DNA from: Arbacia lixula | Lineage: Eukaryota; Echinodermata; Echinoidea; Arbacioida; Arbaciidae | Length of the DNA: 64,000 bases | NCBI GenBank assembly: GCA_963669155.1 | Contig: OZ022581.1 | Location: 4,477,299-4,541,298, forward strand | Direction of reading: 5' to 3' | Part shown: positions 1-64,000 of the stretch, in pieces | Numbering within the stretch: the stretch's first letter is position 1 | Layout: every line of letters starts with the position of its first letter | Notes under the pieces: model-generated | The model's input: the letters and a program-made list of their open reading frames with translations, nothing else | Database searches by the model: none | Told to the model about the DNA's origin: nothing | Program-made: the position numbers and the translations under genes

Positions 1-180
1 AACAACCAATTCACCTTTATGTATGAAGCACAAAAGCCTGTCATTGTCCAAATTTTGACATATCTTACAAAGGAAAAAAGAACAGTCAAACGACTGACCG
101 GCTTCTTAATAGCTGGGACAATCACTAAACAGCCAATCATTCTTGCAACAATTGAGCGAGTTGCTACAATCACTGGTTGT
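1..180 (-). pseudogene. Decayed tandem copy of the TWSG1 3' end
   Basis: Bases 1-180 align as a direct copy of about 203-360, offset about 195-202 bp, sharing tcattgtcca, ctgaccggc and tcttgcaa/tcttgcca words. In the minus-strand frame equivalent to TWSG1 it reads ...CCKNDWLFSDCPSY then TAA, lining up with GKNKALCSECPND and stop. Similarity stops near 180, so only the last 19 or so codons and 3' flank were copied. It lacks the rest of the domain and is probably non-functional. Confidence 0.7.
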
Positions 181-301
181 GTGTGATGACTTTCACTGAA
201 TACAAACAACTCACCTTTGAAGGCAATAGCACAAATAGCTTGTCATTGTCCAAGTTTATAAAATTCTTACAAACGAAAAAAAAAGAAGACTGACCGGCGT
301 C

Positions 302-543
302 TTAATCGTTGGGACACTCGCTACACAGTGCTTTATTCTTGCCAAAGCTGAGGCAGGATCGGCCGATACACTCGCAGCAGCCCGTATGGAACCACCGATA
401 CTTGGCCGAGCCCATGTGCTGGCATGCGTTGGTGCATTTCTCCAGGCCGAGGCAGGTCTTGACGTAGGCCACCGTGCACATGTCCTCAGACAGGGTCTCG
501 TTCAGAGAGACGGCCGTTGTGCTCACTTTGGTGCTCAATGATA
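302..543 (-). CDS. TWSG1: TWSG1 last coding exon
   Basis: This exon follows acceptor ccctgcag and encodes the C-terminal cysteine domain (DMCTVAYVKTC through CSECPND), then a TAA stop. Its last roughly 20 codons plus 3' flank have a decayed direct copy at 1-180. Confidence 0.93.
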
Positions 544-2135
544 CTGCAGGGAAGAAGCGGCGGATGAAGCAGATTTATACAGATGGTTTCTTGGTCAATA
601 CTCGCTTTAAAATGCAAACAACATCTCAAATTTTAGGTTCCAAAACTCAAATTTCAAATTCAAATCACATCTTAAACTTCATATTCACTGTCAAATTGAA
701 ATAAAATTTGAAATCTCAAAATCACATTCAAATGAAATGTCAACTTCTAAACCTCAGGATCAAAATTCAAATGAAATCTCAAATCTAAAATTCACATTCA
801 AATCAAATTTCAAATCAAAAGTCAAATTGACTTTTGAAATTAAATTACAAATTAACTTGTAAAAATAAATGTCAAATAAGCTTTTCAAATTAAATTTTAA
901 ATTAACTTTTCAAAGTGAATTTCAAACTACTTTTTCAAATTTAATTTTAAATTAATTATTCAAATTCAATTTTAGATTAACTTTTCAAATAAAACTTCAA
1001 ATTCCAAATCCCAAGATTCCAATTGGACTGACCAGAAGTGCTCTCCACAGAGGGCTGTGGCACCAGCCCCAGGAGGCCCTCTAGATTGACCCCCTCCTCC
1101 TCAGGAGTGACCCTGTCTACAGTCCAGTGGCTCTCAGGCATGGGCTTGCCCTGGGTGAGGGCCCTGAAGAGGGAGTCCCCAGACTCGTGGCCCCCCTGCA
1201 GCTCCCCCACCGTGCTGTAGCTGGCCGCGTTGGTAGAGGACAGGTTGCGAGGCTTGCACATGTCTGTGGGGTGGAGAGCAGAGAGGAGCGCAATCACCAA
1301 ACTATTTTTTTCAAACAGCTTAAGGATTCCATTTCATTTGGACAAAACTTACACAATACGATTTGTCCTAGCTTACTGTACATATTTTTTTGAGATCAGA
1401 TTTCTCATCTTATCCCCTCTAGGTATTCCTCCATTCCTCCATCCATCATTTCATCCAATTACCTATCTATCAATTCATCCATCCATTCACTGATCTATCC
1501 ATCCATCCATCTATCCATCCAACTATTCATCCATCCACCTATCTATCTCACCCCTCCACACACCTCCAACCCTCCATCCATCTACCCCTGCTCCCAGTAC
1601 TTACTAACATATGCGCAGCACTCGCCCCAGTGGCCCCACAGCTCCCCAAGACACAGGTTGTGCAGCAAGGTGCATCCCTTCCCCTCCCGCCATCCATTCA
1701 CCCCCCTCCCCCCCCCCCCCCATTTCTCCATCCATCTACCCCTGCTACCAGTACTTACTAACGCATGCACAGCATTCGTCCCACAGCTCGGCCAGGCACA
1801 GGGTGCAGTTGAGACAATAGGTGCAGTTCTCCAGGTGTATCCCTCCCCCTCCCGCCATCCATTCGCGCCCCCCCCCCCCCCCCCCTATTCCTCCATCCCT
1901 GCTCCCAGTACTTACTAACGCATGCACAGCATTCGTCCCACAGCTCGGCCAGGCACAGGGTGCAGTTGAGACAGCAGGTGCAGTTCTCCAGGGTGCATCC
2001 ACAGGCCCCCATCAGCTGACACTTGCTCACCCTGGACACGCACTGGTTCTCATTGCAGGACTCAAAGAAGACCGTCACACCCACTGCATAGGCGATACCA
2101 GCCACCATCACAGCTATGAACACCGTGGTCCTCAT
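302..2135 (-). CDS. TWSG1: Twisted gastrulation BMP signalling modulator, three coding exons
   Basis: Secreted modulator of BMP signalling that in known family members binds BMPs and chordin outside the cell. Coding exons are 2135-1916, 1263-1033 and 543-302; their phases join (220+231+242 nt) to a 230-residue protein, close to the roughly 223 of vertebrate TWSG1. Residues 1 to about 24 are a hydrophobic signal peptide. A cysteine-rich N-terminal domain follows (about residues 27-76, including LAELWDECC), then a variable linker with SLFRALT, then a C-terminal cysteine-rich domain with the family signature SAKYRWFHTGCCECIG. N-glycosylation sequons are visible at N51, N57 and N80. The start has an A at -3. 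All junctions are GT-AG: donors at 1915 and 1032, acceptors ending at 1264 and 544. Parts of exon 1 and exon 3 have decayed tandem copies beside them. Identity is firm; the 5' UTR is inferred. Confidence 0.93.
640..1012. repeat. Degenerate AT-rich simple repeat in TWSG1 intron 2
   Basis: Irregular repeats of words such as caaattcaaat and aaattaactttt fill almost the whole intron between exons 2 and 3. No coding signal was seen. Confidence 0.7.
1033..1263 (-). CDS. TWSG1: TWSG1 second coding exon
   Basis: This exon lies between acceptor ccccacag and donor gtcagtcc and encodes 77 codons of linker, beginning MCKPRNLSS and containing SLFRALTQG. It starts by completing the codon split after exon 1 and ends in phase 1. 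Confidence 0.9.
1425..1600. repeat. Degenerate ATCC/CATC tetranucleotide repeat
   Basis: Tandem atccatcc-type repeats grade into the C-rich intron sequence that forms part of the duplicated TWSG1 units. Long C runs also occur near 1710 and 1870. Confidence 0.65.
1606..1840 (-). repeat. Two tandem partial copies of the TWSG1 exon 1 end inside intron 1-2
   Basis: The last part of exon 1 with its donor recurs at about 1840-1759 (reading ENCTYCLNCTLC then LAELWDECCACV, frame kept, donor gtaagtac kept) and at about 1661-1605 (reading GELWGHWGECCAYV, more diverged, donor kept). Donor positions 1915, 1758 and 1604 give periods of 157 and 154 bp. The copies lack an obvious 3' splice site, and reading through donor 1 shifts frame and stops at 1758. 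They are best read as decayed exon-edge duplications containing usable-looking 5' splice sites. Confidence 0.8.
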
Positions 2136-2194
2136 CTTGTGGCAATGTCAGTCACACAGTTGGCCTCACAAGGTGGATTTGGTTGCTTCAATAC
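1916..2194 (-). CDS. TWSG1: TWSG1 first coding exon with 5' UTR piece
   Basis: The coding part is 2135-1916 (signal peptide and N-terminal cysteine domain), ending in phase 1 at donor gtaagtac. A pyrimidine-rich tract followed by ag at 2196-2195 looks like a 3' splice site. The exon therefore probably begins at 2194 with about 59 nt of 5' UTR, and an upstream non-coding exon is expected. Confidence 0.85.
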
Positions 2195-3083
2195 CTGTAT
2201 TGATAGCCAAAGGAAAAGGTAGAGGGAGAACAATACAAAAAGATAACATTTAAGTGTTGAGTAGGCCTATAAGCTGATGTACTTCGAGTATGAGTAACAT
2301 AGGTGAATAATGATAATGATTTTACAACTTATAATCTAAAGCTAACTGGTATTCACACTTAAGAGTAAAACTAAAAATTTATATACGTTAATATGCTGTT
2401 AGTATGAGTAGCAAAAGGTAATTGATGATAATAATGACTTTACAGCTTTACAATCTGATGACAACTGGTATAAACACCACATGTACATTAATAAAGTCTT
2501 ACAGGTCATTCATCAAGACATGATGAAAGTCATTTTTTGTTCATCCTCATCCATCAAAGATCTTGTGCTTTCACATGGAAGTTTTTCTTGAGGTAATCAA
2601 TGTTCTAATGTACAGTGTAGAGTATATGCCATCCAGCAAATTTTACCAAAATCAGATGGAAAACACTGGTTCTATTCTACACTGTAAGTTAAAAATGGTT
2701 TATAAACACTGCTCCAGTTTCATCGCCAACCTCTCTGAACACCTCCCTTCTGACGGATTGATGGAGGCAGGGTTGCCAGGAGATGACAGCCATACAGCAG
2801 TAAAAAAAAAGAAATACTCCTGCTACTGACTAGGAGCAGTCTGCTAGGGACTTAGCCTTACTCCCAGGCTGTACATAGTTTCTATATATAATTACATAAT
2901 CTTCACTATTCAATAAATGGGTCTGGCTGCAGTAGACTAATCATTCTCCATTACTTCTCGTCTCACTCAAACAGGAACAGAGAAAAGAGGAGACTAGTCT
3001 TGTGAGCACCAGACTCAGTTTGTTTCATAAGAAATATCCAACCTCCTTGAAGCCAGGCTGCCAGTGACTGGTCACACACTAAG

Positions 3084-3451
3084 GGCGTGTTTATCAACTC
3101 TTTTTTTGGTAGAATTAAGGTTTCCAAACCCGTTTAAATTTCTTTTAATGCGTTTCAGGGAGTTGATAAACGCAAAGGCGTTTTGATTATGGGGTTCGGA
3201 AAGCTGTTTTGAAACCCGCAAATTTGTACGATCCTAAACGTGTTTGAGCCAGAAACGCGTTTAAAGAAGCGAGATTAACGCAAAGCTGTTTTGAAACAGC
3301 TTTAAACCACGTGTTTTCGTTGACAAGGCCGGTTTTCGACTTGGGCAATTGAGTTGATAAACGCACCGTTTTTTTTAAACGCATTGGGAAATGCGTTCGT
3401 AAAGGCATTTGGAAACGCGTTTAAATTTCTGAAAAGTTGATAAACAACGGC
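3084..3451. mobile_element. MITE with 5-bp target duplication, copy 1
   Basis: The inverted ends (gtgtttatcaact... and ...agttgataaac) enclose copies of aacgcgttt-type words. The direct repeat ctaag flanks it at 3079-3083 and 3452-3456. It shares its left end and right end with the element at 7177-7367. It has no coding capacity, and the superfamily is not recognised. Confidence 0.75.
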
Positions 3452-3485
3452 CTAAGTGAACCAGACTAGACATTCAGATTCTTCA

Positions 3486-3614
3486 AGGGATAATTCAACT
3501 TGAAATTAAGTTGGTTTTAATAAAACACAGACACATGAAAGAAACATATTAGTGAAGGTTTGGTGAAAATTTGTCAAAGGATAAGAAAGTTATGATCTTT
3601 TAACTCCCCTTTAA
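3486..3614. mobile_element. Shortened TTAA-type MITE, family of 15914-16399
   Basis: It begins like the 15.9-kb element (agggataattcaa, then ttggttttaataaaa) and ends cccctttaa. It keeps the words catgaaagaaacatatta and gttatgatctttt, so it is an internally deleted relative. Confidence 0.6.
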
Positions 3615-4688
3615 CACACAGCTTAGGGAGTATGTGTACTGCCAGCTGAACCAGTCCTATTTACAGAAATGATTTCTCATGTGTAGTGCAGATTTTTATT
3701 GAAAAAAACGTTAGGACAAAACGTAGCTTTAAATAATCTTTGCACAATGGCAAGGCGCTACTATAATGTATCAGCTATGGATACAGAACACAGTGATTTA
3801 GCTTCAAAAGAAATACATGTTATAAAGATGGCCAAGAATTAAAGTTGCCTCAGATTTCAAATGATCAGGCTCTAGAAAAATACTGGTAAGCAAGAACTGT
3901 TTTTAATGTGAGGAACAAGGTATTTAAAGCATCCTGCATTCATGTAGGTCGTGCACTATAGAAACAGTTCATGCATCGTTAGATTTGGCCTGTGCCCCTG
4001 ATCTTGTCTGAGTTCATAGCAGGCTCCTCTATAAACGCTCTGTCTTGAAGGATTTATGTACACTTTGAATTTTGGAGGAGATGACAGAAATGGCAGGAAT
4101 TCAGCAGACCAAAACCCACTAATGCTTCCTAGATTCAACTGTAAATATACACACTCCATGCAGATTCCCATGCTTGACAGTGCCAAGATGACATCATACA
4201 TGTACGGTATGACAGAAGTTTGACAGTTTCAAGGATATGGCCATGGCTGATGCTTATGTAAGTCACAAGTCTATAACATTAACCCTCTTAGTTCCATTGA
4301 TAATGGACTGTGTTTTAGTTAACATGGTACTTTCATTGGCTGGCCAGTACTGAAAGGGTTACGTCTTCCCATCATTGCCTATAGTGCAATATGGTGCAAC
4401 ACCATCACCTCATCACACTCAATCACAACTGTATATGATTAGTACAACATACTTATATAGTTTTGTGAGATACTTGTATGCACTTGCGCAGTGGTAGGAT
4501 ACTGGAGGGGCATTTATTGTACTTCATAATTGTACCAGTACGTGATTTGTTTATAAAAGGGTAAAGAGCCCTGACAGAAAGAAAAAGGGGCAGAAACAAA
4601 CAGTCTCAAATACAACAAAGCCAGAACAAACTTAATACATGAACATTGGCACTTCTTAACAGCTAGCCTCTTTTAGAAGATCCTGGCA

Positions 4689-5216
4689 TTAAAGACAGCC
4701 CGTCCCTTTTTCAGATCACCACAAAACCACCGAGACATTAGCAAAACATATAGAGAAATGTTAGCAAGATGTATATTCATAATTTGAAATTGATACTTAG
4801 TGTAAAATTCAAATAATGCACTTAAACAACGTCTGATTAATAGTCTTTACCTCAGGCTCTTAGCAGTTTGTGTTAAAATATCTGCTTTATTGATTAATCT
4901 GTTTATTAAATTATAAAACGCATTATGAAAAAAAAATATTCTAGAGAAGGAATCATCTCCAAAGTTTGGTAATTACTCATAAAATCAAGATTTCACACAT
5001 GCATAATAACCGCTTAGATACTGTAACAAAGACTAATACTTTTTTCGTAGTACAAAAAAAGTCGGTTTGAAATTTAACGGCTGAATTTTTTACATATACA
5101 GAAAGCTTCAACATGCTATATTCTTAGAAATGGTCTTGAAGCACACTTTCTTCAATTTGCGATCGTGATCGACGATTTCAAATTTTAAGCTTGCAAAAGG
5201 GACGGACAATCTTTAA
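4689..5216. mobile_element. TTAA-flanked piggyBac-like MITE (CCGTCCC family), copy 1
   Basis: TTAA flanks both ends (4689-4692 and 5213-5216), and the termini agacagcccgtccc and gggacggacaatct are inverted repeats. The roughly 520-bp body recurs in opposite orientation at 59424-59938, and the ends recur at 53404-54795. TTAA target use is characteristic of piggyBac; no transposase is encoded. Confidence 0.75.
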
Positions 5217-5470
5217 ATGGGGGTCCTAACTTACTGAGTCTACAGCTGTCTGGGGGGCCCCTTTTGATTGACTCCAGTGGTGACTACGGGGTCCCACCGC
5301 GGCCACCCAACGCTCACCATCAATCATCGGGCCCATTCATCTCACTCAGGAAAGGATATTCACAATTATTTGCCAAAATAAGGTGGATGAGCTCTGGCAG
5401 CCTGAGTCAGAGTAGCAGCGCAGCCAGGAAATAGGCATAGTCAAAAACATGAACGGCTTTCCGCCTTTAT

Positions 5471-5486
5471 GGGGGGGGGGGGGGGG
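5471..5486 (+). repeat. G16 homopolymer
   Basis: An uninterrupted run of 16 G follows gcctttat. Such runs are error-prone in assemblies. Confidence 0.9.
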
Positions 5487-7176
5487 CAGACTAAATTAAA
5501 TGCAGTAGGTGTGTCTTCTCAACCCAATTTAATCAACAGATTGACTGTACTCTGGCTAATTCACAACCCAGTTTTTGTCCCGGTAAATAAATTGACTGAA
5601 CTAGCTACATGAACTGTACATTGAACTTCGAACCAGTATATCCTAATTCACTTTGCCTTGGAGGTTGGTTTTCTTTTTTTCCATTACATGAGTAACATAA
5701 TTTAATCATAAAAATTCAAGTCAATAACATTTAAAAAGATAAGATTAAGATCTGAAGAGATAGAACTGTACGATATGTTGTGTAAACATTACAATGATTG
5801 TTCAGAGAAAAAAATAGTTCAAATCATTTGCAGGGGCTATTTTCAAGTCTAATGTAAAGGAACAAACTGAATTATGTTTTGCACAGTGCCATATGAGGAG
5901 AAATCATTTTTAAAGGGGCTCTTTTGTTAATTCTGGGGCTTTACTTTGCATCACATGGGGTAAAGTGTCCTAAGCTCCCTATTAATATGTTAACCAACTA
6001 TGATGCATTATACAATTTGTTATGGCTAAACAAATTGTCACTTTGCAGAATGGTGAGAATTGTTAACACTTATACTCTACAATTTAATCTATCTTTTATG
6101 AAGTACCAGTACAGTAAAATGAGCCTTCTGGGGTACCTATCTAGAGCAAGAAGATTATAATACTGACAGAATCATGAGGATAAGTGCAATGATGCAAGCT
6201 ATTTCATGAAAATGAGTGGTGCTGGCAAATTGTTTTCTCTCCAAACAGTTGATTATTTATGGCTTTCAATGTGAGAGGTTGGCATTCAACATATTTTGTG
6301 TAACTTTATACAAAATGAATATCAAAGATCAACCCTTTCAAAATTCAGAGATCTCATTTCATCTAGTGCCACCATTGGATAGTAGATATACTATGTTTTA
6401 GGACTGTAGGTAGATCTGCCCTGAAATGCACAACAAAACCTCAATCCCCTCCCCCTGTTGTATACACATGAACATGTCTCTTTCACTCTATTCTCCAATT
6501 TGAGCAATTCAACTACTTATTTTAGTCCCTGAAGAACAGGCAAAATTGGCATCCCAAGTCATCAATTATAACCTCACTATACCAAACCTAATGTATAAAA
6601 ACAGTTGTAAATCTGACAATTTTTTTAGATTTTCTAATTTTCGTACATCCAGAGCAGTTTTGAAAGTGAACCAAAGTCACGCAGGTACTCAATTTCCTCT
6701 GAAAGCAAAATAACCTGAGTGTCAATCTGTACATTCCTGCTGACTGGTGATGCTATAAATTACTGTCATCAGCTTAAAAGAAGAAAGGTGGTGCGAGTTC
6801 AGTTCCAATTTGTTTCCTGGCTTTTCTCCATGCGTGACTCCCGCATAATCTGCTGTATGAACAATAGAATAATTATGAATAAACTATAAATTCCTTATAC
6901 AGAACAATTGAGCTCCATCGCCTTGGTAACTGCAGTTCCAAGGTAATTGTTGAGCTCCTAACCTGCTCTGGGTTCACAAAGCTTGAAAATCGAAACCTAA
7001 GCAATGTGAACATCATTAATTATAAATCATATGTGTATTAAGCTCAGACATGGTTCAAAACGTAACTTTGTGTGCACTTCAGAATGATGTTGCTAAATCA
7101 ATTCAAAACAAGGTTGTGTTCCAGAATTGGCTGAGTGAATCCTATAGGGAAAAAAAATGTTTCTAGGCTATCAAAG

Positions 7177-7367
7177 GGTGTGTTTATCAACTCTTTTTTT
7201 GGTAGAATTAAGGTTTCCAAAATGCACCATTTTTTAAAGGCGTTTGGAAACGCGTTTGTAAAGGCCTTTGGAGTTGATAATGCACGTTTCTTTGGACGCG
7301 TTTGGAAACGCGTTTGTAAAGGCCTTTGGAAACGCGTTTAAATTTCTGAAAAGTTGATAAACACGGC
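7177..7367. mobile_element. MITE with 5-bp target duplication, copy 2
   Basis: It shares the first roughly 40 bp (gtgtttatcaactcttttt, then ggtagaattaaggtttcc) and the last roughly 40 bp with the 3.1-kb copy. The target duplication is caaag at 7172-7176 and 7368-7372. The interior holds short direct repeats of aacgcgtttgtaaaggcctt. Confidence 0.78.
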
Positions 7368-8682
7368 CAAAGAGTAGATAACATTGGTGAGAGAACACTC
7401 TATCACTGCTTCCAACACTGAGTAGCATGGGTCAAGTGCACATGTAGCCTTGTATCCAGGCTGCCGCACATTTCTGATCCAAATTGAAAATTTGAATCTA
7501 GTAGTCTGGTACTTGAAAGACAAGACTAGTCACTGTATCACACTCCTTCTCAGTCCTCTCATTCTGTTGGAGCCAGAGAAGAAGTTGAAAATGATTAGCC
7601 TACTGCAGACAGACCCCTTTACTGAATATCTTGGTTTAGAAATGGCCATCAGCCTGAAAACCAGGCTGGTGCACATGTGACTTCCATTGCTCATCATGAT
7701 CAACCTGGGTGCAGGGAGTTCTTGGGAGGTTCAAATGGGTTAGCGGTCTGGTACATTACTCGTAAGATTCAGTGAGTATAGTTTCAGTGTCACGTCTTAT
7801 CAGTTATGACCCCGTGAAGAGGTTCTGAAGATGAGAACTGCATTGAAACAGTAATTTACTGTCATAAGAAAACTGCAGGAGGTAAAAGCATTGAGTTTTT
7901 ATTACTTTATCTTACTATCTTCTCCTTCCTTTTTTGGCTGACTCCAATCCATTTTTTATGAGCATGCATAATATAATCTTCTTACATTGTCTTCTCTCCA
8001 TCCCCCCTTTGTCATGTTGATGTACTGTATCTATTTCTCTTTGATCTGTCACTTTCTACTTGCCAATTGCTCTAACCTTCTTCTTACATTCTCCTATATT
8101 TTCTTCCTCTGCTTTATATTTGCCTTCAATAATTTAACTGCATTCCTGTTTTGTTCATTTAATGTATTCCACCTTGATTGATTGTATGAGGAGTAATCAC
8201 GAATGATTAGTCTACTACAGCCAGACCCCTTTATTATATAAATAATTTATAAACATCACCCGACAGCCTGGAAGTTAGACCAGGCCGCCCCAGACTGGAG
8301 CCATGCTCCCGTCTCCGCAGGGAGCCTGCCAAGGAGGGAGCCAGACAGGGAGCCCGCCGCCAATGCCCTCCTGCTGCGGGATTCAAAGGTCCCTGACATT
8401 GACTCCTCCACCAACCAGCCAGCCAGCCTTCCCGTCTCCCACCCAGCGCTTGCTCCCAGAACCTCCCATCCCAACCTCCGACTCCAGCCTAACGCTAATC
8501 ACACTCAATGGGAACAAGATGTGGCTGCCATGCCTCATCATGTATATTGAATGTACTGTACTCACCCATCATGAACATGCACATACACAATGTATATAAA
8601 CTGTGGAAAGCAATATTCTGTGCACATAATTACATCCCCTTACTGTACAATGATGTTCCAATTAGTAGGGTACATTAATCCC

Positions 8683-9055
8683 TTAAAGGGGGTATACTGT
8701 ACTGGGAAGACAAAAAGGCCTTCAAAAGGTGATTGTGAGCAAGCTTCTTGCCAATGCTCTTAAATTCATGTATTGTCCAATTTAGAAACTTGCTGAAAGT
8801 TATTTGCCCTCATATGATCCACATTTTGAATAAATAGTCATTAAATCACAAATCCTCGAAATGTTCGGTCCCAACAATTTGAGGATTTGTGATTAAATCA
8901 CTAATTACTCCAAATGTGGATAATTTTAGGGCAAATAACTTCAAGCAAGTTTCTAAAATGGATAATACATGAATTTGAGACCATTGGCCAGAAGATTGCT
9001 CACGATCACCTTTTGAAGGCCGTTTTGTCTTCCCTGTACAGTATACTCCCTTTAA
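8683..9055. mobile_element. TTAA-flanked foldback element (near-perfect palindrome)
   Basis: The arms of roughly 180 bp begin aaagggggtatactgtac and end gtacagtatactcccttt, with a short centre near 8870. TTAA is present at both ends. The related tandem unit at about 9740 lacks the insertion, marking the empty site. Confidence 0.8.
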
Positions 9056-9369
9056 TTGGTATTGCAAGTTTATATTACATGGGTGGAATTGAAGGATGTG
9101 TGGCCTTTTATGAAAAGTCATGAAGCACTGTGTGGATCAGCAGTGTACCCTAACGATAGCATGTAGAAAATTTCACAGTCATAGCCTAACAAGTCTTGTC
9201 AGGAAAAGTTACAAACTAGAACTCTAGCTCCAGAAGGCTCCCGCTAATCACACTGAATGGGAACAAGATGTGGCCGCCATGCCTCATCATGTACAATAAA
9301 TGTACTCACCCATCATGAACATTCACATACTCAATATATACATAAACTGTGGAAAACAACAATTATGTT

Positions 9370-9707
9370 TACAAAGAAATTTTAGGCATACACCCAGTAA
9401 TAAAGATACCGTGCTCCATCCTGTAAATGAATGAAAATTACTAATGAATATTAATGAGTCAGATGAAATGAGACTCTTTCGGTATTTGTTTCCATGTTGT
9501 CGTGTCTTTACCCGTGAACTAGAAATAGCTTGCATGGTTAAGTCGCTGCCAGTGGATTGCAGGTTCAAATCCCGTCTGGTTCCAAGATTTTTGTCTGACT
9601 TGTTTTTCATTCATTTACAGGATGGAGCACGCTATCCTTATTACTGGGTGTATGCCTAAAATTTCTTTGTAAATTTAAATTACCCCAGAAAGCCCTTTCA
9701 CTTAAAT
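9370..9707 (+). mobile_element. tRNA-derived SINE insertion with 9-bp target duplication
   Basis: The direct repeat aattatgtt flanks the insert (9361-9369 and 9708-9716). Inside, an A-box-like tagcttgcatggttaagtcg and a B box ggttcaaatcc have tRNA-gene spacing. They are followed by a tail ending ggtgtatgcctaaaa. The tail also occurs inverted at the left end (9374-9440). A minus-strand relative lies at 40197-40400. Confidence 0.7.
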
Positions 9708-10438
9708 AATTATGTTGTGTGCACTGCACATGATTAATCTATTAGTACATTAGACCCCTAATTGGTATTGCCAGTTTATATTACATGGATCATGGATGGC
9801 ATTACAAGTTATGTGGCTACAAAATTCATGAAACTGCACGGATGTCATCCAGGATGTACATGCATGGAAACTGTATAACTGTGGAAAAACATTATTTTGT
9901 GCACATGACTACATGTTCCTATTAGTAAGGTTCACTATATGCTAGAACCCTGATTGGTGTTGCCAATTCATAACAATTCATGTTCTTGATTTAAAAATGT
10001 TAAAGCACAATGGAAAACAATATTTAGAATGTGTGTTTATACAGTACATGTTTCTTGAAAAGTAGCCCCTGCAAATAGATTTCCACTTTCTGTCCATGTA
10101 CTAACCTAGAAAGTAGAAACACATTGTTTCATTGTTTAAATTGTGAATGTACACGACAGTACATTAGCTCTCCACTCAGGAAAAGTAGGAAAGAGAGGTA
10201 CATCAAGATCAACCAAGCCTGAGTCCCTTGGGCTGATGAGCATGATAAAAATAACACACAGGGGACGCCACTGCTTCATATGACATGCCCCGTTCATACT
10301 ACAAATGTACATACAGAAACTATAAAAATGAATTATGTCTATCTATCTAACCTTTGTCTGTCAACTACAAAAGGAAGGCCTCTTAAACACAAATATCCCA
10401 TCTTCTCCCTTTTTATGTTTGCCTCATCCACTTAACAA

Positions 10439-10475
10439 CCCCCCCCCCCCCCAAAAAAAAAAAAAAAAAAAAAAA
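10439..10475. repeat. Poly-C / poly-A tract
   Basis: About 15 C are followed by about 20 A. It is low complexity, and exact length is unreliable. Confidence 0.8.
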
Positions 10476-11000
10476 CACACAAAAGAAACAATATTTGAAA
10501 CATCCATCCATCCAACGTCTTCTATGTCTGCCTCTGTGTCTGGTTTGTGTTCTTGGTACCCACCTAGTTCTGTTATGTGTCCATCTGTTGTTGCATCTTG
10601 AAAGGTGGCCTACTCATCTCACTTTCTTTGCTTTTATTTCCTGTATTTAATATCCCTCATCTCTATTTTGTTTCTCAAATCCTCATTTCTGACCTTATCC
10701 CTTGTTGGATCTCCTTCCATAATCCTCTCCATTGCTCTGTTTTGTTACTCTAAGCTTCTTTTCTAATGCAAATGAGTTATAGAGGGTTAAACAAAACTCA
10801 CAGTATATTCACAAATAGTTAATTTCAAGTTAATGTCACTTAAAAGAGGAATTAACGCAAAAGAGCTTTACAGTATCTACATGTAATTGCACCAAATCAT
10901 GGATAAATACAAGCTGCATGATCAATCTCAGTGTGAAAGCTTTTGAACTGAACATTGCTGAGGTATGCCTGGCTGGCATGTCAACAACTATTATACTATA

Positions 11001-11167
11001 GTGCCATTCTCATTTGGCTTAAAAATCGCGAAGTTAGAAAAATCGCGAAGTTAGGGTGACAGTTGCCTAGCAACCGTACCAAAACCCGAGCGGTCCTATT
11101 GTCCTGGTCTCCTAACTTCGAGATTTTTCTAACTTCGCGATTTTTTAAAGCCCAATGAGAATGGCAC
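11001..11167. mobile_element. TA-flanked palindromic MITE (GTGCCATTCTCAT), copy 1
   Basis: The inverted ends gtgccattctcat and atgagaatggcac are flanked by TA on both sides. Each arm holds tandem atcgcgaagttag-like words, and the centre gttgcctagcaac is itself a hairpin. TA targets and lack of coding fit Tc1/mariner-type MITEs. Other copies are at 29467-29616 and 31452-31621. Confidence 0.85.
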
Positions 11168-12195
11168 TAATATTCCTCTTTCAGCTGCACAGGTGAAATA
11201 AAATTGGGAAAAAGACAGAGTGAAACAAGGAAACATTTTAGACCTATTAAACTCTGTAGTATGTACGGGCTTGAAGAGGAATAATTTGGGGAAAAGAACA
11301 GGGCAGAAAAAGGAAATATTCAGACCCCTCAAAGTCTGGACCAAATCTTAACAAGATCTTAATGACTTCCTCAAAGAGACTTAGGGGCGACTGACCTGTA
11401 AAAGGTTCACGTAACTCTGATCACACTCCATGTATTACGAGAGATTATGAGATACGTGTATACTCAAGAGAGGATTGTTCATTGTCAAGGTCAAGACTAT
11501 CAGTTCAGGAAGTATAAAACAAACCTTATAGTACAGCTAAGACTAAGATGATTTGCACAAAATAATATAAACATGTTGTAAACACGATTGTGTGGAACAA
11601 CATAAAATCTCATCTAAGATACCACGTACATTGTACTTTATGTAAGGAGGTAGTAGGTACTTTGATGTAGAGTTAAAGTTTGATATCAAAGTGCCCTTAT
11701 ATGTGTGAATTAAGCACTCCTCAGATATCTTTTAAAAAACATATACTACATGAACTATAGTTCATAGCAAACATGACATGTTCTGCTAAGCGATACAAGA
11801 ATTGCAAATCACATGCCAAAGCGCGATGCAGAAGCCTCAACATTCATGGGTACTTTGTGGATGCAGTTAAATGATAACATTCGCTTACCGCAATATTGCA
11901 GTATTTTGCAAGGATAGACTGCATTATTTGAGTGACTTCTGTTCATACTGTATATATGCAGTTAGCAAACTTGCCGCAAATGTTGCTCTTAGGTGGCATA
12001 TATGAACAGGGTTTTAGTGGATAAAGGTTTGATGACAATGTGTCGGCAGATCATATATTTCTGTTTGGACGACATACTCTCGCTACCTACCGCTGCAACA
12101 TGATTCAGGGGATTTTACAGGAAAGCGCTGTCTGTTCCAATGAGGTTGTCCAGTCGCTGATCAGCTGATGATTGGTCTACATGTTCTTAGCCTGA

Positions 12196-12785
12196 AGTCC
12201 AGGCTTTTAATGGGCATTTTTTATCATAAATGTTTCAATTCTATTTTGCAGGTCTCGGTCCTCTACATCTCCAGTGTATTTTTGTTGTGGAAAGAAGACA
12301 GATGACGTGAAACTAAGCCAACCAAGAATATTCTCCAGAAAAAATAAAAGTCTGACTTTCAAAGCATTTATATTTAAATATGATGTCATATCATAAATGT
12401 TTCAAGTCTATTTTGAACATGAGTCCATTATATTCTACAGTGAATCTCTGTTGTGGAAAGAAAACGGGTGACATAAAAAACAAAGGGTATGATTCAAGAG
12501 AAGTAAAAGTCCAACTGTGCTGCAGTTGAAACTCTGTGGGAAATTTCCGACTCAATTTACCGGTAAGCATTTGACAGCTTGATTTTGTCATCTGTCGTAT
12601 ATTGCATGATGAAATATGATGTCACAACATATTTTGCACATGAGTCCAAACACATTTTACAGCATACCTTTGATGTGGAGAGAAGACAGGTAACATAAAA
12701 ACGAAGGATATTTTTCAGAGAAAGTGAAAGTCCAACTGTGCTGCGGTTAAAACTCTGTGGGAAATTTCTGACTCCAAAAGCCTTT
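12196..12785. repeat. Three degenerate tandem units of about 200 bp
   Basis: The units start near 12220, 12393 and 12625. They share ttgtggaaagaagaca/aaaac, catgagtcca, gtaaaagtccaactgtgctg and aactctgtgggaaattt. They are well diverged, and no gene is seen in them. Confidence 0.75.
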
Positions 12786-13341
12786 GAGTTTGTGACAGCG
12801 CGCGATTGCTCAGGCTCTAGGCTGGCATGGCCCCAGACAACTCAAGCCATGTACGTACATGTACATGTGCCGTGGGTAGCTTACTCCGGGTGCATTTTTA
12901 GTAATCCTGTTGCTGCCTGTTGGGTGATTCATGAAGTGAAGTTTGCAGCATGTGAGCTGAGCTAATGCCAATTTCTGATTTTAAAGCTAGATTTAAAAAA
13001 CTACCATTTCCCATGTACATAAATGACATAAAGTTGGGTCTAAATTTATAACAGGATCATGTGAATTGTTTTAGGCCTATATTACTTGATACATAAGTTA
13101 TGCTATGAATGAATACTTCCTCAGACTAGTGCGGGGTTGCGATGTACATGTGTATTCCTCATCATTCATAAAGGAGAGTTATACAAACTATGCCAATAAT
13201 TATTAGAGTCACCACAATTTAAAGACGCATCGAACATCAAGCAGAATTTAAACATTTGCTTATAACTCACTTATCTATAAAAGATATCTCAACATAATAT
13301 TTCTCACTCCCTTGTCAGGAGGGCTGAGAGGCTCGGGTTTG

Positions 13342-13984
13342 TGATACGACTATACCTTTACATACACCCAGGAAATTCAAAGAAAAGTTACTTGACAAAC
13401 ATCACACATTTTACTGTATCTTATAAAATATTTGTGCTATCATGACAAATTTGATATCAAACGAATGAGTAAGTCGTGCCCCTTCATCACATTGTTTTGT
13501 CATCAGGAGCTGAAAAATATTTAAGTGTCATTTTTTTCCCTAAAATCTTTATATTTTAGACAAATTAAAAATAAAAACTTGACAAAAACATTTCATATTT
13601 GTGCTAGTTACTTCTCAACACAAACATTTCAGATTATACTTTTTGTTCAGTAGTGACATATCACGATAGAAAATGTAATATAAATCATAGATTTGACATA
13701 TATATGTTTCTGTGAAACGATGTTTGAAAATATAATAACAAGCAATAGAACACATTTGGCACGAATATTACATGTACCTTTTTTTTCTTCAAAGTAAATT
13801 CCACCTGAAATATAATTAAATCCCAACGGCATTCCAATCATGTGAAAGAGCTTAATACGCTCTTTCATTTGATACCAAATTTGTCATGGTAGTATTTACA
13901 TTTCTGAAGATATAGTAAATTTCATGATGTATGGCAAGTGATCAAATTTCATTAAGGGTGTATGTAAACTTTTAGCCTCAACTG
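13342..13984. mobile_element. Tc1-like non-autonomous element, copy A
   Basis: The right end gggtgtatgtaaacttt...caactg followed by TA matches the classic Tc1-type terminus (CAGTTG... near ACATACACC). The left end carries acatacaccc. The body recurs at 61113-61680 with words such as tcatcacattgttttgtcat and catgtgaaagagcttaatac. No transposase frame was seen. Confidence 0.72.
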
Positions 13985-15913
13985 TATATGTACAGTAATG
14001 GTGGATCAAGGCCCTTCAAATAAGGGAAGGGGGAAGAAAACCACACACAAAAAACTACAACGGGGATAAATATTTCATAGAGAAGTTTGCCTACATACTT
14101 GTACATGTACGTACTAAAGTACAAAATGAATGTACCTTACATACTACACTTTTCTTGAACAGGTCGTATGTTGATTGCAGTTTGGACAAATAAAAACATA
14201 TTAATGTACATCTCTCTGATTCTACATGTCAATCATATAGTATTTTTCAATAACAGGTTGGCCAAGAGTCTCTGAAGAGCATAAATGACATTTGATATTC
14301 TCTTCCCATAATCCTCTTCTGTCTCAAGGAGCACACGGAACAATCTAGGAGGTAACAAGTGATCACATGACGGGGATTACAGTAAGCCAATCGCCATAGC
14401 AACAGTAGCCTGGATTCTATAGGCTGTGGAACTTGTTTCTCTCCTATAGACTATGACATTAGGTCGCGACTCTGTTGTGTAAGGGGCCCCATCTACTAAA
14501 TCTACATGTACATTATATTGTAGCCCTTACATATTCCCCACTGTCCTTTTAAGTAGCATATTGTTTTTAAGGATGTAAATTGTCCTTTTAAGTATCAAAT
14601 TGCTTTTATGTAAAACTTTGGTTATTTCAATTGGCAAGTATTGCTAATTGCTTAATGTAATATGAATCTTGAACATCTTGAAAAGCGCTGCTATTTTAAA
14701 AAGAGGAGAAAACTTAACCTTCAATATTGAACAATATGCTTTGACTGAGTGGGCAGGTACTACATTTACTACCTACTGTATGCTCTTCTCATAGTACATG
14801 TATGACAATCATTCCAAGACTCTGCAAGACACAATCAAAACGGATGGTCACATGAAAAAAGAACATGTTGGTTTGATAAAAGGTTGACAGCGCTCACACC
14901 TGCATGTACCTAGTACATACCGTATCTCTGACTTGAAGGTTGGAATGCTCAAGTGAAACCAAACTTCACAGCCTTTGAATCCTGTTTCTGCAGCACTTTC
15001 CTGTCGCCCCCACACAAGCCCCCCCTCAGCTGGAGTGAACGTCCTAAGCCCACCCTGCCCACCGCGGTTCACGACTTGGCCCAAATCCATTGCAGGTGTG
15101 AGAACCAACCCACGGGGACCGACCCCTTACAATGTACGCTTGTTTTCATTCCGCTCAAAAGCCATTTCTCAGGCACGCATAATACCCCCATCTTGGATTT
15201 AAGATGTATATTTTTTCTCAGGCTGGTTCGGGGGAGAAAGCAGAGCTTATTGGAGTAAACATGGCAGTGGGGTAGCTGCCTCGTTTGTTCGCTACAAAGG
15301 CTGAAAGTGGAAACTTGGAACTGGAGAGCTTAGTGGCCGAAGGAGGTTTAACACCTCTGCGCTTTGCAAAAATACCTGGAAGCTGATGGCAACAATGCAA
15401 TGACATGAACAGAGTTCTTGTTTTGGTGTCCTTGTACTGTGTAATGTCCATGAACACGTCTATGTACTGCTATGTTACTTGACTCTCTGGGTGCCAGACA
15501 AACTGCTGCTCTATGAGAAAAGCACATGTGGTAATCAAAGGGTTAAGAATGTCAGAACTACAGGACAACAATGCATAAACATGTAAATGGTGTACCTATA
15601 CAGCAGTAGACCAGAGAACATGCAGTTTTCTAAGTCTAAATTGAGGAGGAAGAGAAGGAGGGGGGGAGGGGAAGTGAACAACTTGAAACTGACATTGATA
15701 TGTTTTGTATTGGTCACTGAACGACATTGAAAACTATGTAAGTCATACATTGTCTGATGTCATTTCAAATGAGTCATTAGTAAAACACCATGGAATTATT
15801 TCTTCACAAAACATTGTCATTAACAAATAGCCAGTTAAGTATACTGTTGGGCATACTATACAAGTACAATTACTGTATCTTCGCGTTCTTTTGTGTTCCA
15901 TATAGATTTCTGC

Positions 15914-16399
15914 TTAAAGGGATAGTTCACCCTGAAATTAACTTGGTTTTAATAACAGCAGAAACATGAAAGAACCATATAAGTGAAGATTTGACAAAAA
16001 TAAGTTATGATCTTTTGAAAATGTTGCGACGTCATGTGCGAGGTGCTCTCCCATATGTTGCATGCAGTATAATTACATACATGTAAATTGCTCTTTTTCT
16101 GTTTTTGACAACAGAATTATTTTTTTTCATACAGGTATATGTGTAAAACCATATTACTAATGATTTATCAAATGTACAGGTAAAAAGATGCATATCTTTT
16201 TGAGAAAATGCACATTTTTGAAAAAATTGTACACAACATTTGGGAGGGCACCTCGCATGTGATGTCACAAAACCAAAACTTTAAAAGATCACAACTTTCT
16301 TATCCTTAGACGGATTTTCATGAAACCTTCACTAATATGTTTCTTTCATAAGTTGCTTTTAATGAAACTAACTTTACTTCAGGGTGAACAGTCCCTTAA
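15914..16399. mobile_element. TTAA-flanked piggyBac-like MITE (AGGGATAGTTCACC), full copy
   Basis: It starts TTAA then agggatagttcaccctgaa and ends ttcagggtgaacagtccc then TTAA. The inverted arms extend inward (gttatgatctttt, gcgaggtgc). Shortened relatives are at 3486-3614 and 21640-21791. Confidence 0.8.
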
Positions 16400-17329
16400 A
16401 ATGGCGCTCAAAGAGTTACATTCCCTTTGAAATCACCTACAGAATGGTGCAACCAGTCTCTGATCTCATGTTAGAGATCTGACACACAATACAAATGCTA
16501 TAAAGGACAAATTCTCTCTGTTACACAAGATGAGTCTCCCTCCAATGGTCCGTATAAGATTACAAGTTTAGCTGTGGTTACACTTTCCTCCTAGACTCTG
16601 TAAATCCCCCAAAGCCTTGTTCTGGTAAGGTAAAACCTTGGCTAATACCTGACAAGTGACGACAGAGGAAGGCTTTGTTCTACCAATGCTCAAAACGGCT
16701 GAGACTGAAGTTGCAAAAAAAAGTATACTTTTACTTATAATGTTTAAAGTTTGACAAATCATACAATTGCATACTATTTGGCTATTATGCATAAAATTGT
16801 GCATGTACTTTGATTTTCTTAATGTTGGTGACAATATGCATGATTACCATAAGGGTTATATTTAACGAGTATGGTGAAGATCCACTAGGAGAATTCCGAA
16901 AACTTTCTCACCACTTCGCCAGTGTAAAACCTTTTTTTTAATTTGAAAAAAACATCATCCATGTAGCTCTTTTCTGAGTTGCCAAAGTAAATGGAACATT
17001 TTCTTATGGTTGATGTACATTTTTATCACAGCACAGCCATTTGAGTTCAATTTCAACAATCTGGAAGTTAGTTATGAGTGAACTCTTTCCCTTTCTATAA
17101 TGAAAGTATTCACAGATTGCTGAGTGAAAGATGCAGGCTCTGTAAGTGTGATACAAATTGTGAATTACAATGTACTGTTTGCAGTGCTCACTGACTGGCC
17201 AACTACAGTCAGCAAATTCCAAAGGCTATGATGACCATGTCCTGTTTAAGTATACCAAATTAAGTGGTAGACCACTATTAAAAGAAGTGGCTAACTGACC
17301 AAGATTTCACTTAAATGCGGAAGGTACAA

Positions 17330-17700
17330 AAGTACCAGGGAGATCCCATCAAAGGGTTTCAAGCAACCTTCCATCACCGTTCACATCCCCTTCTCAGTCT
17401 CTCTCTCCCGTTCCCTGATTCAAGATGAGATGTGGTTTCTTCCAGCTGCACCAAAGAAAAAGCAGTGCTGGGAACAATGGGAGTCTACCTATTGTCTGAG
17501 GCTTTTCTCCCCTGGCAGCACACAATGAGGACAAAGGGCGGGGAGGTAAGGGAATGCAGAATGGCCTAGGATAGATAGGGCTTGACTGGCCTCTGTCGGG
17601 CTTCGTTACCCATCAAAAGAAAGCAATTACTGCATTACAAGATCCCTCAGATAAAAGTGGCCTTTTGTGGCAGGAGTTAGAGGTGCAAAACGGATTGAGG
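17330..17700. promoter_or_regulatory. Candidate regulatory block in TWSG1 intron 1
   Basis: This non-repetitive stretch has a TCF/LEF-like atcaaagg, two acaatg-type Sox-like words and a homeobox-like caattac. This is inference from motif words only, and such motifs are common by chance. Confidence 0.2.
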
Positions 17701-19157
17701 AGGTAATATGTGTGTACAGTGAAGATGTACAGTGGGTATGCATGCACACAGTTATGTTGAAAGGTGGGGCTTGAATGACACTACACTTTTTGCCACAAGT
17801 CCCAGACGCCCAAATTGTTTCTACAAGCTCTCAACTCTTAATGTGCCAACCCAGGGAAAATGTAATACTGTACATGGCATATCCGCTAAAAGAACCCAGC
17901 AGCAATTGATCTGATACAGAGATGGGTTCTTTTAGTATGCATTATGCACTATGCAAATTGATCTGAAAGATTAAAAGGCAATTTAGGCTTTCTAGTTTAC
18001 TTTTGTATATGTTGTTGAAATATATTTCAATCATGGAATTTCATGGAAATTGCAACATTGTTTCAACCATGATATTTTTAAATCATAATTTCTCATATTA
18101 TAAATGATAAATTACTTCCTCCAGAAACATGAGAATTTGCTCAAATTTCCAAGACAAGGCAAGGCAGATAGAGAAAGGGAGAGAGGGGGAGTTTGAGGAG
18201 AAAAACTTGGTTTTAACTATTTATGTGTTACGTATTCACAAACCCCTTAGATATAGGTACACTTACATAGATCATAAGATTGTCTGGCATGCACAGGGTT
18301 AAAACCTCGGCCAGGGCTCTGGCCATGAGAGTCTCACGCTGTGCCGAGCCTGAAGAGGAAATGGGTGGCCTGATGGCTTGAGAGCTGTCACTGACCCAGA
18401 TCTAGCTTCTGTAAAGATATCTCCCTTTACAGCCAATGTTTCTCCTTCCAAGTTCACCTTGACAAGATACCATGTGCCTCAATATGATAACCCAAATTTG
18501 AAACAGTTAACTGATACACAGCACCACAATCTTTTCCTTTCTCTCTATCTTTCCTTTTTTTCTACTTTTATCCAACAAAAAAAATCATAAGATGGGTTAT
18601 AAGTAACTAACATACACTTACTTATCAATAACATTAAAACAGATAAGTAATCACTTTCAATGATAAATGAAAGTTTGTTAAACTTATAAGAATCATGAGA
18701 AATATCCAGCACACACTTGCTGTGTCACTAACCAAGATCACTGAAAAATACAGTACTTTGTATGCAGATATCATATTGTTTTATTTGTTCAAAAATGATA
18801 TACATTTTACATATTTGTCTTGCATCAACTAAGTGTAGAAATCCTGCAGATAAACATCACACTCTTCTTTGCATGTAGTACTTGTTATAAGATTCATAAA
18901 TCAAGAGGATGATTATACCTATGCTTTTTGGTGGTTTTTCATATATATTTATTTGTAGATAACAAGGTGGAAAGTAGCCTTGATACTTGAAAGTGGCCTT
19001 GATATCTTGTGGTTTGTTGACGATTAACCTTCTCTACCCCTTCCAAACTTATTTTTTCACTTTGAATCTGTTGTTGTCATATTTATTTAAACTTTGTTTA
19101 TTGGTATGAGAATATGATACAGACATAAATAAAATACAATGTTAATGGTGTAATATA

Positions 19158-19388
19158 CACTACAGCTCAAAGAAATTGGCATAGGGAAAGGGAAAGGGAA
19201 GAAAGGGAATGAGCCACAGTTTTAAACCGCAGTATATTTTGTCCAGTTCAGCATGAAACATGATGCACTAGCCTAAAAAGCATCATGTTTCATGGTGAAC
19301 TGGACAAAATACACCACAATTTAAAATTGTGGCTCTTTCCCTTTCTTCCCTTTCCCTTTCCCTGTGCCAATTCCTTTGAGCTGTAGTG
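19158..19388. mobile_element. TA-flanked palindromic MITE (CACTACAGCTC), copy 1
   Basis: The arms of about 105 bp run from cactacagctcaaag, gggaaagggaaaggg and ttttgtccagttcagc to their inverse, with TA on both sides. A second copy is at 28244-28467. It is a Tc1/mariner-type MITE by target and ends. Confidence 0.85.
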
Positions 19389-20022
19389 TACCTACTTGTG
19401 TACAATGTACAAGAATTGTAAAAGTACAATGGAAATAAAAAGATTACAAACTTGTTATAACATTTTGACAAAATTGATAATTTTGAAATATTTATTTGAT
19501 TTGAAACTTCTATGGATATCTAACATTTCTGGGCACAAAAATATGTTAAAAGTAGTTCATTATAACAAGACTTGATTGGGGTATTTCATACTCCATCATA
19601 CAGTGAATTTCTTGATATTGATGTTTTTCTTTGATTACAACAAAGCTTAATCTTACTGTGCAATTTTGGGACAGTATTAATCTTTGAGTCTAAATATGGC
19701 AAGTGTTGGGGATAGGCTATGCTTAAGTAAGGCAATCAAAGGATTTCATTCCGATTTTGGCCAGATTCTAAATCTGGCATATCAAAAACTAACTCAACTA
19801 CAACACACTTTTCAGTGCAATGCAATGGTTTGTCGAGGGATTTGGGAGTACTCCCAACTCCCTGTTTTTTCCGATGAAGTATGGGCCTACATTTCCCTTA
19901 AATTTGACATGCACCTGCTGCAACGCTGCCTGGTTTCAATAATAGTGACTTAGTGTGCCTTTTCAAGAACTTTCTCAAACAGATGCTGATTTTAGAATAC
20001 ATAGCTAGACAGCTTCACTTAC

Positions 20023-20400
20023 GGAATCTCGTTCGACTCGCCGCCTCTCTCGGTTCAGTTCATGCGGCTCGGCCTCGCAAAGCGGGATTGGAACGGGGGC
20101 CTCAGCTCAGCCAGCGGAACAGAAATCTTCCAGCCGACTAGCGCACGGGCTCGACGTCCCAAAAACTTTGACGAAGAAATGGCAAACACTTTCACCGGTT
20201 CACCCCAGAATAATGTCCGTCCGTTCCATCCAAGACGTGTCAAATATAAAGCCGTTAATGTTGTCACAAGTTTACTCCACTGTTTATTCCTTTGTTTATT
20301 CCTGAAAGGTCCGTTCTGTTCAGTTCCACAACTTTTACTTCCAAGTCTTTCAGCGCTCCGTATAGTGTCGTAGCTACACTAGGCTCACACTGTGCACGGA
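20023..20400 (-). promoter_or_regulatory. TWSG1: Probable TWSG1 promoter and non-coding first exon
   Basis: This is a GC- and CpG-richer island in AT-rich surroundings. On the minus strand it ends in a consensus donor (gagattcc then gtaagtgaag, GT at 20022-20021). This would splice onto the TWSG1 exon acceptor at 2195. No obvious protein is encoded on either strand. The link to TWSG1 is inference; a plus-strand transcript cannot be excluded. Confidence 0.4.
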
Positions 20401-21181
20401 TATAGCATTGTACAGATTGAGATTGAGCAACACCGCATCGAGAAAGCTAAGCAGGGCAATGCAAGGGGAGGGAGAACATAAAAAGGAGACAGGGGATGCA
20501 GCACTTTAGTATGGCCTCAGTAAAGGAGATGGCGTAATTGCCAAATCTCTCATGCACTAGATAGGGGCCAATCCTTAGGGTAAATCGCACAAACTTTAAG
20601 CTGATGGAACATTGATAAATTGTGTCTTTGTTAGTGTATTATGTGTGTTTGTGTGCGTGTGTGTATCATCATGCGTTTGCAGTTTTGTTTTGTATACATG
20701 TGCGTTGGGACGGCGGGTAGAGGGGGTGGGGGGTAGGGTAGTGATCCTCAGTTGTCTTGATTATAATTCTTTGCAAACGGTGGCTTATGTTGCAAACATT
20801 GGAGATCGTCAAAATTATATCAATAGCGATTATATTACCCACACAAGGCATGTTAGCCTATCATAAACGATGGCAAAATCACAATGAAAGGTCAAATGCA
20901 TGAGGTAAAATCTAAGCCTATACAATAACTACAATAATTAGATAATTATTGTACTTATCTAATGATTTCAACCGTGTGGAGGAAATCCTAAAAAGAAAGG
21001 AGATGGCTTGTAAAATTGTAGGCTTTGTCACTTGCGCTTTATTGAGAAGAGAAACTATGAAGAAGAACAAAAACCCGGATCCAAGGACTGAGGTGATACA
21101 GTGTGTTCAGGCGCTGAATTTGAGAAAGACGGATGCAAGAGAAGGGGGTCAAGAAAATGAAGGATTACTGCGGCCTAATAT

Positions 21182-21214
21182 CACTGATCTCTCCACTTAG
21201 TGGAGAGATCAGTG
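21182..21214. repeat. Perfect 15-bp inverted repeat with 3-nt loop
   Basis: The arm cactgatctctccac is followed by tta and then its exact inverse gtggagagatcagtg. Purpose unknown. It is not followed by a T run and is not near a recognised gene end. Confidence 0.85.
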
Positions 21215-21639
21215 CCTAATATGTACCAACGTAACGACTTTTGCTGTTATCAGGGACCGTCACTAAGTCTCTTTAAATTGTATCTATTCCCGCGCCTTAA
21301 AATGAGTGCAGGAAATACTTTCATTAGTGCCCAGCACAACATCCATTGCATGTTTTCTACCTAAGTTCAATTACATAAGAACAATATATTGTTACCGAGC
21401 GTCTGCAAACCAGTAAAACGATCTACAACTACGATGGCACACTAACAGCAAAATGCTACGTGTGCTATGAAAGCTATGACCTTTCACCTACGTTTTTTGT
21501 CTGCAGTATCTGTAAGTAGGCGTAAAAGCTCAGCTTAATGCTAACTTATTTTACCTGTGCATTTGGATACATCATTAGAAACATGTTTAAATGCAAATTC
21601 CAACATGAAAAAAAACCTTCGTCAAAAACATAAATTAGT

Positions 21640-21791
21640 AATTTATGGAACGTCACAAAATCATATTTTTTTAAAAGATCATAACTCTTTTATCCTCCTA
21701 CGGATTTTCGTCAAACCTTCACTAATATGTATCTTTCATGTTTCTGCTTTTGTTGAAACCAACATATCTTCAGGGTGAAATATCCCTTTAA
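21640..21791. mobile_element. Right half of AGGGATAGTTCACC-family MITE
   Basis: It shares aaaagatcataac, ggatttt, cttcactaatatg and cttcagggtgaa with the 15.9-kb element, and ends at TTAA (21788-21791). The left end is not clear. Confidence 0.6.
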
Positions 21792-22139
21792 GTTAATTTA
21801 CATAATACCACCCATGATCTGCAAAATGAAGCCGAGTCAGCAACGAGTAGGCCTGCGAGATTAGTGGTTGTGTGCGTGTACCAATTGCGGTTGCCTGACA
21901 TGAGATCTCCAATTTTTACCTCATGATATCGTTTCTTGGATTTTGATAGCACAAATATTGTTTGCTGTTCTGTATATACAGTTCCCAAGTACCCGTTGGA
22001 CAATTTCGAGTGGGGTATTTTTAGTCATTGGTGAGGCTTTTGAAGTTGATGATCTCGCTCCCTTAGGAAATCGAGTAACTCAAGATCCAGTGTCTATATA
22101 AAATATTTTGACTCAACTAACGGAATTATCCCACAACAC

Positions 22140-22650
22140 TGAAATTGAACCCACTTAAATATTTAACTATGACAGTAACATCAATGAAAAACCCTCCTTC
22201 ATTTGGCACTTCGTATATCGGTGAATTGCCTCTCCCAAATGTCCAAACAGTTAAAGTTCTTGGGGTGCATATTCAATCAAACTTAAAATGGGATGACTAA
22301 CATGTTAATGAAATATTAAAGAAGTGCAATAAGAAATTATATATTTTTAGAAATATAAATGACCTATTGCTGATCTTGTTACAATTTACAATGGATATAT
22401 ATATATGAAATATAGTTATGAATGTGATCTTGAACGCCTTGAAACTAGAAGAGGAAAAAAAATTGCATTGATTTTGCTAAATCAATTTTTGATAATCCAC
22501 ATTGTAAAGATTGGTACCGTTACCCAACAAACAAAATGTAATTAATTCTTTGAGATACATACCAAAGTTTAATCAATATAAGTGTAAAACAAACAGATTT
22601 AGGAATAGTGCAATATCATATTTCATTGATATCTCAAACAGCCAATGAAA
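22140..22650 (+). pseudogene. Decayed LINE reverse transcriptase C-terminal fragment
   Basis: Read with frameshifts and stops, the plus strand gives LKLNPLKYLTMTV, then VKVLGVHIQSNLKWDD, VNEILKKCNKKLY, CDLERLETRRGKK, FAKSIFDNPHCKDW and YKCKTNRFRNSAISYF. This order is typical of the region after the catalytic core in CR1/Jockey-type LINEs. There are several in-frame stops (after KWDD, after NKM). It is clearly dead. Confidence 0.75.
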
Positions 22651-23639
22651 TGTATACTTCTCAGATATAGAGCCTAATAACTTTGATTCAACCAAACTAT
22701 AGTCACGTAACAATTCATTTGCTAATGCGTCACATTTTTTTGAAAGTTTTTATTTTTGATCTGTGAATTTTTGAGTTTATGAATGAATATGATTTTAATT
22801 TGTATTATGCATGTATGTACTGATTTCGATATAAAAATCAACATTTCAGCTTTGGGGCTGCTGTTACATGTATTTTGCAGTGTTTGTAACTTTTGAATGT
22901 TTTTTTTTTATTGGTTGACTATTATAATTCTATCTACTGCTGTTGATCACTTTTTGACGTTGAATTGGACAATGGAGGTTATTCCAAGTTCAAACTGCAA
23001 CTTGATGTGCCCAGTAACCATGTAAACAAACAACCGAATATCGTGAGCGTAAATATGATTTTTTTTTGTTTTTGTTTTCACTTTACAATGAAAAGTGATG
23101 ATGTACCGTCGCGTAAGTTTGTCTCCGAATATGTTTGATTACAATCGCATACTGGTATCAACAATTCACTCGGAGGCACTCGTACAAATATCACATGTCT
23201 CATGAAAAAACAAGAACTACAGAAAGAACTATAGGTAAAGGTACTATGGAAACAGACTTTGATATAATAGTTGTATCAGATGTAGGGAAAGTTTCTGAAT
23301 GAGAGTTTATTCTAAATCCAGAAAGGGTGGAATTTTGAAATAACATAATGTGATGAATAAAAACAGGCGTGGAAGGCTATGTCCATTATCTTCATGCCTA
23401 AAAGAAATGTCTTGAATATGAAGTTTACAAAGAAATTTGTCGCTGAAAGTTTATTGTAATTATGATTTATGACAATGTTTATCATAATGTGACAATTGGT
23501 GTATTATTTTGAGAGCCGAATACTAATATCAAGGAACTTAAAAAAAGTTTGATAGACATAAATAAAGTAATGATAATTGAGAAAAAAAAATTGTAAGATG
23601 TAATAGATCGTAGAGGGCAGCATAACATGTTGTACCTCG

Positions 23640-24084
23640 TCGAAAGTCGAGTCGATCCGTCCATCCCACTGCATATGTAGGACCGGCGCGGTGAAGTATG
23701 TACTACTAGCTGCCATATTCATCATCACATATCTGAGAATGATCGATTGATCTATCAGTCAGTCGTTAAAGTCTTCTTGTATTCGGTATCATGGATCTAC
23801 ACAGAAAATAGACAATCGTAATTATCTTATTAAAAGCATCACTTAGCAGAACTGAAATTGACTCTACTGGATTGCATGAGAACTCTTCAGTTGTGCTGCC
23901 TGACTGACCATCGGAACGACTTGCCTCGGTAAGCCGTAACTCTCCCGTTCGCGGAGCTGCAGCAGTATCGTACATTGTACTTCGCAGAGCATGGAATTAT
24001 TTTCAACTCGACCTGTTACTGTTAGTGTTACAGCTTGAAACCAGTAGAACATTGTTTCCCAGCTACGACTTTGACTATGTAGAA
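23640..24084 (+). promoter_or_regulatory. PDP1: PDP1 5' UTR and promoter region
   Basis: A modestly GC-richer stretch upstream of the PDP1 ATG with no ORF of its own. The possible 105-nt 5' UTR intron (gtaagccg at 23929 to ttacag at 24033) is only a splice-consensus guess. No TATA box was identified with confidence. Confidence 0.35.
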
Positions 24085-25665
24085 ATGGCATTTTTGCTAG
24101 TGAAAACATCGACAAGCATGTCAAAAATTGCAAGGCATCGGAACTATTGCAACAGAATATACTTTGATCTGTTTCAGTCATCTTTTTGCAAACGCACATT
24201 ATTTAGTGGGACATTATCATTTAATAAATGGCAAAGTGTCACTCTTTGCAAAGGTAGACCAAAGGCTTTGAAAACTTTCAATGTATCTGTGGGCAAAGAC
24301 TTGTGTGCAAAATCACTGAGGGCTATCCAGACCTATACCCCATGCCAAGTTCCTTGGCGAGCAAGCCAGGTTTTGACTCCCGAACAGACCAGTGAAGCCT
24401 TGCAGCAGAATGCAGTAAGTGTGGACTTTGATGCTGAGTCTTCTACGGGAATCATGCAGAGATACGACAGTAACCAGCTGTTCTCCAACAAGCCTGGTGA
24501 GGATCGGAGAGCCATGGCCGAGTGTATACTGACAGATGGTATGCTGTTTGGAGTCTATGACGGCCACGGAGGGACGTCTTGTGCTCAGGCGGTCGGAGAA
24601 CGTCTCTTGAACTACATAGCAGCTGAAATACTCCCATTCAATCAATTATCTCAGGTTTTGAAGAAACTTGAAACGGGAGAGATGACGGATCTGGTAAAGT
24701 GGTATCGTCATCCAAACGAGTACAAGCTGCAAGCCACTGCTGAGCTGTATCAGCAGAGTCTCGTAGCGTACGTCCAAGCAAATCACTCTGTGGATATGTT
24801 AGACGATGACAGTGTTGAAGATGTCCTCAAGACTGCCTTCAATCGCCTGGACAAGGACTTCTCGACAGAAGCGATGCGAGCGGTGACTGAAAACCTGGGT
24901 ATAGAACCCGTGGTGGCAGCGGTGACGGGTAGCTGTGCCTGTGTTGCGTATTTGAAGGACCAGGACCTGTACGTTGCAAATACCGGTGACTGTCGCGCTG
25001 TCTTAGGACGGAAGGTGGGCCATGACCAGTGGCAGGCTGTCTATCTCTCGGTCGACCACAATGCCCAGAACAGAGACGAGGTTGATCGGATAAAGGTTGC
25101 TCACCCGCCAAGCGAGAGCACTAACGTGATCAAGAACGGGCGTCTACTCGGTGAGCTGATGCCTCTACGGGCCTTTGGCAACATCCGCTTCAAGTGGACC
25201 ACCCAGATGCAGCAGAAGCTGCTGCGCACCTTCATGGGCTACGTCCCTCCCAAGAACTTCCACACCCCACCCTACCTGATCACCACCCCGGAGGTCAGGC
25301 ACCATCGCATCACTCCGGACGACAAGTTTCTCATCTTGGCATCGGACGGCCTGTGGGACATGCTGACATCAGACAAAGCTGTGCAGCTGGTTGGCGAGCA
25401 CATGAAATCCATGAAGGCTTCGGGGAAGTACTACCCGCAGGAGGGCGCACGTCTAGGTGGGATCATGGAGGATTTGAAGGAACGGATGGACATTCTCAAG
25501 TCTCTGGACACCAATTCAGCAACTCACCTCATCCGCTATGCCCTGTGTGGAGTGGCAAACGACTTTGATCTCCACAAGCTAGCAGAGATTCTGAGTCTGC
25601 CTGATGCTATAGCAAGGCAGCACAGAGATGATATGACCGTCACTGTCATATATTTTGATTCGTGA
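24085..25665 (+). CDS. PDP1: Pyruvate dehydrogenase [acetyl-transferring]-phosphatase catalytic subunit, mitochondrial
   Basis: PPM-family Mg2+/Mn2+-dependent phosphatase that dephosphorylates and so reactivates the E1 alpha subunit of pyruvate dehydrogenase in the mitochondrial matrix. The 526 residues compare with about 537 in mammals. Residues 1 to about 75 are basic and Ser/Thr-rich without acidic runs, as expected of a transit peptide. The catalytic domain follows: YDGHGG (metal-binding D159-G160), NTGDCRAVLG, the PDP-type insert, LASDGLWDM (D421) and RDDMTV (D515) near the end. The start at 24085 has a purine at -3 and G at +4; the frame is open upstream to 24025 without an ATG. The coding part is a single exon, as in vertebrates. 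A donor-like ggtaag at 23929 and an acceptor-like ttacag ending at 24033 could bound a 5' UTR intron. PDP2 is the paralogue that cannot be fully excluded. Confidence 0.93.
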   Translation: MAFLLVKTSTSMSKIARHRNYCNRIYFDLFQSSFCKRTLFSGTLSFNKWQSVTLCKGRPKALKTFNVSVGKDLCAKSLRAIQTYTPCQVPWRASQVLTPEQTSEALQQNAVSVDFDAESSTGIMQRYDSNQLFSNKPGEDRRAMAECILTDGMLFGVYDGHGGTSCAQAVGERLLNYIAAEILPFNQLSQVLKKLETGEMTDLVKWYRHPNEYKLQATAELYQQSLVAYVQANHSVDMLDDDSVEDVLKTAFNRLDKDFSTEAMRAVTENLGIEPVVAAVTGSCACVAYLKDQDLYVANTGDCRAVLGRKVGHDQWQAVYLSVDHNAQNRDEVDRIKVAHPPSESTNVIKNGRLLGELMPLRAFGNIRFKWTTQMQQKLLRTFMGYVPPKNFHTPPYLITTPEVRHHRITPDDKFLILASDGLWDMLTSDKAVQLVGEHMKSMKASGKYYPQEGARLGGIMEDLKERMDILKSLDTNSATHLIRYALCGVANDFDLHKLAEILSLPDAIARQHRDDMTVTVIYFDS

Positions 25666-27362
25666 ATTTGACATGTTTGCTTGCTAATAAGATGCAGATG
25701 TTCCTATCTTGTTCAAACTCAGGTGTTTGTGTTGTTAGGAGCTTTAGTTTCATCAATCAGGGCTGTACCGGTTGACCCTCTAACATCTTGAAAGGAAAAT
25801 CTTTATTCAGCCTTTTCAGATGGACTCCATTATTCACCGAGCCTGTTAAATACCTCATTTTACAATTTAGTAAACCGGTATTTCCTTTTTTTAGTAAAAA
25901 GAATTTTGAGTTGATACATATTTAATTGAAGGTGTTGAAAAGATGTAGAACTTATTTCGTACATGTATGAAATTGTTCCTGGAAGTGCATACATGTACAA
26001 AAGAATATCTCTGGACTTTAGACTGAAGTTAAATGCTGCTTATCTTAATTCACCTTTGTGGAATTGATAGCATGCTACATGTACACCAAGGAAGAGGTGT
26101 GGATATAATACTTTATATCAATACATTCTTTTTGTACTGCACTGAAACTTCATCTAATAGTTATGTAAGTATGTAGATCACACTCACAGGTCATTCATTA
26201 CAACTTGGTAACGAAAAGACAAACAGATCATAATGTTGTTTTCTAATAGTATATTTGGATAAAATATTGATATGAAAAATATTAGATAATATTTTTGCTT
26301 TGAAAATTGGACACTTATTTGCATAGAATTTAGGCATTACAATTTGTATTTCAATCATGACAAGCAACATGATTTTCAAAAGAAAATGTATTCTGAAGTA
26401 TTATTTGAATTACTGTAGTAAGATTTATAAACTTCATTTTTTTTAAGTCTCTACACACATATAAATTATTCACTCTTCAGTCTATTGGGGCTATATAAAA
26501 GACCATTAGTCAGAGTGTCAGACCTTAGCTCATCATGCTCTTGTGTCAAACTGTTCCATTTTTTTTTTATGTATGTGCATTAAAAGTATATAGTTGTGAA
26601 CTGAATTTGTGAAAAGGGCATTAAATGCATTTTAAATGCTTATAGCTTTCTAGTTACATCAGCATGCATGTATATAGATTTAGATAATTGTGCTATGTTT
26701 AGCATTGGTAAAAAAATGTTTAAGCATTGGTAAAAGCATTGGTAAAAGCATTGGTAAAATCAGGACATCCTGTTTATAGTATGTAATTTGTGTACAAGAA
26801 TGTTTATTTTTGCCTTGGTATGCTTGTAATTGCTTGCAATCAGCCAAAAGCTGCTAGTGCTGTGAACATATTTGTAGGGCCAGAGCATCAATGTTAAACA
26901 AGAACTGCTTGCAAATGATTATTATCAAATTGTACATTCACATTTTCCATAAATCTAGAGGAGAGCAAATACAGAGAAAGAAAAGTGTGCATGTAAAGCA
27001 TTGCAAACATTTTATATTATCCCTCTAGCAAAGCATGATCACACTGTTTTTCTAATATTTCTGATCCCTTAACAAAAGTGCTACATCTAGTTAACAAAAT
27101 TTCAAGCTATATGATGAAATATCAACCCTGATACCCAAATAAAACCCTCCAAACTAGTGAAAAATACCCCTTATGTTTTAAGCTGTTTGTTGTTGTTGAA
27201 ATCCCCTGCCAAAAAAAGATTGTACACTATTATCATTATGGAATGCACGAGTACAATAATCTTTGTAAAACATTCAAGGACAAATAATCAATGAAATGAT
27301 GTGCTTCATAATTTGCAAAAGACTGCTACATGTGCATAAATAAAACGTACAAAGAAAAAAAA
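25666..27362 (+). other. PDP1 3' flank, likely long 3' UTR
   Basis: AT-rich, without coding signal. An aataaa at 27339-27344 followed by an A-rich stretch is a candidate distal polyadenylation signal. A short tandem of gcattggtaaaa (about 26703-26759) lies within. Confidence 0.35.
26703..26760 (+). repeat. Short tandem repeat of gcattggtaaaa
   Basis: Four copies of gcattggtaaaa, the first followed by an insertion. Confidence 0.8.
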
Positions 27363-28243
27363 AATGACTGCTCCTGGCTGGTGCTACATATTAGGACAGA
27401 ACAGCATTTATGAAGACAAAGGTAATGATGGCATCATATGCAATACTGAGTACAGTATTTTGTTTGTATTGGTTATTATCAAACTTTTACTCTCGTCTTC
27501 CATATTTAAATCAATTATAATCTTTTACTGTTTGATTAATGATTGCACACACTAATCACATTTAATACTGAAATATGTGCGGTAATAGTTAGTCTACATT
27601 TGGTTTCATGTGGCAACCACATGCAACAATATTTACTGAGGTATGACTGTATGGTGATAGACTTTCTAATATACATCTAGATCTGTAAATCTAGAAACAA
27701 AACTTTGAAATGGTGGTATGAGATGTCGGTAAATGTAGAAAGCTTTTTTTTTTTGTCTTGATGTGGAATTTTAGACATATATTTCTGTCCCATTTTCTGC
27801 CATTTGACCATGTGCATGTTCTGCTTGAATTATGGAATTCTTGCCTCTTTGAGTTTTCTTCTCAGAACTGCAGTGCTTAACAATTTTTGTTAGAAGACTT
27901 ACGTCTGTGTTTAACTTTAAGAGAGAGCGTGTTTTTTTTTTAAAGTACATATGAATTAATGATTTTCTTTGAAGTGGCAATTGACAGGTAAATTCCCTCT
28001 GGTGAGTTGCTTTCTGTGAAAGCAAATTGGTACAATCTGCAATGTATTTATGAGAAATAAGGAAGTTAAACACAATTTACCTACTGTAGTTAAATTAGCA
28101 ACAACGGCGATTAATGATGTAAATGAGAGAGCCTCTGTTTTGTCAAAAATGCATGACACATCAGGATGTTTGCAACATTAATATTCTATGGCCAACTTCA
28201 CTCTTCTGACGTGAAAGAATGTGCAATTTGTTGTATTGGATTA

Positions 28244-28467
28244 CACTCCAGCTCAAAGGAATTGGCATAGGGAAAGGGAAAGGGAAGAGCGGGAAGGAGC
28301 CGCAGTTGTAAACCGCAGTATATTTTGTCCAGTTCAGCATGAAACACGATGCTTTAGCCTAAAAAGCATGTTTTATGCTAAACTGGACAAAATATACCGT
28401 GGTTTAAAACTGCGGCTCCTTCCCTTTCCCTTTCCCTAAAGTATGCCAATCCCTTTGAACTGTAGTG
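28244..28467. mobile_element. TA-flanked palindromic MITE (CACTACAGCTC), copy 2
   Basis: Same arms and length as the 19.2-kb copy, with TA on both sides. The ends are cactccagctcaaagg and ttgaactgtagtg. Confidence 0.85.
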
Positions 28468-28799
28468 TATATGCCCCATTATGCCTTTCTTTTTACAACT
28501 CTATATTTCTCAAACTTTTCAATACAATGTACTTATCACAGATACCTACACCAAAAGGTACTAATGTTGTGCAGATGATTTTGAAATATTATTGTCTTTC
28601 TTTAAAAGAAGCCGTACTGCCTGTATACATTATGCATGTTAAACATGTAAACAAATGGTTTGTTTTAAGTTATTGTTCTCGGGCATGTGTCATTTTGCTC
28701 TGTGGCTCTTCATGAATAAAGTTGAAGTGTTGTTTACATACAATTACATATTCGTGTGAAAGATTGTTTTTGTTCATTTATTTTGCTGAGATGGACGAC

Positions 28800-29040
28800 T
28801 AGGATGTATACAGGAAAGGAGTGAGAGGGAAGGGGGTAGGGGGTGGGGGGGGGGAGGGGTGAGGAGAGAGAGGGAGGGAAGAGGGTTGAAGAAGAGGATG
28901 GGGAGGGAGGAGGAGGACGGGAAAAGTAGAGGAAGGCAAAAGGGTGGAATGCAATGCCGAAAGAGAGGAAGGGCAGGCATTGTTGAAGGAGAGGACAATA
29001 GGAGAAGAGGAAAACACAGAGGGATGAATGCAGGGCACCT
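28800..29040 (+). repeat. Polypurine tract of about 240 bp
   Basis: It is almost all A and G on the plus strand (gaggag, gggggg, gaaggg words). The long frames on both strands here come from low complexity. Confidence 0.75.
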
Positions 29041-29184
29041 GAGATGAAAATGACAAAGAAAGCCAGGGAAGTCATGAACAAATGTCATTGGCCTACTGCT
29101 AAAATCAGTACATGTATCTTAAAATCGCTTTATGTACAGTATTTGTATTGAATATGATTGATACTCCATATGGAAATGGACTAT

Positions 29185-29400
29185 CTCTCCATCTTTTCTC
29201 TACCTCTGCCCTTCCTTCACACTTCTGCTTCACCCCTTTCACCCCTCTTTCTCTTCCTCCCTTCCCTACAGCATATCATTCACCTCTTTTTTCTTTTCTC
29301 TCCCTCGTGTCCTTTTTTTTCTCTCAAGAACCACATCCCCTCCCCATCACCACCACCACCATTCTACTCTCTCCCTCTATCCACCTCTCTTTCTCCATGT
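29185..29400 (+). repeat. Polypyrimidine-rich tract
   Basis: Rich in C and T on the plus strand (cttcctccc, ctctctttctc), about 150 bp after the polypurine tract. Low complexity; no gene. Confidence 0.65.
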
Positions 29401-29466
29401 TTTGGTGGTCACTTCAGCCATCAGTACAAGGTGACAAAAGAGTTATGGCAGAAGAAGTATACAGTA

Positions 29467-29616
29467 GTGCCATTCTCATTGGGCTTAAACAATCACGAAA
29501 TTAGAAAAATCGCGAAGTTAGGTTGAAATTTGCCTAGCAACCGTACCAAAAGCCAAATGGTCCTATTGTCCCTGTCCCCTAACTTCGCAATTTTTAGAGC
29601 CCAATGAGAATGGCAC
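29467..29616. mobile_element. GTGCCATTCTCAT MITE, copy 2
   Basis: Same termini and TA flanks as the 11.0-kb element. The right arm has one atcgcgaagttag unit fewer. Confidence 0.85.
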
Positions 29617-31451
29617 TACATGTAGTATCTTGTTTGCTCACCTAGTGTTTCGATCCTGTCTATATCTATCCTACCATTTCGTTCATTTCTTCCCTCCTAT
29701 CCTTCCATTCCGTAAAGGGTTGGAGTTGCTACTATCATCTTGGCCATGCGCACACAGGGTGATATAAATACAAACTATACACAGAAAACATCTTCAGATT
29801 GTTGGTTGAGTATGATCAAGATGATTTATTTGGTGTCAAAGTAGCAAAAAGAAACTCAAACATTACTGCTACATAAAATCTGCATGCATGGTTGGTTGAT
29901 GGGACGTTGAAAATAAATGTAAAAACAAACAACTGCATGCAAAAGGAAAGGCACAAATCAATATATATATTTATATTTACATGTTCAGTTAGACATTTTG
30001 TTAGCTCTCAAGATAGTATAGTTTTAAAATAGTCACAAAAACACAAATGCATTCGTTTCTGTTCGTGGCTCACTATATAAACATCTTAAGATGTTTTGGT
30101 TTGCATAAGAAATCAAGTACTGGAATGTTCAAAATGATACAAATATCTAAAAAAAAAAAACCTTTCCAATTAACAGATCTACATATCATACATAAAGTGG
30201 TATAAGTCCATGTAACCCATGTAACACATGGACTGAATTTTAGATTCTGATACATTGAGATTACTTGGTGTAGCACTGAGGTATTTTTTTTTTTGTATCA
30301 AACTCATTTGACTTACAGTGCTTTATGTTTTCTCCTAAACATGGCTTCTCTACTGCGTAACCCTGTTTCTTCTTTTGTTATTGCAGTAAGATATTCCCAT
30401 CAGTAGCAACTGTTATTGAGCAAAAAGGTCAAAAACATGATTTAAATCACTCATCAATATTCATATATCCTTGATAACCATCATGACAATCATTAAGAAA
30501 AAGGTCTATAGCATGGTTTAAATAATGCACTCATCAATATTCACACTTAAAAACACAATAAATATCCCAGTCATATCAAGGTTGAAGATCAAAATGACCA
30601 CCTCCCCCATTGATGCAACTTACCACACGTAATACCCACAATTCCCATAAACCTATAGGAGGGGGAGGGGAGAGGAAGGGGGTCATTTTGACCCCCCTGT
30701 ATAAAATCCATGACTGCACTTAACTGCAGCACATCGTGACACATCTTTTCATGACTTTTTCTTTTGAGTCCAATTTAAGAAAAAAATAGACACTACGTTC
30801 AAAGGTTATGCAACATCATATATGTTAATCGCATGTCAGATCAAAATCGGACAAAAAAGGAGATCTCACATAGGTTTGTTCCCCCAGAAAATTATGCAGC
30901 TGCGCTCTTAACATGTTCCTTTCTCTCCATGCAAAATGTTGCGACGATACAACCTCCCGTGGCCGAGATATTGGGGGGTCAATATGACCTCCCCCCCTGT
31001 CAAAACCTGCTCTCAAAAAGCCCTGCCAGAAACTAAGGGTACATATTTTTCTGAACTCCATAATAATCAGCCCTGTAGGTAACATCACAAACTGTGAGTG
31101 AGGTTCAGAGTACTGTTCCTAAGAGGTGAGCTCTGAGAAAAGCGGAAAGCTGTTGGCTTGATGATGTCAGCTGTTTGACAGATTGTCGTCAGGAGGAAAC
31201 GGGGTGGTTCAAATGTAAACTACGGATAGTTGAAGCTATAACTCTGATCCCTGTAGAATTTCATGACACTAGACCCTATCTTTAAATGTGGCGAATACCC
31301 TGCAATAGTTTCATGTCCCATGACTTCTCTTCCAAAAAGTCACTGCCACTTTCTGCTCTTGTAAATACATTAAGCCAATTTGCTTTTTCACGGTGCAATT
31401 TCTTCTATTGCAACATGCCAGACATGAGTGCTCATGAAAATTACAACAATA

Positions 31452-31621
31452 GTGGCATTCTCATTGGGCTTAAAAAAATCATGATGTTAGAAAAATCGCG
31501 AAGTTAGGGTGAAAATTGCCTATCAACTGTACCAAAAGCCGAATGGTCCCATTGTCCCTATCCCCTAACTTCGCGATTTTTCTAACTTCGCAATTTTTTT
31601 AAAGCCCAATGAGAATGGCAC
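31452..31621. mobile_element. GTGCCATTCTCAT MITE, copy 3
   Basis: Same structure as the 11.0-kb copy. TA on the left, TT on the right where the target copy has mutated. Confidence 0.83.
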
Positions 31622-32819
31622 TTTTATGCTGTTGTTTCCTTATTCAATGGGGAAGGACAAACACATTATGTGAACAGTTTTATACAAATTGTGCATGAAT
31701 TAACAAAGGTGAAATTTGTAGGTTAAAACAAGGCCACACGTACTCGAAACCACTGCAGTGTGAATCAGCATATTGCTTGTAAACTTGTGTACGCTCATCT
31801 CATGACACTGCAATGAGGAAATATTTTTTCAGGCATGTATACAAATGTAAAAATTGGAAGAATGAATGACACTGTGCATAGATCTGATTGATTGTTCATT
31901 GAAAGCTTGAGGCAGGTATTGTACAGAAATGAATAATCACATTGTGTGATAGTTATATTGATCAATGATTATTCTGCTTTACCTTGCCAAAGAAGGAGTC
32001 ATTCATGACTTTTCATTGCACCCAGCATGCAGACAAAATCTGTCAAATTAGTTTTTATCTTATTATAAGATATTCAATCTATTAAACATGATGTGGTGTT
32101 GGATTGGTACCAATGCAAATGACAGACAAAATCTTGCTCATTTATAAGAAGAGCCACTTTTGCTACATGCGTCCTTTTGTCAATGTAGCACAGCACGATT
32201 GCAAACAGTGTATATATACTACATATACAGATAACAACACCCTCTTACAGATAACACCCTTGTACATACAGAAAAAACTGCATTCTCTACTGATGCCCCA
32301 AAATTCATTTGACAGCTGTGAATCTTGGCATCTTCTACCCTGCATATTTCTTAAGTGGCTTATAGGAATGAAATGTATCGCAAGAATCTTCTGACGTGAC
32401 ACTAAATGGTCCAAGGTGAATCCTAGAAACATCTCACTTCTACAGTTAGGAGCACTACTTGCACTACTCCCAATGCAATCCCCAGGCAGTAATTAGCAGC
32501 CTGCAGACAAATACTCACATGTGACCCTGTTTCATGACACCACTTGCGTCTCGTTAGATGAAACCACAGCTGTATGTAGTCTGGAGTCTGGAGACATTTA
32601 CACTATTTTGGGCCATCCTAAGTCTCCTATATCAGACTTATCGTCAATCTGACATGAAGGAAACATAGCATTCTTGGCCATAAAATATTCTGTAAAACAA
32701 AGCTCATTCGCAAGGCTCTTTCACTGTAATCATTACCCAAAACAGACTTAAAAAAGTGTTTATAGTAAAAGAAAGTATGAGCGAAGTGTACTTATGAATA
32801 TCATGCCCACTCAATGCCT

Positions 32820-32909
32820 TTAACTCTTTGTGTGCCCCATGTGTCCTTTTTGCACCGCTTAGCACTAGACACTATAGAACAGCAGTTTATCTGGCACACA
32901 AAGGGTTAA
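32820..32909. mobile_element. 90-bp TTAA palindromic mini-element
   Basis: TTAA then ctctttgtgtgcc at the left, and ggcacacaaaggg then TTAA at the right. A relative sits in an ANKAR intron at 42499-42586. Confidence 0.65.
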
Positions 32910-33065
32910 TACAAGGTTGGGACTGATGAGCTGGCACTTAACATTCTGAAGTTCTTGAGCACTCCACGGTCATCATCTTTAGTCAATTGGTCAATTCAAA
33001 CTACGGCATACCAAGGGAACCGAGATAGGACCCCACTATTGCACCATTACCAATACACCCGAAAG

Positions 33066-33240
33066 GCCACCGCAGGCAACGCAATTTTGCTACGATTCTG
33101 CAGTCGCAACAGCCTTTGACTGGAAATGTGATGTCACATATCTGTCACAAAATCTAGTGACGCGGTCCTGCGAATCAGCCAGTTGACTCGCGGTCATATG
33201 ACTGATCGGATTATGTTGTCTGCGGTGACCTTTCACTCTC
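33066..33240. repeat. Dispersed repeat (GATTCTGCAGTCGCAA family), copy 1
   Basis: Shares cgattctgcagtcgcaa, gactggaaatgtgatgtcac and cctgcgaatcagccagt with 39350-39690 and 53280-53403. It lies just beyond the ANKAR stop codon and may be in its 3' UTR. Type unknown. Confidence 0.65.
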
Positions 33241-33271
33241 ACAGAGCTGCCGGGTTACCCAGGATGCATCA

Positions 33272-33597
33272 TCAGGAAGCCGGCACTCCTGCGGCCGATC
33301 GCTGCGAGACTGAGCTCCTCGCCATTGAGGCGTGGCTCCACAGCCTAGACTGTCTACTCATGTTAGAGGGCGCCCTTTCTCCCAACACACTACTCGCCGC
33401 GCCCGTGTAGCGCGACTCTGACGGTGCCGCAGAGAAGGTCACCCCGCCCGTGCCATTGCCGTTCATGATGCGCTGCATCTCCGTGGCAACCGTGGCCGCG
33501 TCGTCATGAAAGCTGGAACTCGTGGGGTTCGTGGGCGAACTTGGCGGGTGACTCAGTCCACTCAGCTCCCCAGAGCTCAGTGTCGTGAACCGATTGT
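33272..33597 (-). CDS. ANKAR: ANKAR last coding exon
   Basis: Acceptor cctccctgcag. A 107-residue Ser/Thr/Ala-rich tail ends SQRSAAGVPAS, then TGA. The 36-bp minisatellite begins about 65 bp before the splice site. Confidence 0.82.
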
Positions 33598-36500
33598 CTG
33601 CAGGGAGGGAGGGAGAAGGAAGCGAACATTATTATAGGGTACCATTGCAGCACTCAACTGCTCAGTAAACTTGCGTTCACATGAGGCACTAAAGTACTCA
33701 GTAAAGGTGCGTTCACATGAGGCACTAAACTGCTCAGTAAAGGTCCATTCACATGAGGCACTAAACTGCTCAGTAAAGGTGCATTCACATGAGGCACTAA
33801 ACTGCTCAGTAAAGGTGCATTCACATGAGGCACTAAACTGCTCAGTAAAGGTGCATTCACTGAGGCACTAAACTGCTCAGTAAAGGTGCATTCACATGAG
33901 GCACTTAACTGCTCAGTAAATGTGCATTCACATGAGGCAGTAAACTGCTCAGTGAAGGTGCATTCACATGAGGCACTAAACTGCTCAGTAAAGGTGCATT
34001 CACATGAGGCACTTAACTGCTCAGTAAAGGTGCATTCACATGAGGCACTTAACTGCTCAGTATAGGTGCAATTACACGAGGCACTAAATGCTCAGTAAAG
34101 GTGGGTTCAGATAAATGTGGTTTGCCATTGCAACTTACAATTCATGTTAGTGAATTGCCACTACAAAACAACAGAAGAAATAGCTACATAATAACAGAGT
34201 TTTAAATATCAAGGCATCCAACAGTCCTTTTTAGGATTACCACAACTTCTAGAAAGAAATAAATCCCTCCCTTTCTCACATGGTGTTCCGTAATTTTCTA
34301 GTATAATACTAAGGTAGTCCATCACTTTGCTTTTCTATGAATGGTTCCGTATAATTGGTGTGATCAATGACACATGGCAGCGGAAAAATCCATCCAGTGT
34401 GAACACACTTTCTTTATGACGTTCTTGGAATTCAGACAATGTTTTGTCTGTGAACTACCTCTCATATCACACAAACACATGAGGACAATCAAACAGACAA
34501 ATAAAAAGTAATGTAGTGTAACAGGAATTTGCCCATATCTAGGAGAAGAATGAAGATATTTTTATCACAATTGTAAATAGGAATATGGAACGTTTTCTGC
34601 TCTATTGATAGTAGGATATCAGTAAGTTGAACTTCCAAGAAATAAAAAGACAACAATACATACTTCCTATTCATATTAAAACTAGTAGGCAGTACTGCTA
34701 TGAACAAATATCCTTGCTGTGAAGACATACAATATGCGGTACATATTTGCAAATGTATAACTCCAATCATAATTTATGGCAGTACATGCTTAAAGCATCT
34801 CTATCTATATGCTACCACTGTAATGAACATGAATTTGTCATGCATTCCAACTTCTCATACAATATATAAAACCTGTATAAATAACATGTACCTATGCAAA
34901 TGTCTAAGTACTATGAAGGACTGAAACTACTACTACTACTTCTACTATAATTACCACTAATACTATTATCCTACTCTTCGAACAACAATGGTGGTACTAC
35001 TACTACTACTACTACCATTTCCGCTATTGCTACAGACTATTAAGCAAATAATCAACGTTGGTGAGAGTGATGGGACAAACTATCACTTCCGAGGTGATCT
35101 GGATGTAGCTATCTTTCCAAAGCGCAGCTGAGGAAAGAAAGCGTATGCATACATTCAGATCGCCGAGGAAGTGATAGTTCGTCTTATTGCCTGAAACCAA
35201 AAGTTGATTATTTGCTTTATATTCCACATCTGAAACAAACTATACCAAAAATGACAATTTGACGTACAAAAGTAATGTTTGCTTCTCTACCTAACCCTGA
35301 GCCGCTGCCATGGGGAACACGCATTAGGAGCGTGTTAGGACACATTAGTAGGAGCTACTGTTAGTCAATTGATAGTCTGAGTGTAACACACTTTTTATTT
35401 TGCGCGTAATCAAAATATTGATCATGCTTTAGGATTGTGAGGAGTGAAGGGATCAACTAAACCAAAAAGTACTATCACCTAGAGTGTAACGAACTTTTCT
35501 TCTCAGGTGATCAGATGGGCAAAGCTACGCTTTATCTCGTGATCAACTCTTGACCAATCCTATAGCAACATTCTTAGTACGTGGAATATAATGATAAATA
35601 TCACTGCAAATGTGTCACACAAATACATAGTCTCAAGACCCCCTTGTAATACCTATGCTCATGACTTGACTCTAGTAGCAAAGAATGAAGACACCAAAAG
35701 ACATACCAGGAAGATTCACTGGTGCCTCCGATGAAGGCGTTGTTTACTGAATAAGTGGTAATTTCCATGGTGGTTTTATTTTCGTGAATTTTGCGAATCA
35801 ATCATTGCAAAAATTTCCCCGTTGGTTCATGTCCATTCATACTAATGAAAGCACTTCTAAAGTCGTGAAAAATAGCACTCGCAAAATGGGAGATTTATTC
35901 CCAAATTGCGAAAATATTGATGTTTACAGTATTTGATTTATATCATTTATTGACACCTTATGATGGGCCAAGCGGGAAACAAAATGTTAACTTTCCCAAA
36001 GATTCTTTCAGATGTATAAAGACAGAGGAGCTATTCAATTCTTTGTAATTTTCTGCCACTGTTTGAGCAAACTAGTGGAAATACAACTTAGAGTTGTGGG
36101 GGGAAAAATATTGTTTTAGAAATAGCGAGTCGTAAGGTGCCAAGCCAGAAAAAGGAACATCTGGACATTCTTCCAAAACCTGGATAAATACTTTTTGATA
36201 ACAGTTCTTGGCCCTCTTACAACATAGAAATGTGAAATCAGAGACCAGGGTCCCATTGCATAAAACTTACCATTTATGGTAACTCTGTCACCAATGGTAA
36301 CTACCATGGTAACACAACTCAACAGCCAATCGAATTCAAGGTTTCCATAGAAGTTGCCATTGATAGCGAAGTTACCATCAATGGTAAGTTTTATGCAACA
36401 GGACCCAGATAGTACTTCTTTTCAGAGGAAGTTCATCCTCTACTAGAAATATCATTGGTTGCATAGAGTGCTCTTTACTATAAATACAAGAGCTGAATTA

Positions 36501-39500
36501 TTTTAATTAGGGTTATGATAAAAAAAGGTGTATATGACTCCACTCTTAATCATGACTATACTTGAACTTACACACCGATATGTTGAGTATTAGTCAATGT
36601 ATCCACACATCAAATACTTTGAACCTCAAAAATATACTGTGACACTGCATGTGCAAACACACAATTGGTTTACTGGTGGGTTTGAAAATATGCAAGTTAA
36701 TATGGCTTAGGTTTATATGTAGATATATGCTGATACCAGCAGTTACATGAAAATGAAGTTTATTACTTTACATCCTGCAACCATCTTGAACAGATACTCT
36801 TAAAGATATATTTGTTATCACACAATCATACATGTACCTTGTATACATGATCACTAGTCGAGCTGATATTCATTGCAAATGGCTTGATGATGTGTTACGT
36901 GATGAAAAGTCATCGTGGAGCTCACCAACTCCAAAACTTGGATTGCATTAACAGGAACAGTTCCTAACATTTAACCCTCTCATTACTGTTGGCATGGAGA
37001 TGTGTAGTAACTCAATGGAGTCTTCAATGCCTCGCAATGAGAGGATTAATATGATTTGAACATACATATGTAATATCCAGGGTGAATAATATGGGTGCTC
37101 TATCACACACATCAAAGTTAGTGCTTTACATGTGTGTTGTAAAATCTTGTACTATACCGGTACATACAGTGTTAAGACATCAACCAAATAACTTACCCAT
37201 CAAAGGCTGTGCATGCAATAGGGAGAGGTTAAAGGTGGGGAATATAGTAGGCCATGATACACACATTCATTGATTCAATAAAATAATAAACATCAGAACA
37301 AGATAATCCCTGACCAGCATGCAATATAATAGAATATAATATAAATGTACACTTGTGCACATTTTTTTTTTAATTGTGATTTTGAAGAAAAAAATGGATA
37401 TAATGTTTGCGCAAAAGAAAACATTTTGCAAATTGGCATTTCTTTCATTTGAATGATTTCTAGTTTTTGTTAGGCATGGTTTGACAAACAAAAATATATC
37501 ACAGTTCAAGCCAAAGATTCATTCCTTTAAACAACAAAATAATATCTCTAGCTAGAAATAAAAAAATAAGAAAGAAAGCTGTGTCAATTCAATGTTGCAC
37601 CAACACTGATTCCAAGGAATCCACGTGATCATTCATTCACTGATTTTAGAACTTTCATTTGCAATCACTTCGGTATTAATTTTAAGCATGAAACAAAAAC
37701 ATTCAGACAATTTGTTATTGTTACCAATTCAATCTAGAATAAGATAATGCCATCAGTCCTTTTTTTTTTGATGGAGGCATACAAATACAAGAATGTAAAT
37801 TACAGAATGCTTCATAGTTTAAAAAATAATATTTTCTTTTTCTACATTACAATAATTCACAAGAGACCAGTTCGTAATTACACCATGGCCGGACTATAGA
37901 CTGCTGACTGAGATTTTTTCATGAAGCTGTCTTGGATGATGCATTTTTACAGTATGCCCAGAACAACAATAGAAGCAGGTGCACATGGTGGAATGTTCTT
38001 TCACTACCTTCTCAGAGCTGAATAGCTGTTGCCATATAATTAATTGAAATGTGGTCAACTATCTAATGAATTCCCATTTTACTCTGTGAGTAGTGAAATT
38101 GACCTGAGGTCATGTTCTATCAGCAAAAATCTGCTCATGTGCGAATTGCAATTACGATGTGGCTTATTGCATAAATATGTAAAAATAACCTATTCAATAC
38201 ATACACGGTTAACATTTATAAATCAATAAAACAATTAATTTAAAAAGATAGCAATTACATCTTACCAGTACTTAAAATGTTGTGGCAGTCAAGCTTTTAG
38301 ACTAAGTCAAAATTCTCTAGTATAGTATATTTTGGCAAATGTAATCAACTTTCAAAATCATTTGTATATTTTTGAAATGTCAACTACACTTGCAAAACAT
38401 TGCACAGAAATGCGTACATTGGGAAAGATTTTTATACTTAGACAAATGCTTTGCACATTAGCAAAGCTGCATAGAAGACAAGCACACCTTGATCTTTCAT
38501 ATGTCAAATGCACGATTTATATGAGTCGTGCGCATAAATATTTTAAGATTCTTGGGATGTGATTTTTTACACCACGACAGATGCCTTGTTTACTATCAAA
38601 GCTGCAAAACAGAAATATGTGTAATTTTCTTGCACACCCAGAGCCTTGCCAAAAAGGGAGACTTGACCCAAAAGGAAAAGACCCCTCTATCTGCAGAGAA
38701 GGAAAACTTACCATTTGGATTCTTGATGTTGCTCAGGAATGGTATGTTCTTCTTGCCAACCAGGCATGGTTTCTGTGCAGTACTGTCAGGTAGAATGGAC
38801 AAAGAGGACGGGCCAATCAGAGCGACATATTACAATTCTCCCTATTGCATATAGCTGATATCAAGCGATAACAATTTGCGATACCGATATCTGATCGATT
38901 GCTTGTGGGACGTATACTTCCCGTTTTGCGGCACACCATATTCTGGTATAGTAGACAAACATTCAAAACGCACAGAACTTGTCATTTCGAACCTCGTAAA
39001 ACTCATAATACCTCTGCTTACACAAGCAAACATGGATAGACCTGATGACCAATTTCGGAGAATGTCTGTGTCGTGATTAAAGGACTTTCATAGTGGAAGA
39101 AATGTTACTCATCCATGTATATTTTCCCAAATTTAGCCATTTAGCCATTAGCGGCCAGGCATTGGGCCGCTTCGCAGTAGAATTTGATTAATCAAATGAA
39201 AAGTTACAGATTGGAAAATAACTTTATTATTCGTGATATTATAGCTAGATTTTGATCCACTAAATAGTATGACTTGGGAGTTCAATGTACAGAAAGCACA
39301 CAGAAAGAAAGCATGCATTCAGAACCGTAAGTTAAAGGTAAACAAATTAGAGCGCCACAGGCAGTCAGATTCGGAGAGCACGATTATGGCATGATTCTGC
39401 AGTCACATGGGCCTATGACTGGAGATGTGATGTCACCTTCTTGCACATATCCAGTGACCGGGTTCTGCTGTTCAGCCAGTCGCAGAGTCAAACAGCTGAT

Positions 39501-42500
39501 CAGGGCCCCGTAACATAAAGGTTTGCGATTAATCGCAAATTTGATAGACAAATTCTGATTGGTTACTGGTCAGTCTATTGAACAAAAAGTGCATGCAACA
39601 ATGATGTTGATTGGTCATTGTCAGTTTACGATTGATCGCAAACCTTTATGTTACGGGGCCCAGATTGTGTTGTTTGTGGTGGCCTGAAGACTCCTTAATT
39701 AATTCCTTAATGAACTACAGGAACCACTGGGGCTCTTTAATCATTCTGAGGGCTTTGTTTGAATTATGGGGGTGGGGGTGGGGTGGGGTTGGGGGTGGGG
39801 GGGGTGGGAGCATTAATCCCGACCTTTGTGTAATTTGTTAATTGACTATTTCACAGCGGGAATGATCTCTAGGCAACAGAAACTAAATGTTTGACAACGA
39901 ATGCATTCTAACAGGGGCTGTTTAGTTATTTTCAGGGGTTCCTTTTAGCATTGTGGGGGGCTGAATTCCCCAAGCCTCTGTGTAATTTGTGAATTGACTT
40001 ACTCTATGGCAGGAAGGCCAATGTGCTGATAGTGCTTCCAAGCCTCTAGGAATGCTGGGGACAGCTTGTAGTTCTGGGTGTAGTACTTCAACACCTTAAA
40101 CAGGTACGGGTCCTGCCTACAACTGTACAACCACAAAAGACGGACACGGAGAGAGCAAAGTTAATGAAAAACATCATTTCTGTTTTGACAACAGATTTTA
40201 GGCATACACACAGTAATAGTAAGCATAGTGTGCTCCATCCTGTATATGATTGAAAAACAAGTAAAAAAAAAATCTTGGAACCAGAGAGATTTGAACCTGC
40301 AATCTACTGCTTACTGGGCATCGACTTAACCACGCATGCTATTTCTAGTTCATGGATCAAGACATAATCACATGGAAATAAATACTTAAATAAATTAATT
40401 AATTCATAAAAGACTCTCATTCAATCTGTCTTATTAACATGCCATAAGGACCATTCGGCTAGATTTTAGTGAAAGGTCTTTATGGGGTAATTTCGATTTT
40501 GATAATTTCTTTTTAGGCAAACACCCAGTAGTAAGTATAGCGAGCTCCATCCTGTAAATGAATGAAAAACAAGTTAGAAACATTTCATTTCCCAGCACAT
40601 CCAATACATTGATTTCAATTATGAATAAAGAAGCACTCTACTACATATGTTTATATTTCGGTCTTCTTTCATGACATTTAAGCTGAAATTCATGCTAATG
40701 TGTGGACGAGAGCAGATTTGTTATAGATGTGGTCATTGGGTGCAGATGACAATTTTCTCTTTTACAAAATACTGCACTGGTCTCTATTAGAAGAATTGAT
40801 AATGTCACATCAGACTTCCTGTTTTGAAAAATATGTCTGCCACAAAAAGTGATGAATTAGTAAAGAAACAAGCAGAACTAACAAGTTGCAACAAGTACAA
40901 GGACCAGTCTATTTCTGAGTTGCGATTGATCCGAGTTGATCACAAGTGCTATCCACAATCTTTACAGACTTTATGATTGATATCAATCACAAGTAAAGTT
41001 GCGATCCATTGCAACTCTTTGTAAATCAGCGCCCAGGTTCTTCTGAAAATAATATAGAAGTATAATGTGTGAAATAGCCATTGCTTCCATAGAAGACCCC
41101 AGAAACATCTCCCATTTGCATCTTGCCTGTTGAGCAGCTGCCTCTCTGCCTTGTGGTTGAAGCTGAGGTAACCCAGGGCGATGGCTGCCGACCCCCTCAC
41201 TTGTTCGTTTTCAGCCAGCATCAGGCGGCAGAGCACATCCACTGCCTTGATGGATACCACGGCTGCCGGCACGCCTAGGAGTAGGCAAAACCAGGGGGGA
41301 AAAGTCAATGTTTATTCACCGGGCTACATACTTTTAAAACCTGATGTCCTGAAACAAACATACTCAACATTTTTTCTCTTCTTTTCTCTGTATAACTGCT
41401 TTGTGACAAGTTCACAACTCTCATCACCACCTTCTCCTTCTACCTCCATTTCATCCCATTCATTTTTGGTTTAAAAGACCCAAATCTGAAGCTAAAAATG
41501 GTCTTTGTTATTCCCTTAGTATGTAAGAAAACAAATATTAAAATCTCTTGATAATAACTGTCTTATGGTGTAATTTTCAAATCAATATTGTAATGTATTC
41601 ATAATGATTGGCAGCTCAAAGCTAAGACTGAGCATCAAAGAACAGAAAACCTCTTACCCGCCCTCGTGTGGGCAAGCCTGGCTATGCACTCAGCCGTTAG
41701 AGCCAGGATGAGAGGATTGCGGGACTGCTCCAGCAGGTCGATGAGGAGCTTGATGCCGATGGCCGACGTTGTGGCCTGGTCCTCGTCAGGGATGATGCGG
41801 GCCAGGATCACCACCTAGCAACAGGGGTGGAATAGTACTGATATCGATAATCATCATATTGATAATGATGATAATGTTAATTATAAGGATAATAACATTC
41901 ACTGCAACAATGAGACACAGCAGTCGTACTAATGAAAGTCACACAAATAGTGCGCAACAAAACACTATGATCTCAAGTTTAATGATCATGATAGTAATTG
42001 ATTATGTTTATGCCTTCTCATAACACTTTTTGAGTAAACAGACGGCTCAAAGCACTTTAGATTGATTCTTTTCTGATGAGATATTGGCTACTAGCTAACA
42101 TATAAACATATGAAAACCTTGATATATCATATAAATGCCCTGATCTTGAATTTTATTTTTTAAGAAGACATATCTTCACAGACCTGAAATACAGCATTAC
42201 ACCTGAAGAACTCATCGTTGAACTCCAAGAAGAAGACGAAGGAGTAGTAGCAGATGTACAAATAGATGGAAAGACCCTAATACATCTTATAAATGACCCA
42301 ATCTTGAACAGGTATTTAAAAAGGGGCATATTTGATAGATATGAAAAACAGCATTGCACCTAAAGAACTTGTCATTGGACTTCCAGAAGGAAAGGAAAGA
42401 GAGGTAGCAGATGTGCTGCAAATAGATAAAAAGACCTTGATATATGACATAAATGCCTTTATCTTAATCAGTTGAAAGGAGTATACTTGGTGCAACCATT

Positions 42501-44955
42501 AAATCTTTGAGCGCCACTGAAGCAATTTTGCACGATTATACACAAATCCCATAGAGCAGCGCTTTGTCTGACAAACAAAGGCTTAAAGAGTGTATTTGTT
42601 CACAGACCTGGAAGGCAGCATTACACCTGAAGAACTCATCGTTGGACTCCAGGAAAGGGACAAAGGAGTGGTAGCGGATCCCGCCAGACTCTGCAATCTC
42701 CTTCTGCTGCTGCACGTTGTTGTAGGCAAAAGCTGCGAGGGCGCTGCCCGCAAGCAACCGGACCAGGTTGTCGGTGGAGTGCAGACGGCGCAGGATGTGG
42801 ATGTAATCAAAGTCCACATTCTCAGTGATGTCTGTCATGACTTCCTGGTTACCTACAGGTGCCAAAAATATAGAAATGTGCTGTTGTCTGTGATTTTGTT
42901 TACTGCTTGTAAAGTAATGGCAGTATTTTAATCTAATTGGCTATAATTAACAACATCTATCATTATGAAGCATATAAGAAGTGGTGACAAAATTATAAAT
43001 TCAAGGAAGAATTCTGTAGATTAATTTGACTTATTGACCATAATACCAATATAAATGGATTTTATCACTAAATAAAATCTTGGCCAATGTTATGCAAAAT
43101 AAAGAGATATGGTCATAAAAATGTTATTTTTAAAAAAACAAATAGTCTTGAGATTATAGTATCTTGTTTAAACTGACCACTAAATATTAAATATTCATTG
43201 AAACCTTGCATGTGTAGACCGTTATTGAACATACACACTGTCACCACAACCCTAAATAATACAGTGTTGCATAATCACTGTGACTATATAATACGATGGC
43301 ATGATTATACATGTGACATACCAATACTGCAATAGCCTAGAGTCAGCGCAGACTCCACTCTGACTAGCTCGTTCCTGGAGTGTACCATCAATGCCACCAG
43401 GTATCTGATGCCTCTAGCTCCTAGGATGGTTGCTTGATTCTTGATATGGGGTATGAAGCCGATGCCTATGCAGAGATGCCTTAGGGCCCGGATCGTGCTC
43501 AGCACTATGTGCTCCTTGGGCGAGCGTAGGAGCCTGACCAACGGTTGGACGCCATTGGCGTTGGCGATGGTGTCCTGTTTGTTGAGCGCCCCCTGCGCGA
43601 GTACAGCGAGCCCCTCAGCGCCGATGTAGTGCAGGATGTCGTTCTCCGCCTGGGCATTGAGGAAGTCGATGAGGAGGTTGACGCCGATCATGCTGGCCAT
43701 GGAGCGCCGCTCCTCGATGTCCTCCCCAGCCAGGGCCCAGAGGGCGCTAGCCGTGCAGACGTGGACGTTAGGCGTGCCGCTGCGCTTGAGCAGCTGCATG
43801 AGCGGGATAACCCCGCCCTCCTCTAGGATGACTTTCTGGGTATGGGGGTTGTCCTGGGCCAGCATGTGGATGGCACTGATAGCACTCAGCTGGAGCTCGT
43901 TGTGTTTGATGTTTGCCAGGGCGATCAGAGCCGATGCCCCGCCCTCATCCACAAAAATATTCTGGTTGTTCTCGTCCTTTCGTACGACGTTACTCACCGC
44001 CCGAGTTAGCGCGAGCAGGAGAGCTTTGGAAGTCCTGTTTTCAAAGAGTCCGACCACTGCGGTTAACGCACCCGTTGCAGTGCCGATCATCTTCTGGTAT
44101 TCTGGGTTAGCACTAGCGATCTGGGATAGTGTCTCTGTGGTTTGGACAAGAATTTCCATGTCGTTGCTCGTCTGCCAGAGTTTCACAAGAATTGCTACTG
44201 CACCATTTTGAACAAAGGAATCAACATACTCCCTAACCATCGCCAGGTGACATAAGATACAGGCCGATGCATAGATTATCTCCCTATCTGCAGAAGACAG
44301 CATCTTCAGGGCAGTGGGGATCCCCTCAGCCTTCACAATCTGCTCCTTCACAATCTTCGCTTCGATGATGTTCAGAAGTATGGTGAACGCATACAGCTTG
44401 GCCTTATCGCAGATCACAGACTTGATCACTTTCATCAGGACCGGGACCCCGTTGTTCTTCACGACGGGATCCCAGTACGGATTCAAACCGTCTTCCGAAG
44501 GCTTGGTGAGAAGAACCAGCATCTTGCCCGCCGCCTCCGCCTCGTCATCCATATTGGAGCCCATGAATTTCATCATCTTGGGCCAGACGGGCAGGTCCTT
44601 GTGGTCATACTTGATGAAGAAGTGCAGGATCTCAATGTACTGCTTCATCGTGGCTATCTCTATGGGCCCCTGGTTCTGGGTGTTCTGGTAGCGGAGGTCA
44701 GCTCCCAGCCTGGTCAGGCACTCCACGGTGTCCAGCTTCCCGCTGTCGACCGCCAGCAGCAGCGGGGTCATGAGCCGGTCGTCGTTGGTAGGGAACTCCA
44801 GCTGGTCTTCGCTGGCCCCGACAAACTTCTCGATGGACATGATGTAGCCATGGTGGGCGGCGTAGTGGATGTGACTCCAACCGTTCTCATCCAGGTCGTT
44901 CATGATTGCCCGCTCCTTGGCAAACTCGTCCTTCTCAGTGTCTTGCCTGGTGGAT
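33272..44955 (-). CDS. ANKAR: Ankyrin and armadillo repeat-containing protein (3' seven exons)
   Basis: Exons 44955-43322, 42852-42608, 41814-41658, 41274-41127, 40116-40003, 38782-38712 and 33597-33272 join in phase to 897 codons and a TGA stop. The first exon opens with ankyrin repeats (NGWSHIHYAAHHGY, TPLLLAVDSGKLDTVECL). It continues into armadillo repeats with helices such as LYAFTILLNIIEAK, ASACILCHLAMVREY and ASALWALAGEDIEERR. The C-terminus is Ser/Thr-rich and probably disordered (SSGELSGLSHPPSSP). Order and content match vertebrate ANKAR, a scaffold of uncertain function; the family member in humans is about 1434 residues, so the N-terminal third is missing or lies in exons not recognised. 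The first exon starts in the middle of a codon, so an upstream exon must exist. All introns are GT-AG except one GC-AG. Confidence 0.87.
33660..34115. repeat. 36-bp minisatellite, about 12 units
   Basis: The unit is gtgcattcacatgaggcact then aaactgctcagtaaag, in about 12 tandem copies with few substitutions; one unit lacks 2 bp. Because 36 is divisible by 3, it leaves open frames on both strands. It lies in the last ANKAR intron close to the 3' splice site. Confidence 0.95.
34925..35015 (+). repeat. Imperfect CTA/TAC trinucleotide repeats
   Basis: Two short blocks, ctactactactacttctac and tactactactactactacc, separated by diverged sequence. Confidence 0.7.
35038..35221. mobile_element. Foldback MITE
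   Basis: The inverted arms start taagcaaataatcaac and end gttgattatttgctttat. They include aaactatcacttcc and its inverse ggaagtgatagttc. The centre is about 30 bp. The likely TA-type target is not certain. Confidence 0.7.
36249..36405. mobile_element. PIF/Harbinger-like MITE, 157 bp, copy 2
   Basis: Inverted ends ggtcccattgcataaaactt and aagttttatgcaacaggacc, target duplication cag at 36246-36248 and 36406-36408. Same length and target as the 39.5-kb element. CWG targets are typical of PIF/Harbinger. Confidence 0.78.
36971..37049. mobile_element. 79-bp TTAA palindromic mini-element
   Basis: TTAA then ccctctcattac at the left, and gcaatgagaggat with TTAA at the right. A similar remnant may be present near 4280-4360. 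Confidence 0.55.
38712..38782 (-). CDS. ANKAR: ANKAR short exon
   Basis: A 71-nt exon between acceptor ctacctgacag and donor gtaagtttt. Reads TAQKPCLVGKKNIPFLSNIK. Its phases (2 in, 1 out) are exactly those needed to join 40003 to 33597, which is the main support. Confidence 0.85.
39350..39690. repeat. Dispersed repeat (GATTCTGCAGTCGCAA family), copy 2, interrupted
   Basis: The left part, to cagctgatca, and the right part, gattgtgttgtttgtggtgg, are contiguous in the 33.1-kb copy (gactgatcggattatgttgt). Here they are split by the MITE at 39504-39660. Confidence 0.7.
39504..39660. mobile_element. PIF/Harbinger-like MITE, 157 bp, copy 1
   Basis: Inverted ends ggccccgtaacataaaggtt and aacctttatgttacggggcc, target duplication cag on both sides. 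The older repeat copy at 33.1 kb serves as the empty site. Confidence 0.82.
39729..39870 (-). repeat. Decayed tandem copy of an ANKAR 5' splice-site region
   Basis: About 39729-39870 aligns with 39914 to about 40022 (ggggct.tttagttatt, tgtgtaatttgt.aattgact, then exon end). The offset is 185 bp on one side of a G-rich expansion and 152 bp on the other. The copied donor is ruined. Confidence 0.65.
40003..40116 (-). CDS. ANKAR: ANKAR exon
   Basis: Acceptor cagttgtag, donor gtaagtcaa. Reads QDPYLFKVLKYYTQNYK through YQHIGLPAI. The donor side has a decayed tandem copy at about 39730-39865. Confidence 0.9.
40197..40400 (-). mobile_element. tRNA-derived SINE, minus strand
   Basis: On the minus strand a B box (gcaggttcaaatc) and the tail gatggagcacactatgctta then actgtgtgtatgcctaaa match the 9.4-kb SINE. 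A separate tail fragment is at 40512-40575. Confidence 0.7.
40512..40575 (-). mobile_element. SINE tail fragment
   Basis: Only the 3' tail (caggatggagctcgctatac then ttactactgggtgtttgcc) is present, in the same orientation as the SINE 110 bp away. Confidence 0.65.
41127..41274 (-). CDS. ANKAR: ANKAR exon with GC donor
   Basis: Acceptor actcctag. Reads VPAAVVSIKAVDVLCRLML to AERQLLNR. The 5' splice site is AACAG then gcaaga, the standard GC-AG consensus. Reading on gives a foreign tail, while splicing to 40116 restores RQDPYLFKV. Confidence 0.88.
41658..41814 (-). CDS. ANKAR: ANKAR exon
   Basis: Acceptor ttgctag, donor gtaagagg. Reads VVILARIIPDEDQATTSAIG through IARLAHTRA. It joins its neighbours in phases 0 and 1. 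Confidence 0.92.
42115..42460 (-). repeat. Two tandem decayed copies of an ANKAR exon end
   Basis: The last roughly 75 bp of the 42852-42608 exon plus about 80 bp of following intron recur with exon-copy ends at 42341 and 42184 (157 bp apart). The copy nearer 42184 keeps frame (CYYSFVFFLEFNDEFFRCN, then AVFQ) and donor gtctgtgaa. The other keeps frame but has lost the GT. Intron words ataaatg..c..atcttgaa recur at 42131, 42289 and 42449. Confidence 0.85.
42499..42586. mobile_element. Short TTAA mini-element in ANKAR intron
   Basis: TTAA at both ends; atctttgagcgccac at the left and gacaaacaaaggct at the right resemble the 32.8-kb palindrome. It interrupts the first unit of the exon-edge tandem repeat. 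Confidence 0.5.
42608..42852 (-). CDS. ANKAR: ANKAR exon, armadillo repeats
   Basis: Acceptor acctgtag, donor gtctgtgaa. Reads NQEVMTDITENVDFDYI through FFRCNAAFQ. Its last 75 bp recur twice in the next intron. Confidence 0.92.
43322..44955 (-). CDS. ANKAR: ANKAR large exon, ankyrin plus armadillo repeats
   Basis: A 1634-nt exon between acceptor cctctgcag and donor gtatgtcac. It begins with the last base of a split codon, reads STRQDTEKDEFAKE, and ends in phase 1 after TLGYCSI. About three ankyrin repeats are followed by roughly ten armadillo units. Confidence 0.92.
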
Positions 44956-45931
44956 CTGCAGAGGAATGCAGCCAAAATACGGATCATAATTGTTCTCTTC
45001 TTAATAGATAATTCCAATTTGGGTTTGGGTCAACAAAACAGTGTGATATTCATAAATTCGTAAAAGTGTAATTGTTCTTTTTTTAAATTGCAATTGTTAG
45101 AGACAGTGGTCAACAACAATATAACATGTTTTACTATGGTTTAATCTCTTAATTTACCTACATGCATGTTAATTGGACATCCCATAATGACCCTCTTCTT
45201 TCAGGTCAATTATCTCAATGATACTGTGGAGCAAGTACTTGTATCTTGCTACAAGTTATTGTGTAACAATGATATTGCCTGGTAAAACTAAGTCAGGATG
45301 AGAAACTGTTGCTCATTTCTGGCATGTCACAAAAAAGGAACCAATCTGATATGAGAAAAAGTAGGAGGGATATGAAGTGTCATCCATGTATACAGGGGGA
45401 GGTGGGCTCAGAGAGTAATGCATTTACAATTAGTGCAACATGATCATAATTAGTTCAGAGCAAAATATAGTGGAATGGATGTAGGGGATCAGCAATTGTC
45501 AGATATTTCAATCATTTTTAGAGTGCACTCCCTTATCAATCATGTATTGTCGAAACAATCTTTATCATCAAGTGTTTAATGGAAAGAGTTCCACATGCAC
45601 CCCCACTATTTTTTTTTAATAGCCTACTGTCTAAAAGAGGGCGATTCTTTTGATGGGGGTTGAGTAAAAAATGGGGCAAGGAATTTTGGGGGGTTAAAAG
45701 TGTGAAAGAAATGAAAAATAAGGCATGTTATACAAGGCATTTATTGAATGTGTTAATTCTTTAATGTCGTAGATGGCGTTATCATGATTACTCAGATAGC
45801 CGGTAAATGTAAGTTTAACCCTAAACCTAACCTTAACCCTAATTTTATCACTTCCCCCAACTAATTATGCTATATTATGATTATATACATAAAATTATAT
45901 ATATTATACATATTTTAAAAAATTATTCAGT

Positions 45932-45950
45932 GGGGGGGGGGGGGGGGGGG
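45932..45950 (+). repeat. G19 homopolymer
   Basis: A run of about 19 G after attcagt. About 90 bp upstream is a telomere-like patch (taaccctaaacctaacctta) at about 45818-45842. Confidence 0.85.
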
Positions 45951-46510
45951 TGCATATGGAACTCTTACCGCACCAATATACAGTACGCTTCCGACATGAT
46001 ACACAGATTTGAAAAATGTGGACCCAGCTGTCTGACTGCCCGTCTTTTGCCGAATGAGGGTCGATGAACTCAAAAGTATTTATCGCATCATATTATTTTC
46101 TCTGTTATAAACAAGTAGAGTAGCCATACACATTTTACAGTTTTACAGAGTCACTACGAAGCCACGCATGCACCACTGTCTTATATTGCAATGCTGACTA
46201 TTTCCCATGAGGCATTGCGGATTTCGGCCTGTCCTCTGCAACCGCTAGGTGGTGCACAGTATTGTGAATCTACCGAATTGAGAAGCTACTTTCAAAAAAT
46301 ATTTTTGTTGTATCCTCTTGAAAACATTACAGGACTTAGAATGATACTTTTTGTTATTGGTTAGAAACTGTAAATTTATGACAGGTGAAATGTATCATTC
46401 ATCAATATTTGTTAGGGATTTCAGGTAATATGATATTAGCAATATGAATGGATAAAGACAAAAAATAAAATTCAAAGTGAAGTAGACAATCTAATCACTG
46501 CAATACTCAC

Positions 46511-46572
46511 GTAAACATCTTGATACCCTTGTTCTTGTAATGGAACAGAAAATTAATGTAGCATCGAGTGAG
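46511..46572 (-). CDS. ANKAR: Candidate upstream ANKAR exon
   Basis: The frame reading CYINFLFHYKNKGIKMF ends at a consensus donor (TTTAC then gtgagt) in phase 2, exactly the phase the 44955 exon needs (giving ...KMFTSTRQDTEK). The 5' boundary is uncertain: the nearest usable ag gives 46572, with a poor pyrimidine tract. Tentative. Confidence 0.5.
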
Positions 46573-47432
46573 CTCTCACTCTAGGCTAACATTTGGAGTG
46601 AGATCCAACAGATTATTGAAGCAAATATCAGAGCGGCATGCTGATATTTTCTGAAAGATGCATCCTTTTTGACTCCTTTGTCTCTTATATGCATGCATGC
46701 ATTAATTCACTCACGACAAGTTTCAGCATTCTTTTTTCTGATCCAAATTACAGGTAATCTATCGAGCTATCTCATCATCAATGATTAACATTTTTTTGAT
46801 GTTGATGATTTGTTTGGTTTGTTTGGTTTCCGTTACAGAGTTATAAATCAATCAACGTTTAATCTTATTCAATGTGCCTAACAAAGATAAATGGATCATG
46901 CCATGGCTCGTGATGTTTTTAAAGAAATCAGTTGTGCCTTTGCTTTGCTCTTATACCTAACTTGAATCTAGTTCAGTAGTTGAAATCAAACTTGGTTCTC
47001 AATCATTCAACAATGTCAATGATCCTCGAGGCTCAAAATGAATTGGTGTCGCTAGTGTTAACCTGTATACAAATCACCACTATCAGAATCCAGATTACGT
47101 TCCAAAAGTACTAGCTAAAGCTGGTCGAAGTCATCGTCGACCCCTCCCTTCTGTATGATCCTGATGCTGTTTTATTTAAACAAAATGTTTAGCACTTTTG
47201 TGGCCTCGATCATCATATTCGACGTCAACTTCTTAGCCTGACCTAGCCGCCTGCGCTGTGGGCTGTGAATGCCTTTTGGCTACGAGTCTGGATCAGCCGT
47301 CTACGGCGCAATTTAACGTTACAAAATATCCATTCTTTCAATGCCACATGAAAGTGAATTCCCTATACTCATGCAATCGATTTTAAGACGTACAAAGGAA
47401 TTGTATCAAAGAAGATTTGCATCAATGCTCAC

Positions 47433-47518
47433 CAGATCAATTTGAAGAACCCGAGGATAATGCCGTTGTCGTCGCCATCGGACACCCGCTGGTTGCAGCG
47501 CAGCATGCAATCAATACA
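47433..47518 (-). CDS. Candidate upstream ANKAR exon (or separate gene)
   Basis: A good acceptor (tttatggatag) and donor (gtgagcat) bound 86 nt reading CIDCMLRCNQRVSDGDDN then GIILGFFKLI, ending in phase 2. Direct joining to 44955 would create a TGA, so at least one exon must intervene. Protein family not recognised with confidence. Confidence 0.4.
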
Positions 47519-49032
47519 CTATCCATAAAAACCGTGCATATATGCCCACTAAGTTTACCGACCAATGGAACCTAGCAGACCTTTGAGACTTAAGTGCCTG
47601 TTTTAAAATTGTAAGCTTTTATCTATAATTTATCAACATTATTTTTAGTTTATGATTTTTAGTGATAAATTAAAATACTATTAATTTATATTTACTATAC
47701 TTATTATCTTTTAAATACAACTTTATGGAATATATATGACAACAAAATATGTTGTCAACATGTACTTAGATTGGCACTATTACATTGCGGACATTGCACA
47801 GTTACAATTCGCACAGTAGCGTATGGTTGCTAAGCAACTGAAGTAGAGCCATCAAAGTTTCTCGTGCTGATATATTCACTATAACTTTAGATTGGGCACA
47901 CTTTCTAGACTTTGTAATGATTCATTAGTTTCATGGAAGTTTGTAAATTCCAGAGTTAAATCGTAACTTGAAGAGAGCTATTTCGATAAAGAGGTGGATG
48001 TGGTATGTTCCCAAATGTCTATTCAAAACCAGCATGAATATTGACTGCACAATCCATACGAAAACATCGTTGATATTTTATGCCCTTGGAATGTTAAAAA
48101 ATTTCACAATGAGTCTGTAATTTTGAGCTTCCTGAGAGAAAAGGTGCAAAATGATAATAACAAATACATATCAACAAGAAGTGCTTTCAATGGATATGCA
48201 ATGGAGTGGATCATTTGCACCACCGGGTCCAACCTCTTTCAGTGTTATGTTCTGTCGTTTGTTTCGGTCCATCGAGTCAGAAAAGTAGGACTAAACTGAG
48301 ACTGAGAGGTCAATGCGTAATTAGCGAATTGAAATCAATACTAATTCATGTTGATCTGAATATCAGTCAATGACCAAAACTAATACAGATCTGATGTAAA
48401 ATAATCTAAATGCCAATAGTCTAGGTGAAAAGAAAATGAATGCAGCTGAAATCAAAGCCGTGTATATATAGAACTTGATCCTGATTAAGTGTAATGATAT
48501 ACACGATATGAAAAGAGACTCCAAACTCGCCGAGTATTCATGTTAACCTGAACTTTGGTCACTAGGATCTAAAATATAGTCTGGGCAATTTAAAGTAAAT
48601 GGAGGGATCGGAAATCAAATATACCAACTCAAACCTGAAATAAAGGAATGGAACAAAAGAGATGTGCTCGAAATAAAATGAAATAAAAGCGGGTTTAAGT
48701 GTTCTTATTGTGTTGCGTGTCGACAACTATCCTGGTCCTGGATCAGTACAGGGTATCTGAGGGAGACATAGGATCCCCCACAATGAGTGTAGGAATTTGT
48801 AGTTGGAAGTGGAAAAATAACAGTCAATTAATTACACAGTCGGAGATTAAATCTATTAAGTGCAAAAAGCGTATACGGTCAAAGATGAAAGAATTTATAG
48901 TGAAAGGTTGACATTTTGAAACTTTAAGAATACTATAAAGGAAACAAGGCAGGGTACAAGATAAGGAAGTTAAAACATTATATCACGAAATCACAAGCAG
49001 GGGGAGAGTGGGAGAAAAGGACGAACGAGTGA

Positions 49033-49035
<3 letters not shown>

Positions 49036-49131
<96 letters not shown>

Positions 49132-49201
49132 GGGGGTGGGGGTGGGAATGAATAAATGGAGAGTTGGAGAGGGGATGGAAATGAGAGTTTATAGATGTGT
49201 G

Positions 49202-49244
<43 letters not shown>

Positions 49245-49266
49245 ATAAAGAGAGAGACGTACAGAC

Positions 49267-49306
<40 letters not shown>

Positions 49307-49335
49307 TGAGTGAGTGAGAGAGGGGGTGGGGGAGA

Positions 49336-49380
<45 letters not shown>

Positions 49381-49507
49381 ATCATAGGAGAGGGGGAGAG
49401 ATGAATAAATGGAGAGTTGGAGAGAAGGGGATAGAAATGAGTTTACAGAATTGTGTGTTTACAAGAGAGAGACGTAAAGAGAGATATTTAGAGCGAGAGA
49501 GAGATAT

Positions 49508-49548
<41 letters not shown>

Positions 49549-49550
49549 GA
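49036..49550. repeat. GA/GT microsatellite array
   Basis: Blocks of (GA)n at 49037-49125, 49266-49320, 49338-49377 and 49499-49543, with (GT)n at 49198-49242 between them. The phrase gataaatggagagttggaga occurs in two blocks (about 49150 and 49402), so the array includes a larger duplication. Confidence 0.9.
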
Positions 49551-49744
49551 GAGAAAGATAGATTGATAGAGACTTGGAGACAAGGGGATAGAGTGACGCG
49601 AGTTTACGATACAATGTGTATATCATAGAGTTAGATAGTACTAAACGGGTGTATATAACTCTATGGTGTATATTCCTTGACTTGCCTACCACCCCTCTAA
49701 TATCCTTAGTCTTTCTCTCTACCTCACAAGGGCACACGCATGCT

Positions 49745-49746
49745 CA

Positions 49747-49796
<50 letters not shown>

Positions 49797-49800
49797 AACA
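49745..49800. repeat. (CA)n microsatellite
   Basis: About 20 CA repeats, then aacacaaac. Confidence 0.9.
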
Positions 49801-51326
49801 ATTTCTCTCTCTCACTCCTTTTTTCTTTCACTTCTCTCATCTTTTATCAATGTTCTTCTTTTGTGTATTAGGTTATAAGCCCTATATTGGAGTACAAGTA
49901 TGTACTCGCACATGATCCCATTGCGATGTAATTCACACCTTCCCAAGATTATGAGTGAGTATGACTTCATAGTTATGTTATCTTTCCATTGGCAGCGATT
50001 ACCATGGTTTCCATGGTATTTGCCATCATGTAACAATACCTATCATTCTATATGCAGCATGGCCTTAGACTTATTTGATCAAACAGATAACTCAAGCTAC
50101 AGGGTATTACATTTATGACTGAGTTTGCTGAAGATCCTGCATTTAATTAGATGCAAACACATCTATTCAAAAATCATCCAGTCTCCACAAAAGTATCCAG
50201 TATGGTAACATAAACATTTAAAATGCCACAGTATACAAATCTATTTGAAGGAATGCATTTCAGTTGTTTCTGTCCCTTAACAAATAACATTTAGTTGTAA
50301 AACATTGTCTTAATTCATGAGGACACAATAACACACACAACCACGAAATAATTGACAAAAAGTAAGTTAAATTGGTCTTCAAATAACTACAATGAACTGG
50401 ATAAATCATCCATTGTTTTGTCAATTTGAACTTGTTCAACTTTTTTTCCATTCACAATTAAAAAATCCATTGCTCTTCTGATAAAAAAACTACTTGTGCA
50501 ATACATTCATGTGACATGTAAGGCCAGGTTGAAGTTTTCTCATATAATCAGAGCTATTGCCAGTGTTGATTTCTTGATTTACTTGTGTTTAGCACCATAC
50601 ATTTGTGCGCACATATCACACTACACTGAGCCCTCTATCCTCCAACTCGATAATAAGTTAAAGAAAAAAAAAACCCTAATGCTGGTGAGAGCCTTGCCTA
50701 TTAATGCAATTTATATGCAAAATAGACACCAAACAGAATAACATGCTACAAAAACTGTTTTTTTTTTTATCAAATTCCAAAACTGGAAAAAAGTACAATA
50801 GCTTTCCCTGATTTCCCTGATGTGCTGGAAACGCTGGGGTATCTTACATTGTCTTGATCAAGACTGTCTCAATCTAAAATCCTAATATGAACTGAGCATG
50901 GGACTAGTGGTTATGATAGATTGGTTCTACCATTTTGATGGGTCTCATCTTTGCTACATATATGGTACATATTTGGTAAGGCATTTATGTGACCACTAAC
51001 CATGGTACCATGTTGTTGTAGTGGCTGTAATCAGTAGGTATATGCACATCCCCTTGTTCAAAAGGTTGGATACCCTGAATACCTTTTATATCATACAAAC
51101 CTTCCAACAATGGTCTCTATCCACCCATTTTGGCCATGACTCAACAATTTGGGTACAATATAATGGCTTAAGATGCACAATGCCCTTAACATCATAAACT
51201 ATCATCTTTGTCCAACCAATTTGCTCATAAATCAACAACTTTTGTGTAATATGATTGGCTGACGATGCCCAATGCGGCATAAATAATATGGATTATATAC
51301 ATAATCGTAACAATCAATAAAAATCT

Positions 51327-51515
51327 TCAAGATGGAATTCTATTGATCCAGCTCGCAAGACGCCTCTGTACGTGAGAAAAGAAGAGGAACGTGGCAAGAA
51401 CGGTGACAATGGTGGCGCCAAAGCCCACCCCATGGAAGATGAAGCGGGGCGCAAATACTCTCCAAGCCATGAGGTGTCGTCTAAGGATGGTGGCCGCTAC
51501 CATGGTACCAATGAG
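51327..51515 (-). CDS. PIGO: PIGO last exon
   Basis: Acceptor ctcccatcag. Reads LIGTMVAATILRRHLMAWR through RRLASWINRIPS, then TGA. It matches the conserved C-terminal helix of PIG-O. Confidence 0.93.
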   Translation of the reverse strand, partial: LIGTMVAATILRRHLMAWRVFAPRFIFHGVGFGATIVTVLATFLFFSHVQRRLASWINRIPS

Positions 51516-54500
51516 CTGATGGGAGTGAGGAGAGGAAGAGAAGTAGGAATATTCTTACAGTTTCTGAGGCGTCTTGTCCATTCTTTGTACTTAGCCATCA
51601 GTTAAAAAAAACGATCACCTGTCTCCTTATAGTCCCTTTTTCTTCTTTCTGTCAGTTAGTTACAATTTTTCATACCACATACAGGGGAAAGTCGTCCGAT
51701 AATGCACTGCGCAGCAACATCCAGATTTTTTTTTAAAATCAGTCATGTCTGTTTCTGGTCTCACACACAGTAAGCCAGACCAGCATGACCAGAAGCGGCG
51801 ATGACCCCAAACAAAGTCCAAATATGGCTATATGGTGGGTCGTGGGACAACTCTCTCCTTTCTTTATACATCAGTTAGTTTCAATTAATCACAGGTACTA
51901 ATGTCTAGATGTAGTAATCATTCATTTAATTAATTTTGTACTATTGTAGTCGAGATATTATCATTGTAAATTCTATTGAAGTATATTAATATACATCTTG
52001 TTTGCATACATAACATGTTTTTGAAGGATAAAAATGTTTTAAATTAAATTATAGGACATAATCATGGATGAACTGTTCTATTATCATCATGGGAGTCTTG
52101 ATTTGATTTCATTTAAATGTTTTTTATGATCAGTTTGCGATAATTCCTTCCTTAAAGAGTCATGGAATCTGAGATAGTAGCTGCTGTCCTAAATCCAGTT
52201 GTAGGCCCTTGTGACTGCAGTATTGTAGTACTACTGTTTTGCCTGTAGTGGTTTTTAGGCTTTTAGCAGGACATTACATTACATCCATTAAGAAATGGTG
52301 ATGCCTTCAGTCTCCCTCCCTCCATGCAGACAAGACAAAAGTTATAAATGTTGTTTTTCCTCCCTTTTCCATTAATTTCCTACTTACATCACAGGCTTGG
52401 AAGACTAGGTACATGATGCATATCTGGAACACTGCCCTCACAGCTTCGCTAGATTTAGTGTGCAGATTCAGCTCCCCCTGCTGCTCATCTTCGGAGATGA
52501 CCCTGTTTCCAGTTACCCACAATCCTCTAGTAAACGGCCAGATCAGAATGAGTGGCAGTAAGGCAGCAAAGAAGATCTGACAGAGATCAGATAAAGACAA
52601 TCACACCTTAATTATGTATTAATCCTCTATAGTGGCTGAACATTAGATGGCCTGAATGCTGACGATTATATTGTGCATTATATTGTGCATATAGTGAAGA
52701 GTCCTTTGAGCAATTCTAATATGTATCAACAAAACGTTGGGAGTGAGAGGTACTGGCTGTCAATAAGGAACAGTAATGCAGTCAGTGAAATAAGTAAAAT
52801 AAGTGCACAAATAGCAAAATACAGGCAAACCCCGTTAAAACGAGCACGGGTATAGCGAGAACCCTGTTATTACAAGGAAATTTCTTGGGTCCCGATTTTT
52901 CTTCCATAGACCTCCGTGTATTCTGTTTTCATATATGAGATCGGCTATAGTGAAATTTCTGCTATAGCGAGGCAAATTCTCAGCCCAAGAATAAAGAAAA
53001 AGAAAGGAAATTGACCCCGATATTACGAGCAAACCCTTCAGCCACGCCGCCTAGGCTAGGCTATCATATTTATCAATCCATTGTTTAGGATATTTATAGA
53101 TTCTGTAAAGGAATCTCACTTCCTTTCAACACTCTTTGCAGCACAAATACATCACAGAGCTGGAAATCATTATCCAGTGCTGTATATGCATTACCAAATA
53201 AAAAGAAAAGAGAGAAAAAGAAATGACAAAACAAAAGATAAAGATACACACCCATATATCTAAACACAAGGGAGATGACATATTACCACGATTCTGCAAT
53301 TGTAAGAGCCTATGACTCGAAATGTGATGTCACATGACAGGGTCCTGCAATTCACCTAGTCGCAGCATTGTATGACTGGTCAAACTGTTTCACTGCAGTG
53401 GCCTTAAAGGTAGCCCGTCCCTTTTGCGGATCTAGTTCCATGACTTTGTCATCATTTGGCAGAGAGTGGCTATACATGTCAAGCCTGAGTCATATCGATT
53501 TTTTCAGAAACCGGTGTTCGATGGCTTTGCGCCGATCGAACATCGATGCATCGATACATGACGTCACCCAGCCACTGCCAAGAGCCAATTTATGAATGAA
53601 AATATAGTAAGCATACGCAGTGCAATCCTTCCATTTCCCCACATAGTATTCCACCAAAACAAGCGTGCAATTCTCTATCACCTCGTACCAAAATCGACCT
53701 AGAATTTCACTTTCCTATATTTTATATGAATTATGAAAGGTATTCTCGGAGAATCTATTTTCTCACCGATACTGCACATGTAAGCGAATTTCGATTACTT
53801 CTTGTTTTTCCGTCAAAATCTTACAAATTAGCGTCAATATGGCATCGTATACATGTATGTAGGTTGGAATCTGTAGAGTCTATTGCAACGGGCAGAAAGT
53901 CAATCAGCTTCCGGGTTGCGATTTTTTTTTTCCCGTAACCCTAATGCGTCGAAAAATCGCTTCCGGGTTTCGGACAACGTGACCGGATATTGTTATCACT
54001 ATTTTGGCGACCACGTGGTTATGACGTGATCTACGCGATGCACCAATCAGTGGTCTCCGAATCGCTGTACGGAGACGCTCTATTAGTCTGTACGTCGGCA
54101 GCGTGTATGCAAATGAGCCTTACGCACGATTGCCACTGTATTTCCGGGTTTTCACAACACACGATGCTATCCGTTGTACAAAGTCTATGGACAATTGTTT
54201 GTTGTGGCGTTGCGCGCGCTGGATATGGTAGTGAACGAATCAAATCCAAGTAGTATGTAGTAGCTGCTTGATCATCAAGCGACCTGTTCATTCTCTTGAT
54301 GCGTTACCTGCAAAACTCACAAAAGAGAGTAGGAACCAAGTAAGCAAATTAAAATTGTGAAAATATGAAGATAAATTGTGTATAACAGGACTATCAAACA
54401 AAAGATTTTGTGTTTTCTAGTCAATTTGGTAATTTCGTCGATGCATCGAATTCATCAAAACGAAATCGGAGTTCGACTTCTTCGATCGAACACCGGCTTA

Positions 54501-57500
54501 ATAATCGATTCGACTCAGGCCTAATACATGTATAACCTTTCCCTAGAATCAACAAAGAGTAATACTCGGTTTTGAGGAAATAATCTTCGATAATAGATCG
54601 AGCTTTCTTTTTTTCGTACCACGAAAATAGTCAAATCGCAGTGAAAACTAGTTAGATTTTCATTTATTCTACGGGAGATATAATACCTCTGACCTTAAAA
54701 TTTCACAATTGGCATCCCAAAAATACATGCTAAATAATTAAGTGCAAACTTTCATGGAGTTTGCAGATGTTTGTAAAAGGGCCAGCCATCTTTAATACAT
54801 ATAGATAGAATTGTACCACCTGATGCTCAACTATTTGTTTAATACTACAAACACTACATTTGCACATAGGCAGCAGTAGATTTGTAATGATTGGTGTGAC
54901 ATACCTGTGAGCTGAATGTGTTGAAGGTGACCAGTGCGGCTGGAATAAAGTAGAGATAGCGGGGGAAGTCCCCATCGAAACCGACGTAGGCGGACTCAAA
55001 TCTGATGGCTGTAAACGTGGCTTGGTGCCCCGTTGCAAAGAAATACTGTGTGGCCATGAGGGACCACACCCCAACCACATACCAGGGCACGCTGAAAAAA
55101 CCTGCAATGAAAAGACGACAGACAGAATACTTGATATAAAAATATTGGACAAAGCAGTAGATTTTGATCTTCATGATATTAAAGGAATCATTCTGAGATT
55201 GAATGTAATTGTACATTATGGATAAGTCTAATTGTTCATAGTAATGAACTACGACCACACCCCAACCACAAACCCTGGCATCCTGAAATAAAAACTGTTA
55301 AGAAAAGATAAAATATGGTATATTGAATATAAAAATGTGGGAAAGAGAAGATGAGATATGACAGCATCAACATGACTACACTCTTGTACTTGTGCAATGG
55401 ATGTTGGCTTTCATTATATTAAGACAATTATTCTGGGATTGCACACATCTGTAATCATGGATAAAACTATTCATAGGTGTATATAAATTATACTCTTCAC
55501 TCTTTCAGCTCATTATGTAGCTCTGTCTTTATGACAGGATCTTGAATAGAACAGCACATCTACATAACATCTTACACTGCATATAGGTAAAATAATAAGT
55601 CTCTGTTCTATAGCACAACAAATTTGATAATTTACAGTGCTTCAGTACACATCATAGTCTACTTGGGAGTCTTGACAGCCAGTGTTTTCATAGTCCTCAA
55701 GCAGTCATCCTGTATCTGAAGGATCTATTCAGTCCTGAGCTTAAATAAGTACACGGGTTGCTGGTATTACGTGTGTCTATTTCGAACAGCTCTAGCATTT
55801 ACAAAATGCAAAGACCTCACGTCAGATCCAGACAGTGAATTAACTGTACCACATGTTGAAATACTGGGTCTTTTTATCCTTATTGTTGTTTTTAGCGTGA
55901 CATTACAAGTTCCGCAGTTGGTCATTCTACCCTTTTCATGCAGCACTTAAGCTTACCCATTTTGTAGAGTTCTGGCATAGCACTCAGTGGAGTGAGCTGC
56001 TTCCTTCTCGTGGCCGAGTAGATTTCCAGGAAGAAAATGGTCTGGGCTGCCATGAGCAGCACACTCAGGGCCAGGCCGTCAGAGTGGATGAGAGCGATGA
56101 ACAATGCCAGGGAGACAAGGATGTGGAGATACACCGAGCTGAAGACTGTTCCCAGACCGTACACCAGAGGGGGCTGTTCCTCCAACATGTCTGCGGACTC
56201 AACCGTCTGAGAACTTTCCGGCACTGTCTGATCATCTGACGCATCCCCTGATGGTTTTAACTCATCCCCGGGTGATATTTCTCTGTTGCCGTGGTGATGG
56301 ATGTTGGAGTTGGGCTTGGGAATGGATGGCCTCTTGACGAGGAGCAGATTCAAAGGGAAGATCCACTGCAGAAGAGCAGCCAAGGCGATCATGGCATAGG
56401 CGATCTGTGGGAATACGACCCGCTGCCATGTGGGCGACAGCTCCCGCAGTTTTTCAGGAAGCGCTTGCTGACCCCAGTACATGCACATGCAGATACTGGC
56501 AAGGGGAAGCATGTAGCGGACAGCATACACTTGGCCCGACGATGCACTCAGATTGCCTAGCTGCGTCAGGTGGTAGATGAGAAGAGTAGAAAATACTGCA
56601 ATGGAGCCTATGGAGATGAAGTAACGATAGCTACGGAAGTTTGACTGCTCGGGCAATAATGACAGAGGAGTGTTGAAACCAGATTCAGTGCACCACTCCC
56701 ACCAGTAATGTTCCTCGCGACACGTTACAAATAAGGTGCAAATTCTAACACACACCAAAGAAGCAACTCCAAGAAGTATTATCCTTGCTGCTGGACTCGT
56801 CATAAGCTTTTTGACTCTAAAAGTAGTCCTCATATTTGGCTTATCGGTGTAGAAAGATTCATACGTTTGTACTGAAAATACTGCAATGAAGAACACGATC
56901 ACAGATTGTGTAAAGAAGATTATAGCTTTCCCTTCATTGATCACGTGACTGTCCGAGGCAAGCAGAACACTGTGGAGAAATATTGGAGCAAGCACCATGG
57001 CATATTGCATAACTGACCGCAACGTCACTGTCCTGAATAGTTTAGATGCATTAACACTGGACACCTCTGACCACAGATGGATGGTCATGACTGTGATGCT
57101 TGTCAAACTGGGAATGAAGATGTAACCGGTCACGGAGGACACAACATCACTCTGGCTCAGCAATGCCCCGACAACTACAGCGCATACAATCCATGAAGCC
57201 ACCTGCTTCATCAAGCTCTGTAACAAGTCGTTCATTTGCTCTATTTCTGCATAGTGTTGCACAGTCACGAGCACTGCGCTGATGATAACCGCTAGGACAG
57301 CAAGGGTTAGACCCTGGTACACAAAGATCATCTCAAACTTTGCCCAAATGCTGCGACACATCTCCCTGACTTCAGTGACATACATCCTGTACTGATCCTC
57401 TGCTTCCTGTAGCATTTCAGATGTGATCTCAGAAGCTGCGTTGGAGTTAATGAGCTCATCTATGCGGCGGAACTGCTCTTCAGCTTTCTGGTAGTAGGTT

Positions 57501-57706
57501 TCCAACAGTGAGTATACTTCTGTTGGAAAATCTCTCGCCACTTCATTGTAGGTGGTAATGTATTGATGTATCTACAACCAAACGAACAAGCATGGAGTTA
57601 ATGCATTTGACCAATCATAAAAATTAAAAACATTCAAATAAAAAATTGCAGGAATTAAAATCCTTTTGTATTCATGTTACTGAATTGAGGCTAATTTCCT
57701 GTTTTT

Positions 57707-57759
<53 letters not shown>

Positions 57760-60748
57760 AACCCTCCTTATATTCTGTGTACACATTTGCCAGTAATGCA
57801 AAGCTAAGTTTTGTATTGACCTATCAAGTGTACATGCAAAATTTCAGAAGATTTCTGTACATAAAAACCTTGCTAATTCACCCCTTTGATCTATCATGAT
57901 TAACCCTCATATTACCAGGCCTTGAAAACCATATTGGGTTACAAAGCATCCCTATGCCAATGGTGATGTAAGGGTGAAGTATTGTGCATGCTACAGTATT
58001 ACCCACCTGCTGGGCGTTGCTTCTATAGGCAAAAATGCGTCTGTATCTCTGGACCTGCACCCCTGACAGGCCTGCTATCTGCTGCTGATTGGAGGAGGGT
58101 GACAGGGTGGGACCGACCAGGCTGAAGATTGGGGGGATGATGGCACCCAGGCTAGAGAATGGGATGGGCACTCCCAGCAGCAGGGACAGAGTGGGCACAA
58201 AGTCAATCTGGGAGATGGATTCTGGGATTGTCTGTCAAAATAGTTCAAAGCAAACAGATAATACTTCAGTATAGAGAAAGAAAGAAAATGAAGAGTGGAA
58301 GCCAAAGTGACAGCAAGAATTCACGAAAATTAAACAACTGAGTAAATAGTAGCTTACAAAGAAGGAACAGACAGATCAAAAACACAGAAAGAAAGATAAG
58401 AAAGAAAAAATGCACAGAGGAACACATTTATGTAATCATACAGGAAATTAATTTTCTGCAGCGCTTACAAATGTAATTTACAGCTCAAATCAGCATAACA
58501 GTTCAATGTAAGTTTAAAATAAACTTTACATGCCTCATGGAACTCATACTTGACAAACAAGACAAAACAAATCACAGTGAGAACCTGAAGAAGTCTTGTC
58601 TTGTCTTGCAGAAGATGCCCACAATCAATTGGTTGATTATTATGGCACTAATAAGTACGTGTACATCTTATTTCCTTTCAAATAAGACCGAATTCACTAA
58701 AGTTTGCACAAGCAGAAAGCTTTTGCTCTAATGCACAAAATATGAGCAGTATGAGGTTGATTTATCAAGAATGGAAGAGTACCTTTTCCATGAGGTCTGT
58801 CTTTGTAATGAACTTCTTTGAGCTGTGCATGAAGAGGGTGGCAGACCGTTCCTCGAGACTGTCTCCTCCGTGATCCCCGGTCCGAGTCATTCCATGATCC
58901 CCCAGAACAAACAGCATGGTGTCGTCGTCAAGAGCCCGCAACACAGATCTGCCATGAATTAAAAGGGAGTGCAAAACAGACAGAACGAATCATTCATTCA
59001 AAATAAATCAAAGCCTTTATCAGATCAACACTATGATCCTAACAGGGAGCAAGTGAAACATTTTGTTTAGCTCATAAGAAACTAGACTATATCACTGATT
59101 TTTAGGGTGCATCAGATTTGTTTTCGTATTAATTAGTCACCTTGCACAAGTACCTATATGGACCTCTCTTATTCACCTACATGTATTTCCCTTCAATGCT
59201 TGATCAGATCAAAACCTTTCAATTAAATTAAATTAATCATACAAGTAATCATTTCATATTTTGTATGTATTTTTAAAAATTATTGAGAATAAAAACAGGA
59301 CAGAACTGAAATAAATCATTAGTTTCATGTCATCATCCCTTGGATAATCATGTTGCCCTATCTCAGCGCTAGCTGTGATGCTGAGAATATTTAGGTAAAG
59401 ATCATAAAGGTATAAGAATTGTTTTAAAGATTGTCCGTCCCTTTTGCAAGCTTAAAATTTGAAATCGTCTATCACGATCGTAAATTGAAGAAAGTGTGAT
59501 TCAAGACCATTTCTAAGAATATAGCGTGTTGAAGCTTTCTGTATATGTAAAAAAATTCAGCCGTTCAATTTCAAACCGACTTTTTTCGTACTACGAAAAA
59601 AATATTAGTCTTTGTTACAGTATCTATGTGGTTATTATGCATGTGTAAAATCCTTATTTTATGAGTAATTACCAAGCTTTGGAGATGATTCCTTCAATAC
59701 AACATTTTTTTTCATAATGCGTTTGATAATTTAATAAACAGATTAATCAATAAAGCAGATATTTCAACACAAACTGCTAAGAGCCTGAGGTAAAGACTAT
59801 TAATCAGACGTTGTTTACGTGTATTATTTGAATTTTACACTACGTATCAGTTTCAAATTATGAATATACAGCTTGCTAACACTTCTCTATATGCCAATGT
59901 TTCGTTGGTTTTGTGGTGATCTGAAAAAGGGACGGGCTGCGATACAAAACTCACTTGACGACAGAGTTCAGTTGGATCAACTTCTTGCCCATTGCAGGAT
60001 GGTACGGACCCAAAGAATGGCCGCAATGATCCACTCCTAGAAAGTGAGCGATGATGACGTCCCAATCTTTCTTTCTCATTTCTGGCAAGAGGTGGGATAT
60101 GACACCCTCGTCAACAGTGTGCAGGTCTTTCACATTGAACGATGGAAACGGGAAAGATCTGTGAAACTTGCTTTTGAAGAGAGTCGTCCACGTATCGTCA
60201 CCCATGAACACAACCCGCTTTCCTAACCCCACCAGTTGATCGACGATGTTATCTTCTGAAATCTCATGGGTTGCAAAGTTGCTACCAGCATCTACAAATG
60301 TAGGCAAACTGCCTGTAACCATTCCTTTCAGTCGCTGCAATGTGGTGGTTGGTGGGTCTGCCATGGACCGGAAAAGAACAGATTGTTCTGGCCGTTCTTT
60401 GATAGTTTTACAAAATATTGGCATCTTATTTTGAAATGGCAATTCTTCTGTTACCGTAAGGGACTCATTGAATGCTGCGAAGTCGTATCTTAAAGCGTCG
60501 ATGATAATGATGAGGGCTCTCTTGAAAGGGGCGGATGTTGTGGGACAGGAGGCAGAGGCAGCAGTTTTACCCCCTGTTCGACCCTTTTGCTCTGCCGACG
60601 CTCCGGCGTTTGAGGCACATGGATTCACGCTGCTCTCTGCAATCTCTACCCGGGTCAGCAAAAAACCTTTGGTGAACAGATACATCCCTGCGAAATATAA
60701 CATGGATATCCACAATAATACACTTAACAGATTGCAACCGGACCCCAT
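51327..60748 (-). CDS. PIGO: GPI ethanolamine phosphate transferase 3 (PIG-O), seven exons
   Basis: ER multi-pass enzyme that adds ethanolamine phosphate to the third mannose of the GPI precursor, the group later linked to proteins. Exons 60748-59955, 58948-58783, 58231-58007, 57571-55957, 55101-54905, 52576-52388 and 51515-51327 join in phase to 1124 residues (human about 1089). Residues 8-30 form a signal anchor. The lumenal alkaline-phosphatase-like domain shows IIIDALRYDF (metal D84), DPPTTTLQRLKG (nucleophile Thr near 135), FMGDDTW, FLGVDHCGH and LGDHGM (D282-H283). About a dozen hydrophobic helices follow, including MATQYFFATGHQ and ATILRRHLMAWRVFAP, both close to human PIG-O. The ATG has A at -3 and G at +4. 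All introns are GT-AG. Identity and exon structure are firm. Confidence 0.96.
52388..52576 (-). CDS. PIGO: PIGO exon 6
   Basis: Reads IFFAALLPLILIWPFTRG to MYLVFQACD. Donor gtaagtagg, phase 0 both sides. Confidence 0.94.
52821..53034. mobile_element. pogo/Tigger-like DNA transposon remnant
   Basis: Starts acaggcaaaccccgttaaaa and contains repeated tatagcgag and tataacgag-like words and ttcttgggtcccga, typical of pogo/Tigger ends. Non-coding. In PIGO intron 5. Confidence 0.6.
53280..53403. repeat. Dispersed repeat (GATTCTGCAGTCGCAA family), copy 3
   Basis: Matches 33066-33240 and 39350-39690 (cacgattctgcaattgtaag, aatgtgatgtcaca, cctagtcgcag). It ends exactly at the TTAA of the next element. 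Confidence 0.65.
53404..54795. mobile_element. Long TTAA-flanked relative of the CCGTCCC MITE family
   Basis: TTAA flanks both ends. The termini aggtagcccgtcccttttgc and gtaaaagggccagccatctt are inverted. The interior carries its own inverted arms (gcctgagtc, accggtgttcgatggc and their inverse near 54490-54520), so a smaller foldback may be nested. No transposase frame seen. In PIGO intron 5. Confidence 0.65.
54905..55101 (-). CDS. PIGO: PIGO exon 5
   Basis: Reads FFSVPWYVVGVWSLMATQ to FNTFSSQ. The acceptor side has a decayed tandem copy at about 55253-55480. Confidence 0.95.
55253..55480 (-). repeat. Decayed tandem copy of a PIGO 3' splice-site region
   Basis: Direct copy of about 55062-55235 (accacaccccaaccaca, then atattaa..aat.attctg.gattg, then ggataa, ttcatag). 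The offset is 191 bp at one end and 240 at the other. The exon part is 30-40 bp and the acceptor ag is weakly preserved. Confidence 0.75.
55957..57571 (-). CDS. PIGO: PIGO exon 4, large membrane region
   Basis: A 1615-nt exon starting IHQYITTYNEVARDF with most of the transmembrane helices and a hydrophilic Ser/Asp/Glu-rich loop (around GDASDDQTVPESSQT). Ends in phase 1. Confidence 0.95.
57709..57756. repeat. (CT)n microsatellite in PIGO intron 3
   Basis: About 23 CT repeats. Confidence 0.95.
58007..58231 (-). CDS. PIGO: PIGO exon 3
   Basis: Reads TIPESISQIDFVPTLSLLLG to YRSNAQQ. End of the catalytic domain. Phase 0 on both sides. Confidence 0.95.
58783..58948 (-). CDS. PIGO: PIGO exon 2
   Basis: Contains LFVLGDHGMTRTGDHGG, the second metal-binding motif. 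Donor gtactc; phase 2 in, 0 out. Confidence 0.95.
59424..59938. mobile_element. CCGTCCC-family TTAA MITE, copy 2 (opposite orientation)
   Basis: Almost full-length inverse of 4689-5216, starting TTAA then agattgtccgtccc. The far end stops at gggacgggctg without TTAA, 16 bp from the donor of PIGO exon 1. Confidence 0.75.
59955..60748 (-). CDS. PIGO: PIGO exon 1
   Basis: Start codon, signal anchor and the first two thirds of the phosphodiesterase-like domain. Ends in phase 2 at donor gtgagt. A TTAA MITE abuts the splice site on the intron side. Confidence 0.95.
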
Positions 60749-60900
60749 GATGTTTCAGTTTTTCTGCTTTCAGTTTTTCTGCTTTACAATGGCAAAACAA
60801 GCTCATCCGCTGACTAACCGGTAACGTACCATTTCCTCACGTGCCTTGCTGTCTCATGCCTCTAGATGGCGCTCGGTTAAAATAAATCGACATCAAGCTA
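60749..60900 (-). promoter_or_regulatory. PIGO: PIGO 5' UTR / promoter region
   Basis: Immediately upstream of the PIGO ATG. Contains a CACGTG E-box (tcacgtgcc near 60838) and two direct copies of ttcagtttttctgct. No transcription start is proved. Confidence 0.35.
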
Positions 60901-61112
60901 GATTCAAACGAAAACGAACCATTCGCAGATAATTTAGCAGACATACCTAAATAATGTGCAAAAGACTATCAAATGAGAAGGAAAGAGACAAATAAAAGGG
61001 TATGAAATGGGATAACGATGGGGAGAAGAACAAAGAGGAAGGGAAAAAGGGAGAATATGTGATAAAGGTACAGAGGCAAATAGAGGAATAACTTAACGCA
61101 GAAAAATAAATA

Positions 61113-61680
61113 CAGTTGATGCCAGAAGTTTGCATACACCAAGGAAATTCGAAGAAAAGTCGACACTTGCCAAACATCATACAATTTACTGTATCTTATA
61201 AAATATGTGTGCTATCACGACGAATTTGATATCAAACAAATCTGTATGTCATTCCCCTTCTTCACATTGTTTTGTCATCAGGCGCTGAAAGACTTGACAA
61301 AAACATTTCATATTTGTTCTGGTTACTTCTCAACAAAATCAGTTCAGATTACCCTCTTTTGTTCAGTGGTGACATATCATGATAGAAAATGTAATATAAA
61401 TCATATATTTGACATTGATATATTTCTATTGAAACGATGTTTGAAAATAACATAACAAACAATAGAATACATTTGGAACGAATATTACTTTTTTTCTTCA
61501 AAGAAAATTACACCTGAGATATAATTTAATCCCAACGGCATTCCAATCATGTGAAAGAGCTTAATACGCTCTTCCATTTGTTACAAATTCGCCATGGTAG
61601 TATTTATATTTCTGAATATATAGTAAATTTTACACTGTTTGGCAAGCGAACAAATTTCACTGAAATCCATGGGTGTATGT
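61113..61680. mobile_element. Tc1-like non-autonomous element, copy B
   Basis: TA then cagttgatgccagaagtttg at the left. It is similar along its length to 13342-13984. The right end stops after gggtgtatgtaa, where the LINE begins. Confidence 0.75.
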
Positions 61681-64000
61681 AAGGTTTTCTTCAAATCCAA
61701 GTGCTTACTTTTCTTTACCAGGTTTTAATTTAGTAAAAAATAGTCGAACTAATAAACATGGAGGTGGTGTTGCATTCTATGTACCAGAAACTTTGAAATT
61801 TGAAATCAGAGATGATTTAAATTATATGAATTCAACTCTTGAATCATTGTTTATTGAAGTTGAATATTCCCAGGGGAAAAATTATCTTTTTGGAATTATT
61901 TATAGACCTCCTCAATCTTCCCAATATGATTTCTTGAATTCGATTCATACTATTCTCAATAATAACCAATTTTCAAATAAGAACACTTTTATAATGGGAG
62001 ACTTCAATATTGACTTGCTTTTGTGCAACGAAGAGTCTTTCCCAAAAGACTTTTTGGAGTCCATGTCATCCGCCTCATTTCTCCCCCTCATTACAAAACC
62101 AACTCGAATTACAGACCACTCTGCTTCGTTGATAGATAATATATTTATTAATATACAACCGCTTCCTGAATCTGGCATTCTACTTTCTGATATTTCTGAT
62201 CATTTCCCAGTATTTACTTACTTTTCATTTAAGAATAAAGTGAATCATTTACATGATGATCTCTACGCCCCTCGGAGATGGAAACGGGAGGAGCTTGAAC
62301 GTTTGAAAGAAAGTCTAAGCACGGTCGATTGGTCTATGGTATATAATGGAAATGATGTATCCTCTTGTTATGATCTATTCATCGATGTACTGAATGAACG
62401 TATTAAAGCAAATACTCATACTTGTTTACGAAGTAAATCGGACCGTAAAAAAGTACCTATGCTTCCCTGGATAACACAAGGACTTCTAAGATCTATCAAT
62501 CGTAAAAATGATTTATTTTGTAAATACAAACTAGACCATGAAGACAGTTTGAAAACTAAATACACATCTTATAAAAATAAATTAACTACTCTCTTAAGAT
62601 TGGCAAAGAAAAAGTATTATGCTCGACAATTTGAATTGTATAAACGTGATATGAAATCGACATGGAAAATAATAAACAATGTACTGAATAAACATAGAAA
62701 GTCAACATATATCAATGAGTTACGCTGTAGCGATCGCTTGCTGAATCAATCTCCTGATATTGCTGAAGCCATTAATAACTATTTTGTTAATATAGGTCCC
62801 GATCTCGCACGAAATATTCCAAGCACAAGGACACATTTTAGTGATTATCTACAAAATGCCAATTCGGCATCTATATTTATGACCCCCACTGACAGAAATG
62901 AAATTTTAGATATTGTAAATAATCTTCAAAATAAAAAAAGCCCCGGGTTTGACGGATTAGATAATTATTTGTTAAAAAACATCATTATAGAAATTATTGA
63001 CCCTTTAGTGCACATTATAAATGTCTCTTTACTAAATGGATCTGTACCAAATGTACCTCTATTCAAAAAGGGAAAACGTGATGAAATAAGTAACTATAGG
63101 CCAATATCTTTATTAACTTCGTTTTCTAAAATCTTAGAAAAAGTTGTATATACTAGAGTAATTGACTTTTTCGATCATTGTAATATCTTGTGTAATTCTC
63201 AATTTGGGTTTAGGAAGAAGCACAGTACTACTCACGCGATTTTAACATTAATAGACAAAATAACAAGATCATTTGAATGTTCATCCCATACTGTTGGTGT
63301 TTTCCTAGACTTCTCCAAGGCCTTCGACACCATAGATCACGATATTCTCTTATACAAACTTCATCACTACGGTATCAGAGGCAGGGCCTTGGAATGGTTC
63401 AGGAATTACCTTACCGACAGAAGTCAATTTGTTTTTGTAAATGGTTGTAAGTCATCTTTAAAACCTGTTGTTTGTGGAGTCCCACAAGGCAGTTTACTCG
63501 GGCCTCTTTTGTTTGTGATATACATTAATGATTTTTATACTTCATCTGAGCAGTTGTCATTTATATTATTTGCAGACGACTCAAATTTGTTTTTTTCTCA
63601 TTCCGATCCACATACACTATTGTCTATTGTAAATCATGAATTGAAAAATGTGCATGATTGGATTAGAGCGAATAAATTGTCCTTAAATATAAACAAAACT
63701 AATTATATGTTATTTAGTAAAACGCTGAATGACATTGACGGAGATGTTATATTTAATGGAAATGTTCTAAAAAGAGTATCTTCATTAAAGTTTCTTGGTA
63801 TTTTTATTGATGACAAGTTGACATGGAAAGATCATATAGATTATATAAGAAAAGTGATTTCACGTAATGTTGGCGTACTAAATAAACTTAGATACTCTTT
63901 TCCACCATCAATTCTGCAATTATTATATTCTACATTAATTTTACCCCACTTGTATTATGGTATCCTTGCTTGGGGCAATGCTGCTGCATGCTATCTTGAA
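61681..64000 (+). mobile_element. Non-LTR retrotransposon (CR1/Jockey-type LINE), 5'-truncated, runs off the window
   Basis: One open frame (codon starts at 61682, 61721 and so on) continues to the window end. It begins within the endonuclease domain (YFSLPGFN, NKHGGGVAFYVP, IIYRPPQSS, MGDFNID, SDHFPVF). It then enters the reverse transcriptase: SPGFDGL, NYRPISLLTSFSKILEKVV, FGFRKKHSTTHAI, FLDFSKAFDTIDHDIL, GVPQGSLLGPLLF and the catalytic FADDS, then SLKFLGIFID. The N-terminal endonuclease half is absent, so it is 5'-truncated, inserted at or next to the Tc1-like element. Compared with relatives, about 10 codons seem missing before LFKKG (NGSVPNVPLFKKG). The 3' end is outside. Confidence 0.92.

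Follow-up and report, generated by a model that had tools for sequence, protein, structure and literature searches.

Short local tandem duplications are spread through the genome of Arbacia lixula, and the copies of exon ends described here probably belong to a neutral, genome-wide background of such events (about 60–450 bp) that fall approximately at random relative to exon edges. The window analysed is a stretch of 64,000 nucleotides on contig C6 of a 607 Mb genome assembled in 590 contigs; the exon ends in it were read off the sequence. A gapped self-comparison (offsets of 40–600 bp, simple repeats masked, a score of at least 46 for loci) revealed 11 tandem clusters in the window. The best scores of the copies at TWSG1 exon 1, the TWSG1 3' end, ANKAR exon B and the PIGO acceptor are 63–274, while block-wise dinucleotide shuffling of the window, repeated 20 times, gives a top score of 35. 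The copies at TWSG1, ANKAR exon B, PIGO and 12.2 kb belong to these clusters. Among the others are a TE-like pair, a microsatellite region and a minisatellite (33650–34112) with 12.7 copies of a 36-bp unit, an exact 22-mer of which is found six times in the genome, always within this array.

The same criteria were applied to a comparison sample of 200 kb, which was systematic rather than random and consisted of 20 segments of 10 kb taken at 5.0 Mb of contigs C1–C20 (at 6.0 Mb for C6). It contains 28 tandem loci, or 0.14 per kb, compared with 0.17 per kb for the 11 clusters of the window, and the maximum score in shuffles of the sample is 32. A sequence-only reading of the window had attributed the copies to a high rate of tandem duplication in this genome rather than to selection on any one gene. 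The similar density in the sample and the window supports a genome-wide process, but the word "high" lacks a yardstick, the density being compared inside this genome. The ages of the copies vary, with best identities of about 72–100%. A young-looking array with a 157-bp unit and copies that are 99.7% identical can be noted about 170 bp past a kinase exon match (L040, 1046–1521).

Pfam matches support two minus-strand genes, TWSG1 (Tsg_N and Tsg domains) and one for an ankyrin-armadillo protein, as well as a plus-strand gene for a PP2C phosphatase. The frame 1758–2147, which contains TWSG1 exon 1, matches PF23782 (E 7.5e-16), and the frame 302–574 at the 3' end of the gene matches PF04668 (E 3.5e-27). 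For the PIGO frame, only a sub-threshold phosphodiesterase match was obtained (E 0.00018, 21.7 bits, with a cut-off of 23). ANKAR, for the ankyrin-armadillo protein, and PIGO are the names given in the sequence-only reading, and they go beyond the Pfam evidence. A search of Rfam at the gathering threshold gave no match. The features under consideration are the following:

2..342, minus strand: 3' end of TWSG1 with the last codons, stop and 3' flank (202–342) and a downstream copy (2–146); self-comparison
1572..2000, minus strand: 3' end of TWSG1 exon 1, donor and G-rich/GGAT intron start, three times in tandem; self-comparison
1916..2134, minus strand: TWSG1 coding exon 1 (Tsg_N domain), which bears the first copy; Pfam
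12222..12774, no strand assigned: array of three copies in which no exon was recognised; offsets of 167 and 221, plus a weak one of 388
39823..39999, minus strand: weak copy, at 152 bp, of the start of the intron that follows ANKAR exon D, the copy without a donor; self-comparison
42113..42679, minus strand: 3' end of ANKAR exon B and donor, original at 42599–42679 and copies at 42271–42471 and 42113–42311 (158-bp unit); self-comparison
42489..42595, minus strand: dispersed repeat element within the first ANKAR unit; own-genome search
55062..55476, minus strand: PIGO acceptor and exon start (55062–55157), an upstream intronic copy (55253–55350) and a weak 240-bp intronic pair; self-comparison

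The three copies at TWSG1 exon 1, which the sequence-only reading had described as a 157/154-bp tandem, were recovered with a score above the shuffles. Their offsets are 154–158 bp and their identities 81–89%. All three donors read GTTA/GTAAGT and follow positions 1916, 1759 and 1605, so that they are spaced by 157 and 154 bp; poly-C runs are located within the array. When the unit was compared with the rest of the genome, the matches were limited to G-rich/GGAT pieces in three places, and none of the scored matches is another copy of the exon. A paralogue as the source of the odd third copy was rejected, since these matches hold no second TWSG exon. The copy of about 200 bp reported at the 3' end of TWSG1 is also a real duplication (2–146 versus 202–342, offset 196–200, 74% identity); however, the edge that it covers is the stop codon with the 3' flank and not a splice site.

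In ANKAR, the tail of exon B is present three times; the donor is lost in the middle copy and retained in the last one. Three aligned pairs were found: 42113–42311 with 42271–42471 (offset 158–160, 72%), 42175–42255 with 42599–42679 (offset 424, 86%) and 42349–42412 with 42616–42679 (offset 267, 78%). The spacing of 266–267 bp between the first and second copies, rather than 158 bp, would be explained by the insertion of the dispersed element of about 100 bp. With this unit as query, 40 of the 105 candidates from the own genome were scored; there were 39 additional partial matches, each of them within query positions 266–372, and apart from the inserted element, no piece of the unit matches elsewhere among the 40 scored candidates. 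A dispersed repeat family was rejected as the source of the TWSG1 and ANKAR copies, since among the scored matches the TWSG1 unit has only its G-rich/GGAT pieces elsewhere and the ANKAR unit only its inserted element. Two ANKAR donors had been claimed as duplicated. The 158-bp duplication at exon B is confirmed, whereas that at exon D is weak: it consists of a single 25-bp anchor (39823–39847 versus 39975–39999, offset 152, score 40), which begins just within the intron, and the donor is gone from the copy. The exon-D copy includes a G/C-rich tract. The ANKAR exon ending at about 41126 (minus strand) has an apparent GC-AG donor (CAG/GCAAGA). No viral-contig relatives of ANKAR were found.

PIGO is the mirror image of the donor cases, as its acceptor and exon start are copied upstream. 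The copies had been given as 191–240 bp apart in a claim covering positions 1–45017, a range beyond which this locus lies. The 191-bp pair is clear (55062–55157 versus 55253–55350, offset 191–193, 73%), while the 240-bp intronic pair is weak (55154–55241 versus 55394–55476, offset 240, 70%, a score of just 41). One copy of an element of about 520 bp starts about 15 bp past the donor of PIGO exon 1; the two copies in the window (59423–59939 and 4696–5217) are inverted relative to each other and 93% identical. At 61664–64000 on the plus strand there is a 779-aa open frame of LINE type with reverse transcriptase and endonuclease matches, which runs off the window.

Two arrays without exons had also been proposed. 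The one at 12.2 kb is real, with offsets of 167 and 221 bp. The one at 8.6 kb is not a tandem array: 8683–9055 is a 373-bp inverted repeat (87%), and the direct pair 8493–8613/9242–9359 lies 749 bp apart. Inverted repeats of 160–375 bp that are 71–88% self-complementary and MITE-like are numerous elsewhere in the window and fall into two or more families, each with multiple members. They are located at 10999–11169, 31448–31625 and 29458–29618 (the last of these entered as related to the first family), at 19156–19390 and 28242–28469, and, together with 8683–9055, at 35035–35224, 36248–36406 and 39499–39665.

In each of the splice-edge cases (TWSG1, ANKAR and PIGO), one complete exon is left and the extra copies are intronic. 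This arrangement suggests a simple course of events. Background duplications would land more or less randomly relative to exon edges. If a unit includes the 3' end of an exon and its donor, the copy adjoining the rest of the exon would stay functional, and the downstream copy would turn intronic; a unit spanning an acceptor would give the mirror image. The protein would be unaltered, and therefore the extra copy would drift and decay. The duplications themselves may be caused by replication slippage or template switching, with unequal exchange after two copies exist. What we infer here is that the copies are neutral, which splice site is used and how the duplications arise at the molecular level. 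The same anatomy of edge copies recurs at L013 (two donors), at the kinases L050 and L066 and at the TSP1 exon of L047, and the ANKAR array later acquired a dispersed repeat; both are consistent with this course. No coding constraint on the copies was revealed by codon-position counts (p 0.04–0.70, sign inconsistent), from which the TWSG1 copy 3 versus copy 2 row was left out because its phase is doubtful.

The proposed enrichment of such duplications at exon edges is observed inside the window and not clearly outside it. In the window, four of nine non-satellite loci hold a coding-exon edge, where random placement predicts 0.86 (p 0.005); if splice edges only are counted, three of nine do so (p 0.03). 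Three of twelve loci (the minisatellite, the microsatellite region and the TE-like pair) were excluded from this test; if satellites and the TE pair are kept, the counts are 4/12 (p 0.02) and, for splice edges, 3/12 (p 0.06). Some of the edge positions entered in this test were off by a few bases; with a slack of five bases, five of the nine loci hold an edge (p 0.001). All of these values are post hoc, as the window was chosen because of the edge copies. Simulation gave half-exon copies a detection advantage of about 1.3–1.4-fold. Detection bias as the whole cause was rejected, since this advantage is smaller than the observed excess, and chance together with the choice of the window likely accounts for the remainder. 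The fact that the excess exceeds the simulated bias still counts against pure randomness.

For the comparison sample, exons were predicted ab initio with a predictor trained on the genes of the window. It overlapped 11 of 14 exons of held-out genes, often with one end wrong, and at threshold 15 it produced one false exon when run on shuffled sequence totalling 100 kb. At TWSG1 exon 1, the predictor picked the copied donor at 1759. Among the 38 exons predicted in the 200 kb, an edge is held by 4 of 26 loci versus 2.3 expected (p 0.20), two large satellites of the 28 loci being omitted; at the stricter threshold of 20, the count is 3 of 26 versus 1.1 (p 0.09). In none of the 26 loci does an aligned copy lie entirely inside a predicted exon. 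The 132 matches of a whole-genome Pfam search for protein kinases supplied a second set of 40 exon loci with 80 edges, chosen by hand and blind to their flanks. Here, 3 of 16 tandem loci hold an edge versus 5.5 expected, with none in the first 20 kinase loci. Thus, there is no clear edge excess outside the window.

An apparent difference between the two kinds of splice edge would not be expected from pure randomness. Outside the window, edge-spanning loci were found at 6 of about 67 donors and at 1 of about 68 acceptors (p 0.06). These denominators are approximate (67 = 27 + 40 and 68 = 28 + 40) and come in part from predicted exons; five kinase loci were delimited by the ends of HMM matches, and a few terminal exons were treated as two-edged. 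By self-comparison, the donor cases are L008, L013 (twice), L020, L050 and L066, and the acceptor case is L067, which is weak (28 bp, score 46). L050 is a kinase (Pfam E 7e-25). The L013 exons are, as we presume from reading them, HSP90/TRAP1-like; one gave a sub-threshold HATPase match in Pfam, and the other no match, as was the case for L008 and L020. At L008 (736–1165), a short-period array starts from the predicted donor, and its repeats carry a motif around GTAAGT or GTGAGT, which gives a donor-like row. At L047 (362–742, minus strand; a Pfam TSP1_ADAMTS match above its cut-off), the tail of a TSP1 exon and its donor are copied, along with GGAT and poly-G, about 164 bp downstream, which is the anatomy of TWSG1 exon 1; this locus was found through the GGAT/poly-G tract common to it and TWSG1 and was excluded from the counts.

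One might accordingly suppose that duplication or its retention is biased towards donors. An extra donor downstream would be ignored and thus harmless, whereas an extra acceptor upstream would create a false exon, so that duplicated acceptors would be purged as makers of aberrant exons, and many introns would begin with tandem decoy donors. The copied donor is indeed intact in TWSG1 (2/2), ANKAR B (1/2), both L013 cases, L050 and L047, and the donor motif lies inside the repeat of L008. On the other hand, the skew does not reach significance, also with the window included (8/79 donors versus 2/79 acceptors, p 0.10). Two of the six donor cases share one 10-kb stretch and probably one gene, the L008 array takes in just a few exon bases, the copy at L020 has lost the donor, and the aligned copy at the kinase L066 ends one base before the edge. 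We consider this bias unlikely, although it is the most plausible of the alternatives. A distinctly lower probability is assigned to the stalling of replication forks at G-runs or GGAT microsatellites just past the donor, followed by template switching back into the exon. The donor, GGAT and poly-G do lie together within the unit in TWSG1 exon 1 and in the TSP1 exon of L047, and the ANKAR D copy has its G/C-rich tract. However, L047 was found via the shared tract, and L048, found likewise, shows no tandem copy beside its tract. Nor is there a clear link of G/C runs with tandem loci: runs of at least 8 bases occur within 50 bp of 9 of 54 loci versus 5.1 expected (p 0.06) and inside 5 of 54 versus 4.0 (p 0.38), with p values of 0.05–0.47 over all settings.

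Tandem duplication over exon edges is already published as a route of intron gain. The review PMC3443670, in the portion consulted, presents it as a mechanism demonstrated in vivo; the intron of a potato RdRp gene arose by duplication across an intron–exon boundary according to the consulted text of PMC4974935, and that of PMC2891723 explains some Drosophila intron positions by tandem duplication. The likeness to the cases of the latter two sources, as far as those texts go, is a short direct duplication with exon sequence and a splice site, and the potato unit crosses an intron–exon boundary as the PIGO unit does (PMC4974935). The sequence-only reading had seen in the present copies such a route to new introns or exons. 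In contrast to the published cases, the extra copies here sit inside existing introns and indicate no new intron, and the units mostly cross donors. In TWSG1 and ANKAR, the additional donors lie at distances of 157, 311 and 424 bp downstream, no distance being divisible by 3, and the edge excess outside the window is not clear. We regard the origin of new introns or alternative exons as very improbable here. Tandem and mutually exclusive exons (PMC6071210, as described in the part consulted) resemble these loci in the local tandem copying of an exon with adjoining intron, but each unit here takes in an incomplete exon and just one of the two splice sites. Mutually exclusive or duplicated exons were rejected, as the copies comprise a 3' part with the donor or an acceptor with a 5' part and not whole exons. 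An assembly artefact, namely uncollapsed haplotypes or mis-joined repeats, is the least credible explanation: the poly-C runs of the TWSG1 array are hard to sequence, but real history is evident from the divergence of the copies (about 12–28%), from the existence of three-fold arrays and from the dispersed element that was inserted. In a limited search of titles and the beginnings of abstracts, nothing on point was found for short tandem duplications of nucleosome length, for exon–intron boundary duplications yielding alternative splice sites or for intronic duplications in echinoderms.

Minisatellites and other local short duplications have broad periods, variable copy numbers and decaying copies. 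The loci of the neutral background preferred here are alike in period breadth, copy-number variation and decay, a minority of them including exon ends by position. Their periods were pooled over 45 loci, 11 from the window, 28 from the sample and 6 from the first 20 kinase loci, with satellites and one TE pair included; the second kinase batch (L049–L068) was kept out of this pool, and L047–L048 entered no count. The pooled periods extend from 62 to 446 bp: 16 are at 60–100 bp, 7 at 100–150, 12 at 150–200, 3 at 200–300 and 7 at 300–600. The fullest bin begins at 154 bp at all four tested widths, but its p values are 0.25–0.71. Outside the window, 7 of 34 loci have a period of 150–200 bp versus 4.2 expected (p 0.12). 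The 152–162 bp bin holds 4 of these 34 (p 0.014); this bin was picked post hoc, and the p value for any bin of similar width is 0.28–0.52. For the window periods alone (9 loci, hand-entered), the any-bin p value is 0.01 over 70–600 bp and 0.10 over 70–250 bp. With 12 of 45 loci at 150–200 bp and no significant peak, the proposed relation of the unit to nucleosome length is not supported.

An eye-catching cluster of copied exon ends thus becomes part of a measured background of about one detectable short tandem locus per 6–7 kb, in which about 5% of the sampled exon edges (7 of about 135) are touched by tandem copies. There is also a small chance that, as in 6 of about 67 cases outside the window, about 9% of exon donors in this genome have behind them a tandem duplicate of the exon tail or 5' splice site region, several-fold more than acceptors (1 of about 68) have ahead of them, and that many introns start with near-identical competing donors. 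If this donor bias were true, it would offer a natural experiment on the way in which the spliceosome chooses the first among identical 5' splice sites and on the reason why acceptor duplications are purged; if it held genome-wide, one could test how position governs 5' splice-site choice and what duplicated acceptors cost under selection.
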